From Isoperla grammatica (taxonomy: Eukaryota > Arthropoda > Insecta > Plecoptera > Perlodidae), in contig OX246744.1 of the NCBI GenBank assembly GCA_945910005.1, forward strand, positions 3,064,017 through 3,128,016: 64,000 nt of DNA, read 5' to 3'. The notes beneath the pieces were generated by a model. That model did not search any database. It was not told the DNA's origin and saw nothing but the letters and a program-made list of their open reading frames with translations. Positions 1 through 64,000 of the stretch are shown in pieces. How positions within the stretch are numbered: position 1 is the stretch's first letter; every line of letters begins with the position of its first letter. Position numbers and translations under genes: made by a program.

Positions 1-2957
1 CGTCAAGTAAGAGATATGAACGAATGTGTCTTGAATATGTACACTAATTAGTCGGCTAACTTTATATACCAGTAAGGTTGTGGTTGCTACATCACAAAGT
101 ATCCTGGGTACCTATACAACCCTCGCTACCTTCTTGATTCCTCGTAGACAACATGACAAACACTTTGGAGCACTATCTGGCATTTCCTACTGATAAACCA
201 AACGTTGATGTATCGTCTACTACTCCACGGCTTTGTAAATGTGAAGAAGTTTCTGTTCAACCAGAAATCTTGATTACATTCACCCTCCCCCCCCCCTCCC
301 CTCCCCTACCCCCCTCCACCGCCCTCTGTTGAAAGATCACAAAAATGTTTTCCTTCCCTCGCTGTGCGGCAAAGAAACAAAACAACGGAAGTAAATTGGA
401 AATAAGAAGAAAAGTATTGTGAAGTTTAGAAGACAGAAAAATGTATTTTTCGTAAAAGAAGAGAAAACACAGACGACTAGACCAAAAAATAAGTAAAGAG
501 GAAATTTTTACCACCATTCTTGATTTAACTCGGGTTTTATTCGGTTGGATATATTAATTATTGGCCAATGGGAACGCTCGTTTTACATAATCAGTTGGCG
601 TGTGATTATTGGTAACCCTTCCTAGTAAGAGAGGTTATTCCCAGATATTCCTTGTGTAGCATAAAATGCTTTGTACGACTATGAAGTTTCGTCCAATTGC
701 TACAAAACACAATCATAATAAATAGGATAAATGTCGTCTCCTTGAAATCAGTTCTTGTAAATGACTTGCTTAGTAGACGACAAAATATGCAACCTTATAT
801 ATTTTATAATGTCCCTTCACCTTCATTTTAATTTTGCTCGCAAATCATTTGATTCCGTAACGTGAATTTTAAATTTACTATTTATGGTGTACGTTGCCTA
901 AAATGAGTATTTGAACATTGTATTATACCTACTTAAGGTTCTCTCTTGACAAGTTACTTTATGCGGATATTTTCATAAACTAAAAAATGTGCTGTAACAG
1001 TTTAACGATAAAATGTATCCGTCAGTCAATTCTCCCATTTCAAAGTGTTTGTACTTTATATTTTTGGATTGACGTTGTTTTGCTTTATAAAATCGAGAGC
1101 CATACATCTCGTAATCGATTTAGGCAACATACTTGACGTGACTTTAGTAAACATGTTACTTGAGTATAAATTAGTTTTAGTTTTCAAAGCAAGGTTGTTT
1201 CAGACTTGTGTCAAACGCAGGTTTTGATATGGAAAAGAACTGAGTTCTACAGCACCGTCAACGAATTATGCAACAATGCTGCGTAGTTAGTAAACTGGCA
1301 ACGCCGTAAGAAGAAAAGTGTCCCGTAAAATCCTTAGAAGAGACGGTCGCTCCACACGGTCTATTTCAAAGGTATTCGCCGCGGGATTTCTCCATACCTG
1401 TTTGATATTGTCCACTGCATTAACTGCAATGACCGTAATTGGAATGCCGGCTCCCCACGTCTGACAACAGACGCTTGATACTATCAGTACTGCAGGTATG
1501 AGAACGAGATACCACTAGATTTAGGTTGATGGTTGTCACATGCGTCACTTTACTATTACAGAATCCGTGACGACATCGCCTTGCAAGTTAATTCGATGGT
1601 ACTTTACAAGAAACGCGTCGTAAAGTTTAGATGAAATACACTGTACGTGGTTAACCAATCAGTGAGCTTGAATGGAATCCACCGATCTGACGCAATGAAT
1701 GCGATCTACCCACACACACACAATAGAGAGCGACAACACGATGGAGGGTATTTGTAATCAACGGGAACCGAACCTGAACGCATTCTCAGAATGCCAGGAC
1801 TAACGTGCAAGCAAGCACTTGCCCTGCTGATAACTGATCCGGTATGCCGTGAAATGGATAATTAAATGCAAAGATAAATCAGTAGTCAACAGTAATCTGC
1901 ATTCTCTAGACGATTTTCAGAGTTGATCTAGAGGGCTGTGATTACTTCTATCTAAGGGTCCTTGATAGATCAATGACAACAATGCTCAACAATAACAACT
2001 AGTTTTCAAATGTAATGTTAGCGTACATTTTTCCACTGTTGTGCATTGTTGTCATTGACTATTTAGAGGGCCGTGATTAGTTCTATCTAAGGGTCCTAGA
2101 TCAATTTTTAAAACCATCTGTGCATACTACATAGCTCTCTTTACCATTTTGGTGGAGGTGCCGAGTAAAAAATAGACCAGAAAATAAAAATGCGAAAAAT
2201 TGCCAAAGAAACGGAAAAGCCCAAAACGTAGAAGATCAACTAGAACAAACCAAAAAAGGGCATACTTACAAAAAACGCCCATTACAAAAGTTTGATGTTG
2301 AAATGTCAAAAGTTGAAAAGGTCAAATTTGATGTTACTGAGACATTCACGGAGTTATTAAAAATGCACATTTTAATTTAGTTCAACATGATTCGTAGAAT
2401 TGTGAAAAAGCTTTAGTTTTAATTAAAATTCCTTTTTCAATTTCGTCTGTACGCAGACATCTAAGCTTTTCACGTAACTTATAAGACCGGCCATGTCTAT
2501 TTACACGATTTATAACCCAAAGATTTTGATTTTCTCATACTCGCTTTATAATATTCGTAGAAGGACTATTATTGTTGAAACTAACGTGCCTTGTATCTAA
2601 TTTAATCTATCAATTTAACATTGTACTTGTTTGTTTGCGTTGTGTTCCGTGTAGACATGGTTATGTCCTCTTAGGTAAATCTCTTGGTCGCCGTGTCGGC
2701 TTTGTTTGTACAGCTCATACACAAACACAAACACGGCGCCAACTTCTCGGCGTAAAACATTCTAGCTACACAGCACACCTGACTATAGTCGACGAGTCTA
2801 ATTAACATTATCTGCCGGGTTAAACATGTAACGAACTCATAAAATAACCTGTTTACAGTATATATTTTCGGTTTGTTTATATATAACGATAAAATCTATT
2901 CTTGTCTCTATTCAGGTGATTAACTAACAAGATATTATGTGGTAGTTGAAACTGTTT
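1..2957. other. No gene recognised
   Basis: AT-rich DNA with short chance open frames only. It holds the MITE at 1918-2113. The Mab-21-like gene should continue through or across it, but no exon with good splice sites and matching phase was found. Confidence 0.6.
1918..2113. mobile_element. MITE (TTGATCTAGAGGG family)
   Basis: Two arms, each with GAGGGCTGTGATTACTTCTA-like and CTAAGGGTCC sequence, in inverted arrangement around a centre with two inverted CAATGACAACAATG motifs. A related copy is at 52440. Confidence 0.75.
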
Positions 2958-3113
2958 GGAATGAATGTCTGAGGGTTGTTAGTATGACTGAATCCCAGCA
3001 TTCGCCTTATGACTGAGGAAAACCTCGGAAAACACCTTGAGACAGGATTGCCGGCATCGAACCGGCGACCTCCCGAATGAGAGTCTCGTGGCTACGCAAT
3101 GAGCCATCTCTAT
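2958..3113 (-). mobile_element. tRNA-derived SINE copy
   Basis: Reverse-strand head and proximal body (CCGGCATCGAACCGGCGACC on the plus strand). The 3' part is missing. Confidence 0.82.
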
Positions 3114-3560
3114 TCGGGACGAGTTTAAGCAACATAATATTCTGGGTCAAACAGCTAACAAAGTTATAAATTAAAATATGTGTAGAACACATTTTCCATT
3201 TGTTTAAATTGATGACAATCTTGGTAGGTATTCACTTAGCTAAAAGGGTTTGCGTACACGAACATTTGCACCACGTAAAATATGAATTGCTTTTAAAATG
3301 TCACAAGGAAAATAGAATACCATCCCAGAGAATAAAGTGCCAACGTTTCTTATGAATAATGTGTTTTAAACTACCATATTGGATTTTTTAATGTGTTTGT
3401 AAAACCCTCTTGCACAATTAAAATGCCTAATTCAAAACAGAAACAAAAAACAGGTATAGGATGACATATTGTTTCGTGCTAATGGTAATTTGTAATTATT
3501 GTATTTGCCATTAATCTAGTTTTAAGCGGTAGGGAACACAAAGTCAAATCTTATTCACCA

Positions 3561-3740
3561 ATAGAGGTGGCTCAGCGGTAAGACGCGAGACTCAACTTGG
3601 GAGGTCGCCGGTTTGATTCCGGCCACCGGTAGTCTTGACTGAAAGCTTTTCCGAGGTTTGCTCCGTCGTAAAGGCGAATGCTGGACACTCCCTCCCTAAT
3701 ATACTTAGTTTGTCACCTGAAGAGTGGAACATCAAGATAA
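3561..3740 (+). mobile_element. tRNA-derived SINE copy
   Basis: Box A and box B are present (GGTTTGATTCC, one change); the 3' body is truncated after CACCTGAAGAG. Confidence 0.85.
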
Positions 3741-3779
3741 TAATGACATTAATCTACAGAATTACATTTACATCCCTAT

Positions 3780-3965
3780 GGTACTGACCGTGAAGTTCTG
3801 CAGCGCCACCATCGCCTGTATGACGTCACCAACCCCTCTGTGGTGACCTTGATGTCATAAAAAGGTTTCCAATACTAACCGTGAACTTCTGCAGCGCCAC
3901 CATCGCCTGTATGACGTCACCAACCCCTCAATGGTGACCTTGATGCCATAAATAGGTTTCCAATA
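3780..3965 (-). repeat. Two extra copies of exon 11 donor edge
   Basis: ~91-bp units at 3782-3873 and 3874-3965 repeat the last ~50 coding nt of exon 11 (VGDVIQAMVALQKFT), its donor (GTCAGT or GTTAGT) and ~40 bp of intron. The most distal copy has Lys to Asn. Confidence 0.92.
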
Positions 3966-3970
3966 CTGAC

Positions 3971-4176
3971 CGTGAACTTCTGCAGCGCCACCATCGCCTG
4001 TATGACGTCACCAACCCCTCTGTGGTGGCCGTAGCGCCTCTGAGCGTCGATTCCGATGGACAGGGGGCTGGTGTCTCTGAGGCGGCAGTGAGGGGGGGTA
4101 GTGATACCATAGCTTGTACCCCTCGTGGTGGCGCCCCCGGCATAGCAGGCGCTCTGTAGCCTCGCAACCAGCACAT
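3971..4176 (-). CDS. Mab-21-like gene, exon 11 (last visible)
   Basis: 206 nt, acceptor TTGTACAG, phase 1 in and 0 out. It encodes VLVARLQSACYAGGATTRGT, RDTSPLSIGIDAQRRYGHHR and VGDVIQAMVALQKFT before a CG|GTCAGT donor. No stop codon is reached, so the gene should continue; no convincing further exon is seen in 1-3,780. The last ~50 nt with donor occur twice more downstream. Confidence 0.75.
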
Positions 4177-7100
4177 CTGTACAAGGACACACAAGCAGGT
4201 CACTCTAAACAGACTAGGTGCATTCTGGTGGCAATAAAATAAACTATTGTGTACAGGAGTTTTCTGTAAACTCTTCATTATTGTTTGATTGTGAAATCAT
4301 CCATGGCGCAGACAAAGAGGTTGTTTAGCAACTTGTAGCTTTTGAGTCTCCTAAATAGAGCACTACTTTATTCAAACAGTGCTAAGTGCACAATGAAGAT
4401 AGAACATGTATTATACATACCACGGGCAGACGATGGCGATGCTGTTGTTGTTGTTGTTGTTAGTCCTCCTCGCAGAGTGTTTTTCTTCAGCGTGTTGGCA
4501 GCACTGTTCTTGGTGTACGTTGACCTGGTAGTACTGATGGTAGAGAACTTGCTTTGTAACGAGACAACATCGTCAAATAGGACATTCATCGGCAACGCTA
4601 CGAACTCTCTCTTCACCTCACCCAGCCTCGGTGCAAATATTAGCTGTAGTCCCGGAGTCACGTTCCGTTCAATATCTAGAGAGAATATTTTCGCTTTTAT
4701 ATTCAAAAACTCCGATATTTCGATCATGTTCTTCGCCCAGTTCCATTTCTTGTGTAAAGCGTCCACGATCCCGTCTGAAGTGGATATTTTACCGTCGATG
4801 ATGAGTTTACAGAACGCGCCCAACGCTTCTAGTTCGTTCTTGTTGCCGTTCTCAGACTTGAGTAAACTCCGCCGCTTCCGCCATTCGTCAAGATGCCAAC
4901 AGTTCTCGTGCGACGACGCAAACAGGCTATTGAGGTAGGGTCTCAGAACGGGGCCGAAATTCCTCCTATCTTCGTCGAGAGCTCGATACAACCATCGCAA
5001 CACCTGTCGTACTAATGTGACGTCATCGCTAAGATGCGCAGTGGACGTTTCAACGTCTTTGCGCACCGCGTCGACGAGATACGCGACGGACGTGTCGAAG
5101 TGCGTCTTGAGTTTGGTGGCAGCGTCCGGGATGTGGTTGCGACCGTTTGCCGCCGCGTGGCGCGCCTTGCGTTGCGCGTGGGAGAACTGAGAGCGGCGGT
5201 GGTTGTTGTTGTTGTTGTTGTTGTCGCCGAGGGAGAGTTCTTTGGCTTGGTCGAGGATGGCGGTGAGGAGGTAGATGAGGTCTTCGACCGGGTCCTCGCG
5301 CTGGGCCCCTGGGACGTGAATGGGACCCTGGAGCCAGGGAGACGCGTGTTGGTTCTGAAACATGAGAGGTTGTTGCTTTTCTAAGTTTTCATCTACCCTG
5401 ACGAAAATATGTCTGTAGTAGAATACGATTCCTCACTTGAAGACGCTGACAAATAACACAGGCTGGTTTACACACTTACTTAAGAATTAAGATGTAATAT
5501 TTTGTACCTAGCACGTATTTTTGTAACTGTTTTACTTAGGATCGCTACCATTGGCCGGATTTATAAAACGTCGCCTCTCATTGGCTGGGCTAAGAAGTTT
5601 AGGTATGAGCTGAGGTTGCTATGGTTTCCTTAAATCTTACAAAGTTGTATGAATGCCATAATGCTTTTTGCACGATTCAACTTTTTAACATCTTAAAAAG
5701 GTGTGTATACCGACCTTAACCGAATGACGAAACTATATAAATACATCATCGAATCTCAATGGAGTTTGTTGGTGGCCACGTGAAAAGCAACCCACGTACA
5801 CTCTTGCAATGTTGTAAAGCTGTGATTATACAATTTCTAGGTACAGATTCTGGCTACAATTGCAGATTACAAATATGTCATATCTACCACGTGATTGGAT
5901 GCACAGAGCACATTAGAATGTAACTGCTGCAGATAATGAGAGAACAGGTTTCTATCTACTCTGGGAAACTTGCTATTAATGGGGTCGGTGTTGGAGGGGG
6001 GGGGGGGGGGGGGTGAGTTGGAGTATCTCATTGTACCAGCAGAGACCGCGTTCGTTTGCCAATTAGATAAAATGTTTTTTTTGAAAAGGAAAGAAAAAGA
6101 TTGTACAAGTTCATTGAAGAACCGTAATGAATTTCGTGGTTTTCCCGTTATACAAGAAATAAGTCAAAAGAAGTATTTTAGTAACACTTAATTGATTTCG
6201 TTTCAAACTTTTTATCAGAGTCGAACGAAATACTGAAAGTTGTGAAAAAGTTCTAGAAAAGAGATGACACACATTTTTCAAGTTTTCAAACAGAAAGAGA
6301 GAACTTTTCGCTAGTTGAAAAGATAGAACGTGTGGGAGAAACTTGTGCGAAATCAATCATTATGGGGGAGGTCTTGTAGACAACTAGATGGTTCTGTCTG
6401 GTCGACCAATTAGTGTCACAAGAACAGAGGAACGATTAAGACGGTTCCAGAGGTCAGTACGCCCATAGGTAGGGCTGCCAACTTTGGAATTCCGGACAAA
6501 ACTCCACTCAAAGCCGGTTGATTGAGGGCTTAGAATTGATTTATCTCAAATTATTAACTTAGAATTTGTAATTTGTTTATTTATTTATTCATAACGAAAA
6601 GGTAACACACAAGATGAGAATTTCAGACTTTTATACCCACCAATAGAGGTGGCTCAGCGATAAGACCCGATACTCTTATATGGGAGGTCTCAGGTTCGAT
6701 ACCGGCCACCGGCAATCCTGACTGTTGGTCTTTTGTGAGGTTTCCTCAGTCGTAAATCTAATAATACGTTAGTCTAATGATAAAAGCCTAGTTGTGAATG
6801 TTTTACCATTTAGTGGTGCATTGCTTTTGTTAAAATAGTTACACACGCTGTTACGATCATTCTTCGTAAATAGGTCTACATCTAGGAAAGAGTGGATTAA
6901 AAGCAAACCGAACGACCTGCAATGCAATATTAAATGTTGTGTACATTTTATACTGCACAACATTACATCATTTGTAAAGAAAAAACATTTCATTCTCTAA
7001 ATTAACCTTCTCGCGAATTTCGTTAACATCATTTCTCTATCTATGACGGAGCAACATACGTCTCGCGGGAGTGGTGGTCGGAATGTGGTGCTAAGCTGTG

Positions 7101-10100
7101 AACTTTGCGGTTTCTGTCCGCGCTACGGATACCATTCAACAACGGGAAGCGAGGCCGGTATCTGCAACTCGTCTCCCGTAGGAAATTAAGACTGTTTCGT
7201 GATACGGAAAAACATCTGTTATGTGAGATAAAATTTAAAATTGCCATCCATTGTTTAGTTAACTGAACGCGCGGCCTTCCAATTATAAACACTAGAAGAC
7301 ATCCTGGTTAATTTCATCTTTTTAACAATCCACATTGTAATTTTTTATTACATGAACAAAATTACTGTATTTTTATAATTAAATTAAAATAATAATTTAA
7401 ATAATAAAGTAATAATTAAAATAATTAAATAATTAATATTAATATTAATAAATAAATAAATAAGAAATTACCTGTCAATCATGTATTTAAAATAAAAATG
7501 TTTATTACAGACTTTAAAATGCAATAATAAACTCAAATTAAAAATTTACAATCGAGCTAATAATACATTTTATTTTATAAGTCGAAAGTTATTACGTTGG
7601 GTTTGCGCGAGAAACTTATATTACAATTTTAACATCCAAAGTAATCAATATTGAATATTATAACCTATATGACTGCAGTCAAAGTTACACCGTCCTTTCA
7701 GATGGGACGTAAAGCTGGTGGTCCCCTTGGTACTTTTCGACAGGAGTAGGCTACGTGCCGGTACCGGGTTTCCCCTTCCCCCTTCTTCATCATCACGCAT
7801 CGTTGTTAATCATCCGTTGTTATACTGGTCACTGGTGGTGTACTGGTGGTTAAATGGCATAAAATGCTGTATGGGGCCAATTCATAAATAAATAAATAAA
7901 TACAGTTGCCAACCCGGCCCCTCCACCAAGAGCCATTTTTAATTACTGACAGTATTATTCTTGTAGAATAGATTGACGTTTACTTCACTTCCACAAACAA
8001 TAACACCCATGTATTTCATGAGGACGATGGCGAATTGATTGATTGATATATTTGTATCAACGTGCGAGAATTTATGTTTTTACAGAATCACAATGGCGAT
8101 GTGTTTCTACTTCGTTTTGTATTTATGTTTCCGTGTGTATAAGTTTCAAATTTTTCTATCTTATATGATATGGCATTTCATTATCTCTTATTCAGTCATT
8201 CTACATCGGCAATAAATTAAAATAATGTTATTTCTAACTCTTTATAATAGGTATTTATTACATAGCAAAAAGTAATAATGAATAATGATCTATTAATTAA
8301 AGTGAACCAAGTCGTATGTTTTGTATGTATTTTAATTGAATTGAACCAATTCGTATGTTTAATATGTATTTTAATTGATCTTAGCCAAGTCATATGTTTA
8401 ATATGTATTTTAATTGAAGTGAAAAAATTCTTATGTTTAATATGTACTTTAATTGTACTGAACCAATTCGTATGTTTAATATGTACTTTAATTGTACTGC
8501 ACCAATTCGTATGTTTAATATGTACTTTAATTTAACTGAACCAAGTCGTATTTTTAATATGCATTTTAATTGAATTGAACTAAGTCATATTTTTAATATG
8601 CATTTTAATTGAATTGAACTAAGTCGTATTTTTAATATGTATTTTTCTAATTATCTTTAGTATGCTTGATCCTTGAGGTCACCCAATTTACGTTAAGACC
8701 GCTGAATTAAATTATTTTACCCTATAGGCTTAAAGCTCGATAATACGCAATGTAGGGCAGCATAATTCGAAAACAAGTCACGACCAGTGTTGATTCTCTG
8801 TATTTTCGCTTTTATTGGAATTCAATTATGCTCAGACCCGTAAGAAATTCTCCAAAGACGTTCGACAGAAACGTAAACACACCATCCAAGTCTCTCACTC
8901 TCTAACTTCTAAGTTCTCTCTCCGATGGGAGTTGGTAAAATTTTAATCTTACTAGAGTGTGTGGTTACAAACTTCTTCGCAGGTCGACTTTTACGTTCGG
9001 TTTCGTCGTCTAGTGGAATCATAATGTTAAACATACCCATGATTTCATTCCAATCAATAGTTTAGGTGAAAATGTGTACGATCGGAAGTGCGAGGACTAT
9101 AAACGTAGTTTTCTTGGACAAGACGGAAATTCTCGTAGACTTCTTTATAATTTCAAATAGAAGACTTGATGGAAATTAAGAAAAAGTGTCCAAATCGTTT
9201 AAACATCTACACGTTTTCTAACAAATCAAGGGTTTATGTGGAAACCTTACGCAAGTAAGTGAGTGCAAGGGATTATAAAGATTGATTTCTCGAACAAGGT
9301 GGAGTAATTATCTCAAAATCTGTGGTATGTCACGCAGGTTTGTTAATATATACTTAAAACAGATCTAATTGAGATTAATTGGAAGGAATCAAATAAAGTG
9401 AATAAACTCTGGTTCTCTTACAATTCGATACAATGACAACCCCTGAAACTTACGTAATTATCCCAAAATCTGTGGTATGTCACGAGGTGTGTTCAAATGT
9501 GCTTCAAGTAGATGTATATGGTATTAGTTGGAAGAGATAAAATTAAATGAATATACTCAGCTTCTCTTACAAATCGATACTTTGTTTGATTTAACGTAAT
9601 TTTCTAATGACAGACCGCAAAACTTACGTAATTATCTCACCACCTGTGGTATGTCACCCAGGTTTGTTTCTATTTTCTGTATTAAAATGTAGTTTAGATT
9701 AATTAGAACGAATCAAATTAGATGAACAAAGTCAGGTTCTTTCACAAATCGATACTTTGTTTGATAGTACGTAATTTCCGAATTACAGACAGACAGCCCC
9801 TGAAACTTACGTAATTATCTCAATGTCTCTGGTATGTCACGCAGGTATATTCTTATATGCATAAAACAGATGTAATTGAGATAAATTAGAATGAATCAAA
9901 TTAACGTTAATGCGTCTACCCACAATACCTTCTACTATAAGAGACCTTGGAAAAGTTAAGTGTCAAATGCATAGTCGTTCCTCAGGTGCTCCTCAACCAA
10001 TCACAGAGCAGCATTGCCATGAGGACGGCTCTGTGATTGGTGGTTGGGCGAGTCTGAGGAATGGCAGAGTTGAGGAGCACGTGAGAAACGACTATGCATT

Positions 10101-13100
10101 TGATCATTTACTACAGCCACCCCCTCTGGGTCCGAGTTAGAATTTGGCCCAGGGTACAACTCTGCCGATCATAAGTGGTGAGAAAGTAATGACTCCCCTT
10201 TCTCCATCCTCCCCTTCTTACTCGTCCCTTTCCTCCAATAACCCCCCTCCCCCCGATGTGATAACCAAGTTGTCGAGTTAATCTTTATCCACTAACTAAT
10301 CAAATCACTTTATTAGCCGTATTTTCTTCAAATAAACATCGTCTTTAAAATTATGAATCTCTCCACTTTTATGTTCGTCACTTTTTCTCTTTAAGAATTA
10401 TTTGTGGTCCGTGAAAATTTCCATCGTAAAAAAACCCACTGAGATTCCTTCAAGTGGAAGTCAAATAATGTTTTATCCTTTTGGAATAATGGAAGATAGA
10501 AGCTCTACCTCCATTTTTTGTATGGTAATTGTTTTATTAATTACACTATTTTTTATCAACGGAAGGTCAGAAATTAATAATTGTTGAATGAAAGCATGTC
10601 CGGTTTATTAAAATCGTGTTTTGTCGACTGATTTAGACTTTTGGAATTTAAAACCTATATATGTTTGTGATGCTGCACACACGTCTGTGGGAAAGGTTAC
10701 GGGAGTTTTCTCCGACAGTCAACACTATTCAAATGTGTATTCAATAACAACAATGACAACACAGTATTTGATAAATCACGGTCAATTCTTCTCTATCCAC
10801 TTTTCTGTTGACGAACAGAGTCCGATTTTAGAAAGATCTTTTTACTATTCAGTGTCCGTACAGTAAGTCTGCAGGATGGATGTCCCAGCTTGGTCGCAAA
10901 GGAATTGTACAATATGTTAAGAAAGTTATGCTCTAAGATGATAGATGAGAAATGTAACTATAGGTTCAAAAAGCGTGCTAATCCTCAAAACCGAACACTA
11001 TATTAATTGTGTTATTTAAACTGATGAGTGGCATTTTAAATGTATTGTCTTATTTGATTGTTGAAAAGATCACTTACCACTGCACTGAACCACTGATTTA
11101 TAGCAAAATAGAACACACACATTTTTTGTATTGTATTTTATTGTATTGTATTGTATTGTATTGTATTGTATTTTTTTTTCCAGTAGATATATACATTGTG
11201 TACATGTAGAAGTCGTCTTTGGCTTAAAACTAAATCTTTCTAGTAGGTTTTATCACAATATGGCTTAATATTGTTACAAGTAATGTTTTGCTGATTAACA
11301 TTTTGTACGCACTTTTCACCCAAATTGACTTAGCACAATTTTTGAATGTCACTCTTCAGGATGAAATTAATGCAAATCTTATCAACAAAATACGATATGT
11401 TCTAAGTATAAACTCGGCGAAAGTAAAATTGAATTACAATGTATTAATAATTGATCACGTTGAAGGCTGATGTGCGCCAAGTAACTCCCATGCCGCGCTG
11501 GTTTCCCCAGTCCACGGTCACGTGTCTACGTAGGTTCCTCGGAGACCAATTCAACTTGAGAGCTTCCAAAAGCCACCGCTGAATAATCCAGAGCGTCTTG
11601 GGCTCGGGTTTACTGGCCCGAAACCTCGTGATGCGCCAGCCCTTATTACCCCCCCCCCCCCCTCCCCCCTCTCCACCCCTAATTGTTGACGACGAGCGAA
11701 GCGAGCGAGGCTAATGTACGTCGACTGTATCGTGATATCGTTCTAGATTAACATTGGAATTGCTTCTCAATATCAATCAACACTTATTTATTTTCATTGT
11801 ATTATAATTAAGGCCAGTGTAGGGCACAACGCCCTCTTGAGCCTGATGAGTGATGGTTGATGAATGATAATGAGGAAGGGATAAGGGGAAGCCTGGTACC
11901 GGCATGTAGCCTACTCCTGTCGAAAAGTACCAAGGCGGCTTTACGTCCTATTCAAAAGGATGGTGTAAGTTTGACCAGTCATATTCATAGGTTGCACGTA
12001 CGTCACATCTTTGCGCGTGGCGGTCACATTTGTGATCAAACTTTGACGTTGCCATGGAGAAACAATGGAAGGCTGTTGTGGTAGAACACAGAAACTCTTA
12101 GTGCTTTAAATTCAGTCTGTTTTTTTGAGATAAAATTGGTGTGTGTTAATATTTTATTTGTTCATTACTTATGTTTGCTTTTTAAGTTATAAATAAGGCT
12201 TATTTATTAAATTTCAATAGTATTTGCCAATGATCTAGGATTGGTCCGCATCAATTGTGTCGCAATCATGGCCGCTGGGACGTCACATGGGAACTATGAA
12301 TAGGTTCCTCCACTAACCTGGACTGCCGAACAGTTGACGAGAAGAACGAAGCTGTTACGCAAGCTTTCGAACCCTCCAATCTGCTCTAACCAACGGTAAC
12401 TAGTGTTTCAGAGGAGAGTGGTCACCCACCCTCCTTTTGACGTAGCCCGAGGGTGCTTAGCTTGGGTGTTCGTATGGGAACCAGCTAAGAGACCGCGGCT
12501 AAACCGTTCGCTGTGTACTCATTGTTAATAATATACTAATTATTATAATATGTTCTGTAATGAAATGGTCTCACCTGTATTGTGAGTTGTCTGACAGTCA
12601 ACATCTCTCTGAACAGGTGACTAATGTAGTCTAGTTGCCGGGTAGTGTACTGCGCCGACGCGGCCGAGAGTCCTGAGTTCCTGAAGCACATCCTGCGGGA
12701 CCTGCACAGGACATCATGGTTTCACTTTGAAGCCACCTGTTCTCTCCTCTCTTACTTTTTAACATTCGTTTTTATTCTTTTTAAAATATATTTTCTAACC
12801 CTTTCATAATACTAAACTTAATTCATAACTTTGTAATTTTGTTTTTTAAATTGTGTATTTCATTATTATTAGGTCTTCTTGCAATTATTGTTGTTCTATG
12901 GCTGGTAGAAAATGAACTTCGGATAAATATTTATAGGGAACACGCAACTAACGTCACATCCGGACTTCAAACAATGGTACAAATGAATCGAGCTGATGGA
13001 CAAACAATCAGCTGTCAAAATAATAAAATTCCAACCATACAAATAAAAACAAGTGTAGCAATAGTAACTGCTCACCATTTAAAACTTATAATAATAAACA

Positions 13101-16100
13101 ACGACTAAGTGAAAGTTTTGTATGTGTATTTGTTTGTTTTTTGTTTTGTTTTCCAAAATCAGAAGAAATTATTTTTTGACATCTTATTGTTTGTCCATCG
13201 ATTCAATTCATTTGTTTCATTGTTGTCTTTTGGTGTTGCTAGTAGCCTTGCTATGAACCATTTTAAAGTTTCACCATGGCAACCACGATTCCTATTGGTT
13301 GTTGCCATGGTGAAAACAACTAACAAGTTTATAATACAGGGCCTTTGTTAGACCTATCGTCTTGTATTAGAATTATTTCATATGTTTACTTCTTGTGTAT
13401 AGAGCTGTGCTTTTTCTGTCAACCTCATTCATTATGTATGAATGGGAATGCATGATAAATATACTAAATGTGTTCCTACCTTGTGTTGGGTGGGGGTGAG
13501 AGGTCCTTCAAAACATCCGCCCATTTCTTGAGCAAGGCTCGCTCGACCTTCTCAGCGATAACATACCTCTGTAGAACCTGGAAGTGAGCAAATATTAAGC
13601 AACATTATCTCGGACTAATTTCTTCGTTGGAAGGCATTTTTTAAGATTCCTTACAACAATTTTAAATAATTTTAAAATATATATTATAACTTTCAGAAAT
13701 ACATCGTGTTTTGCACGTGGTACGTGTACTGTAAAAATTGTACTACATGTACATGTATAGTAAATTTATCGATTCGATATAACGTGTTATTACTACCCGG
13801 ATAATGGTTGTAAATTTTGTTCAATTGAAAATATTTATAGCGGGTTTTAGGGCTAGTTTTTAATTTAATTTTTTTGTCAAATGCCTTGTCAACACGTAGA
13901 CAGTTAGGTTTCATAATTAGAATTGAGCAATGGGTCTCCCTCACTTGGCGTCTTTCATTTATTGATGCACACTCTAGATGTAAATCCCCCTTCCCCTTTC
14001 CACCCCGTCCTCCTACTTGCCCCTTTCCTCCAAACAGCCCACTATTTCATCTTCATATATCACTTACTCATTGTCTCGATTAGCCTCGTTGCAAAAATAT
14101 GAGACGTTAAGCCCAAATATCAATCATCCAAGATGTAAGGGCGCGATTATTCATAGTATAAAGGATTCCAAAAATATTTGCTTTAAGGGGTATCGGTAGT
14201 CAATGATCACACTTACAGCGTCATCCTCAGTTGGGACCGGGGAGAGTGAGTCCTCATGCAGTCGCTTAAGGAAGTTCTCTACTATCTCGGCATCCACTAG
14301 GTAGTCCTCCTCGGAATGGTGGCTCACTCCGAACGCGGCGTGTAGCATTATGTTCTGGTAGGGGAAGCAGTAGGAACGATGCCGCTGCGTTCTCAGCGCG
14401 TGTATCAGGGTAGCAAACAGCGACAGGAGGTGGATAGGCAATGTATCAGGAGCCCAGCCGAGGAGGTGACTGGCGCATCGCTGCTCGAGGAGGAAGAAGA
14501 GAAATGTACGCAGCATGTAGCAGCTGACAACCTTCAGGACTTTCTGTGAACATAAAGTATTTGAATACAATCCGATGCATTCGCCGAGCGTGTATCAGGG
14601 TATCAAACAGTGAGAGGAGGTGTATGGAAAATGTATCAGGAGCCCAGCACAGGAGATGGCTGGTACATCGCTGCTCGAGGAGGAGGAAAAAGATTAATGT
14701 ACTAAGCATGTAGAAGCTGACAACTTTCAGGACTTTCTACCTAAAATATTCGAATAAACTCCCCTGCGTGTATCAGGGTATCAAAGAGTGACAAGAGGTG
14801 GATGGAAAATGTATCAGGAGCCCAGCAGAGGAGGTAGCTGGCGCATCTCTGCTCGAGGAGGACAAAGAATAATGCACGCAGCATGTAGCAGCTGATAACC
14901 TTCAGGACTGTTTGTGATAATTCAAAGTATTCAATGTATCAGGGTACGAGTAACAAGAGACGGGCTTTTAAAACCGTATCTTTTATTTTATAAAACAAAA
15001 TTTTTAATTAAACACACCACATAGATTTTTTCATCAATTCGCCATACTTCACTGACTTCATATAACTACACTGGCGATGCCGATTCTACTGGCCGCTTAG
15101 TAGCAGCAGGACAGAACCAACGAAATGCTAAAGCGAACAGATTTAATATAACGAAAGAGAAACCTAAATCAAATTTAATCGTGAAATTAAATGTTCTAAA
15201 TATAGATTGTAATATATTAAGTGAGGCGAGAACAGAAGGCAAGAAGTTAATTAAACAACTTCTCGCAGACTAATTGCGTTAGAAGTTATCAAATTACATT
15301 TCGTTCGTTCCGAGAAACGAGTTTAACCCCTTAAAAAGATACAACTAAAACTCATATTGAATTCTCGCGATAGAAGCGAGAAGTTCTCTTGAGTTTAGTG
15401 GACTCGGTCTGACCGTTAGAGTTGGCTCAGCGGTAAAAGGTCGCGGTTCGATACCGGACACCGGCTATCCTAACCGAGGGGGATTTTCCGAGGTTTTTCT
15501 CAATCACAAGGCGAATTCTAGGATCGAGTCCTACTTACAGCCCTTGAACATGCCTTCCCAACTGTTCCAAAATACCATAATACCAATAGTCACCTGTAGA
15601 GAGACATGGATTGTGCTTAGGCCGGTTTCCTACAAAAAACTTACAAATGTATTATTTGACTTTTTTGTATCCAACATATTATGTAGGATGTGTGGGGTCG
15701 GAGAACAAGACAGGAGACATTTCTTTGAGTGTACATATGTAAAGGATGAAAGGGACAAAATGCCAGGTGGGAACAGGAGCCCGATTCTCTAAATCTGTGG
15801 TAAATTTCTCACCGGTTTCTGACGTTACGGAAGGCAAATGGATGGCTGTGATTGGGTCACAGCCTTCTCATAACGACCAAAACCGGTGATCACCTTATCG
15901 TTGACCATAGAGAATCAAGGCCCTGGAGTCCTCTCACTACTGGCTGACCAGAAAATACATGATAACATGAGATGTCAATTGTGGGTATAAGAGAAGAAGA
16001 AGAAGAAGAAGAAGACTCGACTGTGGACGGGTTTGACCCCGACCCCACATGACAGGCGTCTTGTTGACTCTGCAGCGTCGCGACGCGAGTTGTTTACCGC

Positions 16101-19100
16101 AGGAAATGAACACTATTCAGCCGAGCTCGGTATTGTTTACCTACGTCACCGGAAACACATAAACACGACGCTCAGCTCGGGCGAGACATCCGGCCGTGAA
16201 TAAACAGATTTCACTCGTCCAAACGATGTGTTCGCACGTCCCATTTATTGCGTCGCGTTGATGTTCATCTAACAATACAGCTTCGTTTGATTTTTTTTTT
16301 TTTTTACCATTTTATTCCTTTCTCATACTCTTCTACACAAAACATAACTCAAATACATTGTCAACAATAAATAAACAAATTAACTAAATAAAACACAATA
16401 ATATAAGATAATAAGCCCGCAGAGAGCTACCTCTTGTGCGCGGGGCTTGTGGGGGGGGGGGGGGGAATTGATTGATTATCTGTTGGCCACGGCAACTATG
16501 ATCAAATGACGTCTGGTGTGTAATCGAGGAAATTGGAGGAAAAGGGAAATGACAAAATGTGAACTGTCTGTCGTCTGCCTCTTTTACCTCGACCTGACCG
16601 GCTAGGGTGGCCCTACCAGAAGCATACGCTTCCGCCAGCCTAGCTATCGGAATCAACGAAGCACGCGAACCTGTCACCACGGTAAGGTAGCAGTCCCTAG
16701 GCAGGTACAACCTTAGACCAGTAATATAGGTAGACGGAGTATGACGTCATCGCGAGTGAGACCATCATTGAAACCACGTGATGTGGGGACAAAGCCTTCT
16801 CGACCAATCCGCGATAGACTGCATTCTTAGCGAGAAGTTCGCAGGTTTGCCGCTAGATGGTGTTAAGTGCGCGGCAAATACGTTTGACATTTGATAAAGG
16901 ATGTATTATTATTTGTATTTCCTCAGAAATGATTAGTGAAGGTACTGTTGATCTTAGTTAACATTTTTAATTAGCACTTATTGAAAATGATCATTTTTCT
17001 TCACACAACGATGTACTGTTTGTACCACGTTTGTACTGTTCATACGCAGACGCTTTAAATTGCCGCGCATCCTGTCCCCACATCACGTGGTCTCAATGTT
17101 GGTCTCACTCGCGGCCGGTCGCTAGCATCGGCTTGCTCCGTCTACCTATATTACTGGTCTAAGGGTACAACTTCGATTTATATAGTATTTTGTATTGTGT
17201 CGCACTTTTCTAAACCGAATTCTTCCCAGCCTTCCAAACTAAATTTTTCTTAGCACTTTCAGTCTCTTACCAACGAGAATGTTTTGCCAACGTGCCACCA
17301 ATAGCCAGCTACAAATGTCTCACATCAATAGGTCAAAGGTGGGGATTCGGTGGGTGTTTAATTCGAAAAGATAAAGCATGACTGATAATTAGAAGACAAA
17401 GACCGAAAACAAATTGTTGAAGGAAATGCGTAAGATCATGATGAAGTGAGCAAAGAGATGATGTAAGAAATAAAGGACAGCCCTCTTTGCGGGCAACGTT
17501 TACCAGACGACGAAAGGAGACCCTGTCCCTCCCTCCATTTCATATCCCACTATAGATTTCTCCTCCCAGTTGACCAATGCCCTCCCTTGCTCGACTCCCC
17601 TTATGACGACCCCCGCGATGTGCAATGGATCTGATTCGAACATGTGGCAGTTAATTCATCTTCATATTTCACCCACTCATCGTCTCGATTAGCCAAGTTT
17701 CACAAATATGGGACGTTAAGGGCCGTTTACATAAATGACAAGTGATTAGTGTCAGCCTCTATGATGAAGCCTTAGGCTAGCTTCTTCCATTGAGAATACT
17801 GCGCTCTGATTGGCTGTGACTAAGGTTTGTCTTGACTTGACTAAGGAATTGAACATATTCAGAGCCAATCAGAGCACAGTATTCTTCCTCCCAGCCAATG
17901 AAAGAAGCTTGTGGCTTAATTACGGATGTTAGTCAATAATCACTAGTCATTTGTGTAAACCCCACTTTAAACTCAAAGATCGTCATCATCTCGAAAAAGA
18001 ACTCACCTTCCCGCGACCTTGAGGCAGCCCGAACCCTCCCAGGGACTGTCTACTCCGCCGCCCCCTCAACTGTTGAACGATCGTCTCCGCCAAGGTCAAC
18101 ACCCTCATAGGAACACTGGACGACGAGTAGTGAGTCAGTAGTGCCAACTCTGCGGCGGGTGTCCACATCTGCCACGTTGCCATTCGGTCGTCACAGCGCA
18201 CAGTGGTGTGCGGAGCGGCCGGAACTAGGTAGAACCCCTGGAACATAGTGACGTCATGATACACTGCCACGTTGCCATGCGGTCGTCACAGCGCACAGTG
18301 GTGTGCGGAGCGGCTGGAACTAGGTAGAACCCCTGGAACATAGTGACGTCATGATACACTGCCACGTTGCCATTCGGTCGTCACAGCGCACAGTGGTGTG
18401 CGGCGCGGCCGGTACTAGGTAGAACCCCTGGAACACAACGTTGCCACGTTTATGTCCAATATTACATTGCACTGACATATGATTCTAAAGTTCCGTCGCG
18501 GGGTTAACAAGCAATGTGAGCGAAAGACATTCTCAGAAGAAACGGTCTATTTTCCAGATATCTGCTTGTTATTGTCCACTGCACAGACTCCACCAACCTC
18601 ACGTGGAATGCACTTGGATAACGCCTGCCAACAGACGGGCTGATATTATCACTGTAATGCCGAAGGCATGAGAATGAGTTTCAACCAGGTTTAGCTTCAT
18701 CACACGCGTCATTTCACTATTACATAATCCAAGACGACACGGAACACTAGACAATCTATGAACGTCTCCAACGAGTTTTATTTATTGTCTAGTACTGAGC
18801 TAATTTTGGGCACAATTTGTTCATTCATAAGATTAGCCTTTTGTTTCTAAGAGGCGATATGAATCGCGTTAAGATATGCAACGTTTATAATCCGCTACTT
18901 GACAGAACAGATGACTTACCGTCTGTGCGACCTGCTGGTAAAGCAGACAGTCCACGTGGCCAAGCGGGACTCGCCCCGGAAAGTCGCAGGTCTGCGGCCA
19001 CCCCTGGGACCCGATCCCCAGCACTAGTTTGACCTCCACGTCCTCCGCGCTGGGGTCACCGTCGGTGGCGAGGGACGGTGACAGGAACCCCACCCTGAGC

Positions 19101-22100
19101 CGCACATCCGGCGACGACTCCACGATGGCAATGCGGAAGTCTCGGGGGTCCGGGTAGCGGCTCTGCTTGCAGTCTGCTGTACACACCAACCAACATGGTT
19201 ATACCATGGACTTACAACTATAGTTGTACCAAGACTACCTTACACATGCTTTCCTGCTTTCATGCGGCTCTGCTTGCAGTCTGCTGTACACACCGACCAA
19301 CATTGTTATACCATGGACTTACAACTATAGTTGTCCCAAGACTACCTTACACATGCTTTCCTGCTTTCATGCGGCTCTGCTTGCAGTCTGCTGTACACAC
19401 CGACCAACATTGTTATACCATGGACTTACAACTATAGTTGTCCCAAGACTACCTTACACATGCTTTCATGCTTTCATGCGGCTCTGCTTGCAGTCTGCTG
19501 TACACACCGACCAACATTGTTATACCATGGACTTACAACTATAGTTGTCCCAAGACTACCTTACACATGCTTTCATGCTTTCATGCGGCTCTGCTTGCAG
19601 TCTGCTGTACACACCGACCAACATTGTTATACCATGGACTTACAACTATAGTTGTCCAAAGACTACCTTACACATGCTTTCATGCGGCTCTGCTTGCAGT
19701 CTGCTGTACACACCGACCAACATTGTTATACCATGGACTTACAACTATAGTTGTCCAAAGACTACCTTACACATGCTTTCATGCGGCTCTGCTTGCAGTC
19801 TGCTGTACACACCGACCAACATTGTTATACCATGGACTTACAACTATAGTTGTCCCAAGACTACCTTACACATGCTTTCATGCGGCTCTGCTTGCAGTCT
19901 GCTGTACACACCGACCAACATTGTTATACCATGGACTTACAACTATAGTTGTCCCAAGACTACCTTACACATGCTTTCATGCTTTCATGCGGCTCTGCTT
20001 GCAGTCTGCTGTACACACCGACCAACATTGTTATACCATGGACTTACAACTATAGTTGTCCCAAGACTACCTTACACATGCTTTCATGCTTTCATGCGGC
20101 TCTGCTTGCAGTCTGCTGTATCACCGACCAACATTGTTATACCATGGACTTACAACTATAGTTGTCCCAAGACTACCTTACACATGCTTTCATGCTTTCA
20201 TGCGGCTCTGCTTGCAGTCTGCTGTACACACCGACCAACATTGTTATACCATGGACTTACAACTATAGTTGTCCCAAGACTACCTTACACATGCTTTCAT
20301 GCTTTCATGCGGCTCTGCTTGCAGTCTGCTGTACACACCGACCGACATTGTTATACCATGGACTTACAACTATAGTTGTCCCAAGACTACCTTACACATG
20401 CTTTCATGCTTTCATGCGGCTCTGCTTGCAGTCTGCTGTACACACCGACCAACATTGTTATACCATGGACTTACAACTATAGTTGTCCCAAGACTACCTT
20501 ACACATGCTTTCATGCTTTCATGCGGCTCTGCTTGCAGTCTGCTGTACACACCGACCAACATTGTTATACCATGGACTTACAACTATAGTTGTCCCAAGA
20601 CTACCTTACACATGCTTTCATGCTTTCATGCGGCTCTGCTTGCAGTCTGCTGTACACACCGACCGACATTGTTATACCATGGACTTACAACTATAGTTGT
20701 CCCAAGACTACCTTACACATGCTTTCATGCTTTCATGCGGCTCTGCTTGCAGTCTGCTGTACACACCGACCAACATTGTTATACCATGGACTTACAACTA
20801 TAGTTGTCCAAAGACTACCTTACACATGCTTTCATGCGGCTCTGCTTGCAGTCTGCTGTACACACCGACCAACATTGTTATACCATGGACTTACAACTAT
20901 AGTTGTCCAAAGACTACCTTACACATGCTTTCATGCGGCTCTGCTTGCAGTCTGCTGTACACACCGACCAACATTGTTATACCATGGACTTACAACTATA
21001 GTTGTCCAAAGACTACCTTACACATGCTTTCATGCGGCTCTGCTTGCAGTCTGCTGTACACACCGACCAACATTGTTATACCATGGACTTACAACTATAG
21101 TTGTCCAAAGACTACCTTACACATGCTTTCATGCGGCTCTGCTTGCAGTCTGCTGTACACACCGACCAACATTGTTATACCATGGACTTACAACTATAGT
21201 TGTCCAAAGACTACCTTACACATGCTTTCATGCGGCTCTGTTTGCAGTCTGCTGTACACACCGACCAACATTGTTATACCATGGACTTACGAGAGTACAG
21301 CCTAGTAATTTTCGTAGTAATACCCGTTCTAGGGTGCACACCAGCTTTACCTGATGTGCCCCTCTTCAGGTGACAACTAGGTTATTAGGGTGTTTGGATA
21401 GCTAGGAAGGAATGTTCGAGAGCTGTTAGTGGGTTTCGATCCCAGCATTCGCCTTTACGACTGAGGAAATCTTGAGGAAAAACCCTCAGTCAGGACTGCC
21501 GGTGGCCGGAACCGAGCCGGCGACCTCCCGAATTAGAGTCTCGCGTCTCAACGCTGAGCTACCTGTATCGGTTAGTTTAGTACCAGTATAACCATCAACT
21601 TACAATAGTAACTTCGTTAGGTTGGTCCAATGGTTTGCATGACAAGCCTCATTCATTAGTCACGACCGCTATTCCTGGTAACTAAAAAAGCGCTGAGAGT
21701 ACGTGTTACGTGATACGTAGACTGGCGTCGGTCATTGAAGCTCACACACTTCTAGAACCGTGAGGAGTGACACAAGCGCGCGTTTAAAGTGTCTACATTA
21801 AGTTACATTAAAAATTCTCGAAAAAATATTCGACATCTCGATATTTGGCAATAATTCGATACATATCGATATTCGATTACGATTCCGTTGGGCATCTCTA
21901 AAATTCATTTTATGCGGGGGCTATGAAGTGGACGTAAAACCTTCGCAAGTGCGATGGCGAGACTGCGAGGGGGGAGGGGAGGGGGGGGTCGTGACGTCAT
22001 AGGGAGGTCATCCTAGGGAGTCCATAGCAGAGACATCCACACATGAATAACTTGGCAGGCCACTCATGTTGGATGCCCCCCCTCCCCCCCCCCCTCCCCC

Positions 22101-25100
22101 CCTCCAGCCGTTCAACTCTGGCACGGATAGTTTGGAAGTGGTTTGACGACGCGGCCCCAACTTTTCTCGTCGCTTTTTCAACCCTCCCGCTTCATTTCGA
22201 CGTGTGCAGCGTAACAGTTGGGTCTTTTGGAGCAAAGAAGACAATAAAGAAGAAGTTTGATTTTTGCAGTTTTTTCATTTTATTCTAGGATCGACTGTCT
22301 GAACAGAGAAATACTTTATTTTGATAAGGTCCAGTCTTACAATGTCCCGATAACTACTTATTCGTCGAATAGCTTGTTGTCTCCATGGCAACGACCAATC
22401 AAAACCATTTAAATCCTCCAAATTGCTAATAAATTATTTAATTAATTGCTACAAATAACTTTCTTATCATGGAGATTGTAAGACCGGCCCTAAGTTTGAC
22501 TAGATGAAAGTTTTACACGTGTTTATTGGGGGGAATGGGGCATAACGTCGTTAAACCGTATCAGCAATCAACCTATCATATAATGATGAGCGAGATTATT
22601 CTTATTTGCAGATTGTCTTACAAATGTAATTATTATTTGGAAGGATTCAAATTTTGGTGTTTGGTGTACCTAACCTAATAATAACTGTTTTCATAGATTA
22701 TCAGAACATACTTTGGTTTCTTATTAATGTCAGAACATACTTTGGTTTCTTATTAAAAAGATATGACAGCAACTAGTCATTGTTATGTAAAGAAGTGACA
22801 ACGGCTGGAGTTATAAGTTGTAGGGCCAGTCTTACAATCTCCTAATAAGGGAGTTATTTGTAGCAATTAAGCTATTTGGAGGATTTCAAGGGTTTTGATT
22901 GGTGGTTGCCATGGAGATAACAAGCTATTCGACGAAAAAGAAGTTATTGGGACATTGTAAGACTGGGCCTTAATTAGTTCAGTCACGTTCCATAATATTC
23001 TTAATGTTTATTTAATCTCCATAATTTCAATTCCTTTCAAGATAATTAAATAGGTATTGTTTGTACGTCTGTATATCATATTTTATTGACCCCAATTGAA
23101 TTCGTATTTTTGTTCGCAGGTTTTTAGTTAGTTAAATAACTACCCACCAGTACCATAGAAGACTTGTTGGTCCGGGGGCAGCTTTAGAATCTCGTGCAAG
23201 ACTCCCACGTCCACCACTTTACCAGGACTACCGCACAACCTGGACTCGTCTACGTCATCAGGGCGGAGGGGGGCGGCAGCGCGCGCGGCGGACAACGCCA
23301 GAAGCTCCACAAACCGTTCCTGGCGAGTAAACGTTAATAATTATGATAATACATCATTATTATGTAAGGTTTGAATACAATTTCAACATTGTCACCACTT
23401 TCCTATTATTATGTACTTACTTAAAGTCATTTTCGAATGATATGGGATTGAATTTAGGGCCGGTATTTCAATGTCCAGTTAAAAATATCTTCTTTTCAGT
23501 TAAATTGTTTTCACCATGACAACGGCCAATAGAAATACACCAAACTGGGCTTACCTGACAGTTAAATTTACTTGACACTTTAACAGGACATTGAAATTAC
23601 ACAGGTGGTGAATTCAATTGAAATGAATAACTGAATTGAGTTGTGTTAATTGAATTGACAACGGAATATCATCATTATTGAGACGGAAAAATTACCGTAC
23701 ATCGAGTTCTTTCGGTCATAATCGGAACGTTTCGTACGAGACTGCCCTTTAATTGGACCACACTTAGGATAAAATTTGGAATTTGAAACATTTCTTGATT
23801 TTGAGTTAGCGGTTAAGGTTACTGTTAGTAGCATGCAAGATACATACATCCATACATTATTAGTTAAATAAATAAAATAAATTCACATTTAGAGTCTACC
23901 CACTCAGTACTAAACTGATTTGCAGTGGGGGACTTTAATTTAAAGCGTCTAAACCAACCCTGTAGGCTCCGAACACCATCGACGAGTGAGCGATAACCAA
24001 TCAAAGATCTATATTTTAAATACGAAACATATGAATCAGTGATTTGACAGTGCGAATACCAGCGGACAAATGCCAGAATCAACAAGGCCGATTCAAAACA
24101 ACTTTGAATTTATTGAGTGCTTCGTTGCTAAAAGTTCAAGTTTTGGCATGAAAGGGTCTTTAAGCTCGGGAACTACAAAGTCTTGACCCTCACCTGTATT
24201 TTGTCTCTCCTTAGGAACCCCAGATGATTGATAAACTCCGCCCACTCATCAGCGCCCTCGCCCTGAACTCTGACCTTCGCGAACCCCTGCGGACACCCGT
24301 CACCCCCCACCCCCTCCACCACCCGGCACGTGGGCTGGGCAACGTCAGGGTACAGGGACGGTGAGGACAGCGCGTCCATGCGTACCAGGTACTCGAACCT
24401 GTAGCGTCCTCCGCCCTGTAACAAACACTGTGATGACAGCCACCCCTAGGACAGTCCCCCGCCCCCTCCACCACGTGGGGTGGGTGACGTCGGGGTACAG
24501 GGACGGTGAGGACAGCGCGTCCATGCGTACCAGGTACTCGAACCTGTAGCGTCCTCCGCCCTGTAACAAACACTGTGATGACAGCCACCCCTGAGGACAG
24601 CCCCCCGCCCCCCCACCACGTGTGCGTGTGCGTGTGCGTGTGCAGGCTCACCTTGCCCCCTGTCTCCCGGTGGTCGCTGAGAGACACCAGATACTTGGAG
24701 GCGAACCTCTCATCCAGGGTCCCAGCGCCATAGACCAGACGCTGCACTAGAGTGCGTGTGCGTGTGCGTGTGCGTGTGCCGGCTCACCTTGCCCCCTGTC
24801 TCCCGGTGGTCGCTGAGAGACACCAGATACTTGGAGGCGAACCTCTCATCCAGGGTCCCAGCGCCACAGACCAGACGCTGCACTAGAGTGCGTGTGCGTG
24901 TGCGTGTGCGTGTGCGTGTGCGTGTGCGTGTGCGTGTGCGTGTGCGTGTGCGTGTGCGTGTGCAGGCTCACCTTGCCCCCTGTCTCCCGGTGGTCGCTGA
25001 GAGACACCAGATACTTGGAGGCGAACCTCTCATCCAGGGTCCCAGCGCCACAGACCAGACGCTGCACTAGAGTGCGTGTGCGTGTGCGTGTGCGTGTGCG

Positions 25101-28100
25101 TGTGCGTGTGCGTGTGCGTGTGCAGGCTCACCTTGCCCCCTGTCTCCCGGTGGTCGTAGAGAGACACCAGATACTTGGAGGCGAACCTCTCATCTAGGGT
25201 CCCAGCGCCACAGACCAGACGCTGCACTAGAGTGCGTGTGCGTGTGCGTGTGCGTGTGCGTGTGCGTGTGCGTGTGCGTGTGCGTGTGCGTGTGCAGGCT
25301 CACCTTGCCCCCTGTCTCCCGGTGGTCGCTGAGAGACACCAGATACTTGGAGGCGAACCTCTCATCCAGGGTCCCAGCGCCACAGACCAGACGCTGCACT
25401 AGAGTGCGTGTGCGTGTGCGTGTGCGTGTGCGTGTGCGTGTGCGTGTGCGTGTGCGTGTGCGTGTGCAGGCTCACCTTGCCCCCTGTCTCCCGGTGGTCG
25501 CTGAGAGACACCAGATACTTGGAGGCGAACCTCTCATCCAGGGTCCCAGCGCCACAGACCAGACGCTGCACTAGAGTGCGTGTGCGTGTGCGTGTGCGTG
25601 TGCGTGTGCGTGTGCGTGTGCGTGTGCGTGTGCGTGTGCAGGCTCACCTTGCCCCCTGTCTCCCGGTGGTCGTAGAGAGACACCAGATACTTGGAGGCGA
25701 ACCTCTCATCTAGGGTCCCAGCGCCACAGACCAGACGCTGCACTAGAGTGCGTGTGCGTGTGCGTGTGCGTGTGCGTGTGCGTGTGCGTGTGCGTGTGCG
25801 TGTGCCGGCTCACCTTGCCCCCTGTCTCCCGGTGGTCGCTGAGAGACACCAGATACTTGGAGGCGAACCTCTCATCCAGGGTCCCAGCGCCGCAGACCAG
25901 ACGCTGCACTAGAGTGCGTGTGCGTGTGCGTGTGCGTGTGCGTGTGCGTGTGCGTGTGCGTGTGCGTGTGCGTGTGCCGGCTCACCTTGCCCCCTGTCTC
26001 CCGGTGGTCGCTGAGAGACACCAGATACTTGGAGGCGAACCTCTCATCCAGGGTCCCCGCGCCGCAGACCAGACGCTGCACTAGAGTGCGTGTGCGTGTG
26101 CGTGTGCGTGTGCGTGTGCGTGTGCCGGCTCACCTTGCCCCCTGTCTCCCGGTGGTCGCTGAGAGACACCAGATACTTGGAGGCGAACCTCTCATCCAGG
26201 GTCCCTGCGCCACAGACCAGACGCTGCACTAGAGTGCGTGTGCGTGTGCGTGTGCGTGTGCGTGTGCGTGTGCGTGTGCGTGTGCGTGTGCGTGTGCGTG
26301 TGCGTGTGCGTGTGCGTGTGCGTGTGCGTGTGCGTGTGCGTGTGCGTGTGCGTGTGCGTGTGCGTGTGCGTGTGCGTGTGCGTGTGCGTGTGCGTGTGCG
26401 TGTGCAGGCTCACCTTGCCCCCTGTCTCCCGGTGGTCGCTGAGAGACACCAGATACTTGGAGGCGAACCTCTCATCGAGGGTCCCAGCGCCACAGACCAG
26501 ACGCTGCACTAGAGTGCGTGTGCGTGTGCGTGTGCGTGTGCGTGTGCGTGTGCGTGTGCGTGTGCAGGCTCACCTTGCCCCCTGTCTCCCGGTGGTCGCT
26601 GAGAGACACCAGATACTTGGAGGCGAACCTCTCATCCAGGGTCCCAGCGCCACAGACCAGACGCTGCACTAGAGTGCGTGTGCGTGTGCGTGTGCCGGCT
26701 CACCTTGCCCCCTGTCTCCCGGTGGTCGCTGAGAGACACCAGATACTTGGAGGCGAACCTCTCATCCAGGGTCCCGGCGCCACAGACCAGACGCTGCACT
26801 AGAGTGCGTGTGCGTGTGCGTGTGCGTGTGCGTGTGCCGGCTCACCTTGCCCCCTGTCTCCCGGTGGTCGCTGAGAGACACCAGATACTTGGAGGCGAAC
26901 CTCTCATCCAGGGTCCCAGCGCCACAGACCAGACGCTGCACTAGAGTGCGTGTGCGTGTGCGTGTGCGTGTGCGTGTGCCGGCTCACCTTGCCCCCTGTC
27001 TCCCGGTGGTCGCTGAGAGACACCAGATACTTGGAGGCGAACCTCTCATCTAGGGTCCCGGCGCCACAGACCAGACGCTGCACTAGAGTGCGTGTGCGTG
27101 TGCGTGTGCGTGTGCGTGTGCGTGTGCGTGTGCCGGCTCACCTTGCCCCCTGTCTCCCGGTGGTCGCTGAGAGACACCAGATACTTGGAGGCGAACCTCT
27201 CATCCAGGGTCCCAGCGCCGCAGACCAGACGCTGCACTAGAGTGCGTGTGCGTGTGCGTGTGCGTGTGCGTGTGCGTGTGCGTGTGCGTGTGCGTGTGCA
27301 GGCTCACCTTGCCCCCTGTCTCCCGGTGGTCGCTGAGAGACACCAGATACTTGGAGGCGAACCTCTCATCCAGGGTCCCAGCGCCACAGACCAGACGCTG
27401 CACTAGAGTGCGTGTGCGTGTGCGTGTGCGTGTGCGTGTGCGTGTGCGTGTGCGTGTGCCGGCTCACCTTGCCCCCTGTCTCCCGGTGGTCGCTGAGAGA
27501 CACCAGATACTTGGAGGCGAACCTCTCATCCAGGGTCCCAGCGCCGCAGACCAGACGCTGCACTAGAGTGCGTGTGCGTGTGCGTGTGCGTGTGCGTGTG
27601 CGTGTGCGTGTGCGTGTGCGTGTGCCGGCTCACCTTGCCCCCTGTCTCCCGGTGGTCGCTGAGAGACACCAGATACTTGGAGGCGAACCTCTCATCCAGG
27701 GTCCCGGCGCCACAGACCAGACGCTGCACTAGAGTGCGTGTGCGTGTGCGTGTGCGTGTGCGTGTGCGTGTGCGTGTGCGTGTGCGTGTGCGTGTGCGTG
27801 TGCGTGTGCCGGCTCACCTTGCCCCCTGTCTCCCGGTGGTCGCTGAGAGACACCAGATACTTGGAGGCGAACCTCTCATCCAGGGTCCCAGCGCCACAGA
27901 CCAGACGCTGCACTAGAGTGCGTGTGCGTGTGCGTGTGCGTGTGCGTGTGCGTGTGCGTGTGCGTGTGCGTGTGCGTGTGCGTGTGCAGGCTCACCTTGC
28001 CCCCTGTCTCCCGGTGGTCGCTGAGAGACACCAGATACTTGGAGGCGAACCTCTCATCCAGGGTCCCAGCGCCGCAGACCAGACGCTGCACTAGAGTGCG

Positions 28101-30690
28101 TGTGCGTGTGCGTGTGCGTGTGCGTGTGCGTGTGCGTGTGCGTGTGCCGGCTCACCTTGCCCCCTGTCTCCCGGTGGTCGCTGAGAGACACCAGATACTT
28201 GGAGGCGAACCTCTCATCCAGGGTCCCGGCGCCGCAGACCAGACGCTGCACTAGAGTGCGTGTGCGTGTGCGTGTGCGTGTGCGTGTGCGTGTGCCGGCT
28301 CACCTTGCCCCCTGTCTCCCGGTGGTCGCTGAGAGACACCAGATACTTGGAGGCGAACCTCTCATCCAGGGTCCCCGCGCCGCAGACCAGACGCTGCACT
28401 AGAGTGCGTGTGCGTGTGCGTGTGCGTGTGCGTGTGCCGGCTCACCTTGCCCCCTGTCTCCCGGTGGTCGCTGAGAGACACCAGATACTTGGAGGCGAAC
28501 CTCTCATCCAGGGTCCCAGCGCCGCAGACCAGACGCTGCACTAGAGTGCGTGTGCGTGTGCGTGTGCGTGTGCGTGTGCGTGTGCGTGTGCGTGTGCCGG
28601 CTCACCTTGCCCCCTGTCTCCCGGTGGTCGCTGAGAGACACCAGATACTTGGAGGCGAACCTCTCATCCAGGGTCCCAGCGCCACAGACCAGACGCTGCA
28701 CTAGAGTGCGTGTGCGTGTGCGTGTGCGTGTGCGTGTGTGTGTGCGTGTGCGTGTGCGTGTGCGTGTGCGTGTGCGTGTGCGTGTGCGTGTGCGTGTGCG
28801 TGTGCGTGTGCGTGTGCGTGTGTGTGTGCGTGTGCGTGTGCGTGTGCGTGTGCGTGTGCGTGTGCGTGTGCGTGTGCGTGTGCGTGTGCGTGTGCGTGTG
28901 CGTGTGCGTGTGCGTGTGCCGGCTCACCTTGCCCCCTGTCTCCCGGTGGTCGCTGAGAGACACCAGATACTTGGAGGCGAACCTCTCATCCAGGGTCCCA
29001 GCGCCACAGACCAGACGCTGCACTAGAGTGCGTGTGCGTGTGCGTGTGCGTGTGCGTGTGCAGGCTCACCTTGCCCCCTGTCTCCCGGTGGTCGCTGAGA
29101 GACACCAGATACTTGGAGGCGAACCTCTCATCCAGGGTCCCAGCGCCACAGACCAGACGCTGCACTAGAGTGCGTGTGCGTGTGCGTGTGCGTGTGCGTG
29201 TGTGTGTGCGTGTGCGTGTGCGTGTGCGTGTGCGTGTGCGTGTGCGTGTGCGTGTGCGTGTGCGTGTGCGTGTGTGTGTGCGTGTGCGTGTGCGTGTGCG
29301 TGTGCGTGTGCTGGTGCGTGTGCGTGTGCGTGTGCGTGTGCGTGTGCGTGTGCGTGTGCGTGTGCGTGTGCGTGTGCGTGTGCGTGTGCGTGTGCCGGCT
29401 CACCTTGCCCCCTGTCTCCCGGTGGTCGCTGAGAGACACCAGATACTTGGAGGCGAACCTCTCATCCAGGGTCCCAGCGCCACAGACCAGACGCTGCACT
29501 AGAGTGCGTGTGCGTGTGCGTGTGCGTGTGCGTGTGCAGGCTCACCTTGCCCCCTGTCTCCCGGTGGTCGCTGAGAGACACCAGATACTTGGAGGCGAAC
29601 CTCTCATCCAGGGTCCCCGCGCCGCAGACCAGACGCTGCACTAGACGCTCGATCACGACGCCGACGACGCTCACCGTCTTGTCGCGTCGCAGATCGCTCA
29701 CCGCACCTGCAAGCATATTATCAGGTCACTCACCGCACCTGCAAGCATATTGACAGGTCACTCACCGCACCTGCAAGCATATTGACATGTTGTATTGCAC
29801 CTGCAAGCATATTGGCAGGTTGGTATTGCACCTGCAAGTATATTGTCTTGTTGGTATTGCACATCCAAACATGTTGTATGTTGGTATTGCACCTGCAAGT
29901 ATATTACCATGTTGGTATTGCACCTGCAAGTATATTGTCTTGTTGGTATTGCACATCCAAACATGTTGTATGTTGGTATTGCACCTGCAAGTATATTGTC
30001 ATGTTGGTATTGCACATTCAATCATATTGTCATGTTGGTATTGCACCTGCAAGTATATGGCCATGTTGGTATTGCACCTGCAAGTATATGGCCATGTTGG
30101 TATTGCACCTGCAAGTATATTGTCATGTTGGTATTGCACCTGCAAGTATATGGCCAGGTTGGTATTGCACCTGCAAGCATATTGGCAGGTTGGTATTGCA
30201 CCTGCAAGTATATTGGCATGTTCGTATTGCACATGAAAACATATTGTCATGTTGGTATTTCACATGCAAGTATATTGTCGGGTTGGTATTGCATCTGCAA
30301 GCATATTGTCATGTTGGTATTGCACATGCAAGCATATTGTCAGGTTGGTATTGCACCTGCAAGTATATTGTCATGTTAGTATTGCACATGTAATCATATT
30401 GTCTGTTAGTATTGCACCTGCAAGTATATGGCCAGGTTGGTATTGCACCTGCAAGCGTATAGTATGTTGGTACTGTACCTGCAAGCATAAAGTATGTTGG
30501 TATTGCACCTGCAAGATCTGTTGCTCTTACCGTTTCTGTTCTCCTGTTCCATCCTCGCGAGATGAAGGTTCAGCCTCGTGACCTGATCCTTGCTGAACTT
30601 GAGCTGCGATCCCGATAGTTTGACATCTGCGTGACCCCTCGACGTGTGGGGGTCCCCGCCCCCCTCCTCCCTGCTCGGGCAGCTGCCCAT
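3971..30690 (-). CDS. Mab-21 / TMEM102-like protein, 11 visible exons, 3' end outside window
   Basis: Exons, in transcription order: 30690-30531, 29706-29546, 24415-24194, 23319-23148, 19176-18920, 18237-18007, 14543-14217, 13577-13480, 12701-12575, 5354-4421, 4176-3971. All junctions are GT-AG and phases match throughout, giving 965 codons. Residues about 30-510 resemble the Mab-21 nucleotidyltransferase-like fold: an N-terminal helix, FEYLVRMDAL, WAEFINHLGFLRRDKIQERF (like the Mab-21 stretch ending in RKIRSRF), GWPQTCDFPG (like GIWPRSA), GFYLVPA (as in TMEM102), and YMLRTFLFFLLEQR before the C-terminal helices. The acidic residues needed for catalysis in cGAS-like enzymes are not evident, so it is probably a non-catalytic member; this is inference. 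Residues 511-965 are a long extension with Asn and Thr runs. The start has an in-frame stop 21 nt upstream. Seven junctions carry tandem arrays (separate entries). Function unknown. Confidence 0.83.
4421..5354 (-). CDS. Mab-21-like gene, exon 10 (long C-terminal extension)
   Basis: 934 nt, acceptor GTTTCAG, donor G|GTATGT, phase 0 in and 1 out. It encodes 311 residues outside the Mab-21 fold: EDPVEDLIYLLTAILDQAKE, a seven-Asn run, then helices including VRQVLRWLYRALDEDRRNFG and ALGAFCKLIIDGKISTSDGI, and near the end six Thr. The Asn and Thr runs come from AAC and ACA type trinucleotide repeats. I do not recognise this region as a named domain. Confidence 0.82.
6641..6757 (+). mobile_element. 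tRNA-derived SINE copy, 3' truncated
   Basis: AGAGGTGGCTCAGCGATAAG to CCTCAGTCGTAAA; head only. Confidence 0.85.
7685..7905 (+). mobile_element. 5' truncated copy of the 5S-like SINE
   Basis: Body from CACCGTCCTTTCAGATGGGA to an (AATA)n tail. The head is missing. Confidence 0.65.
8278..8640. repeat. ~39-bp AT-rich tandem repeat
   Basis: About nine units of TTAATATGTATTTTAATTGA plus CCAATTCGTATG variants. The open reading frame through part of it is a by-product of the 39-bp (13-codon) period. Confidence 0.92.
9060..9905. repeat. Diverged tandem repeat with GTGGTATGTCACGCAGG core
   Basis: Units of ~150-180 bp; the core recurs at about 9322, 9471, 9649 and 9831. A segment near 9225 resembles the 32-kb repeat (AACAAATCAAGGGTTTATGTG), so the two arrays may be related. 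Confidence 0.75.
9961..10105. mobile_element. Hairpin MITE (GAATGCATAGT family)
   Basis: TGTCAAATGCATAGTCGTTC against GAAACGACTATGCATTTGA; the centre has two inverted CAATCACAGAGC sites. Confidence 0.83.
11131..11170. repeat. (TATTG)n pentanucleotide repeat
   Basis: About seven TATTG units followed by a T-run, within intron 9 of the Mab-21-like gene. Confidence 0.9.
11790..12525 (-). mobile_element. Second 5S-like SINE copy, split by ~300-bp insertion
   Basis: The tail and body lie at 11790-11992 and the head at about 12297-12525 (GTGGTCACCCACCCTCCTTT). The intervening ~300 bp is absent from the 61-kb copy, where TCATATAGGTTCC is continuous. Confidence 0.62.
12575..12701 (-). CDS. Mab-21-like gene, exon 9
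   Basis: 127 nt between CTGTGCAG and CAG|GTGAGA. It enters in phase 2 and leaves in phase 0, exactly bridging exons 8 and 10. It encodes a basic segment followed by QYTTRQLDYISHLFREML. Found from splice signals and phase, not from homology. The opposite strand also reads open with GC-rich third positions, so RNA evidence would be decisive. Confidence 0.68.
13480..13577 (-). CDS. Mab-21-like gene, exon 8
   Basis: 98 nt, phase 0 in and 2 out, TTCCAG acceptor, AAG|GTAGGA donor. It encodes VLQRYVIAEKVERALLKKWA then DVLKDLSPPPNT, a helix and Pro-rich end. It is too short to stand alone; it is supported by splice phase and orientation. Confidence 0.78.
13970..14125 (-). repeat. Dispersed repeat, left part only
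   Basis: The reverse-strand relative of 55885-56030 (CATTGTCTCGATTAGCCTCG, TATGAGACGTTAAGC), within intron 7 of the Mab-21-like gene. Confidence 0.65.
14217..14543 (-). CDS. Mab-21-like gene, exon 7 (C-terminal helical domain)
   Basis: 109 codons, phase 0-0, acceptor TTCACAG and donor GCT|GTAAGT. SCYMLRTFLFFLLEQR and the following helices through LIHALRTQRHRSYCFPYQN match the C-terminal Mab-21 helices (S-Y-x-L-K-T-L, then a short loop ending HYF-P). Two diverged tandem copies of its first ~160 nt lie upstream. Confidence 0.87.
14575..14950 (-). repeat. Two diverged copies of exon 7 5' part
   Basis: Units of ~170 bp at about 14581-14757 and 14762-14945 repeat the acceptor region and ~50 codons of exon 7 (from KVLKVVS to LIHA). 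They carry substitutions and small indels, so they are older than the other arrays and probably non-functional exon relics. Confidence 0.9.
15417..15640 (+). mobile_element. tRNA-derived SINE copy with deleted head segment
   Basis: Box A is followed after a short deletion by GGTTCGATACC. The body ends GGCCGGTTTCCTACAAAAAA. A LINE fragment follows directly. Confidence 0.82.
15640..15760 (+). pseudogene. LINE C-terminal fragment with Cys-His motif
   Basis: It reads CRMCGVGEQDRRHFFECTYV KDERDKM, matching the CX2C...HX4C end of non-LTR retrotransposon ORF2 proteins. It lies between a SINE and a MITE and has no other ORF2 part. Confidence 0.6.
15778..15926. mobile_element. MITE-like inverted repeat
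   Basis: CCCGATTCTCT against AGAGAATCAAGGCC, with ACCGGTTT and AAACCGGT inside. Confidence 0.65.
16560..16703 (+). repeat. Dispersed repeat (CCCTACCAGAAGCATACG family), left part of a split copy
   Basis: GGGTGGCCCTACCAGAAGCA to AAGGTAGCAGTCCCTAGGCA; its right part resumes after the 452-bp transposon (TTCGATTTATATAG against TTGAAGTTTACATAG in the 55.9-kb copy). Confidence 0.68.
16712..17163. mobile_element. Non-autonomous DNA transposon with ~90-bp TIRs and 8-bp target duplication
   Basis: 452 bp. The ends are inverted copies (CTTAGACCAGTAATATAGGT and its complement) and remain similar further in (CGCGAGTGAGACCA, CACGTGATGTGGGGACA). Flanked by perfect GGTACAAC at 16704-16711 and 17164-17171. 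An 8-bp duplication suggests the hAT (or P) superfamily. No transposase. It interrupts another dispersed repeat. Confidence 0.9.
17520..17719 (-). repeat. Dispersed repeat, left part only
   Basis: CATCGTCTCGATTAGCCAAG and ATGGGACGTTAAG match the 14.1-kb and 55.9-kb copies; joined directly to the MITE at 17720. Confidence 0.62.
17720..17963. mobile_element. MITE with ~100-bp imperfect TIRs
   Basis: GGGCCGTTTACATAAATGAC against GTCATTTGTGTAAACCCC, then AATACTGCGCTCTGATTGGC against its complement. Confidence 0.82.
18007..18237 (-). CDS. Mab-21-like gene, exon 6
   Basis: 77 codons, phase 0-0, acceptor TTCCAG|GGG and donor AAG|GTGAGT. It begins GFYLVPAAPH; a FYLVP motif at this position is characteristic of TMEM102. 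It then encodes the helix WQMWTPAAELALLTHYS. Two extra tandem copies of its first 69 nt plus acceptor lie just upstream. Confidence 0.87.
18238..18440 (-). repeat. Two extra copies of exon 6 5' part
   Basis: 95-bp units repeat the acceptor and first 23 codons of exon 6 (GFYLVPAAPHTTVRCDDRMA TWQ) with a 26-bp linker. Differences from exon 6 (GTT/GTA, CCG/CCA, GCT/GCG, CGA/CGC) are all synonymous. Confidence 0.93.
18920..19176 (-). CDS. Mab-21-like gene, exon 5
   Basis: 257 nt, phase 1 in and 0 out, donor ACG|GTAAGT. It encodes the central strands: YPDPRDFRIAIVESSPDVRL, DVEVKLVLGIGSQGWPQTCD and GHVDCLLYQQVAQT. The GSQGWPQ segment matches the conserved GIWPRSA region of Mab-21 proteins. The exact 5' edge is ambiguous by 3 nt (ACAG or ACAGCAG). 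The acceptor and first ~20 nt form part of the adjacent 107-bp satellite. Confidence 0.84.
19177..21295 (-). repeat. 107-bp satellite with exon 5 acceptor, ~20 units
   Basis: About 20 head-to-tail units of 107 bp, some 98 bp by loss of a 9-bp repeat. Each includes the first ~20 nt of exon 5 with its ACAG acceptor (CTGCTGTACACAC on the plus strand), a short intron piece, and an ACAACTATAGTTGT palindrome followed by CCAAGACTACCTTACACATG, which matches the end of a hairpin element at 53791-53942. Units are nearly identical, showing recent homogenisation. Confidence 0.95.
21320..21575 (-). mobile_element. tRNA-derived SINE copy, near full length
   Basis: Reverse copy with body (GGTGCACACCAGCTTTACCT) and head (GAGCTACCTGTATCGGTTAG). 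It lies at the distal end of the exon 5 satellite. Confidence 0.87.
22328..22490. mobile_element. MITE (GGNCCAGTCTTACAAT family), TAA target
   Basis: 163 bp with TIRs GGTCCAGTCTTACAATGTCC and GGGCCGGTCTTACAATCTCC, flanked by TAA. It includes CCATGGCAACGACCAATCAA. Confidence 0.85.
22701..22758. repeat. Tandem 30-bp duplication
   Basis: Two adjacent copies of a unit beginning TCAGAACATACTTTGGTTTC. Confidence 0.9.
22823..22970. mobile_element. MITE, same family as 22.3 kb, opposite orientation
   Basis: 148 bp, TIR GGGCCAGTCTTACAATCTCC, internal sequence is the reverse of the neighbour 330 bp away. Confidence 0.83.
23148..23319 (-). CDS. Mab-21-like gene, exon 4
   Basis: 172 nt, phase 0 in and 1 out, with a GCCAG acceptor and ACTG|GTGGGT donor. 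It begins ERFVELLALSAARAAAP, which continues the helix started in exon 3 as in Mab-21 proteins. It is GC-rich compared with its introns. No tandem copies flank this exon. Confidence 0.85.
23457..23604. mobile_element. MITE related to the 22-kb pair
   Basis: GGGCCGGTATTTCAATGTCC and its inverted counterpart GGACATTGAAATTACAC; about 148 bp. Confidence 0.72.
23878..24130 (-). repeat. Dispersed repeat (GTCCCCCACTG family)
   Basis: About 250 bp shared with 53610-53765 and 55130-55540: AGTGGGGGACTTTAATTTAA, GAGTGAGCGATAACCAATCA, GGACAAATGCCAGAATCAAC. Class unknown. Confidence 0.75.
24194..24415 (-). CDS. Mab-21-like gene, exon 3
   Basis: 74 codons, phase 0 to 0, acceptor GTTACAG and donor CAG|GTGAGG. 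It encodes the first strands of the core (RYRFEYLVRMDAL) and WAEFINHLGFLRRDKIQ, the most recognisable Mab-21 segment. The two-acid metal-binding motif of active enzymes is not seen after FEYL. Its acceptor half is duplicated once immediately upstream. Confidence 0.87.
24416..24580 (-). repeat. Extra partial copy of exon 3 acceptor half
   Basis: About 145 bp repeats the exon 3 acceptor and its first ~28 codons (GGGRYRFEYLVRMDALSS and on), with the preceding intron bases. The copy changes coding after Asp-Val and lacks the rest of the exon, so it is not usable as a full exon. Confidence 0.9.
24620..29545 (-). repeat. 28 truncated tandem copies of Mab-21-like exon 2, each with donor site and (GTGTGC)n
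   Basis: Starting next to exon 2 and running into intron 2, a unit of about 105 bp repeats 28 times. It holds the last 90 coding nt of exon 2 (RLVCGAGTLDERFASKY to ETGGK), the GTGAGC donor, then a (GTGTGC)n tract of about 24 to 230 bp; the longest are 26230-26405, 28702-28919 and 29166-29396. Each copy is preceded by TAGTGCAG, a possible acceptor. Differences between copies are few and mostly at third codon positions. Read-through of one unit ends at a stop in the next, because the hexamer keeps the frame constant. Confidence 0.95.
29546..29706 (-). CDS. Mab-21-like gene, exon 2 (full-length copy)
   Basis: This 161-nt exon encodes AVSDLRRDKTVSVVGVVIER, then LVQRLVCGAGTLDERFASKY, then LVSLSDHRETGGK. 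It enters in phase 1, leaves in phase 0, and has an AAG|GTGAGC donor. It is the only copy with both the 5' part and the 3' part. Its 3' 90 nt plus donor are repeated 28 more times downstream, and its acceptor is repeated many times upstream. Near-identical acceptors at about 29740 and 29773 would also be usable. Confidence 0.85.
29700..30520 (-). repeat. ~31-bp minisatellite carrying the exon 2 acceptor
   Basis: About 26-27 units of ~31-32 bp. On the gene strand each contains a variant of ATATACTTGCAG|GTGCAAT, the same sequence as the exon 2 acceptor and its first coding bases. The three units nearest the exon keep GTGCGGTGAG and are almost perfect copies of the junction; distant units drift at the exon side. 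Confidence 0.93.
30531..30690 (-). CDS. Mab-21-like gene, exon 1 (initiator)
   Basis: It begins MGSCPSRE and ends in phase 1 at a good donor (G|GTAAGA). Gly2 with Ser6 fits the N-myristoylation consensus and Cys4 could be palmitoylated, suggesting membrane attachment (inference). The last part (KFSKDQVTRLNLHLARMEQE) matches in position the first helix of Mab-21 proteins. A TAA lies in frame at 30709-30711, so no upstream in-frame start exists unless an exon joins at the AG at 30706. Confidence 0.78.
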
Positions 30691-31939
30691 CTTCCGAGAC
30701 CCCTTCTGTTACACCAGTCATATTTGATATTTATAGTTGTTCACTTTGGTAGTTATTGTTCTTTACAAAAAAAAAATTGATGATAATAATAATAATAATA
30801 ATAACAATCTGCAAAACAGAAGTATTGATTGGAACAAAGTATGTTATTCTGTGTCATGGGGCAACAGCTTTGGCTGCAGAGACAAATAAAGAAAGAACGC
30901 TCTGCATTTTCTACAGGATGACTTGTTTTCGTTTACATTTGGGGCAATTTAAACACTTTTTAAAGCAATTTTAAGAGACTGAAATCTAGAGTTCTGCAGG
31001 CCAGGCGGACACACAGCACACAGAGTATCTCAACTACTTCTAACAAATGTTACGCAAGGGGTACAACATAGTGATATAAATATCAACTTTTGCATTACAC
31101 AAAATAACACATATTTGTCACAGTATATTAGTAATAATATTTTGTTGTCACGATCCTAAAGAGTAAAGTAAAATTAACCCCCGTTTTTATTATTTCGATT
31201 TGGTGTTATGTCAATCATTTCATTTATCCATTTCGGCGGGTTTTAATATCGGTAGTTTGTTTCTGGTTATCAATACCAATAAACAACTCATTAAAAGCAA
31301 AGTGTGATTTTTATCAAATTCTGCACTCTTTCTCTGTTATTTCGTTCAATTGTGCCCATGGCCGGATAAAGTTAAACACAACACTAGGATAGTAATTGCT
31401 TTTTAGAAAACAAACAGGACTTGTACGAAGAAATAATACCGAGCTGTTATCTTTTCAAGAGACCATCGAGTTCTTTGATTTGGTTTATTCAATCGCTTAC
31501 AAAAAGAAATCAAACAAACAAAGCTAGGGAAACGAACTCGGAAAATGTGCTTATGATATCACCGGAAAAATGACTGTGAAAATAAAGAGGCCACTTGCAG
31601 CCTCAAAGAAAACAAAAGAATTCGCTATTCCGCTTTTTCCCTTCTTCTTCTTCTTCTTCTTCTTAAAGAATTCCTTTGTTTGTCTTGAAAACCAACGCTG
31701 CCCCGATAAAGGAGTCTTGCTATGCTCACAGACCAAGGAACAATTATGATTTATGCAAAAGATTTATGAATAAGTTTGCAAGCATTTGAATTAGTTTAAA
31801 GAAGTAATAATAGGAAGGAGATGCATGCGTTTATAGTTCTGAATTTCAATATGAGAGGCATAAACTTTCTTTGAACATTTGTTAGAGATTTAGCGTAGCA
31901 ACAAAAATAAACGTTAACAAATCAATAGGGAATGCTCAT

Positions 31940-33595
31940 CATTTTTAAATTGCATACTTAGCCTGTAAATAGTGGCATTGTTCATTTCAATTGAACATAC
32001 AAATGTCTTCTATCAAATCAAAAGATTACGTGTCAATACGTAGACTTCGAAGACTATAGTCAAGGACCTATACATAATACAATGTTTCGTGCAGTTTTGT
32101 TTGTACTTGTCAGTAGAGGGTGGAGTGTATAAGTCAATTAACATTACTAATGTATTCTATCAAAATCACGAGTATACGTTTAAATGCGTAGTTTCGAAAT
32201 GTATAGTCAAGAAAATATAAACCTAAATGTATTGAACACAGTAGAGTTCCTTGCAGGTTTGAATATATCTGCATATAGAGGGCCTAATGCCAATAAGAGG
32301 AGTGTTCAAGTCAATAAAACACACCGACGTCTTCTAACAAACAAAGAGTTTACGTGTAAACGTGTAGTCTTCGAAGTGTAGGGTCAAAGGCATATAATCG
32401 CAATTATCTCGAACAATATGGACTTTCTTGCAGTTTTATTTATACCTTAAAATGAAGGGCCTAATGCCAAATATGATAGAGCGTTCATGTCTTCATGCCA
32501 AATAATCACACCGACGTCTTCTTAGAAATCGTATAACTTTACGGGTAAATGCGTAGGCCTAATCTTCAATGGGTAGTGGCAAAGGCATCTAAACGCAATG
32601 ATATCGAGGTGGAGCTTCTTGCAGTATTGCTTATACCTGCAAATAGAGTTTCTAATACCAATGACGACGGAGGATTCAAATCAATAAAACACACCGACGT
32701 TTTCTAACAAATCAAGAGTTTACGTGCAAATGCATAGAATTCGAATTACAGTGTCAAGTACATATAAACGCAAATTTCTCAAACAATTTGGAGTTAATTG
32801 CAGTTTTGTTCATACTTGCAAACAGAGAGTCTAATGCTAAGTAAAGTAGAGTGTTCAAGTCAATTAAAGATACCACATCTTCTAACAAATCAAGAGTTTA
32901 CGTGTAAATTCATAGAATTCAGAGTATAGTGTCAACGACATATAAACGCAATTTTCACAAACAACTTTGAGTTTTTTGCGGTTTTGTTTCTACCATGAAA
33001 AAAAGGGCGTAATGCCAATTATAATGAAGTGACAAGTTAATTAAACATAGCGACGTCTTCTAGCAAATCAAGAGTTAACCCTTAAAAGCATAGTCTTCGA
33101 AGTGTAGTGTCAAGGGCATTGAAACGCAATTATCTCGAAAAGGTGAAGTTTCTTTCAGTTTTGTTTCTACATTCTAAAAGAAGACCTGATGCCAATTATA
33201 ATGGTGTTCAAATCAATTAAACATACGGACATCTTCTCACAAATCAAGAGTTTACGTGTAAATGCGAAGAATTCGAAGTACAGTGTCAAGTATACATATA
33301 AACGCAATTTTCTCAAACAACTTTGAGTTTCTTTCCATTATGTTTCTACCATCTAATAGAGGGCCTAATGCCAATTATAAAGAAGTGTTAAAATCAATTA
33401 GTAGACACACCGATGTCTTCTAAAAAATCAAGAGTTTACGTGGAAACGCGTTGTCTTTGATGTTAAGTTCAAAGGCATATTAAACGCAATTATCTCGAAA
33501 AAGGTGAAGTTTCTTGCAGTTTTTTTTTCTACCATCCAATAGACGGCCTTAAGCCAATTATGATGGAGTGTTCAAATCAATTAAAGACACCGATT
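31940..33595. repeat. Diverged ~178-bp tandem repeat
   Basis: About nine units, each with a variant of AATCAAGAGTTTACGTGTAA (32016, 32161, 32338, 32525, 32708, 32887, 33063, 33240, 33425) and ending CACACCGACGTCTTCTAA. Strong divergence shows an old array. It lies between the two divergently transcribed genes. Confidence 0.88.
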
Positions 33596-34487
33596 TACCC
33601 TTGGATACGCCACTGATAAATGTCAAGTTCGTCACCAAATAACTTAATAAAAAACAATAATCTGGTCAGATATCCTTACCTAGGTCAATCCCAGCTCAGC
33701 TAAGACAGACAGACGATCATAGAAGCACAACACGTAGGCCTATACCGGACAACACACGGAAAACTAATATCATAGCTCGGCCTGCAGATCTAGCCGGCCG
33801 GAAGCGATGCTGGCGACAACAATGCACCACATAGATCTATATCCGGCCAGTCCGGAAGCTACCTTTGATTGACCCCCTCCCCCCCCCCCCCCCCCCCTAC
33901 CCTCACTTCCTATGGTTAATTACAGGTGGATTTATACAATGCACTCACACACGCATACACACCCTTCTAGTGTGTGTTGTATGGGCTATCAGGGAGCCGT
34001 ATAGAGTAATAGTGCGTTTAGTGGCAGTTTGACTTCTGTACTATGATTTGGTCGCTGTAATAGGATGATCTGTTCAGTTATTTGTCATTACGATGGTAAA
34101 ATGACTGTCTAATTGGTTCGGAAAAATAATAATTTCATGTGTATTTTTTTGTATTTACATGTAAAGAAAAATATATCATCCTGTAGAGAATTTAGTAGTC
34201 TACTCTGTCTTTGGAATGTTTCCTTTTTCCAATCATTATTTCCGTTTTCAGATGTTTCCAATTAGCTTTCGTAATGTGATGTTGCTGGACTCCTTTCACA
34301 CCTAATTAAGAACATCTGAAATACGGAAATATCTATCGGAATAAGAAACCATTCATAAGAAAGACTACTAAATTGTCTATAGGATAACAAATTTGTATTT
34401 TCTTTTGGGACAATTTAAAATCACTAAAAGTAATTGTAACAAACCGAAACCGAGTGTTCAGCAAAGTAGGTGATGAACATGCAGCAG

Positions 34488-34494
34488 TATTTTA

Positions 34495-34527
<33 letters not shown>

Positions 34528-34645
34528 GCCTTTATTTGCAACAGAATGTACATTCCACAAGCGCAAATGAAATAGATTAAACAAACGACACAAAGAACAT
34601 ACAAATACTTATGAATACTTATAAATTAACACATATATGTATCCA
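34488..34645 (-). mobile_element. LINE 3' UTR fragment with (AAT)n tail
   Basis: On the minus strand, GCAAATAAAGGCTTAATAAT followed by (AAT)n; AATAAAGGCTT plus a trinucleotide tail is typical of L2/RTE 3' ends. No coding part. Confidence 0.5.
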
Positions 34646-34827
34646 GTGCAATGTAACATTTTAAAACACAGATAACAAATTCACAACCCACGTAGTATAA
34701 TTAGTTATCTGTGTTTAAAGAAGCCAAAATCACAAAAATACAAAACAAAATTAAATTCGAAAAAAAGGAGAAGATAGAAATTGAACCGTGAATGAGGCGA
34801 GAAAGGGAAAAAGTGAATTAAAGTCCT

Positions 34828-35100
34828 GGGCCCGGATTCACAAGAGCTCCGAAATCTTTTTTGTCTTATCTCTAAGACCGGCCTAACTTTGAACCTCTTA
34901 TAAAACCAGGAAAATATCTTAGAACAGATTTTAAAACATGTTAGGCCTATTGGAATGTTCATTACGTCCTTGTTCTAACCAGGAATTAGTAGCTTAACTT
35001 TTCATGTGACCTGGGTATGGTTTTACAAGGTGTTCAAAGTTAGGCCGGTCTTAGAGATAAGACCAAAATAAGACTTGGGACCTCTTGTGAATCCGGGCCC
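34828..35100. mobile_element. MITE with ~80-bp TIRs
   Basis: Ends GGGCCCGGATTCACAAGAG and inverted CTCTTGTGAATCCGGGCCC; inside, TAAGACCGGCCTAACTTTGA is also inverted. Confidence 0.85.
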
Positions 35101-35154
35101 TGAGTGAGTGAGTGTATTGAGAGAGTGTCTTGTATTGTCTACTCAGTACTCAGT

Positions 35155-35305
35155 ACTCGACAGGAGTAGGCTACGTGCCGGTACCGGGTTACCCCTCCTC
35201 CCTTCTTCATCATCATGCATCGTTGTTAATCATCCGTTGTTATACTGGTCACATTAAATGCTGTATGGGGCCAATTCATAAATAAATAAATAAATAAATA
35301 AATTC
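35155..35305 (+). mobile_element. 5' truncated copy of the 5S-like SINE
   Basis: It shares TCGACAGGAGTAGGCTACGT and GGGGCCAATTCATAAATAAA with the 7.7-kb copy. Confidence 0.65.
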
Positions 35306-35619
35306 AGTACTCTGTACTCACCATCTCAGTACAGTCAGGATGCTGTTGTCACAAGTCCCACCTAATTCCAACTCAGCTCCCGTGCGTTGTACATACTGTG
35401 TGTGTATATGCTCGCTTGGCGTTGCGTTGCGTGCAGACTATAGTTGTTACCCCTCAATGAAAAGTTTCCCCTGTTACAAATAGGTGTAAGGGTAAACAAT
35501 TACTTTAATTGATATGGCTTCGTTGGGGTGAGAGACTCTTATCTGTGGAGTGGCTACCTGCGCTTTAGAGGGGAGAAGGATTGAGACATTATGTGTGTGT
35601 ATTCACATAGACAGACTAA

Positions 35620-35766
35620 GGTTGGAATTCATAGTCGGCCCCTACACCTAGGGGCGCCCATTGTTACCAAGGTAACAATTGTTTGCATGTTATTTCCCAT
35701 AAACAAAACAAATCCATAGCAACAATGGGTGCCCCTAGGTGTAGGGGCCGACTATGAATTCCAACC
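35620..35766. mobile_element. MITE with TAA target duplication
   Basis: 147 bp with ~45-bp near-perfect TIRs (GGTTGGAATTCATAGTCGGC), flanked by TAA on both sides as in Harbinger/Tourist elements. Confidence 0.88.
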
Positions 35767-36981
35767 TAAGAGCCATGATAGAAAACAGGCTATTTTATAT
35801 TATAAGGAATCACAGGGGGGGGGGGGGGGTGCAAAATATTTAAATATTTTCATCCTCATAAATTTCTAAAAATACATCCGCAATGTATGTATATTGTTTG
35901 TTGCTGCAAACCAGTGGCGTATCCATCCCAAGGGTGTGTGTGTAGTGGGGGAGGGGGGGGGGGATAAAGTCCCCTGTTCTAAATCTCCAAAATTTCACCG
36001 TAAACAGTCAACTTTATAATAGTTTTAGCACCGATAACTAGATACAATTCTATTGAAAACATATTGAATTACCATAGAGTAATTTTCAGTAATTTAGCGT
36101 AGCCGTTCACCTGGAAAATCCCCTTCCAGATGATATCCTTGGCCGACTTTCTGCTAGACATCAACAAATTACACACAGTATTATGTACACATCATGCGCT
36201 TGTGGTATAATTATCTTTATACTGAAAAAATCATAATATTTTTGTCAATTATTATTGTAAATTTAAAATTCTCTATTCATCCACAATAATAATGGAAGAA
36301 AATATGATTACCTTTTTACTGACTGCGATAGAACGGGTTTGTACGAATGTGTATAGTGAAGTTGGGGGGGGGGGAGTCACACGTGACAGGAGAAAGAGAT
36401 ATTTTCTATAATCTATCTCCATGACTGAAATCTACTGAACGAGGTAAATCATTAGTATCATCCCATGATCTAACAATATCTTTCCTTTGTTGGATTATTG
36501 TATCATCCCTGATTATCAGCAATAATGCATACAGGTTGAGCCCAAATTGAATCTACCGCCATTACAAATGAGTTTTTGGACTGCTGCTGCTACCTATTGA
36601 TGGGTTTCGTAACTTTTCTTATTGATTTACACAGCCACTAGTGATGCATATTTTATGAGATCGTTTATCAAAGAACTTCAATTTCAAGGAAACTTCATCT
36701 ATGAATTTCCGCCTAAACTTTTAGATTACGGTTTGAAGAGAGAATTGACAGAGATATAATCATCGGAATGAGTGTCTAAAATGAACACCTTACGTATTGG
36801 TGGTTGCTAAATTAATTTACTAAAATATATCGTGAGGATGTAGCAGTAGCATCTTCTTGTGAAGCACTTTGGTACGCTGGCTATACTTCAGACGTGTGGC
36901 AAACTGTCCCATCCGGCCGAAGAGAGAGAGAGAAGAGAGATCACTGGAGAGAGAGAGAGAGGGAGAGTGCCAATTTTCAAA

Positions 36982-37024
36982 ATGGCGTTCAGTCCACCAA
37001 CCTCGTATGCCAAAGACGAGGAAG
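36982..37024 (+). CDS. Pym: Pym exon 1
   Basis: Encodes [14 protein letters not shown] and ends in phase 1 at GAAG|GTTTGT. Preceded by a (GA)n-rich leader at about 36913-36966. Confidence 0.88.
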
Positions 37025-40000
37025 GTTTGTATTTCTTTGATTACCTTTTCAAATAAAATAAAACAAATACTAAATTTAAATCAAAAATTCCATTAGTTCC
37101 TACTCAACATGATTGTATGTATTTATTTAAAAAGGTTCCATGCTAAGTGAGCATTTCTCTAAAATATACCTACCTTATTGGTTTGTTTACATTTTTTGTA
37201 GGTGGCACGTTCATTGCAGCGAGCCAAAGACCTGACGGCTCATGGAGAAAACCACGCCGTGTAAGGGATGGTTATGTACCTCAAGAGGAAGTTCCTTTGT
37301 AAGTACACTCTAACCTTAGTTTTTCGTACAAAATCAGTTGGGATCAGCTTGGTCTACGCTAGGCTACTAGGCCTAGGCCTAGGGCCTTGCTAGACCTACG
37401 AGGCGCCTAGGCCCTAGTCTGTTGCATGTCTAGGGCCTAGCCTAGGTCTGGGCATAGGACCAGGCCAAAGAGCCACTCTAATATTTGTGGCCAGACCTAC
37501 TAGGACTAGGCCAAGGACTAGCTGTTGTTATTGAAGCGACATTGTCCCACGGGTTCTGATTACTGGAGCTATTTGAGTGCTGCAGAGCACACGTAACTTA
37601 CCGTCAAGTGGGCACCGGGAGAGAGCACTGCAGGCCGAAGACTAGATCCAATATTCAAGTCTGCCCACGTACTGGTAGGCCTACCTGGGCAGAGGGTTTG
37701 ACAGCGAGTGTAGCCAGTGCTATGTGTTCAGTATTCAAGTTTAGCCTGTCTACTTTTAGGAGTATTTAACGTTTGTGATTATTGTGCAAGCGCTCGAGAT
37801 CTTGTCACTACAGTTCCAAACTCGCAGTCGATTTAAGTAGAATCTGTACTTTGTGGTAGGTCTGTGCAACAGCATCGTTCATAAGTCATAACAAATTTTA
37901 ACAGATTTCTGCTAAAACAGTTGGCCAGTGTTTTGTTAGGTTTATCATAACATGTAAAAGAACTTAAATATATTGGATATCATATACAACTTTTTTATTT
38001 TATTTTTTATTTATTTTTTTTATTTATTTATTTATTTAGCACATATTGCTATTATTACAAATAATACATTTTACACAATATATCCCCTTTACAAATTAAT
38101 ACAAATTAATCACCAACAAGTTCAATCCTACAGGTCACACACAAATTAATCACCAACAAGTTCAACACACACCACACACCAGTTTACCACACTTCTCTCA
38201 GTACATATTCTCTACATTTAATTTTAAATCTTTCCATACAACCTTCTTCTTTAAGTGCTTTGTCTAACTTATTATATGCTTTAAACCCATTATAGCAAAT
38301 AGAGTTTTGAGATCTAGTTTTGTTACAGCGATCCACATTTAAGTTTTCACTATTTCTAATATTATAGTACAAACTATCAGCTACCAATTTAATCTTATTA
38401 TTAATATTAATGGGTAATAACCCTCTTGTCATCTTATGTATAAATAATAGAACATTGAAATGTATCAACTGATTAACTGACAGCACCTTAAGTTTGTCCA
38501 GCATTGTTCTCACTGGAGTATATCTATCACATTTAAGCACTACTCTCATCCCTTTATTTTGAAGTTTTTGCAGCGCGTTCACATGTTTGAGATGAATACC
38601 CCATAATAAAGTACTACAATAACTATAATGAGGTAACACTATTGTATTAAAAACTAACTTTCTAGTTTTAAATGATAGGTAAGAAGCAATTCTTCCTAAA
38701 AACCCTACCTTCTTACCCAATTTTTTACAAATGTATTCTACGTGCTTATCTAGTTTTAAATGCTGATCAATGATAATACCTAAATATTTAAATTCACTAA
38801 CAAATGTTACATTTACACCATCGATCTTAATAAGATTATCACTACAATTTAACATCACTCTATCTCTCGTTTTTGCTGATGATGTTAACAACATACATTT
38901 AGTTTTATCAACATTTAATTTCAATTTGTTTAATTTAAGCCATTTAGACAACTTTGTCAAAGCAATGTTCATTTTATCACAGATTTCTGCTACTATGTAC
39001 CCTGAACATGATAGGAGTGTGTCATCAGCAAAAAGATTTATAAAAATGTCGTCATCAATACCAAAAATATCATTAATATAAACAATAAACAGTAACGGTC
39101 CCAATACAGACCCTTGAGGGACACCGTTGCTACAAACTAATTCATCAGACACAATATTCTGGAATTTGGTAACCTGCCTCCTATTTGCTAAATAGCTTTC
39201 CAACCAACTTAGTGCATTATCTCTTATACCATAGTCATATAATTTTCTTAGCAAGATTTGTCGATCTATCGTCTCAAATGCCCTCTTAAAATCTAAGAAA
39301 ACAGCTACAGTAACTTTATTATCATCCATGTCTCTTAGCCATTTTTCAAAAACTAACTGCAATGCTGTTTCACATGAGTGGTTGTTACGAAACCCCGACT
39401 GATAGCTATGTAACAACTTGTGCTTTTCAAAGAAATTTAACAATTGTTCATGTATAACCTTTTCCAATACTTTTTCATATGAGGGTAACATATTTATAGG
39501 ACGGTAGTCCTCAGGTAACTTGGCTTTATTCACTTTTTCTATAGGAACAATCTCTGCCTTTAACCATTCATTTGGTACCTTGCTAGTCCCAATTGATGTG
39601 TTTATAATATTTAACAAAGCATGTCCTCCTCTCCGGAAAGTTTTTTTTAACATCATAGTATTTATTCCTTCTTCCGTCCCTTTCTTGTTAGGCAACTTAA
39701 AAATAATACGTCGAAGCTTCCCTAACGATATTAACTGAAAACTAGGAAGTATTGGTCTATTTTCATTTTCAGCACCACTTATGACATCTATATTAGTTAC
39801 CATTGACACCACAGTATCTACATCATCATTATTATACACAGGCATATCAATACTAATAAGTAATAACAATATCCTTGACACTATTTATAAAATATCGGTT
39901 AAACTTTTCCGCAATGCTAACACACTCATTATCATTTATAAACACAATATCACACATAGTCGTACTCTCACTGATGTTACTTTTAGATCCCAAAATTGTC

Positions 40001-43000
40001 TTAAGAGTTTTCCACATATCTTTAGGGTTGTGACTAACATCGTCAATCTTTTCCTGGTAATAATTTTGTTTCTCTTTTCTTAGTACATATACGAACTTAT
40101 TTCTATAAAATTTATAGTTATTCCAATGCTCATCCATATGAGTCAGTTGAGCTTTTACATATGCATCATCTCTTAATTTTTGACACCTCTGTACCTCTTT
40201 GTTAAACCATGCGTTTGATTTTATAGTATTATCTATACATATCATCTTCTTTGGAGCAACAGTATTCAGACATTCCACCATATAAGAAACATACTCAGAT
40301 GCTAACAAATTAACGTCGTTACTATTGTAACTCCATTCCTTCTCCATCAGCATATAATTCACAAATTCATAATCTTTATCCTCAAGCTTACGTCTTACAC
40401 AAATTTGTTTTTTAAATTTAGCACCAATAGGCCTACTACCTTGTTTGACACCCAAGTTTATTTGTAACAGTTTATGATCAGAAATATTCGGCCTAGCTCT
40501 TACTTTTACTTGTATATGTTTATCTCTTGAAATAACTAGGTCAATTAAACTCTTACTATCTTTAGTCACCCTGGTCTCCCTTTTTACTAATTGATGTAGC
40601 CCAGCTCTCTGAATGATTTTATTTAAACTTTCACTATAAGTTGATCTTACATTCATGTTTATATTAAAATCTCCAACACACAGAATTTGACCTGCCGCCA
40701 CAACCATGTCGTCAAACAACTCTTCAATATATTGTAAAAAATCAGCATGCGACGCATTTGGTGAATGATACACTATTAACATGTAAACACTTCCTAGTTT
40801 TAGACATATTGACCACCAGTTTAGCTGTTTGCTCGTATTATGTATTACACTATATTTAATACCTTCTTTTATATAAACAGTAACACCTCCTGTATGTCTT
40901 GACATTGATAACACATTTTCCATATGGTAACCTATAATACTGATTTCATTTTCGTTAACATCGTCAGTCACATGGGTTTCTGATAAACATAATATTGTTG
41001 GTGCTTCCTTGCATATTAAGTTGTGTATTTTATCAAAGTTACCTGTTAATCCTTGTACATTGCAATACAAAATTTTGTCATCCACCCCTAACCTCTATTT
41101 TACATATGAAATCCTTCTTTGTTGGCTTAAAACTATTCTTTTAAAACTTTCACAGCTTTTACTCCCAGACTCATGGTTAGTACAAAGGTTGGCACCATAT
41201 CTATCATTTGAAAGCCTGCAATTTACACAATAAGGTTCATTTGTGTTACATTGATAGTATGAATGGCCCTCCTCACCACAGTATCCACATGTTAACGGCA
41301 TGTTACAGCTGTTTTGGTAGTGACCATATCTCGAGCAAGTGTAACACTTTATTACGTGAACATAGTCACGTAGTTTAAAACTCTCCCACCCAATCCTTAA
41401 AACACCTTGTTCCAGCAAAATGTTTCTAGATTCTGGATCCACTTCAATCACTAATTTCTGGACGTATTCGTTCCCACTAACTTTCATGTACACCACTTTC
41501 AAATCACCATCTTGAAGCTGATTCTGCATCGTTATTTGCTTCTCCAATTCATCCTTATTACAGCTTTTTATGTTAATTCCCAACACCATGAGTCTTGGCC
41601 TCCTCGTCTTTGGTACCGATGTTTCGTAGTCGTCACCTAAAGTTTCCGCTACTTTATCTTTAACCCTTTGGAAAGACTGGTCATCGTCGCACTCCAAGAT
41701 AACTCCTCCATTACGAACCTCCTTCCTGACTCGAACTCCCACTGCTAACTCCACTGGATTTATTTTAGCGACGATATTTTCCCTGGTGACCTTACTCTCT
41801 TGGGTAACCTCTTTTGGTTTTATAACGATAGCTTTTTTGCTCTGGCCCAGTTTTGCAGACCCAGCTCCCCCACCAATCAGGCCTAGGCCTAGGCCTAGCC
41901 CTAGTCCCACTTCAGCACGTTTTTGCCCATTCACTGCTCCTGCATAGCTAGACTTAGGCCCAATCTTATCCTCATTATCCGTTTTTACATTATCAACTTT
42001 TATTACCATGTTATTTACTGCTTCATTCAGTTCAGTGATTCTCAGTAAGGCTTCCTTAACCTCACTTTTTAGCTTATTTACGCCAACACATGTATCGCAG
42101 CATTCTGCACAAAACCATTTCAGTGACTTCTTGCCTGATATGTAATCAAAATCATTCTTATTTAAGTCAGTACACCTAATATGAAACCATTTTTGGCATA
42201 CTGATCCCACAATAGCTTTATCCCTTTTTTCAAATTTTTTGCCACACTTACTATTCCCACAACACTCACTTGCCGCCATCTTGCCGACAAGGTCTAAACA
42301 ATATCAACTTAAAATGACCCTTAGCATGACACATTCTTACAACTTGACTAGATTTTATCGCCCAATTAAGTTGTGTTTCATGCAGTGTTGTAGGCCCACA
42401 GATATTATACAGGGACAGATGCACACAAAAATGCTATTCTAATATGTACCACTTTGTTGACAGGTATGAAAGCAAGGGTCGTCAATTTACGAAGCAAGCG
42501 CCTCAGTACCCGGTCGGACTGGACCCCGCGTTAATAAAAGCCGCAGAAGCAAGAAAGGAGAAGGCAGCTAGAGCATCAACAACACCAACGAAAATTTCAC
42601 CTATCCCGGGACTCGTTTTGGACGTCTCCAACGACTCGAAGAGTAAAAAGAAGAAGAAACAAAAGAGTCCCAATACCGTCGACGAAGTAACCAACAGTTT
42701 ATCGAAAGCAAAAGTCAACGAAAGAGAAACGACTCAAAAGGGAAAAGTCAGTCAAAAAGACTCGAACCAGAAAACGAAAGGCAACGCCCAAAAGGAATCC
42801 ACACAGAAAACGAAAGCGCCGACGAAAGAACCCGAGTCGACGCCCGCTGACCCGACGAAGAGAATAAAGAACCTGCGCAAGCGTCTACGAGAGATCGAGG
42901 CGATCGAACAGAAAATTACGTCCGGTGAACTGAAAACACTCGAAAAAGATCAGCTCGACAAGGTCGCTAGGAAAAAAGAAGTGCTCAAAGAAATCAAAGA

Positions 43001-43043
43001 AATGGAGAGTATGATGGTCGAGGAACCCATTACTCTGGTGTAG
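36982..43043 (+). CDS. Pym: Partner of Y14 and Mago (PYM), three exons
   Basis: Exons 36982-37024, 37202-37298 and 42464-43043 join in phase (1, then 0 after the second junction is completed by one base) to give 239 aa with stop at 43041-43043. The N-terminus, [20 protein letters not shown] followed by [20 protein letters not shown], is the PYM signature that binds the Mago-Y14 heterodimer of the exon junction complex. The C-terminal [20 protein letters not shown] and following residues form the conserved charged helix linked to ribosome association. The middle is Lys/Ser/Thr-rich and low in complexity. Known role of the family: cytoplasmic, ribosome-associated disassembly of exon junction complexes and help with translation of spliced mRNA. 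The start has context CAAAATGG, after a GA-rich leader. Intron 2 (5.2 kb) holds a LINE. Confidence 0.93.
37202..37298 (+). CDS. Pym: Pym exon 2 (Mago-Y14 binding motif)
   Basis: 97 nt between TTTTTGTAG and TT|GTAAGT. Carries the [20 protein letters not shown] motif that defines PYM. Confidence 0.93.
38184..39881 (-). CDS. LINE ORF2 part 2: reverse transcriptase (565 aa)
   Basis: It shows [70 protein letters not shown] and the catalytic FADDTLLS, in the order typical of non-LTR RTs. The true protein start is in the preceding endonuclease frame, so the ATG of this fragment has no meaning. Open to the stop at 38184. Confidence 0.9.
   Translation of the reverse strand: MSRILLLLISIDMPVYNNDDVDTVVSMVTNIDVISGAENENRPILPSFQLISLGKLRRIIFKLPNKKGTEEGINTMMLKKTFRRGGHALLNIINTSIGTSKVPNEWLKAEIVPIEKVNKAKLPEDYRPINMLPSYEKVLEKVIHEQLLNFFEKHKLLHSYQSGFRNNHSCETALQLVFEKWLRDMDDNKVTVAVFLDFKRAFETIDRQILLRKLYDYGIRDNALSWLESYLANRRQVTKFQNIVSDELVCSNGVPQGSVLGPLLFIVYINDIFGIDDDIFINLFADDTLLSCSGYIVAEICDKMNIALTKLSKWLKLNKLKLNVDKTKCMLLTSSAKTRDRVMLNCSDNLIKIDGVNVTFVSEFKYLGIIIDQHLKLDKHVEYICKKLGKKVGFLGRIASYLSFKTRKLVFNTIVLPHYSYCSTLLWGIHLKHVNALQKLQNKGMRVVLKCDRYTPVRTMLDKLKVLSVNQLIHFNVLLFIHKMTRGLLPININNKIKLVADSLYYNIRNSENLNVDRCNKTRSQNSICYNGFKAYNKLDKALKEEGCMERFKIKCREYVLREVW
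39853..41085 (-). CDS. LINE ORF2 part 1: AP-like endonuclease (410 aa)
   Basis: Begins [37 protein letters not shown] and [10 protein letters not shown] are endonuclease/exonuclease/phosphatase-fold active-site motifs. This is the nickase used for target-primed reverse transcription. The frame ends at a TAG at 39853-39855, where the RT frame overlaps with a one-nucleotide shift; in related elements this is a single protein. Confidence 0.87.
   Translation of the reverse strand: MDDKILYCNVQGLTGNFDKIHNLICKEAPTILCLSETHVTDDVNENEISIIGYHMENVLSMSRHTGGVTVYIKEGIKYSVIHNTSKQLNWWSICLKLGSVYMLIVYHSPNASHADFLQYIEELFDDMVVAAGQILCVGDFNINMNVRSTYSESLNKIIQRAGLHQLVKRETRVTKDSKSLIDLVISRDKHIQVKVRARPNISDHKLLQINLGVKQGSRPIGAKFKKQICVRRKLEDKDYEFVNYMLMEKEWSYNSNDVNLLASEYVSYMVECLNTVAPKKMICIDNTIKSNAWFNKEVQRCQKLRDDAYVKAQLTHMDEHWNNYKFYRNKFVYVLRKEKQNYYQEKIDDVSHNPKDMWKTLKTILGSKSNISESTTMCDIVFINDNECVSIAEKFNRYFINSVKDIVITY
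41095..42279 (-). CDS. LINE ORF1: PHD-like zinc finger and CCHC knuckles (394 aa)
   Basis: The N-terminus has regularly spaced Cys/His ([27 protein letters not shown]) like a PHD finger. [10 protein letters not shown] run comes from the repeated TAGGCC motif. The C-terminus has [14 protein letters not shown] and [14 protein letters not shown], both CX2CX4HX4C. This is a nucleic-acid-binding ORF1 protein forming the RNP for retrotransposition. The frame is intact from ATG to stop, and ORF2 starts 9 nt after its stop. Confidence 0.85.
   Translation of the reverse strand: MAASECCGNSKCGKKFEKRDKAIVGSVCQKWFHIRCTDLNKNDFDYISGKKSLKWFCAECCDTCVGVNKLKSEVKEALLRITELNEAVNNMVIKVDNVKTDNEDKIGPKSSYAGAVNGQKRAEVGLGLGLGLGLIGGGAGSAKLGQSKKAIVIKPKEVTQESKVTRENIVAKINPVELAVGVRVRKEVRNGGVILECDDDQSFQRVKDKVAETLGDDYETSVPKTRRPRLMVLGINIKSCNKDELEKQITMQNQLQDGDLKVVYMKVSGNEYVQKLVIEVDPESRNILLEQGVLRIGWESFKLRDYVHVIKCYTCSRYGHYQNSCNMPLTCGYCGEEGHSYYQCNTNEPYCVNCRLSNDRYGANLCTNHESGSKSCESFKRIVLSQQRRISYVK
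42464..43043 (+). CDS. Pym: Pym exon 3 (C-terminal)
   Basis: 580 nt after TTGTTGACAG. It begins [20 protein letters not shown] and ends MVEEPITLV. The Lys-rich linker is followed by the conserved charged helix. Confidence 0.93.
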
Positions 43044-46000
43044 CATAGCGTACGTTGTTAACCTTGAAAATGTTTAGCTCTAGGTTTAAAACATTTACAT
43101 CAATAATCTTGTATCATCAGTTAGCATGAACTACATACAGTCAGGACAATGATCAACTAGGCTACCTACAATATGTCAGTCTCAGTATGTTTTTTATTTT
43201 TTTAGAGTTGTATAGGTTGTGCGTTTTTACTGAGCCTGCAGTCTACCTCCAGATGTCGGTAGTACATCCCGAGACGATCACTATTACTACTATCAAACTC
43301 TTTAGGCTAGTCGGTGTCAATTTCATTATATAGTATGTTATTGCTGCAAACTACAAATGCCACTACATAATTTAAGTGGACTTTGCCTAGTTCTAGATCG
43401 AAAATAACCACACGTTTACTGCTCTTGTTAATTGTTGGAGCAGTCAATATTATTACAATATAATGATGATGTAATGCTAGTATCTGTTTACAGTTAGTTT
43501 GAAACAACGGTTTTGGAACGTTTCTTTTGGAACAGGGTTGTTGTATTGTTGGGTGTAAATCCCTGCATTGTGACGATAGTTGTACAAGTTACTGAGTGTA
43601 GTGGATTCAAAATCCACCAAACCACTATTGTTCCAAACCACTATTGTACCTCATAGATTTTTCAACAGACCCTTGTGTCTGCAAAACAGTCGATAATGTT
43701 TCTGTTGTCGTCTACTACATATTTGTTTGTAGTAGGTGGTTTACATTATGCTGTTTACATTACGCCTTCCAAAGCAAGGAGCCTGCCAAAACTCGAGGTA
43801 TCTAGTGAAGTTAGTACAAAGAAATTTTTTGCTAGCTGTATTGAACTAACGCTAACGTAGTGCATTGCGTCGTACGATTGTTGGTACACGAATTTACACC
43901 CGCTTACGGGGGATTGAGTAATAGAAAATACCGTATTAGGTATGTGATCCAATAGTAAAGTAAAACATGGCCCAATCAAGGCTGATAGGAGACCTGGTGG
44001 TGTTTCCAACTTGGGGTATAATGTGACTTTAAGGATACTGCAAATTATTAGCGTCATTCAAAGTTGAATTATTTTAGTACTAGTTCTACTTGTGTGCTGT
44101 GTATCTGCACTAACTAGATGTGAAACAGATTTTTAAACAATTGACAAGCATTACAATGCTAAAAGCAATTTAACATAAATTCTAAATCGCTAGTAGGGCT
44201 CTGTGTGTGGGTATGTCTAGTTTATTTATTTGTTTTATTATAATTGATCTGTAGACGGAACACATAGACCTACAGGTTCTAGATTAAGTTATTGTTTTTA
44301 AGACGTAAACGACAACTAGGTCATACGACGTCGGGGGAGGATTGGAGAAAAGGGACAAGTGGGAGGACTTGGATTAAATTAAAAACGGTTGCAGGGAGGG
44401 GAAATGAAAAGGGGGGACCTCATTTCATTGCCTCTTACAATCGGCAGAGTCACCCTAGGCTAAATTCTACCCTGGATCCAGATGGGATTCTACACACTAA
44501 ACTACCGTATCCTAATATTAGGTAATAAATTTTTGATGGTTTGATGGTAGAAGCTCATTATTATTATAAGGTATAATCTGGATAATGAAATCTCATGCTG
44601 CTACTAGAAATGGGTGAAACCTTTCTGTCTTGACGCTACTCAACAGTCAACGTTACACCAAACACATCATAAACTTAAAAGCATGGATTTTTGTTTCGAA
44701 AAAATACGATACCCATAAGAAAAGCCATAAAATTCTCTGGAGGTTGATTAAATTTTGGATCATTACGTGTGTTTGCACTTTGGACCTCAACGAAAGATGG
44801 TAAACTCGAAATATGTGCTAGCGCATCGCTGCAGATGTCCATGCGCGACTCGCAGTCTTGAGTAGGTTTGCTAAATGCCGACCGGTCCTTGTGTGTACTC
44901 AAATCACTCAAAGCATCACTTCTTCATTGAAACTTTACCAATTTATTGATCTCTACTCTAATTTTTGTACAAATTTATGATATGGTAGATATCTATTGAC
45001 TGAAGTCAGAATCATTTTATTGTCAAGTGAAAACTGTTAGTTATAATGAAATTTTGAAAATAGTTATTTTCTTTGAAAATGTTTCTTTTGAATAGTCTAA
45101 ATAAAATTGATTTTCTGTAGACTACCTAATTCTAAAAATATCTATTGGAGAAAAACTCTCGTGGGTGGATTTGTTGTGAAATCCAGAAATTAAATTTCTC
45201 ATCTAATTCTAGTTGGATCAATGATATTTACCAACTAACTAGCCTATGTATAGTTGGTATAATAATAGTCAGTACACTTCGGTCTTTCGAACAGCGTCAT
45301 GCATAGCATGTGCTTTTTAGACAACTGTATTTACGTACAGTACATGTGAGATACGTCCATATTCATATTGATCACAGTACTCTACTGTACGTGCTCTCTA
45401 TTTGTGGCAGAAACTATTGTTATGTGACATTAAGGAAACTATGTAGAAGTGTATTTTTTCTAGTGAATCATATTTGAAAAGGTAACTTCTAAGAGAGGTA
45501 TAGGATATATTAATTATGTCCTCAAATTCAACTGGGATGTTATTGGTGGTTGAATCAATTTGTTTCGTCGTTTGGGGAGGAATGTAGACCCTCGGATAAA
45601 TCAGAATTGCACCTACAAACGTGAAACGAGCTAACTAACATTAGTGCTTTGCAGATGCTTATTGGAAATCTTGCAAAACCACTAATGAAGGATTATGCTT
45701 CACTTGCTAGCACTGCCACCAATAATTGACTGAAGATGTATATATTATGTGGGTTGCATTCCGTAAGGTTGACCGGGCTCGACCAACCCGATTGTAGTAC
45801 TATTTGCCCAATGTAATTCAGTCTTCCTTTGTAAATCAGTTTTTATAACTGAATAGGATAGACATTAAATAAATAAATAAAATGATACCACGGTCAGGCC
45901 TGGTCGACCTTTCGGAATGCAATCCTGGAGTGAGTACCCGATTCTAGCTTTTTACTATCCAGCCCCGCTTGAATTCTGGCGGAGAAATCTTCTAAAGGAC

Positions 46001-48224
46001 ATCGCAAGCTCGCTGCAACCGTCGATTTTGAACTTAAATTAATTACTTTGTAAGAGACGGTATTTTATCTTTGACAGTGTCAGTTTTGTTTTAATGGTTG
46101 ATTTAAGAGGAAGAGGTGAAGGAGAGGTTGTTGGGTGTATGGTGCATGTTTTGCAATGGGTCTCGAGTACGGGTAGGAGCCGGGCAGATTGGGTTCTTCT
46201 CTTTAACTTCGGGAGTGTCAGGGTTGCGGTCTGAACTGAGCGTAAGGTTGTTGCCACTTGACGTTCTGGTGGCGTTCTGCAAACTCAAGAATGCTACTCT
46301 AAAGCAAAAATCTGAGGACATAGCACACTGGTTTAATAAGCACTAGACAATGCTAAGTATGTCTTAACTTTATAATCAGTATGGTTTTTATTTTTATTGA
46401 ATTTTTATTACATACTAAAATGGATTTTTTTTATCTACCCCGCTAAATCAATAATGAACTCGATAACATCTATCTCGTTGTAGCTTTAAATTTTTAGTTA
46501 TGTTGCAGTACTAAATTGTGTGATGTAATTCTTTTTATGTTATGTGGTTTACAAAACTAGGCTGACAAGACACCTTATGTTAAGGGAATATTGTTTATCA
46601 TGCCATCCACTTAATTATTTGTATTGTTTGCAGACTAAAATTGATAGAAATATATGATAATTGAACTTGACCTCCTTGTGTATCTGTATAATCTGTGAAC
46701 TACTCCCACTTTTCCCTCCTACCCCACCTCTTACATGTTCAAAGTTAGAATTAGTTGAAATAATAATTTGGAATTTTAATAGATGATATCATTTGTGCTT
46801 GCCAATTATTCATTTTTACTGTAGTACTATAGTAGTTGAGTTTGCATCGATCCATATTATATATAATGGTAATTGATTGATTAATTAATTAATTAATTAA
46901 AGATGCAGTTTCAAGTAATATTTTAGTGTGTTTTATCAGAATGATGTAGGCATTTTTTGACTCAAAACATTTTTTTCACTTTATTTTGTTTAGATCTCCC
47001 ATAAACACGTTTACAAATCGATAATGATAGGTAGGTGAACCATGAAACATGTTGAACTGCGAACAGACATTTAATTATACAAAGAATATATTAGATGTTT
47101 TCAGAACTTTCCGTAGATCCATGCCTGCCAGTCCGTCTATGGTAATATCCATAAGTAATTTATAATTGGCAGTTGACCAATTCCAACCTAAGTATCGATC
47201 ATGTGATTTGATTTGCTGCTCTAGATTATTTAACCCAATTATGTATAATTTGATATTTGTCGCGATTATCATTTTTACGGAAAAAGAATAACTTTGTGAA
47301 AAATGCAAATTTTCTCTAGTTGCATTCATTTTTAAAATTGTACAACTTCTTTGCTGCCAACCTCACTACTTTTTCTATCCAGACCAATCCAGACTAAATC
47401 GTCATTATTGAGTTTCCATTAATTTTAGAATTATGTTTAATACTATGATAAATAATATAAAAAACGATTCAAATAATGTTTTATGTGTCTGACGCAGTTT
47501 CAGTGAAGCGATTAATTTTCTTCACTTTGTGACTTGTTTACCGTTGTGAGGGTTGGCAAAACTGCTGAACACTTGCCGCGAAGCTTGATTTGAGTTGTAG
47601 GAGCGACACGATAGGGGTAAGTTTACCGAGGCTTTAATTAAACCAACGATACATTAAAGTATACTGTACATAGTAGACTTTCACAATTACGCAAAGTTAC
47701 GAGTTCTGCAGTTAAAGTGGCACTTTACTGATTGTAACTACGTATAAATCTTTTACTTACAAAATGCCATCCTAACCTCAAAATTTATGGTCAGACCTGT
47801 GGCTCTATAGGCTAGTAATTTGTAATAGTTTGTCGTTATAGCTTTAGGCCTAGGCTGTGGCAGATTATCTTGAACAATCCACGATAGGCAACACTTTCGC
47901 CTAGGCGTGACAGTACATACCACCTTTTTAATCAATGTACATACTAATTCAAAACATCATCAAAGTAAAGTTTTAACAAGTAACTATAGGCCTATGGTTT
48001 AGGAGACAAATAGGCCTAGGCCTAGGGGATGCATCTGTGCCTCGGTGTGGTTAACATTATTATAAAATACAATGAAACAGTGGTTGATGGGGTGGGAATA
48101 TGCCATCCTGCCACTTCTGGTCATACCCTATTACCATACCATTGATTTACTTCGATCGCAACCAGAATAATCATCATTATAAGGCAGTAGTAGGCCTACT
48201 AGCTTGTCTAGGCCTAACTCAGTG
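43044..48224. other. Intergenic region between Pym and Spo11
   Basis: 5.2 kb, relatively free of repeats apart from the inverted repeat at 45754-45922. Clusters of TAGGCCTA lie just upstream of Spo11 (47845-48215). No gene recognised. Confidence 0.6.
45754..45922. mobile_element. MITE-like inverted repeat
   Basis: TGCATTCCGTAAGGTTGACC against GGTCGACCTTTCGGAATGCA. The centre contains an (AAATA)n tail-like segment. Confidence 0.75.
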
Positions 48225-48978
48225 ATGAATATTTCAGATAGCACGACAACAAGTACCTACATTTTGCGGAGAATGAGTACGAGCGGAAGCCGTCACTCGA
48301 AGCGAGCGCGATACGACGAGGAGGTCCGGCCGCAGCTCTCGCCCGACGAGATGAGGGAGCTTCAACGCTCGAAGCTGATGAAGTGTATCGAGCACGTCGT
48401 CGCGAAGCTCGTCCGCGCGATGAAGGCCGGCGAACCGTTGATCCTTCAGATCCCGGACCGCTGCTGGAAGAACACACTCTACGACGATTGTCTCAGGCGT
48501 AAACCCCGACACGAGCTGGCGGTGAATCAAGTGAAATTTGCATTCAAATGTAGCCAAGAAAAGTTTGCGATAATAGTCCACGTCCTGAGTAGCGTTTACA
48601 TGCTTCTCATGAGACGACAAACGGCTACGAAGCGGGAATTGTTCTACCAGGACAAGGCTCTTTTTCAAAACAAACAGTCGAGGGTTGATCATGCGATCAA
48701 CGACATATGTTGCATGTTGGGCGCCTCCCCGTGGGATCTCGGCGTCATGCCCACGTCCAAAGGTCTGGTCGCCGGACCGCTCAATCTCGTCACGGCCAAC
48801 GACGAAGAAGTAGACTGTCGGAAACAAGGCGGCGTCCTGATACCGCAGGACGTACAGGGGATCAAGTCGATCGTGTCCACCGCTGAGGCAATTATAGTCA
48901 TCGAAAAAGACGCGGCGTTTCAGAAGTGTATCAACGAGGGGGTTTTGAATAAACCGTGGCTGATAATTACGGGGAAAG
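48225..48978 (+). CDS. Spo11: Spo11 exon 1 (winged-helix domain with catalytic Tyr, start of Toprim)
   Basis: A single 754-nt exon carries both the catalytic Tyr region and the Toprim Glu, ending AAAG|GTACGT in phase 1. Vertebrate SPO11 splits this into many exons, so introns were lost here or fewer were ancestral. Confidence 0.92.
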
Positions 48979-50944
48979 GTACGTCTTGTGTTCAATTCTA
49001 TTCTTCTATTCTATTCTATGATGCTATTCAACTGACTATTTTCTTTAACTAGGCCTTACTCGTACAGAATTATGTGTAAAAGCTGCGTGGCTACCTACCT
49101 TGCAGGACACCAAATTCCTGTCTGTTAAAATTAATTTTAAATTTAAATTGAAAATTTATTTCTTATATTCCGTTTCTCCGTTCCTTTTATGTCAGTTCTT
49201 CTGTTCAAATGACATACTTGACAAAACTATTAAACTCACATATAAATAAATTTATGATTTGTCCAGTTATCTGTCTGCCTGTTGACGTGAATGAATACTT
49301 TTGATTACAAACTATGTGGTTTTGTTTTTGTTTCTTTAGGTGTTCCGGACGTGAACTCGCGCATGTTTGTCAACCTACTTTGGAAAGCGTTAAGGATACC
49401 CGTTTACGCAATGGTCGACGCCGACCCGTATGGAATCGAGATAATGTAACGTATTTATTTTAATCCACTAAAGCTGTGACGTATTCCTTGTCTATGATGC
49501 CATAAAAAAGAAAAGAAAAAATAAATAGAATACTACCACCTGTGAGCAATAGCCGCTTACTTTGGTGGTTGTTAATTTATTTATTTTTGGTATTTTTTCA
49601 ATTACATAGGCAAAATCATAGGGAACATCACAACAAGCGAAGCCCTTTGACACAGAACCTGCGCCCTACATAAATACCGTACACTATCAGTCAATAACAT
49701 TGGTTGTACATACAAACAGACACCCACATGACAATATTTGTACATTAAAACAATGCAAATTTACAGTTATATGCTGTAACACTTCTAATATCAAAAGTAA
49801 TTAATTTTTAAATTGTATTACTAACAATAAATCAATTAAATACAAATTAAAAAAATTAAAAAATAATAATAATAATAATAATAAAATGGACATGTGATGA
49901 TTATCTGCTTTTCTACATTTCCATCTGCCATTACTTTGCTTCCAAATTTGTAATTTAAAACTTTCCAATGCCTTTCTTAATTTAATGGTCTTCATTTTAA
50001 CGGTTGGTGTATAATTTTTATTTCCAGGTGTACGTACCGTTTTGGTTCGTGCGAACTGGCACACCTAGCAGACAAGTTGGCCACCCCTGCTATGAGGTGG
50101 TTGGGGGTGTATCCGTCAGACATAGAAACCTACATCATTCCGTCTGTGCCGCTAACCGCTATGGATGTAGCGAAGCTAAAGAGTTTGCTGGTAAACTTAA
50201 CACACAGTATAAGGAGCATACAATAGCAAAACTTGGGCGATATTCCATGGGCAAACTCCTGCCCGCGCAGCTACGGTCGCTCTGGTGGCGAGTTATCCGA
50301 GTTAGCTCATATTGTGGGCGAGGAGCGCGGCGAGGGGTGGCGAGGAGGTATCCCTCTCTCCCTCCCCCCAGGTCTCGTCCATGGTCTCATTGAGTTTGGT
50401 GTAACCCACCGCTACGAACGCCACCCGCTTCCGTGCCGCAAGTGGTTTGCTGTGCCAGGCATAGTGCCTTCGCTACTGTATGCACCTTATACTGTGCTTA
50501 ACAGTACCGTACATGATTTAAATTACACGACTAGCAATTTTTTTATTATTAAGGTTATTAAAAATATGTATTTATAAATGTACTTTAAAAAAATATGCAT
50601 ACAGACGGTTATTATAATACTATTATAGTAGCTAAGAACTTGTTAATTAAATCTCAGTATGTTTAATAATTACTATAGTTCATGCACCAAGTGCCACTTT
50701 ATACTTCTTAAATTAATATTTTATTAAAAATTATAATATATAATATAATTAATAATTTATTATATTCTTCTTGTTTGTCTAGGCACGGTCGTATATTCAG
50801 GCTAATCCAAGATTGCAGGCGGAAGTACAGAGGATGCTGAATGAAAATAAGAAAGCTGAGATCGAAGCAATTAGTACCATTGCCAATCGATATACTATCA
50901 ATATTTACATTCCAAACAAGTTGGGTGGTGCAGACTTTATCTAA
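48225..50944 (+). CDS. Spo11: Meiotic recombination protein SPO11 (topoisomerase VI A-like)
   Basis: Exons 48225-48978, 49340-49445, 50028-50190 and 50783-50944 join in phase (1, 0 after completion, 0) for 394 aa, close to the ~396 aa of the human protein. Tyr141 in KRELFYQDKALF is the nucleophile that attaches to DNA 5' ends. The Toprim metal site is Glu227 (VIEKDA) with Asp278/Asp280 (MVDADPYGIEIM). The end, YTINIYIPNKLGGADFI, matches the family C-terminus. Known role: makes the double-strand breaks that start meiotic recombination (mei-W68 in Drosophila). The ATG at 48225 is the first in frame; upstream frame continues open to 48204 without ATG. Expression is expected in the germ line. The gene looks intact. 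Confidence 0.94.
49340..49445 (+). CDS. Spo11: Spo11 exon 2 (Toprim DxD)
   Basis: 106 nt between TTCTTTAG and AT|GTAACG. Encodes VPDVNSRMFVNLLWKALRIP then VYAMVDADPYGIEI. Confidence 0.92.
50028..50190 (+). CDS. Spo11: Spo11 exon 3
   Basis: 163 nt between TTTCCAG and CTG|GTAAAC. It begins CTYRFGSCELAHLADKLATP and includes WLGVYPSDIE, a conserved SPO11 motif. Confidence 0.92.
50783..50944 (+). CDS. Spo11: Spo11 exon 4 (C-terminus)
   Basis: 162 nt after TTTGTCTAG, phase 0, stop TAA at 50942-50944. Encodes ARSYIQANPRLQAEVQRMLN and ends IYIPNKLGGADFI. Confidence 0.92.
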   Translation, partial: ARSYIQANPRLQAEVQRMLNENKKAEIEAISTIANRYTINIYIPNKLGGADFI

Positions 50945-51608
50945 ATGATGAAGAGGAAATTTCAGCTTTCATCTATGCATTATTATCAAATCATTGGAAG
51001 TACACATGTGCCAATTCTCTAGTCAAATGTTGAAAATATAACTGTTGAAAATAAGAATTTCTTGTTTTACTGCTCTAGCTCCTAACACACAAAAATATGT
51101 TTTAATCTAGTAATTATCCTTTCGTCTTGTGTATTGATATTGGACACATCCTCAACAGCAGACATACGCTTGAGGCGCGTAGCAACTTTTTAAGAGGGGG
51201 GGGGGGGGGGGGGGTCACGATCTATACAAAGTTTGTTTTACCGTAACGCCGTTGTAGAATCATTTGACATACTACTATTTAGTATTTACTGTAGTTGATT
51301 AGTTTGCAACGTTTTTAACAACGCCACATTCGCAACTTTTCCAGTAGGATCCCATCTGCCAGAAACTGGTTTTCATATCTACCAGGTTCAACGGTCACTA
51401 CGGCTCCAGAAAAACTGTCGATACCTTTAAGTAATACTCTCGTTCTTTTTGTGCTTTACATGGTTGTTTGTAATCTGAATCCATAGGTTAACTCAACAAA
51501 TAGTCACATCGAAGTTGAGACTAGATGAGTGGGAGGGAGGGGGTTAAATGCCCCCCCCCCCCCCGTTGTTACGCGCCTGTGCGCTTGTCAGTCTACTAGT
51601 TCACCACT

Positions 51609-51890
51609 AACCGATAGAGGTGGCTCAGCGGTAAGACGCGAGACTCTAATTCGGGAGGTCGACGGTTCGATTCCGGCCACCGGCAGTTCTGACTGAAGCT
51701 TTTTTCCGAGGTTTTCCTCAGTCACAAAGGCGAATGCTGGGACTGAGTCATACTATCAGCTGTCGGACATTCCTCCCCAATTATCCAAACACCCTAAAAT
51801 ACCTAGTTAGTCACCTGAGGAGGGGCACATCAGGTAAAGCTGGTGTGCACCCTATAACAGCTGGATTCCTACGAAAAATTATTATTATTA
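51609..51890 (+). mobile_element. tRNA-derived SINE, full length
   Basis: The head has a pol III box A (TGGCTCAGCGG) and a perfect box B (GGTTCGATTCC), spaced as in tRNA. A ~200-bp non-tRNA body ends in (ATT)n at about 51880. Best preserved copy of the family in the window. Confidence 0.9.
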
Positions 51891-51947
51891 GTTCACCACT
51901 GAACAGCTGCTGTGAGCTGGAGGTGATTGCGTGACTCACGGCTTATT

Positions 51948-52118
<171 letters not shown>

Positions 52119-52439
52119 GTCTATCCTATTCAGTTATAAAACTGATTTACAAAGGAGGACCTGAATGTGCGCGATCTTGCATACCAAGTATATTTGTCGT
52201 GAGTTTGATTGACAACCGAAACGATCACGAAACAGGGACAACTCCCTCTTTCGTCCAAGAGGGAGTAACTGTGATTTCTACTCCCATTTTCGTTACCTAC
52301 AATTTCGTATTTCCAGAGTGATTCTGGCGCGTAAATTACCCTGGTTGCGACAGTACAAACAAAACAACCCTTTCCTTAGTAATTTCTTTGTAGCTACACA
52401 ACTTTGTGTAGCGTACCTACAAAGAAATAGATGACGTTT

Positions 52440-52585
52440 AGAATTGATCTAGAGAGGTGTGATTAGCTCTATATTTTAAGGGTCCTTGATTGCTATGTTA
52501 AGGTGCTTTTATCATTGTTGTCATTCAAGATCTAGAGGGTCATGATTACCTCTATCTAAGGGTCCTAGATCAATTCTGAAAAAGG
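52440..52585. mobile_element. MITE (TTGATCTAGAGGG family), second copy
   Basis: GAATTGATCTAGAGAGGTGT at the left and CTAAGGGTCCTAGATCAATT at the right; shorter centre than the 1.9-kb copy. Confidence 0.75.
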
Positions 52586-53609
52586 TCTATTACACAATTA
52601 CACAACTAATCCGTATGGTTACAAGAGGAATGAGTTATTGGCAACAATTAAAAAACAGTACGTAAATCATGGAGGCTATCCTAAACGAATGCAAAGATAT
52701 TAGAATAGTAGTAGTATGAAAAAGGTAACGAAAACAACGCGACAAAAACCTGTGATTCGATGGTTGCGACAATCTCAACCCACTTCTCCTAATCATTGTG
52801 TAAGTCAGGGTCAAGTGAGGGTCATGACGGAAGCAGCTACATGCGTACTGTCATCTTCAGCGAGGTCGTTTTTTACCTAGGAGACAAAAACCATCTTACG
52901 CTCGCGCCATTGCCCTAGTGGGCCTATTCTTGCTTCCAATGCAGAAGGTCCAGGGTTCGATTCCCGGTTTTGATGTGGGTTTTTTAACTTTGCAACTTGA
53001 TTTGGGAGCTGCTTATACATTTGGAGCCCCCATTTGGAGACCTACTATACATCGCATCAACAACGCGCGGGTAACACGGCGAGCGCTATCGGAGATGACG
53101 TCAGGAGATAACGACGGAGTTGAACCGGTAGAACAGGCGCGGGGTGGATCACGAGTGAGAACGATACGCGGGAAACAATAGGGCTTATCACAGTCACAGA
53201 GTGGAGCTGGACCGAGTAGGTTTCATTCTGTGACTTCTTCAAATTTCACAAAATAAATGGTATAAATGTCCCCCACTGAAAATGAGTTCTTATAACTGAG
53301 TGGATATAGTCTATAAATACAAAATTGTTTATTAATTTATGTAATGGTTTCGCCTGGGTCGGACTGTTTCACGATTGCGTCATCCCCATTCATATTTATT
53401 CTTCGATCAGTCTATTCTTACGCCATCCATTGGAAAGTCCCCTCAAGTTACATGAGTTCGGCGGAGCTACTACTGCCCAGGACTCATACACACCTTATCT
53501 CCAAACCTTTCGAACACTTATTGTGATACGGAGTTCTCTCCATGCTATAATGTCACTCTTTCAGTAAGAGTCGGTATGAAAATAATTATAAGAATCCTCT
53601 GAAGTCATC

Positions 53610-53765
53610 AGGAAAGTCTTTGATTGGTTATCGCTCACTTGTCGATGGTGTTTGGAGCCTACAGGGTTGATTTACTCGCTTCAAATTAAAGTCCCCCACT
53701 GCATGAAAATCAGTCTTGTTACTGAGTGGGTAGACTCCTCTAAATATGGATGTATTTATTTTATT
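53610..53765 (+). repeat. Dispersed repeat (GTCCCCCACTG family), partial
   Basis: It contains TTGATTGGTTATCGCTCACT and AAAGTCCCCCACTGC. Confidence 0.72.
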
Positions 53766-53790
53766 TAATGCAACCTTCCGTAGATTCGAT

Positions 53791-53942
53791 GCCAAGATTA
53801 CTTTACACCTGCTTTCGTCACATCCGGGGCAGTCGTAGCCAACCGGCGAACCGCCCGAGACACACCAGCGCCAATACCGATCGCTGATTGGCTACGAACC
53901 AGTCGCCTGTGACGAAAGCATGTGTAAGATAGTCTTGGGACA
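53791..53942. mobile_element. Hairpin MITE related to the exon 5 satellite
   Basis: CCAAGATTACTTTACACCTG against AAGCATGTGTAAGATAGTCT TGGG. The right end with ACAACTATAG matches the non-exonic half of the 107-bp satellite. Confidence 0.8.
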
Positions 53943-54712
53943 ACTATAGCAAGGATATTTAGGTCCTTGTTTCACGGTAGCATAATATAAGCTTCTTACA
54001 ATCTGTCTATGACTATCTTAATGTTTTTTTGTAGCGATTCAACACGCGTCAACTCAACGTACGTGCTTTCTGCCATGTTTTGCTAATTTTTTAAATCGAT
54101 ACTGAAGGTCTGGCTCACAAAAATATGAAACAATAGAGCTGTTATGTTTTTAACATGTTGATACGTCCCACTATCGTGTCCCGCTTTTGAATTTCTATTG
54201 CTGGCTTCTCTTTGTCACTTCTCTCGACCCATCGACCCAAGGCAGCCAACAATACACGAGATGGTAAGACAGATAATAGTACATATTCATCTTTAGGTAT
54301 TTGTTTGATTAAAGTGATTATGTTTGCTAAAAAATCAACCAACGTTTCTCATTTCTAACGGATTATTTAATAAATAACTCAAATTAATTTTAAACCACCT
54401 TTCAAAATGTGCAGATCGGTCGAATGAATTGCACATTAATAACATTGAATACAAAATGTGTCCTCTAGATGAATGAAATGATTGCGGACATTGTTACAAT
54501 GGTGATTCTGAATTCTGATAGATATGTTATCAAATCGTCAGCACAACATGTCTATTAAACACAACTTCAAATAAGAAATATGTAGTTTTTATACATTCAG
54601 TTTTATTAACTACTTCAATATTTCAATAAAAATGAGATATTAAGTGATTTCAGCGAGCAGAATAATTTTTAACGACAATGACGCATTAGTGTAGGAAAAC
54701 CCTGAACTTTTA

Positions 54713-54906
54713 CAGCCTGTCTTACACTGGCCAGTGTAGCAAAGCGTCTTACACGGGCTAATAAACAGCCAGTGTAAAAATCTTCTGCACTGGCTACACT
54801 AGTGAGGTTGGACGAATGTCAAACATATTTACACCGACTGACACGGGTGCAATAGAACAAATCAGCACTGACACTGACTTGCACTAGTGTAAAGTGTAGG
54901 ACAGGC
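54713..54906. mobile_element. MITE-like inverted repeat
   Basis: GCCTGTCTTACACTGGCCAG against GTAAAGTGTAGGACAGGC; interior is rich in the ACACTGG motif. Confidence 0.72.
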
Positions 54907-55129
54907 GAACGAAGCTCTGGGCCTCATTCCAGTACGCAGCTTGGGCCTCATTCCAGTACGCAGCTTGCGCCGGACAGGGGGAGCAACTTTACACCCCGCC
55001 CCCTATTCACGGCTTACAACTGTTCTGGAACGAGAGACCTGCGAGCGGCGAGTATAGAATGAATGACTGTTCGGCGCGTCAACTTATTTGCGCCGCGAGT
55101 ATAGAAGATATTGCACTTCTAGTATTGAT

Positions 55130-55545
55130 TCCATCACTCCAAACGGTGACTTTGAAGCCGTCCTAGCAACGAAGCACTCAATAAATTCAAAGATGTTCTG
55201 AATCGGCTTTGTTGATTCTGGCATTTGTCCGCCAGTGTTCGCACTGTCCAATCACTGATTCAAAATGATTCATATTTGACATATCGATCTTTGATTGATT
55301 GGTTATCGCTCACTCGTCGATGATGTTCGGAGCCTACAGGGCTTGCTTAGGCCCGGTTTTTCAATCGGTCATTAACGGGGCCGTTAGTTGACGGTCCGTT
55401 ATATGCATAGGGTTTGCTGGGTTACAGATTAAGGACCGTCAGCTAACGGCCCCGTTAACCGATTGAAAAACCCATGGCCTTACGCTTTTAATTTAAGTCC
55501 CCCACTGAAAATCAGTTGTGTGACAGAATGGGTAGATTTAAATGT
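55130..55545 (+). repeat. Dispersed repeat (GTCCCCCACTG family) interrupted by a MITE
   Basis: It matches the 23.9-kb copy on both sides of the 130-bp MITE at 55350-55479. It ends 25 bp before the UGT exon acceptor. Confidence 0.78.
55350..55479. mobile_element. MITE with TTA target duplication, nested in another repeat
   Basis: 130 bp, TIRs GGCCCGGTTTTTCAATCGGT (GCCCGG at one end, GGGTTTTTC at the other) and long internal complementarity. TTA flanks it. Uninterrupted relatives of the host repeat at 23.9 and 53.7 kb show the empty site. Confidence 0.87.
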
Positions 55546-55570
55546 GATTTTTTTTTTTTTTTTTATTTAG

Positions 55571-55811
55571 GTGCGTCATTGCGTCTGGCTACTGGTTGTG
55601 TTCTGCCTCTGTCTCCCGCTGGCGTCTCAAGGCGCCCGGATACTGGCGGTGTTTCCGTCCCCCTCCAGGAGTCACATCATCTCATTCACGGCGCTGACCA
55701 AGGAGCTGGCAAGGCGAGGTCATCAGGTCACCGTGGTCAGCACATTCCCTCAGGAGAAGCCCCTAGCCAACTACACGGACATTCTGGTCAAGACTACGGT
55801 CTTCGCTTTGG
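55571..55811 (+). CDS. UGT: UGT exon with signal peptide and catalytic His
   Basis: It follows a long T-run and TTTAG acceptor, with donor TTGG|GTGAGA. Contains the signal peptide and [20 protein letters not shown]. No ATG precedes the hydrophobic core within the exon. Confidence 0.88.
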
Positions 55812-58800
55812 GTGAGACCTTGCGTTGGTTTCTGGTGTGGTTCTCTTTTCTACGCCGATTCCGCTGGTTGAAGAGAGATTGATATTTGGGCTTAACGTCT
55901 CATATTTTTGCAACGAAGCTAATCAAGACAATGAGTGGGTGAATTATGAAGATAATGGGGGGTGTTAAGAGGTAAAAGGCCAGTGGGAGGGCGGGGAGGA
56001 AAGGGAGTGGGGAGGATATGGACTGCATTTCGTCTGATTTCTCCTCCTCCGGCTGGGGTGGCCCTACCAGAAGCATACGCTTCCGCCGGCATAGCTCCAG
56101 GAATCATCAAAGCGCACAAACCTGCCCACCTCGATAAGGTAGCAGTCCATGCATGGCAGTCCATGGGGTTGAAGTTTACATAGTTTGATCATATAGCAAA
56201 TTCTCTCGGTACAATACCAGCTAAGGACGCAAGAGCCTGATTGTCTGCAATGCGAAGCACACGTCTCTCATTTGGGTAGGGGTGTGGTGAGGGGAGGGGG
56301 GGAGGGTCACAACCATCAAACCCCTTTCCCCTTTCAATTGTGGGTATAGTTTCATAGTAATCGCACATTTTGTCTATAGACGCAATGATTTTTTCTGGAA
56401 TCATGTGACAGTAGTAGCATTAATATTGTAAACTAACCGCCCCATAAACAATTTTAAGTTGTGTCTGTTCTAGACTACATAATGGCTTCAAAATGCATGT
56501 TTTAAAACAATGTTCATTAATCGTACCGGTATTCATATTTCATGATGTCAAGTGTAGAAATTGACTCTTACAAATTTCTCTCTATACCAAATTTTGTTTT
56601 TTCCAGGAAACGATTACGACTTGTTCACCATACAAAAAGAGGGAATCATAAAACAGCTCGCAATCGCCAAATCAGTTGGTGACGATCTTTGCCACGCCTA
56701 CCTATCACACCCCGATGTCCAACCCCTCATACACGACAAGACCATACACTTTGACCTGGTCATCGTCGAAACCTTCAACACCGAATGTACATTGGGTTTT
56801 GCCCACAAGTACAACGCACCCCTAATTGCAATGGCGGCGTTGGATGCTGTGATCTGGCAGGTCAACATGATGGGTAGTCCCTACCCCTACGCGTACGTAC
56901 CGAACCACCTGCAGACAAAGTACACCGACCATATGACCTTCACGGAGAGGTTGTCGAATGTGGTACAGACAGAGGTAGTCGCGTGGTTTAGGTATCTGGT
57001 GACGTTGCCGGCTCAGGACGTGATCATGAGGAGCTACTTCAAGGACCCCACCATGCCCTATATCGGTGACCTTGAGAAGACAACGTCCTTGCTGTTGTTG
57101 AATAGTCACGTGATGTTTAGTTACCCCAAACCTCGCGTGCCTACCATCATCGATGTGGGTGGGATGCATATTCAGGAGAAACCGGATAAGCTGCCCAAGG
57201 TAAGACTGCTGAGGACTTAGGGTCGAATGCATAGTTCACACTCAAGCCCTCGCCTCAACTCAGCCTCTCCTCAGCCTTACCTAGCCACCAATCACAGAGC
57301 CGTCCACATACCAATGCTGCTCCTGATTGGTGGTTGGGCGAGGCTGAGGAGATGCTGAGTTGAGGAAGGCTTGAGTATGAACTATGCATTCGGGCCTATG
57401 GGTCGAATGCATAGTCGTGCTCCTCAACTCAGCCTTTCCTCAGACTCGCCCAATCAACAGATACAGATGAGTCCACATGACAATGCTGCTTTGTGATTGG
57501 TCTTTGGGAGAGTCTGTGGAAAGGCTGATGTTGAGAAGCACGTGAGGTACGATAATGCTTTGGACCATAAGTTTCTACATTTTTATAAATCGTTAATGTA
57601 TATGATCATTGGTTACCTTTCCAACACAATTGTCAGGTATAAGGAACTATTATTAGGGCCTAAATTAAATTAGTGCCAGGCTGCCAACCTTAGCACATCC
57701 ATTTTTTAAATTTTAGACTCATTTCCAGCACTCTCCTGTCTTCCAACCGATTCTCTCCATATTTATGTCCTCCCACCATCTCTCCAATTCAACCACAGTC
57801 CAAAGTCCACCTCTCATCTCCACATCCTGCGTTATGCGATTACGCCATCGTTCACTTTTTCTTCCCACTCGTCTCTTCTCTTCCTACACGTCTTCTCGAA
57901 CATACGACCATTCGTTCTACTGTCACCATTCCATGAGTTCAAATCTGAGCGATGCGGCTGCATCAAGATCTGAGTTAGTAATTCTATTCTGTTGTGTGTC
58001 TGTTTAGAGTCTCCAGACGTATCTAGACGAAGCCACAGAGGGGGTGATATACTTCAGTCTAGGGACGAACGCAAAGAGCAGCAAAATGCCCGAAGATAAA
58101 CGAAAAGCTTTCGTCGAAGTCTTCTCGAAGATGAAGCAAAGAGTTCTTTGGAAATGGGAGGAAGAGAACATGCCTGGCAAGTCTGACAACGTCCGGCTCG
58201 CCAAGTGGCTGCCTCAGGCGAGCATTCTAGGTGCGTTCAACTGTCTGTGTTCTGATATTCTATACTTGTCGTACAACTTCGGTATTGCTTCCGTCACGGG
58301 TGGGTGAGCGGCAGCCAACCAGCGACCGTGGCTAATTCAACTACCTGCTCGGGTTGGCCGAGACCGTAAACACGTCACTGATTGATGACGTAAGCATTAC
58401 CGAAGTTATTGTAAGACTACTCTACCACCCTGCATCTTACAAGGTCTTGTCTTCGTGGTTATGTAATATTGAAGTGAAGTGACGTAACAGTGCCAATTAA
58501 TACCAACCTAAATCTAGTTGTATCTCGTCCTCATACCTCCGGTATTCTAGTGATAGTATCAACGCGATGGTGGCAATTTCAAGGTTGGTGCACTTCACAC
58601 AGTGGACAATAACAGTGAGGTACCGAGAAAATGTTGTGGTAAATTCCGATGAAATAAACCGCGTGGAACAACCATTACTTGTAAGCTGTTATTGAAGCTT
58701 CACCTTGCTTCTCACGACAAGGCCAGTTAAAACAGGGATGGGTCAGTGTATAGCACAAGAGGCTTTAATGCGGGAGGTCGCCGGTTCGAGACCGGCCACT

Positions 58801-60067
58801 GACAGTCCTGACGGTAGGTTTTTCCGAGGTTTTCCCCAGTCACATGACCAATGCTGGGATTGAGACATACTTACAGCCCTCGGACATTCCTTCCCAACTA
58901 TTTCAAATACCGCAATACCTAGTTTAGTCACCTGAAGAGGGACGTGGATTGTTCCCGGGCAGGTTTCCTACTGAAAATTATTAATTATAAGCCAGTAAAA
59001 ACACTCGGCCCATGGGGTAACCCCCACATACACACCCCTTACATGGGGTTACCTTTACATTGCAGCTCACCCCAACGTGCGCGTGTTCCTGACTCACGTG
59101 GGTCTACTCAGCCTGCAGGAGACTGTCTACCGGGGAGTCCCCATAGTAGGGATGCCGATCTATATGGACGAAGAGCCAAACACCAACAAAGCGATGCAAC
59201 TTGGCATCGGTGTCTTCTTGCAGTACGACAACGTCACTAGCGAGTCCCTCCAATGGGCGCTCAACACAGTCCTCGGAGATCCGACGTGAGTCTCACTAGA
59301 ATCTAAACTTTGACCGAGGCAAAGCTGAGAACGTCGCAGGGCATTTGTTTCACTGCATTTATAATAAGTTGTTTGTACACCAGACCCGAGTGCGACCGCG
59401 AATTCCTTGAATTTGTTGGGTCCAAACTGTCAAAAAGTAATCAAATGTAATCGTTTGTTTGTTGTGTGGACGCCTATTAATTATTTGAATAGATGTTGGG
59501 TTTCCAAGAAATGTGCGCATGGTTGATGAACTTCTGTTATGGCTTCCGGTAATGAATTCGGGGATTTCGTCTCATGATTGTGCTAGCCAGGTAGTAGGGG
59601 TGTACATCATTTGTGAAATGCGAAGGATCGACTGATTTTCTTGTTCTCAACTAAGCCACGGACCCACTGTAAATGTCGCACGCTGTTTAATGAAAATCAA
59701 CAGATTGCTGGAGTTGTTTACGTAAATGCGGTATGTCTTTCGTTACAGTTACAAGGAGAACGCGATGCGGGCATCGGCGCTGTTCAAGGACCAGCCCACC
59801 ACCCCCCTTGAACAAGCCGCGTTCTGGACGGAGTACGTGCTACGTCATAAGGGGGCCCCGCATCTGCGGTCTGCCGCTCTGGACCTCGCTTGGTACCAGT
59901 ACTGGCTACTAGATGTCGTGGCAGTGCTGCTTCTCGCCGCTAGTCTCGCTGTACTGGCCATCTACAAGCTGATTCAAGCAGCCATATCTTTTTCATCTTC
60001 TTCTTTGGATCAAAAATGCAAAAGCAGTAGGCCTACCCTTCTCGACGACACAAAAAAGTCAAAATAA
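55571..60067 (+). CDS. UGT: UDP-glycosyltransferase, five visible exons, initiator exon not found
   Basis: Exons 55571-55811, 56607-57199, 58008-58230, 59066-59285 and 59749-60067 join in phase for 531 codons plus stop, the usual UGT length. The N-terminal hydrophobic segment ([16 protein letters not shown]) is a signal peptide. His in [10 protein letters not shown] is the expected catalytic base. The UDP-binding half has [28 protein letters not shown] and [20 protein letters not shown]. The C-terminus has an insect-like [20 protein letters not shown], a transmembrane helix ([20 protein letters not shown]) and a KKSK tail fitting the KKxx ER-retrieval signal. Known role: ER-lumenal transfer of sugar from UDP-sugar to small lipophilic compounds. 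The first visible codon is GTG right after a splice acceptor, so the ATG must be in an upstream exon. The THGG and DQ motifs are altered (THVG, DE). Confidence 0.9.
55885..56182 (+). repeat. Dispersed repeat (CCCTACCAGAAGCATACG family) in UGT intron
   Basis: Starts near CTTAACGTCTCATATTTTTG and includes GGGTGGCCCTACCAGAAGCA and AAGGTAGCAGTCC. Related parts at 13970-14125, 16560-16703 with 17172-17200, and 17520-17722. Class unknown. Confidence 0.7.
56607..57199 (+). CDS. UGT: UGT exon, acceptor-substrate domain
   Basis: 593 nt between TTTTTCCAG and AAG|GTAAGA. It begins [20 protein letters not shown] and ends [16 protein letters not shown], the usual boundary before the UDP-sugar domain. Confidence 0.92.
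57220..57396. mobile_element. Hairpin MITE in UGT intron, first of two
   Basis: GGGTCGAATGCATAGTTCAC against GAACTATGCATTCGGGCC. Same family as at 9961. Confidence 0.85.
57399..57567. mobile_element. Hairpin MITE in UGT intron, second of two
   Basis: GGGTCGAATGCATAGTCGTG against a decayed right end (TACGATAATGCTTTGGACC). It lies 2 bp after the first copy. Confidence 0.78.
57719..57900 (-). pseudogene. Decayed LINE ORF2 C-terminal fragment in UGT intron
   Basis: The minus strand reads [20 protein letters not shown] then a Trp-rich tail ([17 protein letters not shown]), the usual C-terminal pattern of RTE/R-type LINE proteins (GRPRKRW..D). Ends at a stop; no RT core nearby. Confidence 0.55.
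58008..58230 (+). CDS. UGT: UGT exon, start of UDP-sugar domain
   Basis: 223 nt between CTGTTTAG and CTAG|GTGCGT. Encodes [20 protein letters not shown] and [12 protein letters not shown], both UGT landmarks. Confidence 0.92.
58266..58418. mobile_element. Hairpin MITE adjacent to UGT exon 3
   Basis: CAACTTCGGTATTGCTTCCG against GACGTAAGCATTACCGAAGT; 35 bp after the donor. Confidence 0.72.
58735..58990 (+). mobile_element. tRNA-derived SINE copy in UGT intron
   Basis: Degenerate box A, good box B (GGTTCGAGACC), full body ending in AATTATTAATTATAA. Confidence 0.85.
59066..59285 (+). CDS. UGT: UGT exon, signature motif
   Basis: 220 nt between ACATTGCAG and AC|GTGAGT. Carries [20 protein letters not shown] and [14 protein letters not shown]. 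The UGT signature expects a small residue where Val is found after His, and Gln where Glu follows Asp. Confidence 0.92.
59749..60067 (+). CDS. UGT: UGT last exon, transmembrane anchor and ER tail
   Basis: 319 nt after CGTTACAG, stop TAA at 60065-60067. Contains the conserved [20 protein letters not shown], a ~20-residue transmembrane helix and a basic cytosolic tail ending KKSK. Confidence 0.92.
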
Positions 60068-60096
60068 CAAAATCCCTACAGTAAACTATTTTCTCG

Positions 60097-60215
60097 GCAA
60101 CCTTGTGGATGACGTCATCATAGATGGACCAATCAGCGGGCGGCAATATGAAATACCGACATGTGGTTGGTGAATACCCATCTCATCTCTGATGTCACCT
60201 TCCACAAGGTTACTG
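60097..60215. mobile_element. Hairpin repeat just downstream of UGT stop
   Basis: CAACCTTGTGGATGACGTCA against GATGTCACCTTCCACAAGGT; probably within the UGT 3' UTR. Confidence 0.68.
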
Positions 60216-60739
60216 TGGTACCACTTTCCATTCAAGAAGTGGCGCATGGATACTTCCCTGCGACACTAGCGCGGCGTAGCGGTATTGTGGTTGACATAGT
60301 CGTTGTTTACCTCACAAATAAATATGAGTAAGCAACCGGCGAAGAGAAAAACCAAAAACATAAAATTACATTCTTTTGAAAAATATTTAAAATTACTACA
60401 GCAGTTTTTTTTTTCTACGGTTGTCAATACGTAATAACTTGTATAATCCCTCACTGAGAATCAGCTCTTGTTAAACGTATGTACATTATGTACAAATTTA
60501 TTTGTATGTAAGCTATTTATTTTGTGTGTAAGTTTAATGTTTATCCAGTGTTGAAACAATACCACTTAGATTGCTGCACAGCATTGTCAATTTTCATGGA
60601 AGTCGCATCTACGTGTAATTGCCAATTCATATCGAGATTGAATACAGCCTCATAAATTATTTGGTTACCGAAACCAAAATTACACGTTTTTTAAATTGAG
60701 CCAACTTTCACATCCACAGACCTGCCTATCCACAATCCG

Positions 60740-60869
60740 TCTCTTTTCGCGAGGTCCCGAATATCTTGCATCCACCCTCTACTTCAAGTACAATAAGCTC
60801 CCCAACTACATCAATACCTCTCCCATCCTGCCCTTCTTCAAACACAACTTGGTCATTTCTCATAGCTAG
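60740..60869 (+). pseudogene. LINE ORF2 3' end fragment
   Basis: It reads RGPEYLASTLYFKYNKLPNY then PILPFFKHNLVISHS and a stop, like the last helices of CR1/L2-type RT proteins (YNKLP, then F...FK). AT-rich 3' sequence with repeated ATTCA follows. Confidence 0.6.
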
Positions 60870-61261
60870 ATTTTTTTAAGTTTCTTGCCTGAATAGGCCT
60901 CATTCTTCCGGCAACGTAAATCATATGTCTTAAATAATTCTATGTGGAATGAGATATACTTGTTCGAATAATCAATTCAATTCAATTCAATTGTTTTATT
61001 CATTTTCCACATATGACAAAGCAATATAAATTACAATAAATTTGTTTTTTACGTTGATCTGTACCCACTGACAGAAGTTAGTCTTGTGAGTCAGTAGGTA
61101 TAAAATCTGGTGTGCGGAGTACTGAATAATGTAATATATTTAATTATTAACTTAAAAACTAGACTATAACTATGCATTTAATTTACAATAAATAACAAGT
61201 ATGCTTTTGTGGGCTGACGAGACGATATTGTCAATCAAATACTATAGATCGTATTTTATTT

Positions 61262-61668
61262 ATTTTATTGTAATTAAGGCCAGTGTAGAGCACAATGCCC
61301 TCTTTAGTCTGATGAGTGATGATTGATGAATGATAAAGAGGAAGGGAGGAGGGGAAGCCTGGTACCGGCACGTAGCCTACTCCTGTCGAAAAGTACCAAG
61401 GGGACCATCGGCTTTACGTCCCATCCGAAAGGAAGGTGTAACTTTGACCAGTCATATAGGTTCCTCCACTAACCTGGACTGCCGAGCAGTTGACGAGAAG
61501 AACGAAGCTGTTACACAAGCTTTCGAACCCTCCAATCTGCTCTAACCAACGGTAACTAGTGTTTCAGAGGTGAGTGGTCACCCATCCACCTCCTGACCTA
61601 GCCCGAGGTTGCTTAACTTCGGTGTTCGTGTGGGAACCGGCTAAGCGACCGCGGCTAAACCGTTGGCT
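61262..61668 (-). mobile_element. Possible 5S rRNA-derived SINE (SINE3-like), full length
   Basis: On the plus strand, GTGGTCACCCATCCACCTCC, GCCCGAGGTTGCTTAACTTC, GGTGTTCG and GGGAACCGG line up with the reverse complement of the 5S rRNA internal promoter region. The element reads on the minus strand from this head through a ~300-bp body to an (AAAATAA)n tail at 61262. Related bodies occur at 7690, 11790 and 35150. Confidence 0.6.
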
Positions 61669-62324
61669 ATTATACCTACCTAGGTGTCTTGGTGTGTACC
61701 GGCTGTGTATTTCTACTTGTTGTAGCCTATAATCATGAGTTAGTCACGGACCAACATTTTGCGTGCACGTTTGTGAACTGTATTCATATACAAACAATGT
61801 GTCACTTATCATGTGCTATGTATTTAGCGGACGATGAAATTCATAGAGAATATATATATATATATAATCATAGTTTAAATAAAAATAAAAATATTGGTTC
61901 GTTCGCTTGTGTCCGTACTCCGTGTCCGGAATCCAATTCTAGAAAACTTGTTCAAAAAAATCCGACACTTTTGTCGCTTTGTCATTTCCTAAAACTAGAT
62001 CCGTGAACTTCTGGAGCAAATAACGAAGCTAATTTTGTGGTATAGTGTAAACTTAGGAACTTAGAAAAAATCTGTGTTATAGTTTTCGAAGTGCGAATTT
62101 TTTCATCCGCCGATAAGATTTAGGTAATTTTAAAACGGAAACATTTGTTGAAACAAAGCAACTTTTATAAGAGAAATTTTCTAAATATGTTTAAGACGTT
62201 TTGTACCTATATTTAGTTCAATCGTGAGTTTGCTCGCTGAGTAAACAGATCACTGATTGATCTACCTAGATCTTCAATGACAACAATGCACAACAGTGAA
62301 AAATGTACCAATTCTGAAAATCAA

Positions 62325-62795
62325 GGGCGGACGGGGATAAAAAAAGCCCGGGATGCTGGGTTTCGGGGGGGGGGCCGCACGAGGTGGCGTGGCGCAGCTG
62401 GGGTCTGGGGCAAAGCCCCAGCCGCCGGAGGCAAATACGCCGAAGGCGCAAAACATTTTTTGGGGTTGCATTGAATTGTATGGCCTAAAATACGGTTTAA
62501 GGGCGCGATTAACAGAGGCCACCCTACCAGCAGCAAAATAATTTCCATTACATATTCAATTAATTACATTGAATATTTCCAATGAATATTACAATACATT
62601 CAAATGTATAATTTCAAAATAATACTTATAAGGTGGAGTAAAGATTTTTTTAGCAATATAAAAGAAGTATTTACATCATAGGAACTTTCTGGTAGCAGCC
62701 CAGGAGCCCGGACTGCCAAAGGGCCCGGATTTGCCCAGGGGCCCGGGATGCTGTCGCATCCCGGCATCCCTAGCCAGTCCGCGCCTGCACGATGC
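62325..62795. mobile_element. Possible hAT-like non-autonomous element with GC-rich ends
   Basis: GGGCGGAC at the left and AGTCCGCGCC at the right are inverted, with GCCCGGGATGC near both. The middle is AT-rich. Other hAT-type elements have GGGCGGACTGG ends; assignment tentative. It borders the 119-bp satellite. Confidence 0.45.
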
Positions 62796-64000
62796 ATGGT
62801 TTAGATGTAAAATGCAATTATAAATTGATCCCAAGGCAGCCACTAGTGTTGTATCGGAGTCTAGTGAGGGTGTCTGTGTGATGCCAGAATAAGCCCTGTT
62901 TCCCTCTACGATGCACGGTTTAGATGTAAAATGCAATTATAAATTGATCCCAAGGCAGCCACTAGTGTTGTATCGGAGTCTAGTGAGGGTGCATGTGTGA
63001 TGCCAAAATATGCCCCGTTTCCCTCTACAATACACGGTTTAGCTGTAAAATGCAATTAAAAATTGATCCCAAGGCAGCCACTAGTGTTGTATGGGGATCG
63101 AGTCAAGTGAGGGTGCCTGTGTGATGCCAGAATAAGCCCCGTTTCCCTTTAAGATGCATGGTTTAGCTGTAAAATGCAATCATAAATTGATCCCAAGGCA
63201 GCCACTAGTGTTGTATGGGAGTCTAGTGAGGGTGCCTGTGTGATGCCAGAATAAGCCCCGTTTCCCTCTACGATGCATGGTTTAGCTGTAAAATGCAATT
63301 AAAAATTGATCCCAAGGCAGCTACTAGTGTTGTATCGGAGTCTAGTGAGGGTGCCTGTGTGATGCCAGAATAAGCCCCGTTTCCCTTTACGATGCATGGT
63401 TTAGCTGTAAAATGCACTTATAAATTGATTCCAAGGCAGCCACTAGTGCTGTATGGGAGTCTAGTGAGGGTGCCTGTGTGATGCCAGAATAAGCCCCGTT
63501 TCCCTCTACGACGCATGGTTTAGTTGTAAAATGCAATTAAAAATGGATCCCAAGGCAGCCACTAGTGCTGTATGGGAGTCTAGTGAGGGTGCCTGTGTGA
63601 TGCCAGAATAAGCCCCGTTTCCCTCTACGACGCATGGTTTAGTTGTAAAATGCAATTAAAAATGGATCCCAAGGCAGCCACTAGTGCTGTATGGGAGTCT
63701 AGTGAGGGTGCCTGTGTGATGCCAGAATAAGCCCCGTTTCCCTTTACGATGCATGGTTTAGCTGTAAAATGCACTTATAAATTGATCACAAGGCAGCCAC
63801 TAGTGTTGTATGGGAGTCTAGGGAGGGTGCCTGTGTGATGCCAGAATAAGCCCCGTTTCCCTCTACGATGCACGGTTTAGCTGTAAAATGCAATTATAAA
63901 TTGATCCCAAGGCAGCCACTAGTGCTGTATGGGAGTCTAGTGAGGGTGCCTGTGTGATGCCAGAATAAGCCCCGTTTCCCTCTACGATGCACGGTTTAGC
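62783..64000. repeat. 119-bp satellite, at least 10 units, runs off right edge
   Basis: Units start near GATGCATGGTTTAG at 62791, 62910, 63029, 63153 and so on, 119 bp apart with one 5-bp insertion. Units differ by a few bases. No coding potential seen. The array end is not reached. Confidence 0.95.

Follow-up and report, generated by a model that had tools for sequence, protein, structure and literature searches.

Minisatellites whose units span exon-intron boundaries, a rare arrangement, have been described in amphioxus under the name of mirages, in the globin genes BflGb6 and BflGb9 and in Adh3 (PMC3087553), and mirages of PGBD5 and troponin C were added by PMC3902484. As far as the available part of the first report goes, RT-PCR indicates regular splicing of the genes concerned, splice signals are present in many, not all, of the units, the arrays are unstable in length and their cause is called unclear (PMC3087553). 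Mirages have so far been noted gene by gene in amphioxus (PMC3087553), and none outside lancelets was recognised among the matches listed in a search with most subscription journals outside its scope; the accessible portions of PMC8724738 and PMC4192438 contain nothing on junction-spanning arrays. Tandem duplication is also known from intron gain, as in the near intron pairs of Drosophila (PMC2891723) and the RdRp gene of potato (PMC4974935), and an ordinary intronic minisatellite with a 27-bp unit is described in intron 3 of the abalone TSSK1-like gene (PMC6905558), in each case as given in the accessible extracts.

The locus considered here is a minus-strand gene in a window of 64,000 nucleotides (the whole stretch of DNA analysed), with nine visible exons, GT-AG introns, compatible phases and a single open frame of 890 amino acids obtained from the native copies alone. 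The exons run from 30690 to 3971, and their junctions are predicted, built from the sequence and accepted because of this open frame, which is their main support. Exon 1 (30531..30690; all exons and arrays given below are likewise on the minus strand) begins at an ATG chosen between candidates, a further one lying upstream in a different frame, so its start codon is uncertain; its frame was joined through all exons, and its donor reads GAAACG followed by gtaaga. The native copy of exon 2 (29546..29706) was placed by phases and GT-AG, and the gene model gives those of exon 3 (24194..24415), exon 5 (18920..19176), exon 6 (18007..18237), exon 7 (14217..14543) and exon 9 (3971..4176, its acceptor free of arrays), together with exon 4 (23148..23319) and exon 8 (4421..5354), which have no array at either end. 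A coding scan found no 3' end of the gene. The same scan led to the rejection of extra exons in the 8.9-kb intron 7, between exons 7 and 8, where the best score was 8.7 against 18.3-70.0 for seven known exons, these being the exons on which the scan was trained. It preferred an exon 5 acceptor 36 nt inside the exon, and its score fails to separate copies from exons, values of up to 22.8 being reached by the extra copies in intron 2. The protein has no family above a curated cut-off: the Pfam family Mab-21_C matched the exon 7 frame with 19.5 bits, below its curated cut-off of 24.1, and the joined exons 4 to the start of 8 with 16.7 bits, again below it, and such a match would be a weak lead and no name for the gene. 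Solved structures, tried as a route to its identity, returned weak matches only, to immunoglobulin-binding protein A (best E = 0.032), and one match at E = 1.4.

Tandem Repeats Finder and self-comparison detected tandem arrays at 7 of the 17 visible junctions of this gene, 5 of 8 acceptors and 2 of 9 donors (p = 0.15 for the difference), between 3782 and 30515. All seven junction-bearing arrays announced in a preliminary description of the window are present; the copy numbers listed there (2, 3, 3, 3, about 20, about 27 and 29) agree if read as sorted by size, and the array assigned there to the donor of an exon 11 sits at exon 9. Copy counts given here include the native copy. The exon 2 acceptor array (29690..30515) consists of units of about 31 bp, 26 of them anchored and one further unanchored. 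Exon sequence occurs only in the last three units, the native one included, and the other 23 of the 26 anchored units carry no recognisable exon sequence past GTGC; the AG has been lost in 6 of the 26. The exon 2 donor array (24619..29645) has 29 copies of the last 99 exon nucleotides with the donor, 95-99% alike over 109 nt and all with the GT kept, separated by spacers of nearly pure (CACACG)n of 24 to 228 nt. All 28 spacings are equal modulo 6 (= 4), and the spacers therefore vary by whole hexamers. For homogenisation between neighbouring copies of this array, the test gave 51 differences, the mean being 55.8, which falls short of significance (p = 0.17).

The exon 3 acceptor array (24304..24622) has two copies, 145 bp apart, both with AG, and the exon 5 acceptor array (19157..21290) has 21, spaced by 99 or 106-107 bp, every one of them with AG. 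At two positions, the native exon 5 copy departs from 19 of the 20 extra copies, the same two in each; the twentieth carries a one-base deletion and was left unaligned. At the exon 6 acceptor (18169..18435) there are three copies of a 95-bp unit, AG being kept in all three, and at the exon 7 acceptor (14382..14909) three diverged copies, about 80-86% alike, in one of which the AG has moved 4 nt further on. Upstream of the first exon 7 copy, TACCCTGATACA at 14930-14960 on the minus strand may be the remnant of a fourth. The exon 9 donor array (3782..4030) holds three copies of a 91-bp unit, each with its GT; in the outermost, 1 of 55 positions differs in the exon part versus 19 of 35 in the intron part. 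The earlier statement that every unit crosses a boundary and keeps its splice dinucleotide is correct as to crossing for six arrays outright, and at the exon 2 acceptor for the last 3 of 26 anchored units only; as to the dinucleotide it applies throughout the exon 2 donor, exon 3, 5, 6 and 9 arrays, and to 20 of the 26 anchored units at the exon 2 acceptor and two of the three exon 7 copies at the original place. The separate origins proposed there are borne out by differences among the arrays in sequence, in divergence and in unit length, which runs from 31 to about 180 bp. TGACGTCA was considered as a shared motif causing them; it is found in some units, yet occurs 10 times in the window, and was dropped.

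The reading preferred here, with a probability of roughly 0.68, is that of seven independent mirage minisatellites which arose by local duplication and survive because splicing hides copies that cross a junction. Each array would start as a local duplication, through break repair or slippage, and would grow by unequal exchange or conversion. Duplications lying wholly within exons would be removed by selection, and a duplication crossing a junction would survive because splicing still uses the copy joined to the complete exon, the extra copies turning into intron. GC-rich exons may be the duplication-prone part of the gene, which would put arrays at exon edges and not deep in the introns; GC is 0.586 in the exons of this gene, 0.388 in its array-free introns and 0.470-0.531 in the exons of its neighbours, the argument being a correlation drawn from a single gene. 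Every one of the 20 spacers of the exon 5 array matches 31 bp (53914-53944) of an inverted-repeat element. Such filler at the joint of a duplication would be in keeping with template switching during repair synthesis. The element itself (53792-53944), with arms of 58 bp that are 76% alike, is probably a MITE, one end of which matches the exon 5 filler.

Tolerance alone leaves the excess of arrays at junctions over intron interiors unexplained. Under a model that scatters duplications of the observed lengths randomly over the gene and excludes any that are confined to an exon or contain a whole one, 0.58 of 10 founding duplications would be expected on junctions, and seven or more have P = 8e-8; with the arrays of the exon 2 acceptor and of exon 7 set aside, five of eight lie on junctions (P = 2e-5), figures which describe this locus only, the gene having been picked for its pattern and the ten arrays being author-chosen. 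These ten are the seven junction arrays and three purely intronic ones (8293; 9304-9904; 22701); short or low-complexity repeats of the gene were left out (7375/7385, 11126, 12516, 22076, and the runs of hexamers within the array at the exon 2 donor). In the neighbouring genes, a BLAST scan found no near repeat at 17 junctions, 10 in UGT, 6 in Spo11 and 1 in Pym, hand-placed from splice consensus and open frames; the scan also missed the exon 2 acceptor array, so that short diverged arrays elsewhere could escape it. Tandem Repeats Finder placed no array across a UGT, Spo11 or Pym junction either, in agreement with the earlier claim for these genes; a tandem repeat at the exon 1 donor of Spo11 begins 12 nt inside the intron, without crossing the junction. 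The comparison of 7 of 17 with 0 of 17 gives p = 0.007 (two-sided Fisher test), again for this locus only. The UGT matches human UGT2B structures and, presumably, resembles arthropod UGTs by its motifs, and Spo11 matches topoisomerase VI A and SPO11; Pym, its last exon included, has no Pfam match and bears the name given to it in the preliminary description.

The most credible of the alternatives, though an unlikely one, is that boundaries are duplication hotspots, owing to a process tied to splicing or transcription, and that sequence passes between one or more of the arrays and the functional exon, whereby the variants are filtered. Such filtering is proposed because of the excess of synonymous changes among the exon 2 donor copies discussed below, which plain neutral decay does not predict and which stands against the reading of the copies as passengers. 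If the hotspot interpretation were true, no gene before this one would be known to carry mirages at many junctions, and, among the matches listed, the mirages here would be the first outside lancelets. A process directed to junctions without such exchange, in which the junctions here are duplicated time after time (through transcription-associated breaks or R-loops at exon edges, for instance), would draw on the placement figures and the array-free junctions of the three neighbours; it is nonetheless rather improbable, given the post hoc choice of the gene, a mechanism that is hypothetical and the simpler bias offered by GC-rich exons. The three purely intronic arrays count against it, and they count against the passenger reading as well.

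A further source of arrays, or of their copy numbers, would be mis-assembly. Long arrays are difficult to assemble, and one amphioxus mirage was wrongly assembled in a draft, according to the available part of PMC3087553. However, the copies here have variants of their own and spacers of differing length in the regular hexamer register already noted, and several arrays consist of just two or three copies, easily spanned by reads, which makes an artefact very unlikely.

Whether the extra copies, 80 over the seven arrays, are used was approached with 20 of them: 4 at the exon 2 acceptor, 4 at the exon 2 donor, 1 at exon 3, 5 at exon 5, and 2 each at exons 6, 7 and 9. When a copy is taken as the splice site and reading continues into the real exon, a stop codon is encountered in 20 of 20 cases, in two of them without a frameshift; therefore, in this mode, the protein can be made only with the copy joined to the complete exon. 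As judged from the predicted transcripts, the additional copies seem to be passengers that are tolerated, and not splice sites in use. The earlier proposal that such duplication is tolerated, or is useful because either copy can be spliced, is consequently retained in its first half, the better supported one, and finds no support in its second among the copies tested. The case for function, the copies serving as alternative splice sites or as cassette exons of 90 nt, comes from the exon 2 donor array: GCAG, 90 open nucleotides in phase 0 and GTGAGC are kept in 29 of 29 copies, and of its 9 changes 6 are synonymous, the expected share being 27% (p = 0.014). However, copies so much alike are expected to keep an open frame without selection, (CACACG)n makes a poor pyrimidine tract before the AG, and read-through use ends in stops. 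Two of the non-synonymous changes are adjacent and occur in the same copies, so they may be one event, and the surroundings of sites 20 and 26 are rich in CpG. The synonymous excess could reflect exchange with the constrained native exon, chance or CpG hotspots, and function for some of the arrays is hardly to be expected. A decaying pseudogene that accumulates arrays without selection, which the lack of a family above cut-off, the lack of a solved-structure match and the many arrays might suggest, is scarcely credible for 890 open amino acids over nine exons with compatible phases and GT-AG introns, and for exon 7 copies that tend to differ at third codon positions (24 of 50 differences).

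The window holds further repeats. A 119-bp unit is present in 10 copies at 62789-64000, running off the window end, with no splice junction recognised in it by eye, and a 178-bp unit in 7 copies at 32277-33593, upstream of the gene with the junction arrays. A dispersed repeat, 75-86% alike, occupies seven places (51610-51850, 21334-21572, 58759-58941, 3557-3684, 2912-3113, 6639-6751 and 15438-15596) and resembles a tRNA-derived SINE; ARAGORN found no tRNA in the window. The only Rfam match is 5S rRNA-like (61544-61667, minus strand, 48.2 bits) and may belong to a SINE derived from 5S. Two palindromic elements related to each other, at 57223-57535 in a UGT intron and at 9996-10103 in intron 7 of the array-bearing gene, are probably MITEs. 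Upstream of the last Pym exon, from 42281 downwards on the minus strand, lies a long open frame, probably the ORF of a retrotransposon, whose beginning is Cys/His-rich and PHD-like.

Seven arrays of different ages beside array-free genes allow a bias in origin to be tested against survival. The gene also permits tests of how splicing singles out one of as many as 29 almost identical sites, and of a possible contribution of junction arrays to the gain of exons or introns. For gene prediction, such copies are a potential source of error.

The abalone TSSK1-like minisatellite, from what its report makes available, is like the present arrays in unit size and length variation and differs in that the units here include coding sequence and a splice site. 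The intron gains by tandem duplication share with this locus the local copying of coding sequence bearing splice signals; as far as the sources are accessible, in those cases a new intron comes out of exonic sequence, whereas here existing junctions were copied. The likeness is greatest with the amphioxus mirages. In the portions of those reports that are available, as in this gene, tandem units of intron end, splice site and exon edge lie at acceptors and at donors, measure tens to about 160 bp and keep AG or GT in many, not all, cases, and the native copy stands at the array edge, partly outside homogenisation; the edges of the BflGb6 array can be likened to the two private positions of the native exon 5 copy. 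Within the same limits, this gene differs from the amphioxus cases in its seven mirages in one gene, in up to 29 copies versus 3-6 in BflGb6, in a probable arthropod host, in an embedded hexamer microsatellite and in a filler that matches a transposon end. Were the DNA that of a lancelet, the gene would add one more case to a host already known for mirages. On their sequence features, the arrays belong to the mirage kind, and their density in one gene is unusual.
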